Shown in pieces: positions 1-47,381 of a DNA stretch of 47,381 nucleotides. The stretch is taken from the NCBI GenBank assembly GCA_022561875.1, contig JADFQJ010000020.1:1-47381 (forward strand), given 5' to 3'. The translations under genes and the position numbers were made by a program. The DNA is from Bacteroidota bacterium. GTDB lineage: Bacteria > Bacteroidota > Bacteroidia > Bacteroidales > VadinHA17. The stretch's first letter is position 1. Each line of letters opens with the position of its first letter. The notes under the pieces were generated by a model. That model was not told where the DNA came from, ran no database searches, and saw nothing but the letters and a program-made list of their open reading frames with translations.

Positions 1-234
1 GGCCACCATCTTCTCCCGGGCGATATTGCCATGGTACTTGATGCGGGGACTGAGAAGCTGGTCATTGGAACCGGGGCCAGCGGTATGATGAGTGTATCAG
101 AGAGTGTGCTGGAGCTGTGCGAAAAGCGTGGGATCGAAGTCGAAGCATGCCGCACGGCTGCGGCTGTAACCCGATTCAACGAAGCTGTGGAAGCAGATAA
201 GGCTGTCGTAGCTTGTTTCCACCTGACCTGTTAG
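1..234 (+). CDS. Mth938-like domain protein (5' truncated)
   Basis: The frame is open from base 1, so the gene begins before the window; about 77 C-terminal residues are visible. The text contains LVIGTG, then a serine/glutamate-rich helix, KRGIEVEACRTAAAVTRFNE and the ending ACFHLTC. This matches the C-terminal half of the small Mth938-like (DUF498/NDUFAF3) fold, usually about 110-130 residues, where a conserved LxIGTG strand is followed by GIEVE and a final HLTC. The family has no settled bacterial function. It converges with pepD, leaving only about 46 bases between the two stops. Family assignment rests on remembered motif pattern. Confidence 0.75.
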   Translation, partial: GHHLLPGDIAMVLDAGTEKLVIGTGASGMMSVSESVLELCEKRGIEVEACRTAAAVTRFNEAVEADKAVVACFHLTC

Positions 235-280
235 CGAAATTCAGTGATAACAATACAATTTCTCAACTCTTTTTCTTCCA

Positions 281-1741
281 CTACCCTTCCGGCATATTTT
301 CAAGCACATCAACCAGTAGCTTCCAGAATCGCTGTGTTGATCCTATATGAAGCTTCTCATCAGGTGAATGAACACCTTTTATTTGCGGACCTACGGAGAT
401 CATATCCAGATCAGGGTATTTTTCAAGGAACAATCCGCATTCCAGTCCGGCATGCATTGAACGCACTACCGGTTTTTTATTAAACAATTTCTCGTATGAA
501 CCGGCAACTATTTTTACTATTTCAGAATCAGGGTTAGGCGCCCATCCCGGATAGCTTCCTGTAAATTCAACCTTCGCTTTGGCAAGCAGGAATGTACTGG
601 CAACCTGATCGGCAATATCTTGCTTAGACGAATCAACAGAGCTCCTCTGGCTGGTTGTGATAAGTATCCGGTTTCCTTCAATAAACTTTACCGAGGCAAG
701 GTTTGTTGAGGTTTCAACCATGTCTTTCATTTCCTGACTCATTGCTACAACCCCATGAGGACAGGCATATATAGCATTTAGCAGCTGTTTCTGAACACTT
801 TTTGTAAGAACTTCTTTGGGTAACCCTGCATGTTCGTAGTTAATTTGCAATCCGGGTTCGGTTGCTGCGAGTTCATTCTTAATTTCCCCGGAGATTTTAT
901 TGAGATAACTCTCAAAAATATTCTGATATTTTTTCTTTATGATAAAAACAGCTGAAGCTTTTCTTGGAATAGCATTTCTTAGGTTTCCCCCATTGAAATA
1001 ACTGATTCTTATCTTATACAATTTTGCTGCATTCCATAGTATCCGGTTCAGGATCTTATTTGAGTTCCCCAGTCCTTTGTCAATATTATCTCCTGAATGT
1101 CCGCCTTTCAGACCGTCTATAGTAATTTTATATGCAAGGAATTTATTATGAACCGGTTTGGTTTTATAAGATAACGTTGCTAAAGTATCAATACCACCTG
1201 CACAACCAATGAATAGTTCACCTTCATCTTCTGAATCAAGATTAATAAGAGTTTTGCCATTGAATAATCCCGGTTCTAATCTTTTTGCCCCGATCATCCC
1301 TGTTTCTTCCTCAATAGTGAATAAACATTCAATTGGGCCATGCTTAAGTCCTTCATCTGACAAAACAGCTAACATTGCTGCCATCCCGATACCATCATCA
1401 GCGCCGAGTGTCGTTCCATCTGCAGTGATCCATTCACCATCAATATATGCCCTTATTGGATCGTTATCAAAATCATGGTTTGATTCAGAGTTTTTTTCAG
1501 CAACTATATCCATATGACCCTGTAAAACAACCGGTTTTACAGCTTCCATCCCGGATGTAGCATTTTTTCTGATAAGGACATTCCCCGTTTTGTCAGTAAC
1601 TGTTTCAAGACCGGATTTTTCTGCAAAATTCAGCAGATATTGCCTGATTTTCTCTTCTTTACCGGAAGGACGAGGAATTTTAATTACATCTGCAAAATAA
1701 TGCCAGAGTATTTTAGGTTCAAGCGAGCTTATATCTTTCAT
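281..1741 (-). CDS. pepD: Cytosol non-specific dipeptidase / aminoacyl-histidine dipeptidase (M20)
   Basis: A 486-residue cytoplasmic metallopeptidase that would split dipeptides, including X-His, in peptide catabolism. Di-zinc M20 motifs are visible in order: GHMDIV with His76 and Asp78, LGADDGIGMA with bridging Asp115, and EEETGMIGA with catalytic and metal Glu residues at 144-146. A dimerisation insert with GGHSGDNID follows around residue 215, and the C-terminal half carries HAGLECG and GVHSPDE, which complete the metal site. The length fits PepD. The ATG at 1741 gives a normal N-terminus with no signal peptide. A TAnnTTTG-type box lies about 25 bases upstream. The gene is transcribed alone. 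Confidence 0.93.
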   Translation of the reverse strand: MKDISSLEPKILWHYFADVIKIPRPSGKEEKIRQYLLNFAEKSGLETVTDKTGNVLIRKNATSGMEAVKPVVLQGHMDIVAEKNSESNHDFDNDPIRAYIDGEWITADGTTLGADDGIGMAAMLAVLSDEGLKHGPIECLFTIEEETGMIGAKRLEPGLFNGKTLINLDSEDEGELFIGCAGGIDTLATLSYKTKPVHNKFLAYKITIDGLKGGHSGDNIDKGLGNSNKILNRILWNAAKLYKIRISYFNGGNLRNAIPRKASAVFIIKKKYQNIFESYLNKISGEIKNELAATEPGLQINYEHAGLPKEVLTKSVQKQLLNAIYACPHGVVAMSQEMKDMVETSTNLASVKFIEGNRILITTSQRSSVDSSKQDIADQVASTFLLAKAKVEFTGSYPGWAPNPDSEIVKIVAGSYEKLFNKKPVVRSMHAGLECGLFLEKYPDLDMISVGPQIKGVHSPDEKLHIGSTQRFWKLLVDVLENMPEG

Positions 1742-1764
1742 GATTCAAAAATATAAAAGAAAAA

Positions 1765-1772
1765 CAAACTTA
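1765..1772 (-). promoter_or_regulatory. Candidate Bacteroidota -7 box for pepD
   Basis: Read on the minus strand this is TAAGTTTG, an exact TAnnTTTG match 24 bases before the pepD ATG. No clear TTG -33 element was seen at the usual spacing, so it is only a candidate. Confidence 0.4.
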
Positions 1773-2017
1773 TATTATTGTGTGAACAGAATTTTTAAGC
1801 AAAACATTTGTGCAGCATATTGATAACATGGGTAAATCATTATCTTCGGGCGCTGGATAATGAAGGATGAAAAGTTTTAGGTTATTAATCTGCCTTAAGC
1901 TCCGGCGTTTATGTATATTGATAAGTTGTTTTTTTTATTTCGCTGTCGCTTATAAGATTATTATCACATTAATTTTAGTTATTTTGAATTTCTTTTAATA
2001 AAAAACCGATTTGCATT

Positions 2018-3217
2018 ATGTCACAAAGAACCATTGTAACTTTGCCTGGTGATGGAATTGGCGGTAATGTATTGAAGCAAGCCATCAGGATACTTGAAGC
2101 AGCAGGTTTCACAGCCGGATACGTTGAAGGAGATATTGGATGGGAATTCTGGAAAAAAGAAGCCAATCCTCTGCCTGACAGGACTATTGAATTAATTAAG
2201 AAACACAAAGTAGCTTTATTCGGGGCAATTACTTCAAAACCTAAAGATGAAGCTGCGGATGAACTTGATCCGGCATTGCAAGGTAAGGGATATGTTTATT
2301 CCAGTCCGATCGTTGGTCTCAGACAGCATTTTAACCTGGATGTTTGTATCCGTCCATGCAGATCATATAAAGGCAATCCGTTAAACTTTATTCGCAGGGG
2401 CAGAAACAATACGATTGAGGAACCTGAGATAGATGTGGTTATCTTTCGTCAAAATACCGAGGGTTTGTATGGAGGAGTGGAATGGACCGATCCGCCTGAT
2501 AAGGTGTATGAAGCATTAATGACACATCCGAAATTTGTAAAGAATTTTGGTAATAATCCTAAAAATGAACTGTCGGTATCAACCAGGATTTTTTCAAGAA
2601 AAGCGACTGAAAGAATTCTCCGTGCAGCTTTTGACCATGCCAGGGAGTATAAGTACAGGTCGGTTACTTTGTGTGAAAAGCCAAATGTAATAAGAGAAAC
2701 TTCCGGTATGATGTTTAAGTTAGCTAAAGAAATTCGGAAAAGTGATTACCCTGATATTGAGCTCTGGAATACAAATATTGACGCACAGATGATGTGGCTT
2801 ACAAAAAACCCGGAAAATTATGGTGTTATCGTTGCAAGTAATATGTTCGGTGACATAGTGTCAGACGGTTTCGCGGGTCTGATCGGGGGGTTGGGTTTTG
2901 CATGCAGTGCACAATTTTCTGAAGAGGGGATCGCGGTATTTGAACCAACACACGGTTCGGCTCCCAAATATGCCGGATACGACATTTCGATAGTCAATCC
3001 AATTGCAATGATAGAATCGTCATGTATGATGCTGGATTTTATTGGCGAGAATAAGATCGCTGTAAAAATCAGGAATGCTATTGCTAAAGTGATATCTGAA
3101 GGAAAGGTCAGGACATACGATATGATGAAATTGCCCGGTCGTCCTGATGTTATCGAAAAAGGTGCTGTATCGACTGAACAAATGGCAAATGCGATTATTG
3201 AGAACATAGTTTCATAA
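2018..3217 (+). CDS. Isocitrate/isopropylmalate dehydrogenase family protein
   Basis: A 399-residue beta-decarboxylating dehydrogenase. It shows the GDGIG start (residues 11-15), the substrate-binding arginines in LRQHFNLDVCIRP (about 102 and 112) and in FRQNTEGLYGG (144), the metal aspartates in NMFGDIVSD, and the nucleotide-binding stretch EPTHGSAPKYAG followed by NP. The NTEGLYGGVEW stretch and the length favour an isocitrate dehydrogenase-like enzyme over LeuB, and no leucine genes are adjacent. The substrate segment SSPIVGLRQ differs from the SxN segment of E. coli Icd, so isocitrate, homoisocitrate or another 3-substituted malate are all possible. Cofactor choice cannot be read reliably. 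It stands alone, with a nested palindrome just after the stop. Confidence 0.85.
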   Translation: MSQRTIVTLPGDGIGGNVLKQAIRILEAAGFTAGYVEGDIGWEFWKKEANPLPDRTIELIKKHKVALFGAITSKPKDEAADELDPALQGKGYVYSSPIVGLRQHFNLDVCIRPCRSYKGNPLNFIRRGRNNTIEEPEIDVVIFRQNTEGLYGGVEWTDPPDKVYEALMTHPKFVKNFGNNPKNELSVSTRIFSRKATERILRAAFDHAREYKYRSVTLCEKPNVIRETSGMMFKLAKEIRKSDYPDIELWNTNIDAQMMWLTKNPENYGVIVASNMFGDIVSDGFAGLIGGLGFACSAQFSEEGIAVFEPTHGSAPKYAGYDISIVNPIAMIESSCMMLDFIGENKIAVKIRNAIAKVISEGKVRTYDMMKLPGRPDVIEKGAVSTEQMANAIIENIVS

Positions 3218-3221
3218 ATTT

Positions 3222-3271
3222 ACCCTGTGAAATATTGCTTCGCAATAAATCTTTGATTTATTTCACAGGGT
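3222..3271. repeat. Nested palindrome (perfect three-way junction)
   Basis: A 12-base arm ACCCTGTGAAAT (3222-3233) pairs exactly with 3260-3271. All the sequence between is used by two small hairpins, ATTGC-TTC-GCAAT (3234-3246) and AAATC-TTT-GATTT (3247-3259), with no unpaired base at the junction. There is no clear T-run on either side, so it is not a standard rho-independent terminator, though it sits right after a stop codon. A degenerate relative with the same TGAAAT/ATTTCA arms lies at 24978-25015. Confidence 0.75.
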
Positions 3272-3371
3272 GAATTAAAAAAACATTAATTTTCAGGTTT
3301 TATAAATAATTAGTTAATAGTCGGCATTCGGCAGTCCACAATAGCCCAGTCTTCAGATTGCCGACTTAAAA

Positions 3372-3929
3372 ATGCAAAGTATAATGAAAAAGGAAGTTTT
3401 GAGAATCTGGCCCGAACTGGATTGGATCCGGGATAATGAGTTAAGAGAGAAGACAGCAAAAACATGGGAAATAGCGTTAGAAAGAAGTGTGTTAGGTCCG
3501 GATGATCTGGAAAAGATACCTTTTACACTGAAGGCAGGGCCTGATTTGAAAGTCAGTTTTATGGTGCATAAGAGGTGTGTAGTCCATATTGCGAAAGAGA
3601 GCGGTAAAAAAATGCGGAGTTTTTTTGGTGATGAGCTTCCGGTTGATATGGATGTTCTGATCTCCGGAGCGATTTTGGCAGATGTTGGAAAACTGGTTGA
3701 ATATGAGCTAGATGAAAAAGGGAAAGCTGTTCAGGGTAAATATGGTAAATACCTGCGGCATCCGTTCTCAGGAGTTTCAATTGCTGAGGAATGTGGAGTC
3801 CCTCCGGAGGTTTGTCATATTATTGCAGCACACGCCGCTGAAGGCGACCTTGTAAAAAGATCTACAGAAGCATATATTGTGCATCATGCCGACTTTATGA
3901 CTTTTCTTCCGTTTAAGAACAGGTTTTGA
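3372..3929 (+). CDS. HD-domain (phosphohydrolase-like) protein
   Basis: A 185-residue soluble protein with an HD-superfamily pattern: an early FMVHKRCVVHIAKE helix with histidines, SGAILADVGKLVEYE, then LRHPFSGVSIAEECG, IIAAHAAEGD and a final HHADFMTF. In typical members the second motif reads HD (as in LLHDIGK), but here it is AD, so one metal ligand seems lost while the later histidines and aspartate remain. It may have altered metal binding or an atypical activity. The likely start is ATG 3372 or the internal ATG at 3384 (MKKEVL). The substrate is unknown and there is no informative neighbour. Confidence 0.7.
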   Translation: MQSIMKKEVLRIWPELDWIRDNELREKTAKTWEIALERSVLGPDDLEKIPFTLKAGPDLKVSFMVHKRCVVHIAKESGKKMRSFFGDELPVDMDVLISGAILADVGKLVEYELDEKGKAVQGKYGKYLRHPFSGVSIAEECGVPPEVCHIIAAHAAEGDLVKRSTEAYIVHHADFMTFLPFKNRF

Positions 3930-3962
3930 TGTATAATCCGCTTTTGCGTTCACTTCAAACTT

Positions 3963-4000
3963 CAGCCGGCATAATTGCTTATGTCCGGCAGAGCCGGCTG
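3963..4000. repeat. GC-rich inverted repeat downstream of the HD gene
   Basis: CAGCCGGC (3963-3970) is matched exactly by GCCGGCTG (3993-4000). Inside, GCCGGCATAA pairs with TTATGTCCGGC through a four-base loop and one bulged T. It lacks a following T-run. It could be an RNA 3'-end structure or a relic of a dispersed palindrome. It stands out by base composition from the AT-rich surroundings. Confidence 0.5.
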
Positions 4001-4092
4001 ACGAGAAAGACAACGGTGAATTTCCCGTAACTCTGCTGTGGTAATATGTTTCTATATCTGTGTTTTGGGGTTCAGAATATTGATTATTTTGC

Positions 4093-4100
4093 TATTTTTG
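4093..4100 (+). promoter_or_regulatory. Candidate -7 box for the SLC13-cysQ operon
   Basis: TATTTTTG matches TAnnTTTG. A TTG occurs near 4065-4067, but the spacing of about 25 bases is longer than usual. The implied leader is about 105 bases before the ATG at 4214. Confidence 0.35.
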
Positions 4101-4213
4101 GTTTTCTGCAGAAGCTTTTTTTTATACGAAAATGACTATTAAAATGATATAACTCAGTATATATCAGTGAATAAGATTGAAATTTCGATACATTATATTA
4201 TTAAGCAGGATTT

Positions 4214-5992
4214 ATGATAAATTTTCATCTGATCCTTGTTATTATCGTTATCCTTTTTATCCTTATTTCCCTTTACCTGGAATTACTGGGGGCAACTTTT
4301 ACTTTCCTGGTGGCAGTAATAATATTAGGTTTTTTTGGAGTTCTCACCCCACGGGAGATACTGAGCGGCTTTGCCAATGAACAAATCGCAGTGATAATAA
4401 TGTTATTGCTTTTTGGCGATATTATTCGCCGTACTGCGGTAATTGATAATATGTTTGAAAAGATATTCTCAGGTGCAAAAAGCTACAAAGGGTTCCTTAG
4501 CCGTATGATGCTGGTAGTGGCCGGCTTTTCTGCCTTCCTCAATAATACTCCGCTGGTTGCAGTAATGATGCCTTATGTAAATAACTGGAGTAAGCGTAAC
4601 GAAATCCCACCGTCAAAACTCCTTATTCCTTTATCTTATGCGGCTATTCTGGGGGGATGTGCCACTTTAATCGGAACTTCTACTAATTTAATTGTTAATG
4701 GTTTAGTGGTCGATCAGGATATTGTGCAAAATCTGGAACCCCTGAATATTTTTGATTTTGTCTGGGTTGGAGTTCCAATGATCATTATCGGATATTTGTA
4801 TTTTATGTTTTGGGGTTACAGGCTGTTACCTGAAAGGAAGCATCCACTGGATGATATACAAGGGACAAACCGGAACTATTTGATTGAAACCCAAATACGG
4901 AAAAAGTCACGGCTGATTGGCAAAAATATTGGAGAATCAGGATTGCGGGATCTTAAAGGATTATACCTGGTTGAAATACAGAGAAATGAAAAAAAGATAT
5001 TTGTAGTTTCAAATAATCTTGTTCTGGCCGAGAGTGATATTCTTGTTTTTGCCGGTAATACTGACAAGGTTACTGATCTAATTGACAGAAATTTAGGGCT
5101 TTCTATACCTTCAGTTGGTATGTTGCGAAGAAAGAAAAAGACCGAGATTGTGGAAATTGTCATCTCACATAACTCATCACTTATTGATAAGAGTCTTATG
5201 AAAATAAACTTCCGTGCAAAATTTGATGCTGCCGTAATCGGGGTTCACAGAAATGAAGGAAGGATTGAAAGCAAATTAAGAGATGTCGTTTTGAAAGCGG
5301 GGGATGTATTATTGTTATATTCGGGTGATGATTTTATCGGCAGGTCGAGGGATACCAGTGATTTTTATTATATTTCAAAGGTAAAGACTTACCAGAGGTT
5401 TGAGTGGTACAAAATCCCCATACTGATCGGCGGTTTGGTTTTATCTATTATCCTGTCAGCATTACATATTATACCATTGTTTATGGGACTTATAGTTTTG
5501 CTTCTGGCTTCTCTCGTTATGAAGGTTACTAATCCGAAAGATCTTCCAAAAGGTATTGATTATGACCTGGTTCTCATTATTGTTATGTCGCTTGCATTAG
5601 GTACAGCCATGATTAAATCCGGGGCAGCAGACCTTATCGCGAATTTTTTCATTAATATTTTCCTTCCTTTTGGCAAAATAGGTATCATTTTCGGTATCTA
5701 CCTGATAACAGCATTCATGGGTGCATATATTACAAATAAAGCAGCTGTGGCAATTATTTTCCCAATTTCTCTTACAATGGCGGTAAACCTTGAATTGCCA
5801 TATATGCCGTTTATTCTTGTTGTAGCTTATGCAGCAGCAGCAAATTTTATGACACCTGTCGGGTATCAGACCAACCTGATGGTGTATGGTCCGGGAGGTT
5901 ATAGTTTTAAAGACTTTTTTAAAGTGGGTTTCCCGCTTACGATGATCTATATGGTTGTAACTGTTACAATTTTAAGTTTAATTTATTTTTAA
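4214..5992 (+). CDS. SLC13/DASS-family permease with two RCK_C (TrkA-C) domains
   Basis: A 592-residue inner-membrane protein. The N-terminal half has hydrophobic helices from residue 3 on and the DASS signature NNTPLVAVMMP, followed by GTSTNLIVNG. Two soluble TrkA-C/RCK_C-like domains follow around residues 215-290 and 300-380. The C-terminal half repeats the transport motif as TPVGYQTNLMVYGPGGY. This architecture is common in bacterial anion permeases for sulfate or dicarboxylates. The next gene, 15 bases downstream, is cysQ, which makes sulfate the best guess (inference), as cysQ and SLC13 genes often occur together in Bacteroidota. The first ATG after the upstream stop at the end of a leader is used. 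Confidence 0.88.
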   Translation: MINFHLILVIIVILFILISLYLELLGATFTFLVAVIILGFFGVLTPREILSGFANEQIAVIIMLLLFGDIIRRTAVIDNMFEKIFSGAKSYKGFLSRMMLVVAGFSAFLNNTPLVAVMMPYVNNWSKRNEIPPSKLLIPLSYAAILGGCATLIGTSTNLIVNGLVVDQDIVQNLEPLNIFDFVWVGVPMIIIGYLYFMFWGYRLLPERKHPLDDIQGTNRNYLIETQIRKKSRLIGKNIGESGLRDLKGLYLVEIQRNEKKIFVVSNNLVLAESDILVFAGNTDKVTDLIDRNLGLSIPSVGMLRRKKKTEIVEIVISHNSSLIDKSLMKINFRAKFDAAVIGVHRNEGRIESKLRDVVLKAGDVLLLYSGDDFIGRSRDTSDFYYISKVKTYQRFEWYKIPILIGGLVLSIILSALHIIPLFMGLIVLLLASLVMKVTNPKDLPKGIDYDLVLIIVMSLALGTAMIKSGAADLIANFFINIFLPFGKIGIIFGIYLITAFMGAYITNKAAVAIIFPISLTMAVNLELPYMPFILVVAYAAAANFMTPVGYQTNLMVYGPGGYSFKDFFKVGFPLTMIYMVVTVTILSLIYF

Positions 5993-6007
5993 TTATCAGA
6001 TTAAATT

Positions 6008-6838
6008 ATGAAAGAAAGTGAAAAACTGCTTTTAGATGCAGTTCATGCTTCCCTCAGGGCAGGAGAGGAGATTATTAAAGTATATGATTCAGAAGATTAC
6101 GATGTTCAATTAAAGAAAGATAAAAGTCCGGTAACATTAGCCGACCGGCAATCCGATAATCTTATAAAAGACATGTTTGCACCTGCAGGCATTCCATATT
6201 TCAGTGAAGAGAGTGAAAAGGCGCCTTATGAAGAGAGGACTGAATGGGAGAGATACTGGTTGGTTGATCCATTGGATGGAACCAAGGAGTTTATTAAACG
6301 AAATGGAGAGTTTACGGTAAATATTGCACTGATCGAAGACCAAACTCCGGTTATGGGAGTTATCTATGTTCCAGTTCAAAAACAGCTCTTTTTTGCCGTA
6401 AAGGGAACAGGTTCGTACAAAATGGAGAATGTTCAGGAGAAGGAACAATTTTTTTCCTTAAATGACCTGGTAAATAGAGCAAAAAAACTCAAGTCGAACA
6501 GAGAAATTAAAAATTTTCGTATTGCCGGCAGCCGTTCACATTTATCTGCTGAAACCAGGGACTTTATTGAGAAATTACAAATGGAATACGGGAAAGCTGA
6601 TATTGTGACAAAAGGCAGTTCGCTGAAACTCTGTATGGTTGCTGAGGGTACAGCAGATATTTATCCCCGGTTGGGACCAACAATGGAGTGGGATACTGCT
6701 GCCGGTCATGCAATTGCTTTGTTTGCAGAGTGTTCAATTATGCAAATAGATTCCGGTGAACCCTTATTATATAATAAACCAGAACTGCTTAATCCATGGT
6801 TCGTTGTCAAATCAAAAGCATTCGCCAGGGCTAAATAA
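6008..6838 (+). CDS. cysQ: 3'(2'),5'-bisphosphate nucleotidase CysQ
   Basis: A 276-residue member of the inositol monophosphatase superfamily that removes the 3' phosphate from PAP or PAPS during sulfate assimilation. The Li-sensitive metal site is clear: FSEESE (Glu67/68), then WLVDPLDGTKEF with Asp87 and Asp90, and the C-terminal EWDTAAGHAIA supplying the last aspartate. DKSPVTLADRQSD near residue 38 is the usual N-terminal signature. Length and motif spacing are normal for CysQ. It starts 15 bases after the SLC13 permease and is probably cotranscribed with it; no cysD/cysN genes are in the window. Confidence 0.93.
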   Translation: MKESEKLLLDAVHASLRAGEEIIKVYDSEDYDVQLKKDKSPVTLADRQSDNLIKDMFAPAGIPYFSEESEKAPYEERTEWERYWLVDPLDGTKEFIKRNGEFTVNIALIEDQTPVMGVIYVPVQKQLFFAVKGTGSYKMENVQEKEQFFSLNDLVNRAKKLKSNREIKNFRIAGSRSHLSAETRDFIEKLQMEYGKADIVTKGSSLKLCMVAEGTADIYPRLGPTMEWDTAAGHAIALFAECSIMQIDSGEPLLYNKPELLNPWFVVKSKAFARAK

Positions 6839-6888
6839 CACAGATCTGCCAATCCGGCATTATAATGTGAAGTTCTTAAAGTAAGATT

Positions 6889-8736
6889 ATGAAAGATGAC
6901 ATACTGAAGCGGTTGAAATATTTTTTTTTATACTTTTTTTTCTGGCTGACTTTCTTCGAGGTTGCAAGGATTCTTTTTCTTATTTATCAGTATAACACTT
7001 CACTGAATTACGGTTTAACTGATTTGCTGGCACCTTTTATTCATGGTTTTAAGCTCGACCTCTCTTCCGTTTCGTATCTTCTTGCCATACCTTTTCTTTT
7101 TATGATTGCCGGATCACTCCTTGAAGGAAAATGGCATGCAGTATTTATGGATATTTACACTTTCATTTTTCTTTTTATAGCCGTTTCTGTTGTAATTGTT
7201 GATGTTGAATTATATAAATACTGGGGTTACCGGCTTGATCACACTGCTTTTAATTATATCGATACAACAAAGGAGATGTTTGCATCGGTTAAGACATGGA
7301 CTATTTTCAGACAACTGGGTGTTGGGATAATAATGTTTTGGGTGTTCTGGATTGTTTATAAAAAATGGATTGCACGGATTATCGGGGACCTGAAACCGGG
7401 AAATTTTGCATCCGCAGGGATATTTCTTTTCCTAACAGGTTTGCTTATTATTCCTGTACGTGGTGGTTTGGGAATTGCACCTGCTAACGTTGGCATGGTA
7501 TTCTTTCATAACGATCCATTTCTGAACCATGCCGCGATTAATGTACACTGGAATCTTGGGTATTCATTTGCAAACCTTAACGATACAGAGAATTATTATA
7601 AAGTTGTTTCGGATAAGCAGGCGGAAGATTTTGTTGAAAAGCTTGACAAATCTGATGGTTATGTGGAGAAAGTGATCAGTACTGACTATCCTAATATACT
7701 GATAATCACTCTCGAAAGTTTTACTGCTAAAGTGATTGGTGCAATGGGTGACGAAAGAGGAGCTACCCCGAATATTGACAAATTTGCTAAAGAGGGAATA
7801 CTGTTTACAAATTTTTTTGCCACCGGCGACAGGACTGATAAAGGGATTGTAGGTATTCTCAGCGGTTATCCTTCACAACCAGCCAAATCCATAATCAAAT
7901 TTACCGAAAAGAATTCAAAACTTCCCAATATTGCGTACGATTTAAAAGAAATGGGATATTATACCTCCTTTTTCTATGGCGGAACAATTGATTTTGCCAA
8001 TTTTCGCTCCTACCTTATCAATTCAAACTTCAGCTCGCTTGTGACCATTGATGATTTTGACCCGGTACACAAAACCTCAAAATGGGGAGTTCACGATCAT
8101 ATTCTCTTTGGCAAGGTATTGAATGACCTGAATAATAGCGCAGAACCTTTTTTTTCGGTTGTTCTTACCCTTAGCAGTCATGAACCCTTTGATGTACCGA
8201 TGGAGACTGTTATACATGGCCGGGATGAAGACCATAAATTTTTAAATTCTGTATATTATACGGATAAAAGTCTTGGGGATTTTATAGAAGAGGCAAAGAA
8301 ACAACCCTGGTGGAATAATACACTGGTTATACTGGTTGCAGACCACGGAGCACGTAATCCCGGAAATAGTCCTGTCTATGTTGTGGAAAAATTCAGGATA
8401 CCCATGATATGGATTGGAGGGGTAATTACAGATGGAAATGAAAACAGAGAAGTAACAAAATATGGTTCACAAACAGACATACCCCAGACACTTTTTGGTC
8501 AGCTTAACGTGGATAAAAATTATCCCTTTTCAAAAGACATTTTTGCCGGGAGATCCAGCTCTTTTGCATTTTATACTTTCAATGATGGCTGGGGATTTCT
8601 TACCGATACACTTATCCAGGTATTTGATAATATCAATCACCGGCTGATTTTTGAAGAAGGGGAGGGGAAAAGCAAAACTCCTTTTCAGGGAAGCATTTAC
8701 CTCCAGAGGACATATCAGGATTTTCTTGATAAATAA
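6889..8736 (+). CDS. LTA synthase-like membrane sulfatase/phosphotransferase
   Basis: A 615-residue protein with about five N-terminal membrane helices (residues 10-190) and an extracytoplasmic alkaline-phosphatase-type domain from about 265. Metal and nucleophile residues are visible: NILIITLESF with Glu276, GDRTDKGIVGILSG with the presumed Thr316 nucleophile, LSSHEPF and VADHGARNPG near the end. This is the LtaS/sulfatase-like architecture that moves phosphoglycerol or phosphoethanolamine groups. Gram-negative Bacteroidota lack lipoteichoic acid, so envelope glycan or lipid modification is more likely (inference). It lies 50 bases after cysQ and may be its own unit. Confidence 0.88.
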   Translation: MKDDILKRLKYFFLYFFFWLTFFEVARILFLIYQYNTSLNYGLTDLLAPFIHGFKLDLSSVSYLLAIPFLFMIAGSLLEGKWHAVFMDIYTFIFLFIAVSVVIVDVELYKYWGYRLDHTAFNYIDTTKEMFASVKTWTIFRQLGVGIIMFWVFWIVYKKWIARIIGDLKPGNFASAGIFLFLTGLLIIPVRGGLGIAPANVGMVFFHNDPFLNHAAINVHWNLGYSFANLNDTENYYKVVSDKQAEDFVEKLDKSDGYVEKVISTDYPNILIITLESFTAKVIGAMGDERGATPNIDKFAKEGILFTNFFATGDRTDKGIVGILSGYPSQPAKSIIKFTEKNSKLPNIAYDLKEMGYYTSFFYGGTIDFANFRSYLINSNFSSLVTIDDFDPVHKTSKWGVHDHILFGKVLNDLNNSAEPFFSVVLTLSSHEPFDVPMETVIHGRDEDHKFLNSVYYTDKSLGDFIEEAKKQPWWNNTLVILVADHGARNPGNSPVYVVEKFRIPMIWIGGVITDGNENREVTKYGSQTDIPQTLFGQLNVDKNYPFSKDIFAGRSSSFAFYTFNDGWGFLTDTLIQVFDNINHRLIFEEGEGKSKTPFQGSIYLQRTYQDFLDK

Positions 8737-8780
8737 GTTAACTAACTACCCTAACTCAACCTATTCAACTCACTCAACTT

Positions 8781-9878
8781 TTACTCATGCAGGTGGACTG
8801 AACCATATTTTGTATAGATCTTTACAACTGATAATGTATTTGTGTCAGCACCAACCAAGCCATTAATGCTCAACCTGGTATTCTCTTCAATCCGGCTGAC
8901 TTTTGATCCTGAGGGGATATATATTTTGGCATATTCAGCTTTTCCGTCAATTTTATAGGATGCATTGCTATCTATTCCAAGCTTTACACCACCATACTTG
9001 TTCTCAATGTTTATTTTTTCAAACCCGGCGGGTATGTAATCAACAGAGCAATTTGTGTATTTTGTATCCAGTTCCAATATTTTATTTAATTGATCAAATT
9101 TGAGTGTATTGTAGCTTCCGGAGCAGACAAAGTTATCAATGTGACCTATACGATAAGTATCATATTTTATTTCAGCTACAATCGACCGGCCCTTATCAAG
9201 ATATACTCTTGAGTATTTACTCTTTATCATCAGAGCTTTGGCAGTTTCAAGTTCAACCTTTGCATAGCTGAGATCCATTTTAAGCCAGTTAGCTTCAGCT
9301 ATTTCTGCTTTTCCATAACCAATAGCAATGTTATTGCATGGCTTGGTACCTCCTCTCAGTATCTTGTTTACTTTCAAATATCCATATTTTACTGCGATAT
9401 TCACATGGCCGGATAATTCATTTATAAAGGTATCTCCGTATTTGTTTGATAACTCAATATCCATATCCGTGGGCATGTTTACAGTATAATCAATGCTGAA
9501 CTCTTTTGATTCATTACCAAAAAGCGACCAGCTTGTTTTAATGAATTTGTCACCAATGTGTGTAATTGCCTTGATTTCATTGTCCTCCTGACTGAATTCA
9601 ACATTAAGAAAAGAAAGAAGCTTCTCTGCCCTTTCACGGTCACGATGTTTGACTGTTATCACTACATCGATAGTTACCTGGTTTTTATCCCAGTTCCTTA
9701 CATTAATATCTCCGTATTTGTTTTTAAGAAGAAGGTGTGTATTGGCTGTTACACTGTATTCCTTGTGGTACTTCTTCTCAACCTTATTTTTTTGTGCCTG
9801 TAAACTTGTGGTTATCGCAATACCAAATACAACAAGCGGTAAAAGTGTTTTAAATCTGGTTACTTTCATGATTTTCAA
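8781..9878 (-). CDS. DUF4097-like beta-repeat envelope protein
   Basis: A 365-residue exported protein. A signal peptide runs to about residue 29 (ending SLQAQ). The rest is a beta-rich repeat with recurring KYGDI/KYGxx strands (for example LLKNKYGDINVRNWD, LSNKYGDTFI, AVKYGYLKV, ENKYGGVKL, YTKYGSVHL), the pattern of the beta-helical DUF4097/adhesin-like family. Its start overlaps the end of the upstream membrane-protein gene by 29 bases, so it is the last gene of the sigma-factor operon. It is probably periplasmic or surface located. No catalytic residues are evident. ATG 9878 or the one nine bases later could be the start. Confidence 0.8.
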   Translation of the reverse strand: MKIMKVTRFKTLLPLVVFGIAITTSLQAQKNKVEKKYHKEYSVTANTHLLLKNKYGDINVRNWDKNQVTIDVVITVKHRDRERAEKLLSFLNVEFSQEDNEIKAITHIGDKFIKTSWSLFGNESKEFSIDYTVNMPTDMDIELSNKYGDTFINELSGHVNIAVKYGYLKVNKILRGGTKPCNNIAIGYGKAEIAEANWLKMDLSYAKVELETAKALMIKSKYSRVYLDKGRSIVAEIKYDTYRIGHIDNFVCSGSYNTLKFDQLNKILELDTKYTNCSVDYIPAGFEKINIENKYGGVKLGIDSNASYKIDGKAEYAKIYIPSGSKVSRIEENTRLSINGLVGADTNTLSVVKIYTKYGSVHLHE

Positions 9879-10419
9879 TTTTTATTGGATTTTCATTTTT
9901 GATTTGTTCCAGTTGACGCAATATTTGATTCATTACGTCAACTTTTAATTGGTAATGTTCTATCATGGCGTTGATAATTCTTTCGTTTTTAGGACTGGTT
10001 TCAAGTTCAATCCGGAGGTTAGTGTAGATAGAATCCATATCTGACAGTTCTTTTAACAGTATTGCTTTCTGTCTGCTATCTGAAAAAACATCCATGTCAC
10101 GTATTTGACCGTACCTGAGATTTACCTGTTGTTTATAATAAATTTCTACTTCCCTGTATTCATCCGATATTTCGCTCAGACTAATTCCTGACCTTTCCGG
10201 TGAAGGTTTTATCAGGTTATCGTATGTCCAAAGGAAGGATAAGGCAACAAGTATTGCTACTGAAGCGGCTTTAAGCAAGAATGTATAGGAGGTAAATGAA
10301 CGGTTTTTCCTTTTTTGCCGCTTCAATCTGGCGGCAAACCGATTGAAGTGCCCTTCATCCGGTTCAGCCGTATCGAATAACTCCCTGTTATTCCTGATTA
10401 TTTTATCTATATTTTTCAT
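9850..10419 (-). CDS. Single-span membrane protein of the ECF operon (possible anti-sigma factor)
   Basis: A 189-residue protein with a basic cytoplasmic N-terminus (about residues 1-45, RLKRQKRKNR), one membrane helix (about 48-66, AASVAILVALSFLW) and a charged, coiled-coil-prone periplasmic part rich in Glu, Arg and Leu. It begins 4 bases after the ECF sigma gene and overlaps the next gene. Position and topology suggest an anti-sigma or sensor role. No zinc-binding ZAS motif (HxxxCxxC) is present, so the role is inferred from context only. Confidence 0.7.
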   Translation of the reverse strand: MKNIDKIIRNNRELFDTAEPDEGHFNRFAARLKRQKRKNRSFTSYTFLLKAASVAILVALSFLWTYDNLIKPSPERSGISLSEISDEYREVEIYYKQQVNLRYGQIRDMDVFSDSRQKAILLKELSDMDSIYTNLRIELETSPKNERIINAMIEHYQLKVDVMNQILRQLEQIKNENPIKIENHESNQI

Positions 10420-10423
10420 AAGC

Positions 10424-10987
10424 TCATTTTTTCTTAAGTTCCTCTATCAGTTTCTTTCGTGCCCTTGTAAACTGCGACCTTGAGGTAGAACCGGAAATTC
10501 CCAGAATCTGTCCGATTTCCTCATGGTCATATCCTTCTATAAGGTAAAGTGAAAGAACTATTCTATATCCGTTTGCCAATTGGTTAATACACCTTTTAAT
10601 ATCTTCAATTGAGGCTTCTGATACTTTGTCGTTCTCCGTGTTGTTCGTATATTCAATCCTGTATTTCTGCTCTTCAATCGGTATAAGATCAACTCTTTTT
10701 TTCCTGACATAATCAAGTGATTTATTTATCACTATCTTTTTCAACCAGGCACCAAAACTTACTTTGCCTTCATATGAATCAATCTTTTCAAATGCTGCTA
10801 AAAAAGCATCCTGCATAATGTCTTCAGCTTCCGTGGAATCGTTGACAATCCTGAGACTTGCATTATACATTGCCTTAAAATAGAGCCTGTATAATTTAAA
10901 CTGTGACTTCTGATCCCCGATAACGCATCCGTCAATAATATCCTGATGTATATTCTGGTAAACTGTTTCCTTATCCGTCATTTTCAC
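10424..10987 (-). CDS. ECF-type RNA polymerase sigma factor
   Basis: A 187-residue sigma-70 family protein. Region 2 is seen in LYRLYFKAMYNASLRIVNDSTEAEDIMQDAFLAAFEKI (described around residues 28-70), with the AEDIMQDAF core element. Region 4 follows as LANGYRIVLSLYLIEGYDHEEIGQILGISGSTSRSQFTRARKKL (about 140-183), a helix-turn-helix for -35 recognition. It heads a tight three-gene operon with a membrane protein and a DUF4097-like protein. This is a recurrent arrangement in Bacteroidota and suggests envelope-responsive regulation (inference). The ATG at 10987 is preceded by an AT-rich region without a TAnnTTTG box, which would fit autoregulation. Confidence 0.92.
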   Translation of the reverse strand: MKMTDKETVYQNIHQDIIDGCVIGDQKSQFKLYRLYFKAMYNASLRIVNDSTEAEDIMQDAFLAAFEKIDSYEGKVSFGAWLKKIVINKSLDYVRKKRVDLIPIEEQKYRIEYTNNTENDKVSEASIEDIKRCINQLANGYRIVLSLYLIEGYDHEEIGQILGISGSTSRSQFTRARKKLIEELKKK

Positions 10988-11096
10988 CTTAAAGACGTAT
11001 TAAATTTATTGATGCTGCATAAAGGTGATAAAAAATATTTTTTTATCATAAATATTAATTTAAAACATAGAAAAAACAAATAACTTAAATAAATAG

Positions 11097-11127
11097 TTGG
11101 ATATCTAACTGTAAAGTAATATATTTG
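11097..11127 (+). promoter_or_regulatory. Bacteroidota-type promoter for the acidic lipoprotein gene
   Basis: TTG at 11097-11099 and TATATTTG at 11120-11127 are separated by 20 bases, matching the TTG-N19-21-TAnnTTTG pattern of Bacteroidota primary-sigma promoters. Transcription would start near 11134, giving a leader of about 30 bases. Confidence 0.6.
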
Positions 11128-11164
11128 AAAGAAATTTAAATTTTAATCCAAAAAACCCTTAAAA

Positions 11165-11374
11165 ATGAAAAAAGTAAAGTATTTATTTCTGGTGATTGCG
11201 ACAGTTTGTTTTATCGGACTTTATGGCTGTAAAAGTACACCAAAAGAAAAAGAGGAACCGGCAGTTGTTGAAGAAGTAGAAGCTGTTGAAGAAGTAGAAG
11301 AAGTTGATACAACCGAGGCTGTTGTAGAAGAGGCAGAAGTTGAAGCTACAGTTGAAGAAGAGGAAGAAGAATAG
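11165..11374 (+). CDS. Small, extremely acidic lipoprotein
   Basis: A 69-residue protein. A short signal peptide ends in the lipobox LYGC (Cys22), so the product should be lipid-anchored. The mature part of 48 residues is almost only Glu, Val, Ala and Thr, with 21 Glu by my count, ending in six Glu in a row. It has a good promoter upstream and a rho-independent terminator downstream, so it appears to be an independently expressed gene and not a chance frame. I do not recognise the family. The tail looks disordered and polyanionic. It is divergent from the ECF sigma operon. Confidence 0.75.
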   Translation: MKKVKYLFLVIATVCFIGLYGCKSTPKEKEEPAVVEEVEAVEEVEEVDTTEAVVEEAEVEATVEEEEEE

Positions 11375-11467
11375 ATTTTGCAGCCAATAATCAGGCTGGT
11401 AATTGAATGAGCAGGATAATCCCTGACATAGGGAATAAAGTAAGGTAAATCATGGTATTAAGAAAGT

Positions 11468-11497
11468 TCCGGGGTTTATGCCACGGAATTTTTTTTG
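11468..11497 (+). terminator. Rho-independent terminator after the acidic lipoprotein gene
   Basis: TTCCGGGG (11468-11475) pairs with CCACGGAA (11482-11489) with one mismatch across the loop TTTATG, followed by eight T residues (11490-11497). It lies about 95 bases past the stop codon. Confidence 0.75.
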
Positions 11498-11517
11498 TGT
11501 CTGTAGTATATCAATCT

Positions 11518-12357
11518 TTAAAATAAGAAGAGCTGTACCATTCCTGAAATTACTTCACCTGTTTCATGATCGAGTTCAGATCCGAACATACTGTGGGGAA
11601 TAGAAAAAATTATTAGCATTATTATAGTAGCCAGAACAGTTAAGGAAGGTTTTTCGCGTTTCCGGTTTCCTGCAACTGCCATCATCCAGAAAAGAAAGGC
11701 AATTAATGTTTTGTTGTCAGTAAGGTCCCATCCAAAAGGGATACCTGTCCAATATTCACCAAAAGCGTGGAACTGAACCAAAGGTCCGAATATCATTCCT
11801 CCCAGTAATAGCAAAGCCAGTGTAATTCTGCCATAGAGTCTTTGTTTAGGGTGTTTCATGAATGCAATTATGCCTGTGAAATTTGAAAGTAACATTGCAG
11901 CAAAAATAAAAAAGATATGAGGTAGAAGAACATTTCCCGGAACACTCCCTCTAAACCGTATGATAACCGGGTTGTTTTCATAAAGATCAAGATCTCCATT
12001 GCGGGTTGAAAATTCCAGGAAATATTCAAGTTTCCCGGCAGGAGGTTGATGAGGCAAACTGCCTGTTAGCAGCTCTCCATTACGCTTCAATAGTATAGCC
12101 TGCCAGTTTTCATTTGTCGGATACTTTCTGTAAAATAATTTGCCCTGAACATCTTCATCAGGAATCTCAAATTCAACAGGGCATGCATCATCGCCGGCAT
12201 GACTCCTTGGTAATTCAATATCATACTTCCTGCCATCCAGTGTAATATTTATTTCTTTGGCATAGGTCGGTCCGGTTTTCCGCTGATAATATGCGGCTGC
12301 CAAAGTTATGATAATTGCCAGTAACCAGTATAGTTTTATGTTTAATGTTTTCATCAT
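11518..12357 (-). CDS. Unrecognised multi-pass membrane protein with extracytoplasmic domain
   Basis: A 279-residue protein. One N-terminal helix (about 8-23) is followed by a soluble, beta-rich domain to about residue 140 (ITLDGRKYDIELPRSHAG, FYRKYPTNENWQ, GKLEYFLEF), then four or so membrane helices (143-164, 175-195, 213-230, 238-257). The loops carry FGPLVQFHAFGEYWTGIPFGWDLTDNK. The soluble part resembles an immunoglobulin-like sandwich. I do not recognise a named family. It starts 4 bases after the M28 peptidase stop and is surely cotranscribed with it. Confidence 0.7.
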   Translation of the reverse strand: MMKTLNIKLYWLLAIIITLAAAYYQRKTGPTYAKEINITLDGRKYDIELPRSHAGDDACPVEFEIPDEDVQGKLFYRKYPTNENWQAILLKRNGELLTGSLPHQPPAGKLEYFLEFSTRNGDLDLYENNPVIIRFRGSVPGNVLLPHIFFIFAAMLLSNFTGIIAFMKHPKQRLYGRITLALLLLGGMIFGPLVQFHAFGEYWTGIPFGWDLTDNKTLIAFLFWMMAVAGNRKREKPSLTVLATIIMLIIFSIPHSMFGSELDHETGEVISGMVQLFLF

Positions 12358-12361
12358 CTGC

Positions 12362-14188
12362 TTAAAGTTGAATTAGTAAAACCTTTTTTTCATTATTTCT
12401 CATTACCTCAACAGTAATAGTTTGTCCTTGCTTCAGTTTCTCAAGCCGGTACATATAATCATATATGTTCTTTACCGCTTTACCATTGATTGCAATAATG
12501 ATATCTCCATTCTCCATACCGCCTTTATCAGCCGGGCGATCATTCAACACAAAATCAGCACGGAGTCCGTTTTTTACCTGTCCGGCATAATCAGGCATTA
12601 TTCCAAGTGTAACTCCTTTTCTGCGCCTCATTCTCTGCTGGCTTGTCTTGGGACCGGCTTCCTGAAATACTAACGAGGAGTCTCTGTTCGCCAGTTCCAG
12701 TGTGAGGTAATATATGTAGTCGGATACAGATTTCAGCCCTTCGAAATTAATCTGTTCAATATCATCTTCAGGCGTATGATAATCAAGATGTGGTCCGGTT
12801 GAGAAAAAGAAAACAGGAATATCTTTTCCATAAAAAGAAGCATGATCAGAAGGACCGTATCCTTCAGGTGATTTAGCCAGGTTAAAGTTCTTGCTGCCTG
12901 TAATATTGTCAAGAAGTTCTGCTCCTGAAACGGAAGTCGCGGCGCCGCCGATCAGCAATGAATTTTCATTACTTAGCCTGCCAACCATGTCAATGTTTAT
13001 CATGGCGCTTATTTTTTCCACAGGAACAACAGGATTATTCACGAAATACTTTGAACCAAGCAGACCCATCTCTTCCGCACCAAAAGTAATAAAGATTACA
13101 CTTCTGCGCAGTAAATCGCGGTTATATGAAAGTTTCTCAGCTATTTCAAGCACTGCCGCAATCCCTGATGCATTATCATCTGCGCCATTATGAACAGCAG
13201 TAGTATCAGGTTTTCTGGATCCGGTGTTAGGGCCTCCCATGCCAAGATGGTCATGGTGTCCACCAATAAGGATATATTCATCTGCCAGGTCAGGATCATT
13301 TCCTTTTATCATACCAATTATGTTCCGGGTTTTTGATTTATCCTGCAGAACTTCAGATGATCCCTTGACAATTGTACCGGTTTTAAACACTTCCGGACTG
13401 CGTTGTTTATTGAGTTTTTTCTCGAGATCTTCAATATTTCTTTCCTGTCCTTTCAAAATGTCATCTGCAACATTCCTTGTTATATGAAGTACAGGAATGT
13501 CGACAGAGGCTTTTTGTGTTTCAAGATCAACAAGTTTGTCTTTCCGATCAAATTTAACACCAGACACGAATAATACACCGGCAGCGCCGTGATCACCCGC
13601 CAGCATTACTTTGTCCCTCTCCTCACTGTACCGGATAAAGGGACTGTCAAGACTGTCAATTTCAGGATCTCCGCGCAGGATAATCAACCATTTATCAGTA
13701 ACGTCGATTCCTGAGTAGTCATTCCATGCCAGATCATCCTCGTCAATTTCAAAGCCATATCCCATGAATAAAACTTCAGCTTCTGCAATTCCGTTTCCCG
13801 AAAAGGAAAAAGGAGCAAAATCCCTGTCCAATTCGCCTTCGAAATCTTTGAATTTTAGAGAGTTATTATCACCCGTTTTTATATCTGTTACAATTTCAAA
13901 ATACTGTTTCCCTTCATCTGCCATCAGTTCAATTCCCATTTCCCGGAATTTACCGGTAAGCCAGTCAGATAAAATTTTATCTTCCGGAGTTCCGGGATAT
14001 CTGCCTTTAAGGGAGTCAGAGGCAAGAAATCCTATTGCTTCCTTTAACTCTCCGGAGGTTATTTCAGGCTGGTCAATCTTATATCTGGTACAGCTACAGA
14101 AAAACAATGTGCTGATTAACAAAACAAAAAGTGAGTATCGGATAGTTTTCAAGGTGGTATGAATATTTGTTTTTAAAATTGTCAGCAA
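12362..14188 (-). CDS. M28 family zinc aminopeptidase lipoprotein with PA and PDZ domains
   Basis: A protein of about 600 residues. A lipoprotein signal ends at FFCSC, so it sits in the periplasm or outer membrane. A protease-associated-like insert (about 110-260) precedes the M28 catalytic core: GGHHDHLGMGG, HNGADDNASGIAA, TFGAEEMGLLGS, MINIDMVGR and the final GPSDHASFY with DYHTPEDD, which together give the two-zinc ligands and the catalytic Glu. A PDZ domain (about 510-605, PADKGGMENGDIIIAING) closes the protein. The long frame begins at a TTG (14188); a second TTG at 14152 gives MKTIRYSLFVLLIS, a better lipoprotein signal, so I prefer it. It acts in peptide degradation. The first gene of a two-gene unit. 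Confidence 0.9.
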   Translation of the reverse strand: MLTILKTNIHTTLKTIRYSLFVLLISTLFFCSCTRYKIDQPEITSGELKEAIGFLASDSLKGRYPGTPEDKILSDWLTGKFREMGIELMADEGKQYFEIVTDIKTGDNNSLKFKDFEGELDRDFAPFSFSGNGIAEAEVLFMGYGFEIDEDDLAWNDYSGIDVTDKWLIILRGDPEIDSLDSPFIRYSEERDKVMLAGDHGAAGVLFVSGVKFDRKDKLVDLETQKASVDIPVLHITRNVADDILKGQERNIEDLEKKLNKQRSPEVFKTGTIVKGSSEVLQDKSKTRNIIGMIKGNDPDLADEYILIGGHHDHLGMGGPNTGSRKPDTTAVHNGADDNASGIAAVLEIAEKLSYNRDLLRRSVIFITFGAEEMGLLGSKYFVNNPVVPVEKISAMINIDMVGRLSNENSLLIGGAATSVSGAELLDNITGSKNFNLAKSPEGYGPSDHASFYGKDIPVFFFSTGPHLDYHTPEDDIEQINFEGLKSVSDYIYYLTLELANRDSSLVFQEAGPKTSQQRMRRRKGVTLGIMPDYAGQVKNGLRADFVLNDRPADKGGMENGDIIIAINGKAVKNIYDYMYRLEKLKQGQTITVEVMRNNEKKVLLIQL

Positions 14189-14205
14189 ATATAGAAGATT
14201 TATAA

Positions 14206-14265
14206 ATAAAGAAGTGCCTAAAGTTAAAAGTGCCTAAAGTTAAAAGTGCCTAAAGCGCCTAAAAT
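14206..14265. repeat. Tandem GTGCCTAAAG words
   Basis: AGTGCCTAAAGTTAAA is repeated nearly exactly from 14211, followed by a shortened GCGCCTAAAATTA. The same word recurs at 20724-20738 and 27998-28026, always between genes. Confidence 0.6.
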
Positions 14266-14336
14266 TAGAAATACCTGGAATGACTGATTTATTGAATTTA
14301 ACCATTTTAATGTAATTCCTTTTCTGAGTATTAAGA

Positions 14337-14840
14337 GTGAATATTGACATGTACATTGTAGATAAAGACCTTTCGTCAACTTCCAGGGGTATAGTTCAGA
14401 AATTCGAAAGTTCACCATTCTATCATATCCATCAGCATTCTTTCTCAATGCAGGATGCTGAAAATGAGTTAAAAAAGGGCAATGTTGATATTATCCTTCA
14501 TATACCTGCAGATTTTGAAAGTGAACTTGTAAAAGGTAACAATTCCGGGTTACAGCTTCTTATTGACGCCATTAATGGTACTGCTGCGGGGTTAATACAG
14601 AGTTATACAATGGCTGTTCTGGCTGATTATAACAGGAAAATTATGCTGGAATGGACATCTGCCGGCATGAAAGAAAAACCTCTGTCAATTGAAATTACCC
14701 GTTCGTTCTGGTATAATCCGGAACTGAATTATAAGATATATATGGTACCGGGGATACTTGTATTACTTGTTACGCTTATCGGGATGTGTCGCATTTTACA
14801 GGGCAGGCATTCTTCCAGTCTTCCCTACTTGTCATTTTGA
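14337..14840 (+). pseudogene. ABC-2 type permease remnant
   Basis: About 168 residues remain of a protein normally near 370. The opening VNIDMYIVDKDLSSTSRGIV matches the extracytoplasmic part after the first helix of ABC-2/YhhJ-type permeases, where a V(D/V)xDxSxxSR pattern is typical. The end NYKIYMVPGILVLLVTLIGM matches the start of the second helix, after which the frame continues into unrelated text and stops. The N-terminal helix and all C-terminal helices are missing, there is no partner ATPase gene, and the only start is a GTG. I take it as a decayed gene, not a functional permease. Confidence 0.7.
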
Positions 14841-14857
14841 GCAATTAGCCATAACTT

Positions 14858-16072
14858 GTGCCCAAAATAAACCCTAAACAGATGAAATTTGATCCTGCAG
14901 CAAAACTACAACTAAGCATAAACCTGAGTGCTTATGACGGTGTTAACCCGGCGATATGCGATTCTGCAACATTTGCTTTTTCCAGGGCAGAATTAATGTC
15001 TGATACTTTTGAAGGTAAAACTGAAGGATGTTTTCTCTATTCCAGGCACTGGAACCCGACCAATCAGGTCCTATCTTCCTCACTTGCAGCAATGGAGGGA
15101 ACTGAAGCCGGATGGGTTACCGGTTCAGGAATGTCGGCTATTACAGCTACAATTCTGCAAATTTGTAATTCAGGCGATCATATTATTTCAAGCATTACTA
15201 CATATGGTGGTACATATGCTTTTTTGCAAAACTGGCTTCCTAAATTCAACATCGGGGTAACATTTGTTGATATCACCGACCTTAATGCTGTGAAAAACGC
15301 TGTTCAACCCAATACCCGGTTGATATTTACCGAAACACTTACAAATCCTTTGCTTCAGGTAAGTGATATTCCTGAACTGGCGAAGATTTCAAAGGAAAAC
15401 AGGTTAAAACTGGTGGTGGATAATACTTTCACACCCATGATTTTTTCTCCCTGCCTGATGAGTGCTGATGTAGTCGTATACAGCCTTACAAAGTTTATAA
15501 ACGGAAAGAACGATTGTGTAGCCGGGGCAATCTGCAGCTCAGATGAATTTATTGATTCCCTGATTGATGTTCACTCAGGAACTGCCATGTTGCTTGGACC
15601 TGTACTGGATCCCTGGAGGTCATCTTCCATTCGTAAGAACCTGTTTACACTGCATATCCGGATGAAAAAGCATAGTGAAAATGCAATGTACCTCGCGATA
15701 AAAATGAAGGAACAAGGATTGAAAGTCAGATATCCCGGTCTGCCCGGTCATCCACAACACAAGACTTTCAAAAAAATGATGAATACGAATTACGGATTTG
15801 GCGGTATTCTGTCACTGGATATGGAGACCACAGATAATGCAGGAAAGCTGATGACAGCAATGCAGGATGACGGGGTAGGTTACCTGGCAGTAAGCCTCGG
15901 TTATTTTAAAACTCTATTCAGTAGCTCAGGTACTTCAACCTCTTCTGAGATACCACTGGAAACACAAATGAGCATGGGTCTCTCTCCGGGGCTGATCAGA
16001 ATGTCAATTGGACTTGATCAGGATATTGAATCGACCTGGAAAAAGATTAAAAACTGTCTGAATAAAATATAA
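14858..16072 (+). CDS. Cys/Met-metabolism PLP-dependent enzyme (trans-sulfuration family)
   Basis: A fold-type I PLP enzyme of 396-404 residues in the cystathionine gamma-synthase/methionine gamma-lyase family. Visible: YSRHWNPTN (61-69) with the phosphate-binding Tyr and Arg, GSGMSAI (89-95), the aspartate in VVDNTF (about 188), and the PLP lysine in YSLTKFING (Lys212). The C-terminal LGYFKTLFSSSGTSTSSE and GLIRMSIGLD fit the substrate loop. Which reaction it performs (lyase, synthase or sulfhydrylase) cannot be read. GTG 14858 opens the frame, but ATG 14882 (MKFDPAAKL) is likely the true start. It follows the ABC-2 remnant and ends at a perfect palindromic terminator. Confidence 0.85.
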   Translation: MPKINPKQMKFDPAAKLQLSINLSAYDGVNPAICDSATFAFSRAELMSDTFEGKTEGCFLYSRHWNPTNQVLSSSLAAMEGTEAGWVTGSGMSAITATILQICNSGDHIISSITTYGGTYAFLQNWLPKFNIGVTFVDITDLNAVKNAVQPNTRLIFTETLTNPLLQVSDIPELAKISKENRLKLVVDNTFTPMIFSPCLMSADVVVYSLTKFINGKNDCVAGAICSSDEFIDSLIDVHSGTAMLLGPVLDPWRSSSIRKNLFTLHIRMKKHSENAMYLAIKMKEQGLKVRYPGLPGHPQHKTFKKMMNTNYGFGGILSLDMETTDNAGKLMTAMQDDGVGYLAVSLGYFKTLFSSSGTSTSSEIPLETQMSMGLSPGLIRMSIGLDQDIESTWKKIKNCLNKI

Positions 16073-16097
16073 TTATTCAAAGCAGATTTCCTGGAAA

Positions 16098-16125
16098 AAA
16101 TACCTATTTAAATAGGTATTTCTTT
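16098..16125. terminator. Perfect 24-base palindrome, bidirectional terminator
   Basis: AAATACCTATTT (16098-16109) is followed directly by its exact complement (16110-16121). A-rich sequence before and T-rich sequence after give a T-run in both directions. It separates the convergent PLP-enzyme gene (+) and def (-). Confidence 0.7.
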
Positions 16126-16194
16126 TACATTTTGAGTAAACTTTCCCACCATTTATCTTTTTATTAAATCTTCTCCAACAATCTGTTAATGAGT

Positions 16195-16716
16195 CTATTT
16201 ATTTTTTCTCCACTTAAAATGTTTAACACTTATTGCTTTTTGTGTAGCAAGAATACCATTAAGATGATCATACTCGTGCTGAAGAAGTTCTGAAAGATCA
16301 TCTTTAAGTTCCCAGGCATGTTCTTTCCAGTTCATATCATGGAATTTAACCTTGCAGGTTTTGTGTCGTTTTACTTTCACCAGCAACTCCGGAAAACTCA
16401 TACAATCGTCCCAAATTTCTATCATCTCATCACTTTCATCATATATTTCCACATTAATAAGCACCTGGGGTTCACCAACATTCAAACAAATAATACGCTT
16501 TAATTCACCTGCCTGGGGAGCAGCAATTGCGCGACCTGCACCATATTTCTTCCTGAATTCAAGAATCAGCCTGTGCATTTTCAGAATAAGGGGCCTGAGA
16601 GTTTCAATCTCACCCTGTTTCACTACTCTGCTAACTTTGTAAAGTAAGGGGTCGCCAAGTTTTCTTATCTCGCTAAGTGGCATAATGACTAACTGTTTTA
16701 AGTTTTCAAGATACAA
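16195..16716 (-). CDS. def: Peptide deformylase
   Basis: Removes the N-formyl group from new proteins. In the 173-residue frame, motif 1 is GRAIAAPQAG (61-70), motif 2 is DDCMSFPEL with metal ligand Cys105, and motif 3 is LQHEYDHLNG with His147, Glu148 and His151. Motifs 1 and 2 differ from the consensus (GxGLAAPQ and EGCLSxP), so this is a divergent form, possibly a second deformylase. All catalytic residues are kept. The true start is probably the ATG at 16683 (MPLSEIRKLGDPLLY), where family similarity begins; the 11 residues before it look like an extension. Confidence 0.88.
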   Translation of the reverse strand: MYLENLKQLVIMPLSEIRKLGDPLLYKVSRVVKQGEIETLRPLILKMHRLILEFRKKYGAGRAIAAPQAGELKRIICLNVGEPQVLINVEIYDESDEMIEIWDDCMSFPELLVKVKRHKTCKVKFHDMNWKEHAWELKDDLSELLQHEYDHLNGILATQKAISVKHFKWRKNK

Positions 16717-16766
16717 GATAGAGGATTCGGGTTGCCGGGTACCTGGTTCACTTCATCATTCATCAT

Positions 16767-17888
16767 TCACACTTCCAATGTTCCGCTTAAATGATCGATC
16801 TTTTTACCGTCCAGTGTCAAATAGCCTTTCATCAAATTGGCTGTCAGGCACGAATGAACCGGAATAATGCCAAGCAGATCACCTGGTTTAATTTTAGTGA
16901 TTTTTTCAGGCGCCAGTTTTACAATCCCATGTTCCTGGGAGACCGATGCCAGGAACTCATCACCACCAGTCCATTTCCAACCCTCTTTAGTTAGTTCTGC
17001 AACCTGACCGTAGGATGGGATTTTATTTTCATGGAGAATCTGTTCTTTGGAAAAATGGACTGCACCGCCCCAGATAACAACCTCGTTTCTCTCTTTCCGG
17101 ACTGAAACAACCGGACATGCCATTACAACCGCAACCTGGTCGGGACGGCAACTACCTAATTTATACTGCATCAGGTCGTAAAACACAAAATTACCCGGCC
17201 TTATCTCATCCACACCTGAAAGATCATCAACTATTGAACATGAGGGTGTATCACCGATGGATATCATGATCTTATCCTGGTCATTGCTGATATTGCCTGC
17301 AACCTCCTGCAACTGGTCGAGTGTATTGTAATAATTAGCAACTACCTCTTTTTTAGATGATGCATGGTAATTTTGCCCTGTATGAGCCAGTAAACCTTTA
17401 AAACGGATATTGCCCGAATTCCGGATAATTTTCCATAGCTTCGATACCTTCTTGTTATCTGAAGCAGGAATACCTGAACGGTGATAACCGGTATCTATTT
17501 TGATCAATCCGCCAACCTGGTTTTCAAGGAACAGATCAAGGAATTCAACAGTTTCCGGATGAATAAAAAGGAGGTTCAGATTTATCTTTCCAGCCAGTTC
17601 ATTTATTTGCGACGCCTCCCTGATATTTACGGGAAAAGCCAGGGTTATATCATCCCATCCGGATTCGGCAAAATACTTTGCCATTTTTAATGATGATACT
17701 GAGATTGATAACACTCCTTCCTGCCTGAACCATTCCCCGATCTCAACCGACTGGTGGGTTTTGAAATGCGGACGGAAGTGAACATTATTTCTTTTTGCCT
17801 TTTGTACCATCCGGCGGATATTCAATATGCATTTTCCCTTGTCAAGTAAAAGGGTGGGTTCTGTTATTTTATTTAAAAGTTTCATCAA
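16767..17888 (-). CDS. D-threonine aldolase / D-serine dehydratase family PLP enzyme
   Basis: A 373-residue fold-type III (alanine racemase-like) enzyme. The PLP lysine lies in RPHFKTHQ (Lys43). GLIKIDTGYHRSGI, LLAHTGQNYH and ISIGDTPSC follow in the barrel, and VDEIRPGNFVFYD supplies the conserved phosphate loop. The C-terminal domain contains EHG and IIPVHSCLTAN, the histidine and cysteine pair that binds zinc or manganese in D-serine dehydratase and D-threonine aldolase. It would act on D-amino acids or D-3-hydroxyamino acids; the exact substrate is open. It stands alone, divergent from yihY. Confidence 0.87.
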   Translation of the reverse strand: MMKLLNKITEPTLLLDKGKCILNIRRMVQKAKRNNVHFRPHFKTHQSVEIGEWFRQEGVLSISVSSLKMAKYFAESGWDDITLAFPVNIREASQINELAGKINLNLLFIHPETVEFLDLFLENQVGGLIKIDTGYHRSGIPASDNKKVSKLWKIIRNSGNIRFKGLLAHTGQNYHASSKKEVVANYYNTLDQLQEVAGNISNDQDKIMISIGDTPSCSIVDDLSGVDEIRPGNFVFYDLMQYKLGSCRPDQVAVVMACPVVSVRKERNEVVIWGGAVHFSKEQILHENKIPSYGQVAELTKEGWKWTGGDEFLASVSQEHGIVKLAPEKITKIKPGDLLGIIPVHSCLTANLMKGYLTLDGKKIDHLSGTLEV

Positions 17889-17945
17889 TAAATCGAAAGA
17901 TAAAGATAATTCACTGAAATCGGGTTGGAGAATATGTTTTGCTGC

Positions 17946-17979
17946 TTGATTACCACAGTTTTTTCTATCTTTATGTTTG
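17946..17979 (+). promoter_or_regulatory. Candidate promoter for the yihY gene
   Basis: TTG at 17946-17948 and TATGTTTG at 17972-17979, 23 bases apart, fit the Bacteroidota -33/-7 pattern at its long end. The implied leader is about 55 bases. Confidence 0.5.
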
Positions 17980-18040
17980 AAAACCGGAAGTTGGAAGTTC
18001 TATGTTGAAAACTGGAAATGTTCCGGAAACAATTTAAATC

Positions 18041-19378
18041 ATGAAAAAACTGGACCAATTTATCAAAAACCTGGGCGAATTTCTCACTGCCGGGATATGG
18101 AAAATGCATCTTTATGAGACCTCCGGGGTAAAATCATTCCTGGTCAAACAGTTAAGGATCATTATGCTTGCTCTTCGTGGTTTCTCCGAAGACAAAGTAT
18201 CGTTGAGGGCTTCAGCTCTTACTTTCTATTCACTTCTTTCAGTAGTGCCAACCCTGGCGCTGATATTCGGGATAGCTAAAGGTTTTGGGTTTCAGAACAA
18301 ACTGGAAGCGGAACTTATAAAAGGATTCCAGGGACATGAGGAAGCATTGAATTGGATAGTAGATATGGCAAGGAATTACCTCGAGAATGTTAAAGGAGGC
18401 TTAATAGCCGGTATCGGCCTGATTGTACTTTTTTTGACTGTAATGGGGCTGCTAAGTAATATTGAACGGTCATTTAACCATATCTGGCAGGTTAAGAAAT
18501 CAAGGCCTTTTGTTAGAAAATTCACCGATTACCTTTCTATTATGCTCATTGCCCCGATATTCCTTTTTGTTGCAAGTAGTGCTAATGTATTCATTACCTC
18601 ACAAATTGACCTGATTACAACAGAAGTTGTTTTCCTGGGTCAGATTAAACCGGTAATAAACTTTTTCCTTCATTTTCTACCCTATGTTCTGATTTGGTTT
18701 CTTCTGACCATCGTTTATATGGCTATGCCTAATACTAAGGTGAATTTCATGTCGGCGCTGGTTGGTGGTATCATTGCCGGTACCCTTGTGCAATTGTCGC
18801 AGTGGGGGTATGTATATTTCCAGATAGGTGTTTCAAGATACAACGCATTATATGGTAGTTTTGCCGCCCTTCCATTGTTTCTTATCTGGCTACAGATCAG
18901 CTGGCTGATAGTGCTTCTTGGAGCGGAAATATCATTCGCAAAACAGAATGTGGCAAGATACGAGTATGAGTATGATTCATTTAATATTAGTTACAGGTTG
19001 AAGCGCATTTTAACTTTACTTGTTGCTAATCATGTGATTAAACTTTTTGAGAAAGGCGATAATCCTCTTACATCTTATCAGTTGGCAAGAGAACTGAAGA
19101 TCCCTGTCAGAGTGATCAGGGATATTACATTTGAGCTTACCGAAGCAGGAATTTTCTCCGAAACACTCAAACAAAGTCCAAAGGAAAGAGCATTTCAACC
19201 GGGCAGGGACATTCATACCATTACGGTGTATTCAATCCTGAAGAAGCTGGAGAATAAAGGTTTGAAGAAAATGGCTTCTGCAGGTAGTAAAGAATACCTG
19301 AAGATTGCCGGAGTGGTTGAGGAATTTGAAAACATTCTGGAAAAATCACCGTCGAATATTCTGCTGAAAGATATTTGA
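18041..19378 (+). CDS. YihY/BrkB family inner-membrane protein
   Basis: A 445-residue protein. About six membrane helices cover residues 50-310, opening with the family signature RASALTFYSLLSVVPTLALIFGIAKGFG and including NTKVNFMSALVGGIIAGTLVQLSQW and YGSFAALPLFLIWLQISWLIVLLGAEI. The cytoplasmic tail (about 330-445) has a winged-helix look (LTSYQLARELKIPVRVIRDITFELTEAGIFSE), as in long Bacteroidota members. The family was once called ribonuclease BN in error, and its function is unknown. It converges with rocD, with one base between the stops. Confidence 0.9.
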   Translation: MKKLDQFIKNLGEFLTAGIWKMHLYETSGVKSFLVKQLRIIMLALRGFSEDKVSLRASALTFYSLLSVVPTLALIFGIAKGFGFQNKLEAELIKGFQGHEEALNWIVDMARNYLENVKGGLIAGIGLIVLFLTVMGLLSNIERSFNHIWQVKKSRPFVRKFTDYLSIMLIAPIFLFVASSANVFITSQIDLITTEVVFLGQIKPVINFFLHFLPYVLIWFLLTIVYMAMPNTKVNFMSALVGGIIAGTLVQLSQWGYVYFQIGVSRYNALYGSFAALPLFLIWLQISWLIVLLGAEISFAKQNVARYEYEYDSFNISYRLKRILTLLVANHVIKLFEKGDNPLTSYQLARELKIPVRVIRDITFELTEAGIFSETLKQSPKERAFQPGRDIHTITVYSILKKLENKGLKKMASAGSKEYLKIAGVVEEFENILEKSPSNILLKDI

Positions 19379-19379
19379 T

Positions 19380-20591
19380 TTACTCAAATTCCCGGAATGC
19401 CTTTTTTATCCTTTCCATGGCATCCCTTAATTGTTCCTCAGTAATAGTAAGGGGAGGAGCAAACCGGATAATATCACCGTGTGTAGGCTTGGCAATTACG
19501 CCATATTCTTTCATGGCTAAGCATACATCCCATGCTTCTTTTCCACTTTTAGGAGCAATTACTACAGCATTCAATAACCCTTTTCCCCGCACTTTTTTTA
19601 TCATTCCTGATTCAATATTACGAAATTCATTCCTGAATATTTCTCCCAGTTTTTCAGCATTTTCAGCAAGTTTTTCTTCTTTAACAACCTCGAGAGCTGC
19701 TATGGCAACTTTTGCTGCTACCGGATTTCCGCCAAATGTTGATCCGTGTTCACCGGGTTTAATGGTTAACATGATATCATCGTCAGCCAGAACGGCCGAT
19801 ACAGGTAAAACCCCTCCGGATAATGCTTTACCCAGAATAAGAATATCAGGATGCACACCCTCATGATCGCATGCAAGCAACTTTCCCGTACGGGCAATAC
19901 CTGTCTGTATCTCATCTGCAATAAACAACACCCTGTTTTTCTTACATAGGTCGAATGCTTTTTTCAGGTAACCTTCATCAGGAACAAACACACCGGCTTC
20001 CCCCTGGATAGGTTCAACAAGAAATCCTGCCACATTTGGATTTTTCAATTCTTTTTCCAGTGCATCAATATTATTATAAGGTATGGTAATAAAACCTGGA
20101 GTATACGGACCAAATTCATTTCGTGCTTCAGGATCGCTCGACATAGAAATAACCGTAATGGTTCTTCCATGGAAATTACCTTCACAAACAATTATCATGG
20201 CTTCATTTTCACCTATTCCTTTTTTCTGGTATGCCCACTTTCGACAAAGCTTAATTGCGGTTTCATCACCCTCAACACCTGTATTCATGGGTAAAACCTT
20301 TTCATACCCGAAATAATTGGTGATGTATTCCTCATATTCGCCCAAAACATTGTTATAGAATGCCCTTGAAGTCAGGGTGAGGATTTTCGACTGCTCAGCA
20401 AGTGCATTAATAATTTTTGGATGACAATGTCCTTGATTTACAGCAGAGTAAGCTGAGAGAAAATCAAAATATCTTTTGCCGTCGACATCCCAGACAAATA
20501 CACCTTCACCACGTTCAAGAACAACAGGTAAGGGATGGTAATTATGAGCCCCGTATTTTTCTTCACGGACCATGTAATCCTGTGACTTCAT
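19380..20591 (-). CDS. rocD: Ornithine--oxo-acid aminotransferase
   Basis: A 403-residue class III PLP aminotransferase that turns ornithine into glutamate semialdehyde in arginine/ornithine breakdown. [10 protein letters not shown]-like [47 protein letters not shown], the PLP aspartate in IADEIQTG (Asp226) and the PLP lysine in [10 protein letters not shown] (Lys255) all match OAT rather than acetylornithine aminotransferase. Length is normal. It stands alone; the upstream region holds a composite repeat. Confidence 0.93.
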
Positions 20592-21036
20592 AATTTGTAT
20601 TGTGTTATTGAGTTAAATACTTGTAAATAAACAAATTGAAACAACTTTCGGATAAAATAATTTTCAACGAAAATAGTCATTTTTGCTCTAATTAAAATAT
20701 GTTAAAAAACAAAGTAACTATTCAGTGCCTAAAGTTTAAAATGAGTAAATGATTAAATGAGGAGTCTGTCTATTTGGCATTCTGGCTGCTTTTGGGAGAT
20801 TGCTTTGTCGCTGCGCTCCTCGCAAAATCTTTTTTCACGCTTTATAATCTGTTTAAAACTACACCTTTGGCAAAGTATCATCGTGAATCGTGAAGAGTTC
20901 ATGTTTCATTTTTCGATTAAAATTTGTGCATGCATCCCATGTAATGCATAGTAAGTATACGGATTTTGCGAACGAAGTGAAGCAATCTCTCCTGACTTTT
21001 CGTAAAGCTTATGAAAGTCCTTATTAGTTATTAGAA
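20592..21036. repeat. Intergenic region with composite repeat, copy A
   Basis: Holds two modules. Module 1 (about 20762-20835) contains the arm GATTGCTTTGTCGCTG...GCAAAATC (20798-20829). Module 2 (20919-21020) contains the opposing arm GGATTTTGCGAACGAAG...GCAATC (20961-20987). The two arms form an imperfect inverted repeat. Both modules recur, nearly base for base but in the opposite order, at 43110-43283. A GTGCCTAAAGT word is at 20725. The element ends 16 bases from the TonB-receptor stop codon. No gene seen. Confidence 0.7.
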
Positions 21037-23484
21037 TTAAAACCGGACCGACACTTTGAAATTTATCCTTCTGGAAGTAAGGTAGTTAGGAACGGCAAAC
21101 TGGTTTGAAGTATTGTCGAGGTTATTCACTGTCCTGATCCAGATGTACGAAATAGTGTTATTTATATCCAACAGGTTAAATATCTCTGCCCCGATCCGGA
21201 TTGTTTCCAGATGTTTGAGAACCCCATTCATTAAACGGGAATTGTCTTCTGCTGAAAAAGTTTTTGAGGAACCAATATCCACCCTGCGATATGACGGCAT
21301 CCTGAAATACTGGTCAAATCGTTCGGTAGTAACAGGTTTGGTCGGTAATCCTGTTCCATAATGCATTATAAGGTGTACCCGGTATGTTGAGTTACCGGGA
21401 AAGTAGTCCTGGAAAAACAGGGAGAAATTCAGGAGCTGATCTGTTGGTCGCGGATAAGATCCCGGGTAGATTGTTTCACCGGCATCATTAAGATATGAAT
21501 CGTTTTCAATATCTTCCCTGGCCTGCATAATGGATAAGCTTGCCCATGATTCTGCATCATCCACAAACTCGCCATTTATTTTCAAATCGATCCCGGTAAC
21601 ATACCCATGGGCAATGTTCCGGCCAATATAATCAATACGTACATTATCGATGAAATAAGGAATCAGCTGATCGAGTTTTTTATAATATACCTCGGCAGTA
21701 AACTTGAATGGACGGTCCCATGCAATAAAATTATACTCGCTGCCTGCAACCCAATGAACTGACTTTTGAGCTTCAATATCTTTATTGACAGATCCATCAG
21801 GGGTCCTGAGCTCTTTATAAAAAGGAGGTTGATAATAAACCCCGGTTGACAGGTGAAACCTCCAGTCACTAAGCCAGGCAGGTTCCAGATGGACCATAGC
21901 CCTGGGACTTAACAGGAATTGGTTATTCAGGTCCCAGTAATGGAATCGTAGTCCACCAGTAACCTGTATTGATGTTGTACCAATGGAATAAAGTCCGGTA
22001 TGCTGCAAAAATGAGGTATATCGGTTTGAGGATAACCCGTTGTTTGCATACTTGCTCTCGGTCAGATTCACTTCTTCACCGGAGTAGGGCAGGGAAAACC
22101 CGGCGGAATCAACAAGTTTCCATTCCCTTATCCGATCGTTTATTATCTCATGTTTTATCTTCAAACCCCATTCAAAAATGCTTTTGCCAGACTTATACTT
22201 TCCTTTTTGAGATGCTGATAATACGGTAGCATCCAGATTGTTCCTTGCATGATCAATAAAATGGCCAACCCCGATATTCATAATGCTGTCTCCCAAACTC
22301 TCTGACCCGATCTCTCTGTCAAGAGCATTCAATGAATAAAACCCTTCAATGTCGAATGTTTCCTGCTCACTGGTGTTAAACACTGAAAGAATATGTTTTA
22401 TCTCTATTTTGTTATTTGGCCGGTAATCAGCAGAAACAGCTCCGGTTAATGTTGTAAACCTGTCGATCTCCCGGCCATTATAAAGAACGAACAGTTGTAC
22501 TGCATCTTTCACTGTTCCAAATGAAGTCCGGCGGTTCTCTGGAACAAACTTGTAGGAGTTCATGGCAAAATTCCCCAGAAAACCTATGTTCCATTTTTCG
22601 CTTAAGTCATAGTTCAGATATGTCTGAAGATCAGAGAAGGAGGGTTTGTAGTCACCTTTGGTGTCAAAGGTGTTTAGAAGATACTGGTTAGATTTATACC
22701 GAAAACCGGTTATATGAGTAAATTTCATATTTGACGATCTGTCTTCAATATGTGCTGAACCGCCTAAAAGACTAAAACCAAAAGAGCCGGAAAATTTCGT
22801 TGGTTTCCTGTACCGGATATCCAATACCGACGCCATTTTATCCCCATATGAAGCATCAAATCCACCGGCTGAGAATTTAATGGAAGAGACCATGTCGGGA
22901 TTTACAAAACTTAGACCTTCCTGTTTGCCTGAACTGACAAGAAACGGGCGGTAAACCTCAATATCGTTAACATAAACCAGGTTTTCATCAAAATTCCCAC
23001 CCCTGACAAAGTATTGGGAACTCAATTCATTTGAAGATGATACACCGGGCATGGTTTTAAGCAATGACTCGATGCTACCGGAAGGATTAGGAAGCACGTG
23101 AAAATCTTTCAATTCGATTTGCATGAAGCCAGGCGGGATCTCGCGGCTTCCGTACACTTCTACCTCTTTCAGTTCTTTGCTTAACGACTTAAGTATCAAA
23201 CTGATGGTTTTACCTTTACCTGTTACGGTCGTTAAACTTATTTTCTTTTTGATGTATCCTATGGCTGAAATGACCAGGGTATAGTTTTTATCTTTCTCCA
23301 GTACCAGTCTGAACATACCGGTTGAATCTGCTGAGGTTCCGAGATTTGTATTCTCAGCATAAACGTTTGCATAAGGGACAGGACCACCTGTTGTATCACG
23401 AACAGCCCCGTTAAGTATATAGTTCTCTTGTCCAGACACCATAGAGGGTAAAAGGAACAGGAAAACTAAACTGGTATATTTCAT
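21037..23484 (-). CDS. TonB-dependent outer-membrane receptor with carboxypeptidase-regulatory-like domain
   Basis: An 815-residue protein with a signal peptide to about residue 18 (ending MVSGQ). A CarboxypepD_reg-like beta-sandwich (about 20-105, NGAVRDTTGGPVPYANVY and GTSADSTGMFRL) precedes the plug (about 110-225, PNPSGSIESLLKTMPGVSSSNELSSQYFVRGGNFDENLVYVNDIEVYRP). The barrel runs to the final aromatic residue (NFKVSVRF). There is no SusD partner, so it is not a classic starch-type pair. The substrate is unknown. The gene for a small protein with the same regulatory domain lies 140 bases upstream on the same strand and may be functionally linked. Confidence 0.92.
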   Translation of the reverse strand: MKYTSLVFLFLLPSMVSGQENYILNGAVRDTTGGPVPYANVYAENTNLGTSADSTGMFRLVLEKDKNYTLVISAIGYIKKKISLTTVTGKGKTISLILKSLSKELKEVEVYGSREIPPGFMQIELKDFHVLPNPSGSIESLLKTMPGVSSSNELSSQYFVRGGNFDENLVYVNDIEVYRPFLVSSGKQEGLSFVNPDMVSSIKFSAGGFDASYGDKMASVLDIRYRKPTKFSGSFGFSLLGGSAHIEDRSSNMKFTHITGFRYKSNQYLLNTFDTKGDYKPSFSDLQTYLNYDLSEKWNIGFLGNFAMNSYKFVPENRRTSFGTVKDAVQLFVLYNGREIDRFTTLTGAVSADYRPNNKIEIKHILSVFNTSEQETFDIEGFYSLNALDREIGSESLGDSIMNIGVGHFIDHARNNLDATVLSASQKGKYKSGKSIFEWGLKIKHEIINDRIREWKLVDSAGFSLPYSGEEVNLTESKYANNGLSSNRYTSFLQHTGLYSIGTTSIQVTGGLRFHYWDLNNQFLLSPRAMVHLEPAWLSDWRFHLSTGVYYQPPFYKELRTPDGSVNKDIEAQKSVHWVAGSEYNFIAWDRPFKFTAEVYYKKLDQLIPYFIDNVRIDYIGRNIAHGYVTGIDLKINGEFVDDAESWASLSIMQAREDIENDSYLNDAGETIYPGSYPRPTDQLLNFSLFFQDYFPGNSTYRVHLIMHYGTGLPTKPVTTERFDQYFRMPSYRRVDIGSSKTFSAEDNSRLMNGVLKHLETIRIGAEIFNLLDINNTISYIWIRTVNNLDNTSNQFAVPNYLTSRRINFKVSVRF

Positions 23485-23626
23485 TTTGATTCCGGAGAAC
23501 TATTTCCTTTACAATAACTAAAAAACATACAATAAATTGCATCCGTTTTCATTTTAAGACTGTTGTTTTACCAGACATCTGACATTTGCCATCATCTACC
23601 CTTCTCCTCTTCACATTTGACATAAA

Positions 23627-24310
23627 CTAACGGTCTTTTTCAGTTTTTTTCTCTTCTTTAGGTATATATCGTTTCAGTTTACCTTTCTTAAGTTCATTGA
23701 AGAATTTAGCCCATGCCAGCGGGTTTAAAAGATTATTTACAGGATACTGCCCATATGTTATTGTTTTCTGGATCTGCTGGTTCATAGCCTGCTTATAGGC
23801 AACACCCGGGTAGGAAGTGTTATCATATTTCATCTGGATTTGTATTATTGCAATATTTCTTAATGCGTATTCGTAATCACCTTCAGGAATTCTCAGACTT
23901 AGAAAAGCCTCCTTAAATTCTTCATACGTTTTCCAGGGAAGGATAATAACTTCTTCAAGCATGATCGTGTCATATTCCATCACAACATCGATTGAATAAT
24001 AGAAATCATCTACCTTCTGAGGTACAACGTAATAGGTGGGTTTATAGCTCATACAAGAGAATAATATAGTATCATTCTCATGCGTGATTATTGTAAAAAG
24101 ACCTGTGTTATCAGTGATTGTTCCGCGGCGGGTAGTCCTGGAAATAACATGAGCGAATTTGATAGGTTCGGACTTGCTGTTGAAAATCATTCCTGAAAGT
24201 TGAAGCAATTTACCTTCCTGTGCTGACATGATTATTCCTGATAGCATGAAGAATGTGATTAAAAGAAGCTTCATTTTCATTGTAAAGACCGTAGCTGTTT
24301 TAGCTAACAA
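23627..24310 (-). CDS. Small carboxypeptidase-regulatory-like domain protein
   Basis: The frame is 227 residues, but the ATG at 24280 (MKMKLLLITFFMLSGIIMSAQ) gives a clean signal peptide and is the likely start. A CarboxypepD_reg-like domain follows (LSGMIFNSKSEPIKFAHVISRTTRRGTITDNTGLFTI). The rest is an uncharacterised Bacteroidota tail with LEEVIILPWKTYEEFKEAF and a lysine/glutamate-rich end. It is exported, probably to the periplasm or outer membrane. It lies upstream of the TonB receptor and shares its N-terminal domain type. Confidence 0.8.
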   Translation of the reverse strand: MLAKTATVFTMKMKLLLITFFMLSGIIMSAQEGKLLQLSGMIFNSKSEPIKFAHVISRTTRRGTITDNTGLFTIITHENDTILFSCMSYKPTYYVVPQKVDDFYYSIDVVMEYDTIMLEEVIILPWKTYEEFKEAFLSLRIPEGDYEYALRNIAIIQIQMKYDNTSYPGVAYKQAMNQQIQKTITYGQYPVNNLLNPLAWAKFFNELKKGKLKRYIPKEEKKTEKDR

Positions 24311-24315
24311 AAATA
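24308..24315 (-). promoter_or_regulatory. Candidate -7 box (minus strand)
   Basis: Reads TATTTTTG on the minus strand, 28 bases before the ATG at 24280. This supports that start over the longer frame, which would begin at or inside the promoter. Confidence 0.45.
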
Positions 24316-24381
24316 ATAATTATAATAAGATTAACCGGATATGGAAATTTTTTAATATTTTTTAAATTTAAATAGTAATTT

Positions 24382-24389
24382 TAAATTTG
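24382..24389 (+). promoter_or_regulatory. Candidate -7 box for the YjbQ gene
   Basis: TAAATTTG, matching TAnnTTTG, 18 bases before the TTG start at 24407. It forms a divergent pair with the minus-strand box at 24308-24315. Confidence 0.4.
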
Positions 24390-24406
24390 TTGAAAAGAAA
24401 ATAGTT

Positions 24407-24817
24407 TTGATTAAACAGTTTGAGATTAAGTTGCCGGCATACCCAAAAGGGTTTCATCTCATTACCAGGATGGTTACCGACCAATTACATGAACTTCCCG
24501 ATAAGGGTCTGGTCCATATTCTGCTTAAACATACTTCGGCAGGTATCACTTTGAACGAGAATGCTGATCCCTCGGTAAGAACAGACTTTGAATCGTTCAT
24601 GAATAAGATTATACCTGAAAACGATCCTGTTTATACTCATGTTTTTGAAGGAGCAGATGATATGCCTGCTCATCTCAAATCATCACTCATCGGACATACA
24701 CTGATAATACCTGTTACTAACGGGCGCCTGAACCTTGGAACATGGCAGGGGATATATTTGTGTGAATTCAGGAACTATGGCGGTCCAAGAAAACTGGTTG
24801 TTACTGTCTATAGTTGA
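24407..24817 (+). CDS. YjbQ family protein (UPF0047)
   Basis: A 136-residue protein of normal length for the family. Signatures: GLVHILLKHTSAGITLNEN, DPSVRTDFESFM, HLKSSLIGHTLIIPVTNGRLNLGTWQGIYLCEFR and the final GGPRKLVVTVYS. The conserved HTSAG histidine and the GTWQ loop are kept. YjbQ has been linked to a weak thiamine-phosphate synthase activity, but its physiological role is not settled. The only in-frame start giving full length is TTG 24407, directly after a TAnnTTTG box. Confidence 0.9.
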   Translation: MIKQFEIKLPAYPKGFHLITRMVTDQLHELPDKGLVHILLKHTSAGITLNENADPSVRTDFESFMNKIIPENDPVYTHVFEGADDMPAHLKSSLIGHTLIIPVTNGRLNLGTWQGIYLCEFRNYGGPRKLVVTVYS

Positions 24818-25471
24818 CAGAAATTCAAGGTAGTTATATTTTATAAGTTAAAAGCTATAAGTCATCCTTCATCCTTCCAATGTGTTACGAGTTACGGGTT
24901 TCGTGTTACGGGTTAAGTTGGATTATTACGAACGAAGTGAAGTTTTGGAACGATGAACGATAAAGGTTGAAAACCTGCCACGTGAAATGCGACATAGGAG
25001 CATATTTCACTGTGGTTGAAGGTCAAGGTTTAAGTTAAAGTTTGTTATATATCCCCTTTTTTATGCTTTACAATATAACTCTTTCTTGGCTTTTTTTATT
25101 GAAACTAACTGATTTTTATATTAATTTATTCGATATTCGTAATTCAATATTCATTATTCTCTTCTTCTCCTCTTCACCTCTTCTCCCTCTCATTTCATCT
25201 TTCCGTCTCTTAACCCGAAACACGTAACTCGTAACCCGCTTCACTGCAACACTGCATCACCTCATTACCACATTACCTCAGCACAATTCTTAACCCGTGA
25301 ATCGAGGCGCTAAAAATTAGTCCTACCCGTAACTCGTATCTCGAACCCCGTAACTTTTTACACTACATCACAATTTCCCAACTCATGGTTTCATAACATA
25401 TCCACAACAATTCTTTCCAATCATTTTATTATTATTTTTGATCATCACTTCGAATATAATTTTATAATAAT
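24818..25471. repeat. Gene-free 654-base region of degenerate word repeats
   Basis: No gene is visible. It is built from recurring words: TTACGAGTTACGGGTT and relatives (24887-24917) and their complements CACGTAACTCGTAACCCG (25220-25238) and CCCGTAACTCGTATCTCG (25326-25343); a CGAACGAAGTGAAG word (24930) shared with the composite repeat; a CCACGTGAAAT/ATTTCACTGTGG imperfect palindrome (24978-25015); AT-rich CGATATTCGTAATTC text (25130); and a pyrimidine run of CTTCTCCTCTTCACC words (25160-25205). A candidate -7 box for iorA ends it. Confidence 0.6.
25433..25440 (+). promoter_or_regulatory. Candidate -7 box for iorAB
   Basis: TATTTTTG, a TAnnTTTG match 31 bases upstream of the iorA ATG. No convincing TTG was seen at the usual distance. 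Confidence 0.45.
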
Positions 25472-27079
25472 ATGCAAAGGTTAATGTTGTTAGGTGATGA
25501 AGCTATTGGTCAGGGCGCTATTGACGGCGGGATGTCAGGTATTTATGCTTATCCGGGAACACCTTCTACCGAAATTATGGAATATGTTCAGAATTCACAG
25601 GAAGCTGCTGAAAAGGAGATATTGCGTGAATGGTCAGCCAACGAAAAAACTGCCATGGAAGCTGCATTAGGAATGTCGTATGCCGGTAAGCGTGCCATGG
25701 TTTGTATGAAACATGTTGGACTAAATGTTGCAGCAGATCCTTTTATTAATTCAGCAATTACCGGTGTACGTGGTGGATTGCTTGTGGTCTCTGCTGACGA
25801 TCCTTCAATGCATTCCTCTCAGAATGAGCAGGATTCCAGGTTTTATGGGAAATTTGCCATGATCCCTGTTCTGGAACCTTCAAATCAGCAGGAAGCGTAT
25901 AATATGGCATATACAGGGTTTGAACTTTCAGAAAAGTTAGGAGTACCTGTTCTGATCCGGATCACAACCCGTCTTTCCCATTCAAGATCAGGAGTTGAAA
26001 AACAACAATCTAAATCTCAACGGGAACTTTCCCTGCCTGAGGATTTGAAGCAGTTTATCTTACTGCCGGCCAACGCCAGGGGAAGGTATGCTAACCTTGT
26101 AAAGAGTCAGACTGCTTTTGAAGCTGTTGCAGAAGATTCAAAGTTTAATGAATTATACCCGGGAAAGAATAAAAAGCTTGGAATTATCGCGTGCGGTATC
26201 GCATACAATTACCTTATGGAAAATTTCAGGGATCAAAAGCCGGAATATCCGATATTGAAAATTTCGCATTATCCGCTTCCGCGAAAAAAAGTGGAAAAGT
26301 TAATCGGATCGTGTAAAGAAGTTCTTGTTATTGAGGAAGGGTATCCGATTGTGGAAGAGATGCTGAAGGGTTTCCAGGAAAAAGGAACAAAGATAAAAGG
26401 ACGCCTGGATGGCAGTTTACCGAGAGTTGGGGAATTGGATCCAAACCATGTAGCAATATCTTTAGGAATAAAAGTTTCATACGGGTCGAAAGTACCCGGT
26501 TTCCTTCCGGAACGGCCACCGGCTTTATGTAAAGGATGTGGGCATATTGATGTTTTTAATGCACTTAATGAAGCAATGAAAAAGTATGGTGGCGGAAAGG
26601 TGTTTTCCGATATTGGATGTTATACACTGGGTGCATTGCCTCCTTATAATGCCATAAATTCATGTGTTGATATGGGTGCTTCTGTTACAATGGCCGTTGG
26701 TGCCGCTGATGCCGGACTTAAACCATCGGTTGCTGTAATAGGTGATTCAACTTTTACACATTCCGGAATGACAGGACTGCTGGATGCGGTTTATAAGAAA
26801 TCCTCTGTAACTCTGCTCATTTCTGATAACTATACCACGGCTATGACTGGTGGGCAGTCATCCCTGGCTACAAACAGACTTGAACAGATATGTCTTGGTT
26901 TGGGTGTGGAGAAGGAGCATTTAAGAACATTTGTACCTTTGAAAAAGAACCATGGTGATAATGTGAAAATAATTAAAAAGGAACTTAAATATAACGGAGT
27001 ATCAGTGATTATTGCCCAACGTGAATGCATAAAAAATGTTTTAAAAAAGAAAAAAGCAAAAGGGAAGTTGAGTAGTTGA
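25472..27079 (+). CDS. iorA: Indolepyruvate (2-oxoacid) ferredoxin oxidoreductase, alpha subunit
   Basis: A 535-residue thiamine-diphosphate enzyme that oxidatively decarboxylates aryl or branched 2-oxo acids to acyl-CoA, reducing ferredoxin. The N-terminal half is the pyrimidine-binding domain (AYPGTPSTEIMEYVQ, EWSANEKTAMEAALG, MKHVGLNVAADP, DDPSMHSSQNEQD). The C-terminal half binds the diphosphate (ERPPALCKGCGHIDVFNAL, IGDSTFTHSGMTGLLDA, ISDNYTTAMTGGQ). IorA usually ends with a two-cluster ferredoxin domain; here the protein stops after IIAQRECIKNVLKKKKAKGK, with no CxxCxxC motifs. The start is the first ATG after the promoter. Confidence 0.92.
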   Translation: MQRLMLLGDEAIGQGAIDGGMSGIYAYPGTPSTEIMEYVQNSQEAAEKEILREWSANEKTAMEAALGMSYAGKRAMVCMKHVGLNVAADPFINSAITGVRGGLLVVSADDPSMHSSQNEQDSRFYGKFAMIPVLEPSNQQEAYNMAYTGFELSEKLGVPVLIRITTRLSHSRSGVEKQQSKSQRELSLPEDLKQFILLPANARGRYANLVKSQTAFEAVAEDSKFNELYPGKNKKLGIIACGIAYNYLMENFRDQKPEYPILKISHYPLPRKKVEKLIGSCKEVLVIEEGYPIVEEMLKGFQEKGTKIKGRLDGSLPRVGELDPNHVAISLGIKVSYGSKVPGFLPERPPALCKGCGHIDVFNALNEAMKKYGGGKVFSDIGCYTLGALPPYNAINSCVDMGASVTMAVGAADAGLKPSVAVIGDSTFTHSGMTGLLDAVYKKSSVTLLISDNYTTAMTGGQSSLATNRLEQICLGLGVEKEHLRTFVPLKKNHGDNVKIIKKELKYNGVSVIIAQRECIKNVLKKKKAKGKLSS

Positions 27080-27149
27080 TTAAGGTGAGTGGGTAAGTAA
27101 GAAAGAATGAAGAGTTAAAGGTTCAGGAAACCACAGTAACCAGTAACAT

Positions 27150-27743
27150 ATGAAAAATGATATTATTCTCTCAGGTGTTGGTGGACAGGGTATTTTAACC
27201 ATTGCGGCTGCAATAGGTATGGCTGCTCTTGAAAGTGAACTATATCTGAAGCAGGCAGAGGTGCATGGAATGAGCCAGAGGGGAGGATCAGTACATTCAA
27301 ATCTGCGATTGTCAGACAAAGAGATTGCCTCCGACCTTATTCCTTACGGGCAGGCTGACCTTATTCTTTCTGTCGAGCCGATGGAATCACTCCGTTATCT
27401 GCCTTACTTATCAGAAAATGGTTGGCTGGTAACAAATTCTAAGCCCTGTATCAATATTCCCGATTATCCGGATATAGATAAAATAATAAAGGAAATTAAA
27501 AAGAATCCGAATTATTTGATCCTTGATGCTGTTAAAATAGCTACTGTATTGGGTTCACCAGGGAGTGCAAATATTATAATGCTCGGTGCAGCTTCACTTT
27601 TCATTGATATTGCCGTGGAATATTTTGAGAAAGGAATTCAAAAATTGTTCTGTCGTAAAGGCGAAGAGGTTGTTAAAGTGAATATTGACGCATTTCACGC
27701 CGGACGGAATTATGCATTAAATAAAGGTTCATCCGGAAAATGA
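27150..27743 (+). CDS. iorB: Indolepyruvate ferredoxin oxidoreductase, beta subunit
   Basis: A 197-residue gamma-type subunit with the GVGGQGILT motif (residues 9-17), EVHGMSQRGGSVHSNLR (42-58) and PYGQADLILSVEPMESLRYLPYL, all typical of the 2-oxoacid:acceptor oxidoreductase catalytic partner. It pairs with IorA 70 bases upstream; the gap holds GAGTGGGTAAG-type words. Its last residues, GSSGK, and its stop codon are encoded by the 5' part of a dispersed repeat (see 27724-27770), so the native C-terminus may have been replaced. Confidence 0.92.
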   Translation: MKNDIILSGVGGQGILTIAAAIGMAALESELYLKQAEVHGMSQRGGSVHSNLRLSDKEIASDLIPYGQADLILSVEPMESLRYLPYLSENGWLVTNSKPCINIPDYPDIDKIIKEIKKNPNYLILDAVKIATVLGSPGSANIIMLGAASLFIDIAVEYFEKGIQKLFCRKGEEVVKVNIDAFHAGRNYALNKGSSGK

Positions 27744-27770
27744 ACAGGTGTCAGATGGAAAGATGGAATA
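27724..27770 (+). repeat. TTCATCCGGAAAATG module, copy 1
   Basis: Contains TTCATCCGGAAAATGAACAG followed by GTGTCAGATGGAAAGATGGAATAG. It overlaps the last codons and the stop of iorB. Copies 2 and 3 are at 32511-32546 (-) and 35846-35890 (+). Confidence 0.75.
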
Positions 27771-28096
27771 GTCACCAAGACTCACAAAGAACAGATAATC
27801 AGTATTTTATTAATATTAATATTCGTGCATTCGTGGCTTCCTTTATATTCGGAGTGGACTCAACTTTTAACATATAACGTGTAATTCTTTAGAATAATGG
27901 AATTCTCACCAGCCCAGGATAGAAGCGCGTGGATTTTAGGCGCTTGCCTGTCCATATTATAGATTGTAACTATTCAGTATCTTAAGTTTGGAATAAAAGA
28001 AATGCCTAAAATGCCTAAAGTGCTAAATGGAGAAGTGCATAAAGTGGCTAATCTCATTATACTTTGCATTTTTGTCTATCGCCGACTGATTAGTTA
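27744..28096. repeat. Gene-free 353-base region
   Basis: Begins inside repeat copy 1. It then holds a GACTCAACTTTTAACATATAACG stretch (near 27860-27879) complementary to the 14-base unit at 46829, a hairpin AAGCGC...GCGCTT (27923-27945) flanked by CAGG/CCTG, and ATGCCTAAAATGCCTAAAGTGC words (27998-28023). No gene is seen. Confidence 0.5.
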
Positions 28097-29152
28097 CTAT
28101 AGATTAAATTCGAAACTCAGGAACAAAAAGGGCTGATTGCCGATATCAACAGCTGTACTGTACCAGTTCCTGAAATTTAAAGCAATTTTAACTTCATTAA
28201 CTGGCATGAACTGAATTCCGCCAATTATGGCTTGTCCATCATTGGTAACATTCCAGTCGTTTTCCATTCCTTCCGGTTTATTGGACGCCAGTTTATCAAA
28301 TCTTCCGAATATCTCAAACTTCTTGCTCAGTAAATATGATGCATACGTTGAGTAACCTGTCTGGTTTTGGTTTAAAATATAATTGCTGTTTACCATAAAG
28401 TCAACCTCTATACCGAAGGTTAACCTTTCGTCTTTCCATCCTAAAAAACCTGCAAAGATGCTTTGAATTTCTTCTTTTGCGATAAAATCATAATATAATC
28501 GGGTGGTAAAATGTTCGGAAAGCCGTACAGTTATTCCGATACCGGTTCTGAAGGTATTATCCAGCTGAGGTTTCTCATAACCTTCACCATTCATTATGGA
28601 AATATCGGCCGAAATGTTTGAATTGAACCGGTAATCAAAGCTTGTTCCAGCATCAGCAGAGGAACCCATTTCATGCTCATCGGGTAATGTCTTATAAAGA
28701 TAACGGTGTCCCCAGTATTTTTCCTGCAATTTAAAAAGCTTTGTAGGGATAATACCAAAGTACCATGTAAACTTATCCTTATTATATTTAAGTGCAACAT
28801 TCTTAAAATAAGTGTACCTTCTTGTTTCTGAACCGGAAAAAATATTCTCCAGATTACCTATATCTATTTTTACCTCGGTAGAGAAATATTCATTAATAAA
28901 ATACTTATACCCGAGATAGGATCTGGTAATTTCAAAAGCCGATTCGTTGATTTCATTTGAAAGATCAGTATGAAAATTGCTGAAAAACCTGACAATAGGC
29001 TCTCCATGCGGTGTAAATTCATCTTTATTAACAACTTGTTGTGCATCACAGTAATACGTACTAAGAATTGTTGACAACAAAATTAGAAAAGTGATACTGT
29101 TCTTTGGTTTTAGCATAAAAATGAATTTTTGCAAATCTAATATAATCATCAA
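28097..29152 (-). CDS. Porin-like outer-membrane beta-barrel protein
   Basis: The frame is 351 residues, but the ATG at 29116 gives MLKPKNSITFLILLSTILSTYYCDAQQ, a proper signal peptide, and is preferred. After a short linker, alternating amphipathic strands rich in Tyr, Phe and Trp run to the end (SFEFNL, terminal Leu after Phe/Asn). EITRSYLGYKYFINEYFSTEVKIDIG and FTWYFGIIPTKLFKLQEKYWGHRYLYK resemble Bacteroidota porins of the phosphate-selective OprO/P type. With a PhoB-like regulator and a PiT transporter next to it, phosphate passage is plausible (inference). An unspecific porin is the alternative. Confidence 0.72.
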   Translation of the reverse strand: MMIILDLQKFIFMLKPKNSITFLILLSTILSTYYCDAQQVVNKDEFTPHGEPIVRFFSNFHTDLSNEINESAFEITRSYLGYKYFINEYFSTEVKIDIGNLENIFSGSETRRYTYFKNVALKYNKDKFTWYFGIIPTKLFKLQEKYWGHRYLYKTLPDEHEMGSSADAGTSFDYRFNSNISADISIMNGEGYEKPQLDNTFRTGIGITVRLSEHFTTRLYYDFIAKEEIQSIFAGFLGWKDERLTFGIEVDFMVNSNYILNQNQTGYSTYASYLLSKKFEIFGRFDKLASNKPEGMENDWNVTNDGQAIIGGIQFMPVNEVKIALNFRNWYSTAVDIGNQPFLFLSFEFNL

Positions 29153-29400
29153 TATATTAATATATTAATAGTAAAGAAAGATGAAATAAATTATTAATTT
29201 TCGCTATTTTGTTAAAAAATTTATAAAACTGCTTTTATATATTGCGACGAAGTAAATCAATTAAGATTATCTGCGGATTAAGAACAGTTTAAGTTTTTGT
29301 TAATTTCCTGCCTTTTTTCTGTAACTTTTCATATTTATTTAATACTGACTAAAAGATTTTATCATATATTTAATGCACCTTATCTATTGAGTTTTTTAGT

Positions 29401-30102
29401 ATGGAAGAGAATAAAAAAAATAAAATTTTAATAGTTGATGATGAACTCGATATCCTTGAATTTGTTTCATATAACCTGAGAAATGAAGGGTTTGTGGTCG
29501 ATGTTGCCAATAACGGTATTGAAGGAATATCCAAAGCTAAAGATTCTATTCCCGACCTCGTTCTTCTTGATGTAATGATGCCGAGAATGGATGGTATGGA
29601 AACCTGTGAGGAACTGCGAAAGATCCGGGATATGGACAACACCATCATTGTTTTCTTAACTGCCAGAGGTGAAGATTATTCGCAAATCGCCGGATTTGAA
29701 GCAGGTGGAGATGATTATATAGTTAAACCTATCAGGCCTAAAGTGCTGACATCCAGAATTAAAGCACTATTAAGGAGGAGGGACTGGACAGATAACAGCG
29801 CTGAGAAACAAGAAAGCTTGATAATTGAACAAGATGATATTATACTGGATCGTGAGAAATATATCGTGATAAATAAAGGAAAGGAACTATCACTTCCCAA
29901 AAAGGAATTTGAATTGCTGTCTTTACTTATATCAAAACCAGAAAAGGTTTTTTCCCGCGATGCTATTTTCAATGCAATATGGGGTGATGATATTATTGTG
30001 GGCGACAGGACTATTGATGTCCATATCCGTAAACTCAGGGTGAAAATAGGAGAATCCCATATTCAAACAGTTAAAGGTGTTGGTTACAAGTATGTTAGTT
30101 GA
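29401..30102 (+). CDS. OmpR/PhoB-type response regulator
   Basis: A 233-residue two-component regulator. The receiver domain (1-120) has acidic Asp13/Asp14, phospho-acceptor Asp57 (LVLLDVMMPRMDG), Thr in FLTARGED and Lys in VKPIRP. The winged-helix DNA-binding domain (about 140-233) has LSLPKKEFELLSLL and DRTIDVHIRKLRVKIGE ending VGYKYVS. No histidine kinase gene is adjacent, so it is an orphan in this window. Neighbours are a porin-like protein (divergent) and a PiT transporter (convergent), consistent with but not proving a PhoB role. The 248-base divergent upstream region is AT-rich and shows no obvious Pho-box-like direct repeat. Confidence 0.92.
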   Translation: MEENKKNKILIVDDELDILEFVSYNLRNEGFVVDVANNGIEGISKAKDSIPDLVLLDVMMPRMDGMETCEELRKIRDMDNTIIVFLTARGEDYSQIAGFEAGGDDYIVKPIRPKVLTSRIKALLRRRDWTDNSAEKQESLIIEQDDIILDREKYIVINKGKELSLPKKEFELLSLLISKPEKVFSRDAIFNAIWGDDIIVGDRTIDVHIRKLRVKIGESHIQTVKGVGYKYVS

Positions 30103-30110
30103 TTATAAGA

Positions 30111-30147
30111 AGCGGTGAGAGGTGAGTTGTGAGCAAAGAGTGAAAAG
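30111..30147 (+). repeat. AGCGGTGAGAGGTGAG module, copy 1
   Basis: AGCGGTGAGAGGTGAG followed by TTGTGAGCAAAGAGTGAAAAG, between the convergent regulator and phosphate-transporter genes. The reverse complement of 47051-47088 reads the same with an inserted AGATGAG and two substitutions. Confidence 0.65.
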
Positions 30148-30171
30148 CAAGGAGGATGAACTTATAACTTT

Positions 30172-32427
30172 TTACTTTCTATTATTCTTATTGTAAATCA
30201 CAAAATCTCTCTGAGCTTTGATAATATTTACCGTATTAAGCAACAGACTTTTTGTTTCGGATATAGTATTGAATAATAACAGACTGTTTTTGGTTCCTGC
30301 TTCTTCACGTTTGATCATTTTTACCTGCTTTTTACGCATTTTGGCAAGTCGTTCGAGTAATAATTGTTGCTTGTTAATAATCTCCCCGATATCTTCGAAT
30401 TTATCTTTCTTAACGGTATTCAGGATCAGGTTGTTGAAATTTGAAATTTCTTCATTAAGATCATTCATATAATTCCATTGAACAGTTCGCAAAGGCGGAT
30501 GATTGTTATCGATGTGATTAAAAATCGGATCAGTCAGGTAGGTAAGGCAGTGAGCCGCTTCCCTGAGATAATCCAGAACCTGTACATAGAACGGACCTGT
30601 ATCCGATGATTCTTCATCGAGAAGCTTGATAGTTGAAAATACGCTGTCTTTAAGACTCTTAACGTTGTTATTCAATTCCTTAATATCTTTCAAATTATTC
30701 CTGAGCAGTTTCCGGTCTTCATTCAATAAGCCGGTTATACTCAGATAATAGAGCTTGGAGATTGAAATAAGGGTTGAGGTTACGTTCTGTCTTGAGATTT
30801 CAAGCACATTCTCCCTGTCCAGAACCTTGATTCTTTCTTTCTTTTCTTTTTCCAATTCTTCAACTTTTACTTTCTTTTTGTGAAAAGCATGGGTTCGGAT
30901 AACGAGTAGAACAGCAAGAGAGATCAGGATCAGAATTCCTGTTAAACCTGTCCAGTAAATAATAAGTGCTACACAGAATGCGAGGGTAAATGCGCTAAGT
31001 GCAGTGAAAAACCAGCCGGTAATTATTGTAATAACTCCTGATATCCGGTAAACGGCACTTTCCCTGCCCCAGGCACCATCAGCAAGCGAGGTCCCCATAG
31101 CCACCATAAATGTTACATAAGTTGTAGATAAAGGTAACTTAAGTGATGTACCAAAAGCAATTAATATACTTGCTACAACCAGGTTAACGGATGCTCTGAC
31201 CAGGTCAAACGATATAGATTCCTCACTTTTACGTTTATTATATGAAGTCCGGTCAAACCTCTTTCTTACCGCAATCTGAATACGGACAGGTACAACCTTG
31301 CTGACAGATTTACCAAAAGATAATGTGCTCCGGACAATTGTTCGCGCGAGAAGTGAAGATTCAAAACGTTCGGTACCTTCATCCTGGCGGCTGAGATCGA
31401 GCGTGGTCTTGGTTACCGACCTGGCTTTTCTTGATACCCATAAAGTAATTACCATAATAACCCCCGCAATCAACAAAAATGTTGTGGGCGTCTTTACTGC
31501 TTCGTTTAATGAATCCATTAAGAAAGTGGCGGGATCAGCACCACTGGCAGCAGTAAAGGTTTTAAACGACTCAAAACCTGCAAGGGGGACACCTATAAAA
31601 TTGACCAGATCGTTACCTGCAAATGCCATGGCTAAGGAAAATGTTCCTACCAGCACAATAAATTTTAACACATTGATCTTAAACAACCATAATATTAATT
31701 GAAGTAATAATGTCCATCCGGCAAAACTTAACAGAATAATGGAAAAAGAATTATCTTTTATCCATGTTAATTGTTCCGGAGAAATAAATGAAGAGCCTTT
31801 TGCTCCTTTAATAAGAATAAAATATGTTATTGCTGTAATAGCCAGTCCGCCCCATACAGAACCGAAAAACTTTAAATATTTTTCGTATTCAAAGGAAAAG
31901 ATAATCCTTGCCAGATATTGAATAAAGGCGCCGAAGGTAAATGCAATGATCACCGACAATAGAATACCGAAAATTATTGCAAGCGCTTTTCCTGTATTGA
32001 TATATGTATCGAGACCCCCGCCTTCAGGTGAGTTGGTTATTTTAATAATAGCCATTCCGACGGAAGCGCCTAAAAGCTCAAAAACTATGGAAACTGTTGT
32101 TGAAGTAGGAAACCCAAAAGTATTGAACAGATCAAGAAGAATAATGTCTGTCAACATAACCGCAATAAAAATGATCATGATTTCTTTAAAGTAAAACTGA
32201 TCGGGATGCATGATCCCTTTCCGGGCAATTTCCATCATCCCGCTGGAGAAGGTTGTTCCGACAAGAATACCTAATGCCGCAACAATCATAATTACCCTTA
32301 ATGGGGCAACTTTTGAACCGAAAGCAGAATTCAGAAAGTTAACTGCATCGTTGCTTACACCTACCACCAAATCGGAAATTGCTAATACAAAAAGTATGAT
32401 AACAATAAAAATGTAGTAAGATTCCAT
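30172..32427 (-). CDS. PiT family inorganic phosphate transporter with PhoU-like C-terminal domain
   Basis: A 751-residue protein. The PiT signature appears in both halves: VGVSNDAVNFLNSAFGSK (about 23-40) and AFAGNDLVNFIGVPLAG (about 268-284). There are about a dozen membrane helices to residue 520, with a hydrophilic loop around 340-405. After the membrane part a soluble, all-helical region (about 540-751) follows, with the charged helical-bundle pattern of PhoU-like proteins. A single fused protein differs from E. coli, where PitA and PhoU are separate. Metal-phosphate:proton symport is the expected activity. It is convergent with the response regulator. Confidence 0.9.
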   Translation of the reverse strand: MESYYIFIVIILFVLAISDLVVGVSNDAVNFLNSAFGSKVAPLRVIMIVAALGILVGTTFSSGMMEIARKGIMHPDQFYFKEIMIIFIAVMLTDIILLDLFNTFGFPTSTTVSIVFELLGASVGMAIIKITNSPEGGGLDTYINTGKALAIIFGILLSVIIAFTFGAFIQYLARIIFSFEYEKYLKFFGSVWGGLAITAITYFILIKGAKGSSFISPEQLTWIKDNSFSIILLSFAGWTLLLQLILWLFKINVLKFIVLVGTFSLAMAFAGNDLVNFIGVPLAGFESFKTFTAASGADPATFLMDSLNEAVKTPTTFLLIAGVIMVITLWVSRKARSVTKTTLDLSRQDEGTERFESSLLARTIVRSTLSFGKSVSKVVPVRIQIAVRKRFDRTSYNKRKSEESISFDLVRASVNLVVASILIAFGTSLKLPLSTTYVTFMVAMGTSLADGAWGRESAVYRISGVITIITGWFFTALSAFTLAFCVALIIYWTGLTGILILISLAVLLVIRTHAFHKKKVKVEELEKEKKERIKVLDRENVLEISRQNVTSTLISISKLYYLSITGLLNEDRKLLRNNLKDIKELNNNVKSLKDSVFSTIKLLDEESSDTGPFYVQVLDYLREAAHCLTYLTDPIFNHIDNNHPPLRTVQWNYMNDLNEEISNFNNLILNTVKKDKFEDIGEIINKQQLLLERLAKMRKKQVKMIKREEAGTKNSLLLFNTISETKSLLLNTVNIIKAQRDFVIYNKNNRK

Positions 32428-32510
32428 GGGTGTTTTACTTTTAGAGATTTTAAATATTTGTTACTCTATTCCACTATTCCACCATTCCATCATTCCACTT
32501 CTTCTTTCTT

Positions 32511-32546
32511 CCATCTTACACCTGTTCATTTTCCGGATGAACCTTA
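32511..32546 (-). repeat. TTCATCCGGAAAATG module, copy 2
   Basis: On the minus strand it reads AAGGTTCATCCGGAAAATG, then AACAGGTGTAAGATGG. This is identical to the iorB-end copy across the first 30 or so bases. It is followed by GGAAT words on the same strand. Confidence 0.75.
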
Positions 32547-32700
32547 AATAGTTTCAGGACAAATGTAACTTTCATAATAATAGAATAGTAACTGTGTATG
32601 TTAATTTTAAGTTAAGTTTTTAAGTTTTTCGATATTTTTTACAGAGCCGTCCTTTTTTCATAATAGTAAAGGTAATGATTACCGGTATATGCCGCAGAGT

Positions 32701-32731
32701 TTGGATGTTGGAATATGATGGTTTATCTTTG
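32701..32731 (+). promoter_or_regulatory. Bacteroidota-type promoter for ggt
   Basis: TTG at 32701-32703 and TATCTTTG at 32724-32731, with 20 bases between, match the -33/-7 consensus. Leader length to the ATG is about 40 bases. Confidence 0.6.
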
Positions 32732-32776
32732 GTTTCATTTTAAAAAAACCTTTATTTTCAACTTTAGACAGAAATT

Positions 32777-34468
32777 TTGAATATGATAAAAATCGTAACA
32801 TTAGTAGTTTTTCTGTTTTTTTCTCTGAGCCGGACCAATAATGACCATATTGAACGGGGTGTCCTGGCCGACCATGGAATGGTTGTATCTGCTCACCCTG
32901 AAGCCTCTGAAATCGGACGGCAAATTTTATTGAAAGGTGGTAATGCCATTGATGCAGCTGTTTCCGTACAGTTTGCGCTGGCTGTTTCATATCCTTCAGC
33001 CGGTAATATTGGTGGTGGTGGGTTTATGGTAGTGAGATTTGCAGATGGCAAATCAGTTTCTCTCGATTTCCGGGAGAAAGCACCGCTTGCCGGACATCAT
33101 GATATGTTTCTGGATGTGAATGGAAATGTTATCGATAGACTAAGTACATACAGCCATCTGGCAGCAGGTGTGCCCGGAACTGTGGACGGGATGATCAAAA
33201 TGCACGAAAAATACGGAGTGCTCTCTTTTGTGGAAGTTATTCAACCTGCAATTCACCTTGCATGGAACGGGTTCCCCGTTACTGCAAACCAGGCGAAGAA
33301 CTTTAATAGTCTGAAGGAACAATTTCTGGAATATAACGATCATCAACCGGCCTTCGTTAAAAATAAACCGTGGCAAAAAGGGGATACGCTTGTTCAACCG
33401 GAACTTGCTCATACGCTAGAGTTAATCAGGGACAAGGGCAAAGAAGGGTTCTATAGCGGTGAAACTGCCAACAGGATTTTTAAAGAAATGCAAAGGGGAG
33501 GAGGTCTGATCACTCATGAAGATCTTGAAATGTACAACTCGGTATGGCGTAAACCGGTTACAGGCAGGTTTTTGAATTATAAGGTTATTTCAATGGGTCC
33601 GCCTTCCAGCGGCGGTATAGCATTAATACAACTTCTGAAATCTGTTGAGAATTATCCTCTCACTGAATGGGGGTGGGGTTCCTCCGGATATATACATCTG
33701 CTTGCCGAAGCTGAAAGATGGATTTATGCTGACAGGGCTAAATTCCTTGGCGACTCTGACTATTTTCCGGTTCCGGTTACAGGACTACTCGATGAATCAT
33801 ATATCAGGGAACAAATGGAAAAGGTATCTCCCGGGAAAGCCAGGATATCTTCAGAAGTAAATCATGGAACCCCCACCGGATACGAAAGTGAAGAAACCAC
33901 CCATTATTCAGTAGTTGACGAGATGGGTAATGCCGTGTCTGTAACTACTACCCTGAACCGGGGGTATGGAACAAAAATTGTCGTGAAAGGAGCAGGGTTT
34001 TTGTTGAATAATGAGATGGATGACTTCAGCTCCAAACCAGGAGTGCCAAACTCTTACGGACTCATTGGAGGTGAAGCAAATTCCATTCAACCCGGCAAAC
34101 GAATGTTGAGCTCTATGACCCCCTCGATCCTTGAAAAAGAGGGTGAATTATTTATGGTTGTCGGTTCCCCCGGAGGTTCAACAATTATCACAAGTGTCTT
34201 TCAAACTATATTGAACATCACAGTATTTGATATGGGAATGCAGGAAGCTGTTAATGCAAAACGATTTCACCACCAATGGCTGCCTGATCAAATATATTAT
34301 GAAAAAGATGCCATAGACAGCCTTGTTGTAGATAAACTGAAGCAAATCGGTCATAATCTGAAACTCAGAGGTCCGATCGGCAGGGTTGATGCTATTCTTA
34401 TTCTTCCTGATGGAACACTGGAAGGCGGAGCTGATCCGAGAGGTGACGATGCAGCAGCAGGTTATTAA
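32777..34468 (+). CDS. ggt: Gamma-glutamyltransferase
   Basis: A 563-residue Ntn-hydrolase precursor that cleaves glutathione and other gamma-glutamyl compounds. A short N-terminal signal-like segment (about 1-18) suggests a periplasmic location. The large subunit carries GGNAIDAAVSVQFALAV, SAGNIGGGGFMVV, the substrate-binding DFREKAP and GVPGTVDGM. Autocleavage is expected before Thr374 in SEETTHYSVVD, the new N-terminal nucleophile, and the small subunit has TTLNRGYG, NNEMDDFSSKPG, GKRMLSSMTPSI and GSPGGSTIITSV. All features are intact. It has its own promoter and fits peptide/amino-acid use. Confidence 0.94.
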   Translation: MNMIKIVTLVVFLFFSLSRTNNDHIERGVLADHGMVVSAHPEASEIGRQILLKGGNAIDAAVSVQFALAVSYPSAGNIGGGGFMVVRFADGKSVSLDFREKAPLAGHHDMFLDVNGNVIDRLSTYSHLAAGVPGTVDGMIKMHEKYGVLSFVEVIQPAIHLAWNGFPVTANQAKNFNSLKEQFLEYNDHQPAFVKNKPWQKGDTLVQPELAHTLELIRDKGKEGFYSGETANRIFKEMQRGGGLITHEDLEMYNSVWRKPVTGRFLNYKVISMGPPSSGGIALIQLLKSVENYPLTEWGWGSSGYIHLLAEAERWIYADRAKFLGDSDYFPVPVTGLLDESYIREQMEKVSPGKARISSEVNHGTPTGYESEETTHYSVVDEMGNAVSVTTTLNRGYGTKIVVKGAGFLLNNEMDDFSSKPGVPNSYGLIGGEANSIQPGKRMLSSMTPSILEKEGELFMVVGSPGGSTIITSVFQTILNITVFDMGMQEAVNAKRFHHQWLPDQIYYEKDAIDSLVVDKLKQIGHNLKLRGPIGRVDAILILPDGTLEGGADPRGDDAAAGY

Positions 34469-34515
34469 TATTGCGTAAATTTTTTTATATAATTTTATTT
34501 TAATACATTTATAAT

Positions 34516-34523
34516 TAAATTTG
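34516..34523 (+). promoter_or_regulatory. Candidate -7 box
   Basis: TAAATTTG, a TAnnTTTG match. Transcription from it would start near 34530, which favours ATG 34556 over ATG 34535 for the next gene. Confidence 0.45.
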
Positions 34524-34534
34524 AACGGTATCCG

Positions 34535-35764
34535 TTGGAGTTGCAGGGCGGAAGGATGAATATTCTGAAGCTTTATGAAAAACGAATAAATTTAACTTTC
34601 CGAAATATGAAAAAGTCTCTTATCCTACTCATTATCATCCTTATCGTTATCCTGTTTTTCCCGGTTGTAAGTATTGTGAAATGGGGAGTACAATCAAAAC
34701 GGCCTCTTGATGTACTGATTCTTGATAAAACCGTGCCAACTCTTGATCGGTACAATCACAAATCACTACACTGGATTCTCACTCATAATAAGTATGTTAA
34801 AGGAAACAACAGGTTGTATTCCTATAAGAAAGACTACTTCGGTTTTATCCCGCTACGTCCTTTGAGGGAGAAAAAATGGGATACACGTAGAATCCGGCTT
34901 GCCGAAATAATTGAATTAGCCGACTCATTAGATGCCCTCTATTATGCAGATACATATGGAGTGTATTTTAATGACTGGTATCATGGGATTAACCGCAGTA
35001 ACCGTTCCAGACTGATTTATGGAGGATTAAACAATAGTGATTATCTTTTGCTGAAGGAAATGAAAGACAGGGATAAATTGATAATAGCTGAATATAATAT
35101 ACTTTCTTATCCAACTGCTCCGCTTGAGAGAAACAAAACGGAAAATATTTTTGGTATTCGTTGGACAGGCTGGACAGGTAAATATTATAAGGATCTTAAT
35201 CCGAAAACAAACCCTGGCATACCTAAGTGGATAATGAAGCTTTATGAGAAACAATACCTTAAATCATGGACCTTCAATAATTCAGGAATTATTCTGGTTA
35301 AAAATGACAATAAGGTGATTGTGCTTGAGAATGAAACACACCTTGATTTTGATGTACCCTATATTTATTCTGATAAAACAGTCCAGGAAGAATACGGACT
35401 GCCTTATAAGGTTAACTACCCTTATTGGTTCAATATTATCGAGCCGGGTGAGAACAGGGTTCTTTCTGAGTTCAAAATTCATGCAAATTATGTTGGAGAT
35501 TCGATATTGGATGCTAACCTGATTCCTGATGTATTCCCGGCAGTAATTATGCAACCCGAAAAAATGCACTATTTTTATTTTGCAGGCGATTTTGCTAATA
35601 ATGTTGTAAATTATTCCACTACCTATTTCAAAGGTATAGAAAAGATCGATAAATACTTCTATAATGATGTTCCGTCAGATAAGAGAAAATTTTACTGGAA
35701 ATATTACAAGCCCTTGGTTACTACTATCTTTAATAACTATTATCTCGAACTGAAAGAGAAATAA
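34535..35764 (+). CDS. Unrecognised membrane-anchored protein
   Basis: A frame of 409 residues; better starts are ATG 34556 (MNILKLY) or ATG 34607 (MKKSLILLIIIL). One membrane helix (about 25-48) anchors a large extracytoplasmic domain. The domain opens PLDVLILDKTVPTLDRYNHKSLHWILTHNKYVK, which reads like a Rossmann-type strand and loop, and continues with EIIELADSLDALYYADTYGVYFNDW, RLIYGGLNNSDYLLLKEM, FGIRWTGWTGKYY and AGDFANNVVNY. That is reminiscent of amidotransferase- or ThuA-like folds, but I see no firm catalytic motif. It has its own promoter and a terminator. No function is assigned. Confidence 0.75.
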   Translation: MELQGGRMNILKLYEKRINLTFRNMKKSLILLIIILIVILFFPVVSIVKWGVQSKRPLDVLILDKTVPTLDRYNHKSLHWILTHNKYVKGNNRLYSYKKDYFGFIPLRPLREKKWDTRRIRLAEIIELADSLDALYYADTYGVYFNDWYHGINRSNRSRLIYGGLNNSDYLLLKEMKDRDKLIIAEYNILSYPTAPLERNKTENIFGIRWTGWTGKYYKDLNPKTNPGIPKWIMKLYEKQYLKSWTFNNSGIILVKNDNKVIVLENETHLDFDVPYIYSDKTVQEEYGLPYKVNYPYWFNIIEPGENRVLSEFKIHANYVGDSILDANLIPDVFPAVIMQPEKMHYFYFAGDFANNVVNYSTTYFKGIEKIDKYFYNDVPSDKRKFYWKYYKPLVTTIFNNYYLELKEK

Positions 35765-35785
35765 ACTTATTGACGATTCGTTATA

Positions 35786-35813
35786 ACCTATCCTTGCCAG
35801 GGTGGGTTTTTTT
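35786..35813 (+). terminator. Rho-independent terminator
   Basis: ACCTATCCT (35786-35794) pairs with AGGGTGGGT (35799-35807), nine pairs including two G-U, around a TGCC loop, followed by seven T residues. It ends the 409-residue gene. Confidence 0.65.
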
Positions 35814-35845
35814 CTTGTCGTTTTATAATCAGTCGGTTTATTTTA

Positions 35846-35890
35846 GATTCATCCGTAAAATGTACAGGTGTCTGTTGGAATATTGGAATA
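35846..35890 (+). repeat. TTCATCCGGAAAATG module, copy 3 (diverged)
   Basis: Reads GATTCATCCGTAAAATGTAC, then AGGTGTCTGTTGGAATATTGGAATA. It differs from copies 1 and 2 at a few bases but has the same order of parts, core then TGGAATA words, in front of the next gene. Confidence 0.65.
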
Positions 35891-35933
35891 AATAATATTT
35901 ACACAAAATGAGATTGATCAGAAAATACAAATA

Positions 35934-36731
35934 ATGACTGATGAATTAAAAATAACTATCGTTCAAACCAACATCCATTGGGAGAATAAGAACGAAAATA
36001 CAGAAATGTTTAGCCGTATAATCAGAAATATGGCGCAGAATACCGATCTGGTGATTCTTCCCGAAATGTTTAGCACCGGGTTCAGTATGCAGCCCGCCTT
36101 ACTGGCTGAATATATTAATGGCCCAACTGTCAGTTGGATGAGCAAAATAGCCCGGGAATATAATGCTGTGATTACGGGAAGTATTATTATCAGGGAGAAA
36201 AATAAATTTCTGAACCGGTTGATCTGGATGCCCCCTGATGGTAATCTAAAATACTGTGATAAGCGCCATCTTTTCAGGATGGGTGAGGAGACCCAATATT
36301 ACTCAAGGGGAAACAAGAAGCTGATAACAAGCTGGAAAGGTTGGAGATTCAGACCTCTGGTTTGTTATGACCTCCGGTTCCCGGTGTGGAGCCGGAACAG
36401 AAATGATTATGATATGTTGATTTATGTAGCTAACTGGCCTGAAGCACGCCGGAAAGTGTGGAAAAACCTGCTTGTTGCCCGTGCCCTGGAGAACCAGGTG
36501 TATGTTGTTGGTGTTAACCGTATAGGTGTCGACGGGCGTGATATTTCATATGCCGGTGAATCCATGATTGTAAATCCCAGGGGTAACATAGTTTCAGAGA
36601 TAAGCGCCCATAAGGAATCCGTAGAAACCATAAGCGTGTCCCTGGATGACCTGATTACTTTCCGTGAAAAATTCCCTGTCCACCTCGATGCTGACAACTT
36701 CCGGATTAAACCCGAAACCCGTAACCCGTAA
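35934..36731 (+). CDS. Carbon-nitrogen hydrolase, omega-amidase-like (YafV/NIT2 type)
   Basis: A 265-residue cytoplasmic nitrilase-superfamily amidase. The catalytic triad is visible: Glu44 in VILPEMFSTGF, Lys110 in CDKRHLF and Cys144 in RPLVCYDLRFPVWSRN. The FSTGFSM, KRHLFRMG and CYDLRFP context is typical of YafV/omega-amidases, which hydrolyse 2-oxoglutaramate or 2-oxosuccinamate, products of glutamine or asparagine transaminases. This fits amino-acid catabolism in the window. The last residues, KPETRNP, and the stop are encoded by a CCCGAAACCCGTAACCCG word tract, so the native end may be altered. Confidence 0.9.
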   Translation: MTDELKITIVQTNIHWENKNENTEMFSRIIRNMAQNTDLVILPEMFSTGFSMQPALLAEYINGPTVSWMSKIAREYNAVITGSIIIREKNKFLNRLIWMPPDGNLKYCDKRHLFRMGEETQYYSRGNKKLITSWKGWRFRPLVCYDLRFPVWSRNRNDYDMLIYVANWPEARRKVWKNLLVARALENQVYVVGVNRIGVDGRDISYAGESMIVNPRGNIVSEISAHKESVETISVSLDDLITFREKFPVHLDADNFRIKPETRNP

Positions 36732-36738
36732 CCCGGAA
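36710..36738 (+). repeat. CCCGTAAC word tract at a gene end
   Basis: CCCGAAACCCGTAACCCGTA, then ACCCGGAACTGC. It encodes the C-terminal residues and stop of the amidase gene. It is the same kind of word as in 24887-24917, 25220-25238 and 25326-25355. Confidence 0.6.
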
Positions 36739-36748
36739 CTGCTTCACA

Positions 36749-39694
36749 TTATTTCTCCCTCAAAGCATCATACAACACTTCCACTGGGTGGTAAGCTGTT
36801 CGTTTTGTACCGTCTTTTATCTGGTGCCTGCAGCTTGTACCGGTCGCAACAATAAGAGTTTTTTCTGTGGTTTCCCTGATGGCAGGGAATAAAACCAGCT
36901 CCCCGACTTTCATGCTCAGGTCGTAGTGCTCTTTTTCGTATCCGAAAGAACCGGCCATACCACAGCATCCTGAAGGAATTTCTTCGACACTGTAATTTTC
37001 AGGCAAAGACAATAATTTTTTTGTGGCATCGGTTGAAGCAATTGATTTCTGCTGACAATGGCCATGTAACTTGATATGCTGTTTCTTCCGGGTGAAGGAT
37101 TCAGTAGTGATCAGTCCCTTTTCCATTTCCCGTACCAGGAATTCATCAATCATAAAAGTATTGCCGGCAATATACCGGGCTGTTTCCTTTTTTTTACCAC
37201 GTACAAGGTCAGGATACTCATCACGGAAACTCAGTATCGCTGAAGGTTCAATTCCTATAAGAGGCTTTTCTTCAGAAATCAGCGGACCGAAAATTTCAAG
37301 ATTTTCAACAGCCAGTTGCTGAGCTTTGCGTATCAGACCTTTGGAGATATAAGCTCTTCCGCTTTCTGCATGGAACGGAGTCTCAACCCTGTAACCTAAT
37401 CTTGTCAGCAAACGGATGGTTTTTATACCTATAGGAGTGTCGTTGTAGTTAGTAAATTCATCTATAAACAGGTAAACAGTGCCGTTTGGCGGATTTACAG
37501 GGTTGATGGCAGAAAGGTTTCGCCGGACCCACTTTCTGAGTGTTGTCCGGTAAACTCCCGGAATACTCCTCCTGGTTGCGAATTTCAGGATCTTTTTTAT
37601 CGGAAAGGATAATACCCGGCTCCCGGCAAAAAGGTTGAATAACGTGGGAAAAACGGTCCCTATACGGTTGATTTTTGAAATGTTAGCGATTACCCTTGTA
37701 CGAAGAGGAATACCATGTTCATCATAGTAATGTTGAAGAAATTCGGCTTTCATTTTGGCTACGTCCACACTGGAAGGGCATTCTGATTTACATCCTTTAC
37801 AGGAAAGACACAGATCAAGAATTTCGTATAATTCTGTGTGATTAAACGGTTTTTCCTGCCCTGGTAAGCTAAGTAATTCCCGCAACAGATTAGCTCGTGC
37901 CCTGGTGGAAGAATGCTCATCACGTGATGCCATGTAACTTGGGCACATTGTTCCACCCGCCTTTTCTGTTTTCCGGCAATCGCCTGAACCGTTACATTTT
38001 TCAACTGCCCTGACAATTCCGCCAGTATCCGAGAAGTCAAATATGGTTTTGATCTCCGGTGTAACCCGACCGGGAATGTACCGCAGACTGGTGTTCATCT
38101 TTGGAGTATCTGTTATCTTTCCCGGGTTGAACAACTGGTAAGGATCCCATGTCTTTTTTAACTCTTTCAGCAAGTCATAGTTCCTCTCTCCCAGGATGAT
38201 TGGAATAAATTCCCCGCGAAGCCGTCCGTCACCGTGTTCCCCGCTCATTGATCCACGATACTTTTTAACCAACCTGGCAACTTCAAGTCCCAGGGTCCTG
38301 AAAAGTTTTACATCCTCAGGATCTTTCAGGTTCAGGACAGGTCGCAGGTGCAGTTCTCCTGATCCGATGTGTGCATAATAGACACACTCCTTGTTGTGTC
38401 TCTCCAGAATATTTTTAATTTCATCCATATAATCAGGCAACATCTCCACATTAACCGCTGTATCTTCGATCAGCGAAACCGGTTTTGCATCTCCTTTCAT
38501 ATTTGACAAAATACCAAGCCCGGCTTTTCTAAGATTCCACACCTTGTCTACATCAGGCGGAAAAACAAGGGGGAAATAGTAACCGTATCCCTCTTTCCGC
38601 ATATCTGCTTCCATGTTTTTCGCGATCTGTGTGATTTCCTCACGCGTTGCCCGGGCAAATTCAATTATCAGGACGGTTGCCGGTTTCCCTTTGATAAAAA
38701 AACGGTTTTTCTGTTGCTCCAGGTTACCTTCTGTAAGTTCCAGCACAGTATGGTCCATCATCTCCACGGCTCCTGGTTTGTGTTTCAGTGCAATGAGGTT
38801 TGCCCTGAAAGTTTCCTCCAGGGTTTCGAAATGAACACAGACCAAACCTTTCTCCCGGAGCGGAAGGTCAACCAGGTTTAACTTGATCTCTGTTGTGAAA
38901 GCCAGGGTTCCTTCCGATCCTGCCAGTAACCTGGAAAAGTTAAAAGACCCTTCACCCGGAGTGAAAACATCTGATTTCAGCAACAGGTCCAGTGCATAAC
39001 CTGTATTACGTCTGGGAATAACTGGATCAGGATATTCGTTACGTATTGATTCCTTGTTTATCTCATTTGTAAGCATCTCCCGGATGGACCGGTAAAGTTG
39101 GTTTTCAAGTGATCCTCCCTGGCACTTCATTTCAAATTCTTTAGCTGTAAGATCGCTGAATAAAGCCTCAGATCCGTCGCTTAACAAAGTGCGTACTTCC
39201 AGGGTATGATCCCGGGTGCTGCCGTACAGGATGGAATGAGCGCCGCAGGCATTATTACCCAACATTCCGCCAATCATACAACGATTGGAAGTTGAAGTTT
39301 CCGGTCCGAAAAACAGACCTAATGGTTTAAGATATTGATTCAGTTCATCCAGTATGACACCGGGCTCCACACGTACCCATTTCTCCGTTTTGTTTACTTC
39401 AACGATCCGGTTCATATAACGTGAAACATCTACAATTATCCCTTTAGCTACAACCTGACCGGCAAGTGAGGTCCCGGCAGTCCGTGGTGTTACCGGTATT
39501 TTGTTTTTGCGCGACCAGGTAATGATTCTGTGAATATCCATTTTGTTTTTTGGGCGGGCAATGGCCAGAGGTTTTTCACGGTAAACCGAGGCATCAGTAG
39601 CATATAACAAACGGCTGACCTCATCGTAAAAAAGATCCCCATCCAGAGATCCGGCAAGGGTTTTAAGCCGGCTGGTTATAGCAGATAGGTCCAT
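36749..39694 (-). CDS. FAD-binding and Fe-S-binding D-2-hydroxyacid dehydrogenase (YdiJ/D-lactate type)
   Basis: A 981-residue fusion. An FAD_binding_4 domain (about 40-235: TPRTAGTSLAGQ, GPETSTSNRCMIGGMLGNNACGAHS) and FAD-oxidase C-terminal domain (to about 520: MSGEHGDGRLRGEF) are followed by a two-cluster ferredoxin-like part with CNGSGDCRKTEKAGGTMCPSY and CLSCKGCKSECPSSVD. GlcF-like cysteine-rich motifs close the protein (HGHCQQKS, PSGCCGMAGSFG). Such proteins oxidise D-lactate, D-2-hydroxyglutarate or glycolate and pass electrons through the clusters. Substrate is not decidable here. An 8-base inverted repeat lies directly before the ATG. Confidence 0.9.
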   Translation of the reverse strand: MDLSAITSRLKTLAGSLDGDLFYDEVSRLLYATDASVYREKPLAIARPKNKMDIHRIITWSRKNKIPVTPRTAGTSLAGQVVAKGIIVDVSRYMNRIVEVNKTEKWVRVEPGVILDELNQYLKPLGLFFGPETSTSNRCMIGGMLGNNACGAHSILYGSTRDHTLEVRTLLSDGSEALFSDLTAKEFEMKCQGGSLENQLYRSIREMLTNEINKESIRNEYPDPVIPRRNTGYALDLLLKSDVFTPGEGSFNFSRLLAGSEGTLAFTTEIKLNLVDLPLREKGLVCVHFETLEETFRANLIALKHKPGAVEMMDHTVLELTEGNLEQQKNRFFIKGKPATVLIIEFARATREEITQIAKNMEADMRKEGYGYYFPLVFPPDVDKVWNLRKAGLGILSNMKGDAKPVSLIEDTAVNVEMLPDYMDEIKNILERHNKECVYYAHIGSGELHLRPVLNLKDPEDVKLFRTLGLEVARLVKKYRGSMSGEHGDGRLRGEFIPIILGERNYDLLKELKKTWDPYQLFNPGKITDTPKMNTSLRYIPGRVTPEIKTIFDFSDTGGIVRAVEKCNGSGDCRKTEKAGGTMCPSYMASRDEHSSTRARANLLRELLSLPGQEKPFNHTELYEILDLCLSCKGCKSECPSSVDVAKMKAEFLQHYYDEHGIPLRTRVIANISKINRIGTVFPTLFNLFAGSRVLSFPIKKILKFATRRSIPGVYRTTLRKWVRRNLSAINPVNPPNGTVYLFIDEFTNYNDTPIGIKTIRLLTRLGYRVETPFHAESGRAYISKGLIRKAQQLAVENLEIFGPLISEEKPLIGIEPSAILSFRDEYPDLVRGKKKETARYIAGNTFMIDEFLVREMEKGLITTESFTRKKQHIKLHGHCQQKSIASTDATKKLLSLPENYSVEEIPSGCCGMAGSFGYEKEHYDLSMKVGELVLFPAIRETTEKTLIVATGTSCRHQIKDGTKRTAYHPVEVLYDALREK

Positions 39695-39695
39695 A

Positions 39696-39713
39696 TAGCT
39701 GAATTTTCAGCTA
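39696..39713. promoter_or_regulatory. Inverted repeat at the start of the FAD/Fe-S dehydrogenase gene
   Basis: TAGCTGAA, TT, TTCAGCTA: perfect 8-base arms with a 2-base centre, ending one base before the ATG (minus strand). It could be an operator or an RNA hairpin over the ribosome-binding region. Confidence 0.45.
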
Positions 39714-39787
39714 AAATAACAATTTCTGGCTTCAGTAAGCCATGACAATAGTCATAATGTAAAATTAGAAAAGCAAACAATTTTAGT

Positions 39788-39795
39788 TAACTTTG
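39788..39795 (+). promoter_or_regulatory. Candidate -7 box for the pta operon
   Basis: TAACTTTG, a TAnnTTTG match 38 bases before the pta ATG. No clear -33 TTG. Confidence 0.5.
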
Positions 39796-39833
39796 CAACT
39801 TAACATAATTATATTATAAAATACTGATTTACA

Positions 39834-40841
39834 ATGGAGTTAATTGAAGTAATCAAAGAAAAAGCTAAGAAACAAAATAAGAGAATTGTATTACCAGAAG
39901 GTACAGAGGAAAGAACCCTGAAAGCAGCTGATATCCTGATAAAAGAAAAAATCACTAATATCATCCTTCTCGGAAGAAGGGTAGATGTAGAAAGTGCCGC
40001 CGGAAGATTAGGTTTAAGGAATATAAGAAATGCTACTATTATAGATCCGGCAAATCATCCGAAAAAGTTAGAATATATCGATTTGATGGTTGAGACAAGG
40101 AAGCATAAAGGTCTTTCCCGGGATGAAGCATTTAAGTTAATTGAAGATCCTCTTTTTCTTGCAACTCTGATGATTAAGAATGGTGATGCTGACGGTGAGG
40201 TTGCCGGTGCAAAGAATGCCACCACCGATGTCCTGAGACCGGCTTTTCAGTACATAAAAACCATGCCCGGAATAAGTGTTGTGTCCGGAGCTTTTATTAT
40301 GATCCTGAAAGAAAAGACATATGGTGAGAATGGAATACTTGTTTTTGCTGATTGTGCGGTTCATCCTGACCCTTCGGAGAATGAACTTGCTGAAATTGCA
40401 GTTGCTACGGCAAACACCACCAGGGCTATTGCAGGATTCGAACCAAGGGTTGCCATGCTTAGCTTTTCAACTAAAGGTAGTGCGAAACATGAAATGGTTG
40501 ATAAAGTTGTTGAAGCAACCCGTATTGCCCGTATTTTGGACCCTTCCTTGAAAATAGATGGTGAGTTGCAGGCAGATACGGCAATTATGGAATCAATTGC
40601 TAAAAAGAAAGCTCCGGCAAGTGAAATTGCGGGGAAAGCCAATGTACTTATTTTTCCAACCCTTGAAGCTGGAAATATCGTCTATAAACTTGTACAGCGA
40701 CTTGCACATGCTGAAGCCATCGGACCTGTATTGCAGGGAATGGCTGCACCTATCAACGACCTCTCAAGAGGATGTTCTGTTAGTGATATTGTAAACCTGG
40801 TCGCTATCACAGTCAACCAGGCAGCTACCGTAAAAAAATAA
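39834..40841 (+). CDS. pta: Phosphate acetyltransferase
   Basis: A 335-residue enzyme that swaps the CoA of acetyl-CoA for phosphate. It has the short form (no N-terminal DRTGG/CobB-like domain). Visible: IVLPEGTEERTLKAAD, EDPLFLATLMIKNGDADGEVAGA, TTDVLRPAFQ, SFSTKGSAKHEMVDK and VLIFPTLEAGNIVYKLVQRLAHAEAIGPVLQGMAAPINDLSRG, all typical of Pta. It starts a run of fermentation genes; hbd begins 6 bases after its stop and ackA follows. Confidence 0.95.
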   Translation: MELIEVIKEKAKKQNKRIVLPEGTEERTLKAADILIKEKITNIILLGRRVDVESAAGRLGLRNIRNATIIDPANHPKKLEYIDLMVETRKHKGLSRDEAFKLIEDPLFLATLMIKNGDADGEVAGAKNATTDVLRPAFQYIKTMPGISVVSGAFIMILKEKTYGENGILVFADCAVHPDPSENELAEIAVATANTTRAIAGFEPRVAMLSFSTKGSAKHEMVDKVVEATRIARILDPSLKIDGELQADTAIMESIAKKKAPASEIAGKANVLIFPTLEAGNIVYKLVQRLAHAEAIGPVLQGMAAPINDLSRGCSVSDIVNLVAITVNQAATVKK

Positions 40842-40847
40842 AATAAG

Positions 40848-41813
40848 ATGAAAACAGAAGTACTTGAAGATTATGCATTAAAAAAACGAACCCGCCAAAA
40901 GGGGAGTCTGAAAAAGGTAGGTATAATTGGCGCCGGTACTATGGGTCAGGATATTGCAGTGATTATTAGTAAGCAAGGAATAGATGTGATATTTATTGAC
41001 CTTACCGAGGAAAGAGTTGACGAGATTTTTAATGAAATATCCCTGCGTCTTGATGAAATAATTAATAAATGGGGGATGACAAAAAGTGAGAAACGGGCAA
41101 TTATTTCACGGATAAGCGGATCAGTTGATTATAACGATATCAGTGATTGTGATTTGGTAATCGAATCCATAAATACAAAAAAAGCCGGCTCGAGCAAGGA
41201 ACTGAGAAAAAATGTATTCAAGAAAATTGAATCAGTGGTATCAAAAGATACGATTCTTGTATCCAATACATCCACATTGGTGATCTCTGAGCTGGCTCAG
41301 GTGCTGGATTATCCTGACAGGGCAGTTGGTTTGCATTTTATTACTCCGGCAATAACTGTTAAAGTTGTTGAAGTGGTTAAAGGAATAAAGACAAGTGATA
41401 AATCATATGAATTTGTGGTTAAGTTTGCTAAATTTATTGGGAAAATTCCCATTACAATTCATGAATCACCAGGCAATATCAGTACACGTCTCATTACAAC
41501 AATCATTAACGAAGCGTGTGAAACCCTGATGGAAGGCATTGCTTCTACTACCTCTATAGATACTACCATGAAAAAAGGATATGGTATGCAGTTTGGTCCA
41601 TTTGAGCTGGCTGATCGTATTGGTCTTATTAAATTGGTAAAATGGATGGAAAATCTGTATGCAGAGTTTGGAGAGCAGAAATTCAAACCAAATCCGATTC
41701 TTAAACGGCTGGTGAGATCCGGTTTTTATGGAAAAACTTCAGGTTCCGGATTTTACCATTATGAGAATGGACTGGCTACTGCTGAAACTATAACTTACCC
41801 CGAGATCAAATAA
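40848..41813 (+). CDS. hbd: 3-hydroxyacyl-CoA (3-hydroxybutyryl-CoA) dehydrogenase
   Basis: A 321-residue NAD-dependent enzyme. After an unusual basic N-terminal stretch (about 1-22, LKKRTRQKGSLKK) comes the Rossmann motif VGIIGAGTMGQDIA (24-37), the catalytic His in AVGLHFITPA, the glutamate region and the C-terminal dimer domain (GYGMQFGPFELADRIGL, KTSGSGFYHYENG). The usual HFFNP/HFMNP text is HFITP here. It interconverts acetoacetyl-CoA and 3-hydroxybutyryl-CoA in butyrate formation or use. No thiolase, crotonase or butyryl-CoA dehydrogenase gene is in the window. It sits between pta and ackA. Confidence 0.88.
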   Translation: MKTEVLEDYALKKRTRQKGSLKKVGIIGAGTMGQDIAVIISKQGIDVIFIDLTEERVDEIFNEISLRLDEIINKWGMTKSEKRAIISRISGSVDYNDISDCDLVIESINTKKAGSSKELRKNVFKKIESVVSKDTILVSNTSTLVISELAQVLDYPDRAVGLHFITPAITVKVVEVVKGIKTSDKSYEFVVKFAKFIGKIPITIHESPGNISTRLITTIINEACETLMEGIASTTSIDTTMKKGYGMQFGPFELADRIGLIKLVKWMENLYAEFGEQKFKPNPILKRLVRSGFYGKTSGSGFYHYENGLATAETITYPEIK

Positions 41814-41852
41814 AGAACCGAATGTCGGTTATAATCAGTAAATGAACTTAGC

Positions 41853-43061
41853 ATGAAAATAATTGTTTTGAACTGTGGCAGTTCCTCTATCAAATATCAA
41901 TTATTCGATATGGAGGATGAAAAGGTATTTGCTAAAGGGCTTGTTGAAAAAATCGGCTTGCATGGATCAACAATCACAAATGAAAGGGATGATGGTGATA
42001 AAGTTAAACTCGAGGGTGAGATTATTGATCATCAGCAAGGAATAGAATATATTTTAGGCGTTCTGTCAAGTAAAAAGCATGGCAGTATAAGTGATTTTGG
42101 TGAAATTGATGCTATTGGTCACAGAGTTGTTCATGGGGGTGAGAAATTCAGTACGAGTGTTCTTATTACAGATGAAGTGATTAAACAAATAGAAAAATAT
42201 ATTGACCTGGCACCCCTTCATAATCCTCCCAACCTGAAAGGGATATATGCTATGAAAGAATTACTGCCCGGTCTTCCCCAGGTAAGTGTTTTTGATACTG
42301 CTTTTCACAATACCATGCCCATTTATGCATATATGTACGCTATACCTTATACACTCTATACTAAATATGGTATCCGTCGTTATGGTTTTCACGGAACTTC
42401 TCACAGTTATGTATCAAACCGAGCCTGTGAGATTCTTGGAAATAAATATGCAAAATCAAAAATTATTACATGCCATTTGGGCAATGGTGCATCTATCGCT
42501 GCAATTGACAAGGGAAAATCGATAGATACTTCAATGGGTCTTACACCGGTTGAAGGTCTGATAATGGGCACCAGATCAGGAGACCTGGATCTTGGCATTC
42601 TGACCTATATAATGCGAAGGGAAGAGATCGGTATCACCGAAGCAGATACCCTGATAAATAAACATAGCGGGATACTCGGTATTACAGGTATATCTTCGGA
42701 TATGCGTGAAGTGGAAGAGGCAGCCGAAAAAGGGAACTGGAGAGCATCCCTGGGACTGGATATGTACCATTACAGGATTAGAAAATACATAGGAGCTTAT
42801 GCTGCTGCTTTGGGGGGCATCGATATCCTGGTCCTTACCGGAGGAATTGGTGAGAATGCCGACCTGACAAGAAGTGAAATTTGTAAGGATTTTGAGTATT
42901 TGGGACTAAAATTGGATGCTGAGAAAAATAAAGGTGTCCGGGGAAAAGAGAAGGTTATTAGTGCAGATAATTCAAAAGTAATAGTGATTATTGTGCCTAC
43001 AAATGAAGAACTGGTAATCGCAAGAGATACCAGGGATATAGTTTCAGATACGGTTAAATGA
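41853..43061 (+). CDS. ackA: Acetate kinase
   Basis: A 402-residue ASKHA-fold kinase producing acetate and ATP from acetyl phosphate. Motifs: NCGSSSIKYQLF (7-18), HRVVHGGEKF, VFDTAFHNTMP, RRYGFHGTSHSYVS, HLGNGASIAAID, DTSMGLTPVEGLIMGTRSGDLD and TGGIGENA, with the adenosine-binding loop intact. Length is normal. It ends the pta-hbd-ackA set; a repeat element then separates it from ptb-buk. Confidence 0.96.
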   Translation: MKIIVLNCGSSSIKYQLFDMEDEKVFAKGLVEKIGLHGSTITNERDDGDKVKLEGEIIDHQQGIEYILGVLSSKKHGSISDFGEIDAIGHRVVHGGEKFSTSVLITDEVIKQIEKYIDLAPLHNPPNLKGIYAMKELLPGLPQVSVFDTAFHNTMPIYAYMYAIPYTLYTKYGIRRYGFHGTSHSYVSNRACEILGNKYAKSKIITCHLGNGASIAAIDKGKSIDTSMGLTPVEGLIMGTRSGDLDLGILTYIMRREEIGITEADTLINKHSGILGITGISSDMREVEEAAEKGNWRASLGLDMYHYRIRKYIGAYAAALGGIDILVLTGGIGENADLTRSEICKDFEYLGLKLDAEKNKGVRGKEKVISADNSKVIVIIVPTNEELVIARDTRDIVSDTVK

Positions 43062-43099
43062 GTGAATGAGTAAATGATAAGATGTGCGAAGAGGTGAGG

Positions 43100-43293
43100 T
43101 TTTAACCGGATTTTATTGGTTTAAAAAGGATTTTGCGAGGAGCGAAGCGACGAAGCAATCTCCCAAAAACAACCAGAATGCTAAATAACCAGACCGTCAT
43201 AAGCTTTATGAAAAGTCATGAAAGATTGCTTCACTTTGTTCGCAAAATCCGTATACTTATTATGCTTTAATGGTATGCACAAATTTTAACCGG
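43100..43293 (-). repeat. Composite repeat, copy B, with 10-base direct repeats at both ends
   Basis: Inverted arms at 43128-43160 (GGATTTTGCGAGGAGC...GCAATC) and 43224-43250 (GATTGCTTCACTTTG...AAATCC), with about 64 bases between. Read on the minus strand it gives module 2 followed by module 1 of copy A, in the reverse module order. TTTTAACCGG stands exactly at 43100-43109 and 43284-43293, like a target-site duplication. The second copy runs to within four bases of the preferred ptb start. Confidence 0.7.
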
Positions 43294-43296
43294 AAA

Positions 43297-44199
43297 ATGA
43301 TAAAAAAACTTGATGAAATGTTCGATGCCCTGAAATCAGGGAAGAAGAAACGCCTGATAGCTGCTTTTGCTAATGATGTTCATACCATTGAAGCGATTCA
43401 TAAAGCAGTTAAGTTAGGAATTATTGATGCCACGCTTGTTGGCGATAAAAAAATTATTGAATCGGTTTGCAAAAAAGAGAATATCGATACCGGATCGTTC
43501 ACCATCGTTCATGAAAATAATGAAACTGATGCAACAACAAAAGCTGTTCAGCTGATTAATAGCGGCAAAGGAGACCTTATCATGAAAGGTATGGTTAGTA
43601 CCGATAAATATATGCGGGCTATCCTGAATAAGGAAAACGGATTGATGGATACTGGAGCTATTCTTACTCATATTTCTGTGGTGGAACCGAAAAAATATCA
43701 TAAACTGCTTATTATAGGTGATGTTGCCATTATCCCACTGCCGGAGTTGAAAGAAAAGATAGTAATTGTTAAATTCCTTATAAAAACAGCCCATTCGCTG
43801 GGTATTGAACGGCCAAAAGTGGCTGTACTGGCTGCAACAGAACAAATTCTTCCTAAGATGCAGGCATGTGTTGATGCAGTTGTGTTATCAAAGATGTCTG
43901 AACGTGGTCAGATTAAAGGCGCTATAATCGATGGTCCATTTGGCCTGGATGTAGCTATTGATAAGGAAAGTGCGGAAATAAAGAAAATAAACTCTGAGGT
44001 TGCCGGTGATGCTGATTGTATCCTGTTCCCGAATATCGAGTCAGGAAACGTTTTCTATAAATTTCATACAAAGCTGGCAGAGGGTGAAGTAGCTGCTGTT
44101 GTTGCCGGTGCCCGCGTGCCTGCTATACTTTCTTCAAGAGGGGATAGCGTGCAGACAAAATTAAATTCTATTGCACTTGCATCTCTTATGTCTGAATAA
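43297..44199 (+). CDS. ptb: Phosphate butyryltransferase
   Basis: About 300 residues, homologous to Pta but of the Ptb/bifunctional enoyl-CoA hydratase-phosphotransacylase type: DLIMKGMVSTDKYMRAILNKENGLMDTGAILTHISV, IGDVAIIPLPELKEK, AATEQILPKMQA, GAIIDGPFGLDVAIDKESA and DCILFPNIESGNVFYKFH. It makes butyryl phosphate or another branched/acyl phosphate from the CoA ester. The frame is open from ATG 43270, but those first residues (VCTNFNRK) are encoded by the repeat element, so I take ATG 43297 (MIKKLDEMFDALKSG). It is followed 20 bases later by buk. Confidence 0.92.
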   Translation: MIKKLDEMFDALKSGKKKRLIAAFANDVHTIEAIHKAVKLGIIDATLVGDKKIIESVCKKENIDTGSFTIVHENNETDATTKAVQLINSGKGDLIMKGMVSTDKYMRAILNKENGLMDTGAILTHISVVEPKKYHKLLIIGDVAIIPLPELKEKIVIVKFLIKTAHSLGIERPKVAVLAATEQILPKMQACVDAVVLSKMSERGQIKGAIIDGPFGLDVAIDKESAEIKKINSEVAGDADCILFPNIESGNVFYKFHTKLAEGEVAAVVAGARVPAILSSRGDSVQTKLNSIALASLMSE

Positions 44200-44219
44200 T
44201 TTCTTTTAGAACAAATACT

Positions 44220-45299
44220 ATGGAAGGTTTTCGGATACTTGCAATAAACCCGGGGTCAACATCAACTAAAATTGCAGTTTATCGTAACCAGAAACCCCGT
44301 TACTTAAAAACAGTCCGGCATCCGCTCGATGAGCTTAAGAAGTTTAAAAGGATAGTTGACCAGTTTGGGTTCAGGAAAAAGATCATTCTTGAAGAGCTGG
44401 CAAAAACCGATGTTAAAGTTGAAGATATTTCAGCAGTTGTTGGACGTGGGGGTATACTAAAACCGGTTGAATCAGGGGTATATGAAGTAAATAAAGAGAT
44501 GAGAAAGGATCTGATTGAATGTACATACGGTGAACATGCAAGTAATCTTGGAGGATTGATTGCCTACGATATTGCCAATTCATTTAAAGGTAGAAAAGTC
44601 AGAGCATTTATTACCGATCCTACAGTAGTGGATGAATTCCAGGAAGTTTCAAGGATCTCAGGACATCCGGAATTTAAACGCCGGTCTATATTTCATGCAC
44701 TGAATCATAAAGCTATGGGCCGGGCATATGCCAATTTCCTGGATAGAAAATATGAAGACCTGAACCTGATAATTGTCCATATGGGAGGAGGTATTTCTGT
44801 TGGTGCACATCAGAAAGGCAGAGTGATTGACGCAAATCAGGCTCTCGACGGTGACGGCCCTTTCACTCCGGAACGAAGTGGTACTTTGCCTGCCGCAGAT
44901 CTGGCACGCTTGTGCTTTAGCGGGAAGTATTCCCTGGATGATGTTATGAAAATGATTAAAGGGCAGGGTGGAATGATTGCATATTTAGGTACCAATGATG
45001 CCTATGAGGTGGGATTGAAAGCAGATAGTGGCGATAAAAAAGCAGCCCTCATTCTAAATGCTATGGCTTACCAGATCGCTAAAGAAATTGGTGCAATGGG
45101 CGCTGTTATGAAAGGGAATGTCGATGCCATTATTTTAACGGGAGGGATTGCACATAATAGTACCGTGGTCGATTATATTAAAACTATGGTCGCTCATATC
45201 TCCAAAGTGGTGGTTTACCCCGGCGAAGACGAGATGAAAGCCCTGGTAATGAATACTTTAATGGTCATGACAGGCAGGGTAGAATGTAAAGTGTATTAG
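44220..45299 (+). CDS. buk: Butyrate kinase
   Basis: A 359-residue ASKHA-fold acyl-phosphate kinase. Motifs: AINPGSTSTKIAVYRN (5-20), VGRGGILKPVESGVYEVN, YGEHASNLGGLIA, FITDPTVVDEFQEVSRISGHPE, IVHMGGGISVGAHQKGRVIDANQALDGDGPFTPERSG and LTGGIAHNS. It makes ATP and butyrate from butyryl phosphate, and often acts on branched or longer acids. The ptb-buk pair next to pta-ackA gives two parallel ATP-forming exits from acyl-CoA. Confidence 0.95.
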   Translation: MEGFRILAINPGSTSTKIAVYRNQKPRYLKTVRHPLDELKKFKRIVDQFGFRKKIILEELAKTDVKVEDISAVVGRGGILKPVESGVYEVNKEMRKDLIECTYGEHASNLGGLIAYDIANSFKGRKVRAFITDPTVVDEFQEVSRISGHPEFKRRSIFHALNHKAMGRAYANFLDRKYEDLNLIIVHMGGGISVGAHQKGRVIDANQALDGDGPFTPERSGTLPAADLARLCFSGKYSLDDVMKMIKGQGGMIAYLGTNDAYEVGLKADSGDKKAALILNAMAYQIAKEIGAMGAVMKGNVDAIILTGGIAHNSTVVDYIKTMVAHISKVVVYPGEDEMKALVMNTLMVMTGRVECKVY

Positions 45300-45371
45300 T
45301 TCGAAGTTAGAAGCCGGAATCAGCAACCGGTAACTTTCCTGCTTCTTCTTACTTACTTATTCACCTTCTTC

Positions 45372-46077
45372 CTAAGGCGTACTTCCTGATACCGGAATTA
45401 TTTTCCCGTTGAAATATTTTTGTCCCTTAACCGCAAAATCTGATACCAGGACTGCCATTTCTTTTGCTGTTACAGGCGCTTTGTAACCAGGGAAAGCTTC
45501 TTCCAGCATTTCTGTCTGAGCGGCCCCAAGGGCTAAACAATTAAAAGCAATATTATGCTCCTTATACTCTTCAGCCAGACATTCTGTTAAACATGCAAGA
45601 GCAGCCTTACTGGCACTGTAGTATGCCAACCCCGGAAACTTTGCACTTCCCTGAACACCTCCCATGCTGCTGATGTTTACTATATGACTCCTGCTATTCT
45701 TTCCCATAAGCGGCAGCAATAATCTGATCAGTTGTGCTGGGACAAAGAAGTTAATATTGAAAGTACGTTCTGCCGTGTCGCTGTTTGTTTCCGCAAATGC
45801 GATATTTCGAAGGAAACCGGCATTGTTAATAAGAATATCTACTGATTTCATATGCAGGATAACAAAATCGAAATTTTTCGTTTTTCTTTATGTTCTCAAG
45901 GTTGGTAACCAATGGAATGATTTTTCCCGCCCCGGTATGCCGGCATTCGGTTTTAAGACTTTGTAACTTATCCTTACTCCTTGCAATTACAATAATTTTG
46001 TTCTCTTTATCAGTGGCAAGAATTTTTGCTGTTTCGCGACCAATACCACGACTTGCTCCGGTAATAATAATGTTCAT
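45372..46077 (-). pseudogene. Short-chain dehydrogenase/reductase split by a frameshift
   Basis: The 5' piece (45826-46077) begins MNIIITGASRGIGRETAKIL, the NAD(P) TGxxxGIG motif. The 3' piece (45372-45851) carries DILINNAGFLRN, VNISSMGGVQGSAKFPGLAYYSASKAAL with catalytic Ser, Tyr and Lys, and the C-terminal SDR text. They are in different frames. Removing one A from the run of five at minus-strand 45881-45885 would join NIKK to TKNFDFVILHMKSVDILINNAG and give a full SDR of about 235 residues. So the gene is one base from intact; the change could be a real mutation or a homopolymer error. Confidence 0.8.
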
Positions 46078-46230
46078 AGAGTTTGAAAAGTTCGTAAAGT
46101 TTATGAAGTTTGATAAAGTTAATAAAGTTTGTAAAGAAAAATAAGTAGATTATGTTGAAAGTATTTTTATATTTTTTTATCTTCTTTATTAATAATTCAG
46201 ACTAAAGTCGCATATAAATTTAAATATAGT

Positions 46231-46809
46231 ATGTTGTTGAGAATTAAAAAATTAGCTGTTGCTTCTGTTTTGTTTTTCCTTGTTCTGATGTCTCTGGCTG
46301 CCCGAACCGAAGAAGGGGACAGGTCAGGTAAAGGAAGACGGTACTTTTTTGGTGGAAATTTTGGTTTGCAATTTGGATCGATTACCAATATTGAGGTATC
46401 TCCAATTGCAGGATACCGGCTTCTTCCCTGGTTTTCGATAGCCTCGGGTCCGAAATATCAGTTATATGGCGAGAATTATGCCGGATTCAAGTTCAGTACA
46501 CATATTTACGGAGCAAGAGCATTTGCAAGGATTATGGTTATTGGAGACTTTGATAAGGTCATTCCTCTTGGATTTCACGGCGGATTGTTTGCACATGTTG
46601 AATATGAGGTTTTAAGTCTTGAACGGCAATATTTTGACCTTACCGGCATCGAGGGCCGTTTCTGGCTTAAATCAGTTCTTGTCGGAGGAGGGATAAGTCA
46701 GCCCCTTTCGGAAAGGGTATCAGCAAATATTATGCTCCTTTGGAATCTGAATGAAACACCTAACTCGCTGTACCGAAACCCTATCTTTAGATTTGGGATC
46801 AATTTCTGA
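46231..46809 (+). CDS. Small outer-membrane beta-barrel protein
   Basis: 192 residues. A signal peptide ends near residue 25 (SLAARTEEGD). The rest has eight or so amphipathic strands with aromatic girdles: RYFFGGNFGLQFGSITNIEVSPIAGYRLLPWFSIASGPKYQLYG, ending FRFGINF with a terminal aromatic residue, as in OmpX/OmpA-type or DUF-annotated barrels. No plug or periplasmic domain. I do not recognise a specific family. It stands alone after the SDR pseudogene; the ATG at 46231 follows an AT-rich leader. Confidence 0.72.
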   Translation: MLLRIKKLAVASVLFFLVLMSLAARTEEGDRSGKGRRYFFGGNFGLQFGSITNIEVSPIAGYRLLPWFSIASGPKYQLYGENYAGFKFSTHIYGARAFARIMVIGDFDKVIPLGFHGGLFAHVEYEVLSLERQYFDLTGIEGRFWLKSVLVGGGISQPLSERVSANIMLLWNLNETPNSLYRNPIFRFGINF

Positions 46810-47111
46810 CTACCTTCAAGCGTTAAACGTTATATGTTAGACGTTATATGTTAGACGTTATATGTTAGACGTTTACCCACCTGATAATTCCTTCATTATT
46901 CGATATTCATTATTCATTATTCAATATTTTCCTCTTCTTCTCTTCATATCTTCATATTTGACATTTGCCATCGTTTAGCTCTCAGATCCCAAATTACACT
47001 TTTTGCTCTTCTTTTTTCTTTCTTCACTTTTGCCTTTTGCCTTTTACTTCGCTCTTTACTCACAACTCATCTCTCACCTCTCACCGCTACATACTACATA
47101 CTACATACTAC
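46810..47111. repeat. Gene-free 302-base region of repeats
   Basis: Holds three exact 14-base units (46829-46870), then CGATATTCATTATTC words, a pyrimidine-rich CTTCTTCTCTTCATATC run (46928-46950), TTTGACATTTGCCATC (46953-46968) also present near 23580-23595, and the reverse copy of the AGCGGTGAGAGG module (47051-47088), then TACATACTAC words. No gene is seen. Confidence 0.6.
46829..46870 (+). repeat. Three exact tandem copies of a 14-base unit
   Basis: GTTATATGTTAGAC, repeated at 46829, 46843 and 46857, flanked by partial matches (CGTTAAAC before, GTTTACCC after). The complement of its core, TAACATATAACG, occurs at 27868-27879. Confidence 0.8.
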
Positions 47112-47381
47112 TTACTTCTCTTCATTCTTCCCCCTTACCGATACCTTAAAAACCTCACCCTCTGTACGGGCTATAACAAGCGCCCCTGTGGTATCACTCC
47201 ATACGTTGGTTGCTGTTCTGAACATATCCAGTATCCTGTCAACTGAAATGATCAGCCCGATTGCTTCCAGAGGGAGTCCAATGGCTGATAAGATAATAGT
47301 GATCATTACCATTCCTGCCATAGGTACACCTGCAGCTCCAATAGAAGCCAGCAAGGCGGTTATTACAACCAGCGCCTGTTG
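47112..47381 (-). CDS. Dicarboxylate/amino acid:cation symporter (DAACS), C-terminal part
   Basis: The frame is open to the right edge, so the N-terminal part lies beyond the window; about 90 residues are visible. ITALLASIGAAGVPMAGMVMITIILSAIGLP and LIISVDRILDMFRTATNVWSDTTGALVIAR match the re-entrant loop and final helix of DAACS (GltP/DctA/GltT) carriers, with the NVWSDTTGA cation/substrate motif. It is an inner-membrane Na+ or H+ symporter for glutamate, aspartate or C4-dicarboxylates. The tail (VFKVSVRGKNEEK) is cytoplasmic. Confidence 0.9.
   Translation of the reverse strand, partial: QQALVVITALLASIGAAGVPMAGMVMITIILSAIGLPLEAIGLIISVDRILDMFRTATNVWSDTTGALVIARTEGEVFKVSVRGKNEEK

Follow-up and report, generated by a model that had tools for sequence, protein, structure and literature searches.

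The window, the whole 47,381-nucleotide stretch of DNA analysed here, contains two copies of a composite palindromic repeat. Copy A (20763-21022, + strand) is adjoined by a class III aminotransferase gene (19380..20591, - strand; PF00202), which served as a synteny anchor, and by a TonB-dependent receptor-like gene (21037..23484, - strand; PF13715 and PF07715). The aminotransferase has orthologues with 94-95% identity in five of six relatives; in the sixth, G004, it is cut by a contig end. Copy B (43074..43303, - strand) lies beside a phosphate acetyl/butyryltransferase gene (43270..44199, + strand; PF01515). The longest-frame start of this gene, at 43270, falls inside copy B. Its true start is probably an ATG codon (43297) that most of the element does not reach; the bases round this ATG are kept in G002, which has no element there, and in G004, where only about 27 bases upstream are visible, with no element within them. 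The flanks of many copies of the repeat (e.g. 43060-43110 and 20720-20762) contain short recurring intergenic words, ACTCATTT, GTGCCTAAA and GTTACGAGTT, that differ between orthologous sites.

Each copy consists of two halves, which we call L (the half with GGATTTTGCGA...GAAGCAATC) and R (the half with GATTGCTTC...TCGCAAAATCC); the GGATTTTGCGA...GAAGCAATC and GATTGCTTC...TCGCAAAATCC arms are inverted repeats. Against a genus-wide profile, copy A matches as R (20763-20889, + strand, profile 127-256, E 7.2e-32) followed by L (20888-21022, + strand, profile 4-133, E 4.6e-35), and copy B as L followed by R (43303-43074, - strand, profile 19-248, E 4.1e-73). A preliminary description had proposed, from nearly the same coordinates, that the two modules are swapped between the loci (its module 1 is our R and its module 2 our L), and both the profile and BLAST bore this out: the order is R-L in copy A and L-R in copy B. 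The modules had been put at about 70 and 100 bases; each is in fact about 100, since BLAST aligned copy B with copy A over 103 columns for R (82.5% identity) and 109 columns for L (87% identity). By sequence, the REP-like R arm of copy A lies at 20797..20829 and its L arm at 20961..20987 (both + strand), and the L arm of copy B at 43224..43250 and its R arm at 43128..43161 (both - strand), the last being of a type that a family-wide search also recovered from other genera. In copy B the dyad axis (43189..43196, - strand; profile about 127-133) falls in the interval where the edges of half copies are commonest.

The same description held that each copy is a large hairpin, and in both cases the fold was stronger than that of shuffled sequences. 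As single-stranded DNA, z was -2.9 for copy A and -3.6 for copy B; as RNA, the two strands of copy B gave z values of -5.5 and -4.9. No fold excess was found for a stretch of copy B missing part of the L arm (z -0.5), as expected if the fold needs both arms. Hairpins of single arms alone were weak as RNA (z about 0), indicating that the fold forms between the arms.

The window belongs to the genome of an uncultured Bacteroidales (G000; 2.77 Mb, 104 contigs), in which the copy A query has at least 56 matches (40 of 57 candidates scored), far beyond chance. We found the repeat scattered between genes in all seven of the same-genus genomes examined; these, like all genomes compared, are drafts. 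We assembled a catalogue of 155 loci, comprising the two window copies and 153 further stretches (33 in G000 and 120 in the six other genomes), which we aligned to a 267-position profile built on a single strand. Counts below refer to these 155 loci rather than to every copy; the loci were taken from the matches listed, with 40 candidates scored in five of the seven genomes. Left out of the 155 were the copy A site of G003 (G003:C329), which we read via L073, a contig long enough to show sequence on either side of the L half, and at least one further listed place (G005:C65:50542-50601). Flank similarity reduced the 155 loci to 111 sites; in the groups L105 with L127, L198 with L201, and also L091 with L119, both loci come from a single genome, so orthology may fail for some groups.

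The preliminary description had proposed searching the genome and its relatives for module order, and the catalogue shows it. An L-R element, called where the profile match starts at or before 88 and ends at or after 180, is present at 82 of the 111 sites. An L-only edge was seen at 31 sites and an R-only edge at 14 (one site may fall in several classes). The R-L order, read by eye from the profile listing, is clear at two sites, copy A and L123, and loose at a third, L193. At L123 (G001), R (129-262) is followed by L (44-117) with another small palindrome between them; at L193 (G006), the R tail starts at profile 177 and L comes 75 bases later. Other arrangements include a dimer with an L half about 350 bases on (L158) and a dimer preceded by an incomplete L piece (L149 and L031), and none of the 155 stretches contains two complete dimers. 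The order in copy B is the rule and that in copy A the exception. Other palindromes or repeat pieces lie inside one arm, near the hairpin loop, at five loci of G000 (L019, L020, L036, L046 and L049), and at the copy A site of G006 (L075/L196) TCCGCCAGCTGGCGGA is nested in the L arm near the hairpin loop; palindromes inside the arms of an element amount to repeats nested in repeats.

Beyond the genus, an exact L-arm pattern recovered 38 stretches from a public genome collection in which the window's genome may be absent, all of them in metagenome-assembled genomes labelled Bacteroidota, Bacteroidetes or Bacteroidales. At least 47 of 117 genomes of the wider family gave matches (seven candidates scored per genome), of which 7 are the genus itself and 40 lie outside it. 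Among the matches listed, those outside the genus are mostly confined to a 26-45 bp segment of the R arm (84-100% identity), a stretch that we take to be the core of CGTC-type REPs. A distant-mode search of a phage collection returned no match, and we found no description of this repeat family in the literature searched, which is a partial sample of the field.

Half copies are common, and loci with matching flanks can carry L-R in one genome and L alone or R alone in another, from which it follows that halves arise and change quickly. Their edges are commonest at profile positions 122-138, an interval that includes the dyad axis (17 of 45 edges, scan p 0.02); an interval of 124-140, placed round the axis once the edges were known, takes in 16 of 45 (p 0.003). 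This hotspot is moderate; the hairpin tip may have a role in generating halves. We also considered whether half copies are decayed remnants of dimers, and found no support for this, since they are as near the consensus as dimers are: identity to consensus was 0.899 in halves and 0.901 in dimers for L (p 0.44), and 0.899 and 0.879, respectively, for R (p 0.42).

The outer tails of L and R fall into a few types, set by eye, although many copies fit no type; no shuffled control out of 700 reached the typing threshold. In the tally each pair of types counts once at a given site. L-I tails were paired with R-I in 17 entries, with other right tails in 5 and with R-IV in none (22 L-I dimers). L-II tails were paired with R-II in 8, R-I in 1 and others in 2; L-III tails with R-IV in 8, R-I in 4 and others in 7; and untyped left tails with R-I in 12, R-III in 4, R-IV in 5 and others in 16. 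Among typed pairs, L-I and L-III are associated with R-I and R-IV non-randomly (Fisher p 1e-4). The subfamilies are not sealed, given the pairing of R-I with L-III in four entries and with L-II in one. Copy B combines L-I with R-I, whereas copy A combines R-IV with L-I. R-IV is infrequent (13 of about 89 dimer entries), so its absence from the 22 L-I dimers is by itself modest evidence, and the weight lies on the linkage of the typed tails. A circle or tandem array made from a single element would join tails of one subfamily; the tails of copy A come from different subfamilies, which largely rules out a permuted or tandem origin for it.

Synteny at the aminotransferase gene gives this site a history. 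The L half alone is present in G001, G003 and G006; G005 has unrelated filler in its place and G002 has nothing, and in G004 the site is hidden by the contig end. Since the L half stands alone in three relatives, it probably preceded the R half. When R of copy A is compared along with the flank to its left, 175 of 191 positions (92%) agree with L195 (G006:C61), a copy consisting of R alone, and L195 has the nearest R core to that of copy A among the 154 other loci. Part of the left flank is native to the copy A site, being present there in G003 and G006, and another part is made up of words found repeatedly in other places, making the R half itself stronger evidence than the flank. At the L195 locus, G001, G004 and G005 have the gene with no profile match (the R half is absent); the gene neighbouring the L195 R half was not found in G000 or G003. 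We conclude that the L half of copy A is probably the older and that R joined it later. We infer the direction of this change, a gain in G000; against it, the R half could be ancestral at the site and have been lost in the other lineages. The ends of the blocks in copy A fall in short shared stretches, TATTCAGTG on the left and ATC(A/G)TGAATC on the right, suggesting joining by short homology, but these matches sit in AT-rich, wordy sequence. Because the gene next to L195 was not found in G000, a donor within the same genome would be hypothetical. The copy B site is hidden by contig ends in G005 and G006 and partly visible in G003 and G004. A comparison by eye with element-free relatives demonstrated no target-site duplication for either copy A or copy B, the differences at both sites going beyond a single insertion.

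Taking these observations together, we think it fairly probable that the repeat is an inverted dimer of REP type, intergenic and specific to this genus, with copy B an ordinary example and copy A a secondary composite of two half-elements. A spacer of about 62 nt separates the opposed REP-like L and R arms, which have longer outer tails of a few matched types, and copy B is an ordinary type-I dimer (L-I ... R-I). The base of copy A would be an L-I half-element at the same site as in the three relatives. An R-IV half-element, of a kind that is free-standing elsewhere in a relative, would have been placed directly upstream of L-I in the same orientation, probably gained by ectopic copying or joining, aided by the short matching sequence at the block ends, rather than by permutation. 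Half-elements are common, and their edges often lie close to the dyad axis, where the hairpin has its tip. The pattern at the two loci looks like patchwork evolution of a repeat rather than one element turned inside out.

An alternative that we consider possible, though short of likely, is a REPIN-like dimer that depends for its movement on a HUH transposase of IS200/IS605 or RAYT type acting in trans, with copy A the product of two neighbouring insertions, of different subfamilies, that lost their outer halves. An inverted hairpin doublet that is dispersed between genes, with singlets around, resembles REPINs as described in PMC3116915; Y1 (IS200-like) transposases occur in 7 of 7 genomes of the genus; and whole and half copies are seen at orthologous sites. 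Against this, 14 fetched Y1 loci of 1.9-3.3 kb in these draft genomes contain no copy of the repeat, and none of the 6 Y1 proteins scanned, of the 14, reached the RAYT cut-off (best 45 of 80 bits). The copies share no constant pair of ends and carry several tail types, and halves are as near the consensus as dimers, where PMC3116915 reports that singlets are less conserved. The preliminary description had likened the repeat to non-autonomous elements moved by a transposase located elsewhere, with the mobility as inference; the repeat is dispersed, and such movement is possible, with no copy in the 14 Y1 loci, no shared pair of ends and no target-site duplication demonstrated. Y1/REP-transposase-like stretches were noticed at two loci: at L063 (G005:C181) within a long frame that, by eye, resembles a DNA methyltransferase/restriction protein, and at L071 (G001:C517) in a 255-aa frame with PF01797 that scores 45 bits against NF047646 (cut-off 80).

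The reading offered in the preliminary description was that of a circular permutation, or of a tandem array cut at different points. Under it, one element, circularised or in tandem, would have been opened at its centre, converting L-R to R-L. A dispersed, palindromic, non-coding repeat with variable module order, which it had also described, is what we observe. Copy A is indeed cut near the dimer centre, and its two halves meet tail to tail, R to L, as expected at the junction of a circle or tandem. However, these are tails of different subfamilies, in a combination unseen among the 22 L-I dimers; the L half is alone at this site in three relatives; and no stretch in the catalogue holds two complete dimers. 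We therefore regard permutation as very unlikely.

The copies are oriented with respect to neighbouring genes. We defined gene context from the longest stop-free runs, using one locus per site, and 71, 47 and 30 of the 111 sites were callable at three settings. Where the flanking genes are co-directional, they oppose the L-to-R direction at 34 of 44 sites (p 4e-4), and at 28 of 33 and 23 of 26 sites at the stricter settings; copies A and B both follow this bias. In the L-to-R direction the R arm is followed by CCTTTTT, and our guess is that the bias might reflect avoidance of termination. A terminator scan at copy B found none; a single promoter-like site was seen, where shuffled sequences averaged 1.7.

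This bias, the RNA folds of copy B and the 93.7% of standard inter-arm pairs over 79 copies would all fit a conserved structured RNA whose halves are its functional parts, the case that the preliminary description had named as speaking against its own reading. No Rfam match reached the gathering score within the window, however, and the presence and form of the repeat at a given site vary across the genus. Neither compensatory changes nor pairing exceeded the level in shuffles (9 double-change cells; shuffles averaged 5.2 and reached at most 11), and covariation, not being above shuffles, was rejected as evidence for an RNA. A structured RNA is thus a very unlikely account of the repeat. Least probable of all is misjoining of repeat copies during assembly, since, many-contig drafts and copies at contig ends notwithstanding, the flanks of copy A stand in the same order in relatives, such that a false join must leave and return to the same place, and a second clear R-L case (L123) lies in another genome.

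A more speculative extension of the half-element composite, and one that we consider unlikely as matters stand, is that half-elements are the spreading units: breakage at the hairpin tip would free L or R, and transposase-free, homology-assisted joining would fix them at new intergenic sites. If half-elements do spread in this way, dimers, reversed dimers and tail subfamilies would be continually rebuilt from halves. Independently of this extension, the distinguishable tails of the halves allow the origin of each half to be read site by site, and copy A is a worked example of the way in which two different parents can give an opposite-orientation dimer. The multiplication and rearrangement of repeats thereby become testable by comparison of related genomes.

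The repeat resembles several known systems and departs from each. MITEs are short, non-coding, dispersed inverted repeats with fixed terminal inverted repeats and a target-site duplication. The repeat of the window's genus is likewise short, non-coding, inverted-repeat and dispersed but, unlike MITEs, has variable ends of several tail types and no demonstrated target-site duplication. The BIMEs of enterobacteria are mosaics in which the orientation of the arms alternates and spacer modules recur. The repeat is like them in its mosaic make-up, although alternation is rare here, with R-L at two clear sites and one loose site of the 111, in fetched stretches that take in near neighbours only. Like REPINs as described by Bertels and Rainey (2011, PMC3116915), it forms inverted REP doublets that fold into one hairpin, with singlets around. 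In contrast to REPINs, no RAYT was found with the copies, among 14 Y1 loci and 6 scanned Y1 proteins. That paper reports REPIN singlets to be less conserved than doublets by pairwise identity, whereas here singlets are no more diverged than doublets, as judged by identity to the consensus.

The closest likeness is to CGTC-tagged REPs. According to Di Nocera et al. (2013, PMC3733652), these apparently have no dedicated transposase and mostly form head-to-head dimers, tail-to-tail ones being rare, and the spacers of the head-to-head dimers tend to be conserved. Our repeat likewise has short palindromic arms in inverted, mostly head-to-head dimers, with no linked transposase; head-to-head dimers predominate in the window's genus, given the L-R count. 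From the loci read, near-identical arm cores occur in other genera of the family beside GGTC/CGTC-like ends. In the sister genus, REPs are tail-to-tail at 4 of 5 loci read by eye, with the GGTC/CGTC-like ends inside, in contrast to the head-to-head arrangement in the window's genus; tagged REPs of other genera are tail-to-tail, about 60-65 nt apart by eye, at L216, L217, L219 and L220. The tagged CGTC consensus was found in 0 of 7 genomes of the genus with up to 3 mismatches allowed, and unlike those of CGTC-tagged REPs the arms end in AAAATCC and carry long tails of matched types. Since the CGTC tag is missing, we have not filed the family in the CGTC superfamily. The repeat of the window's genus is a tagless relative of CGTC REPs, with mosaic REP dimers.
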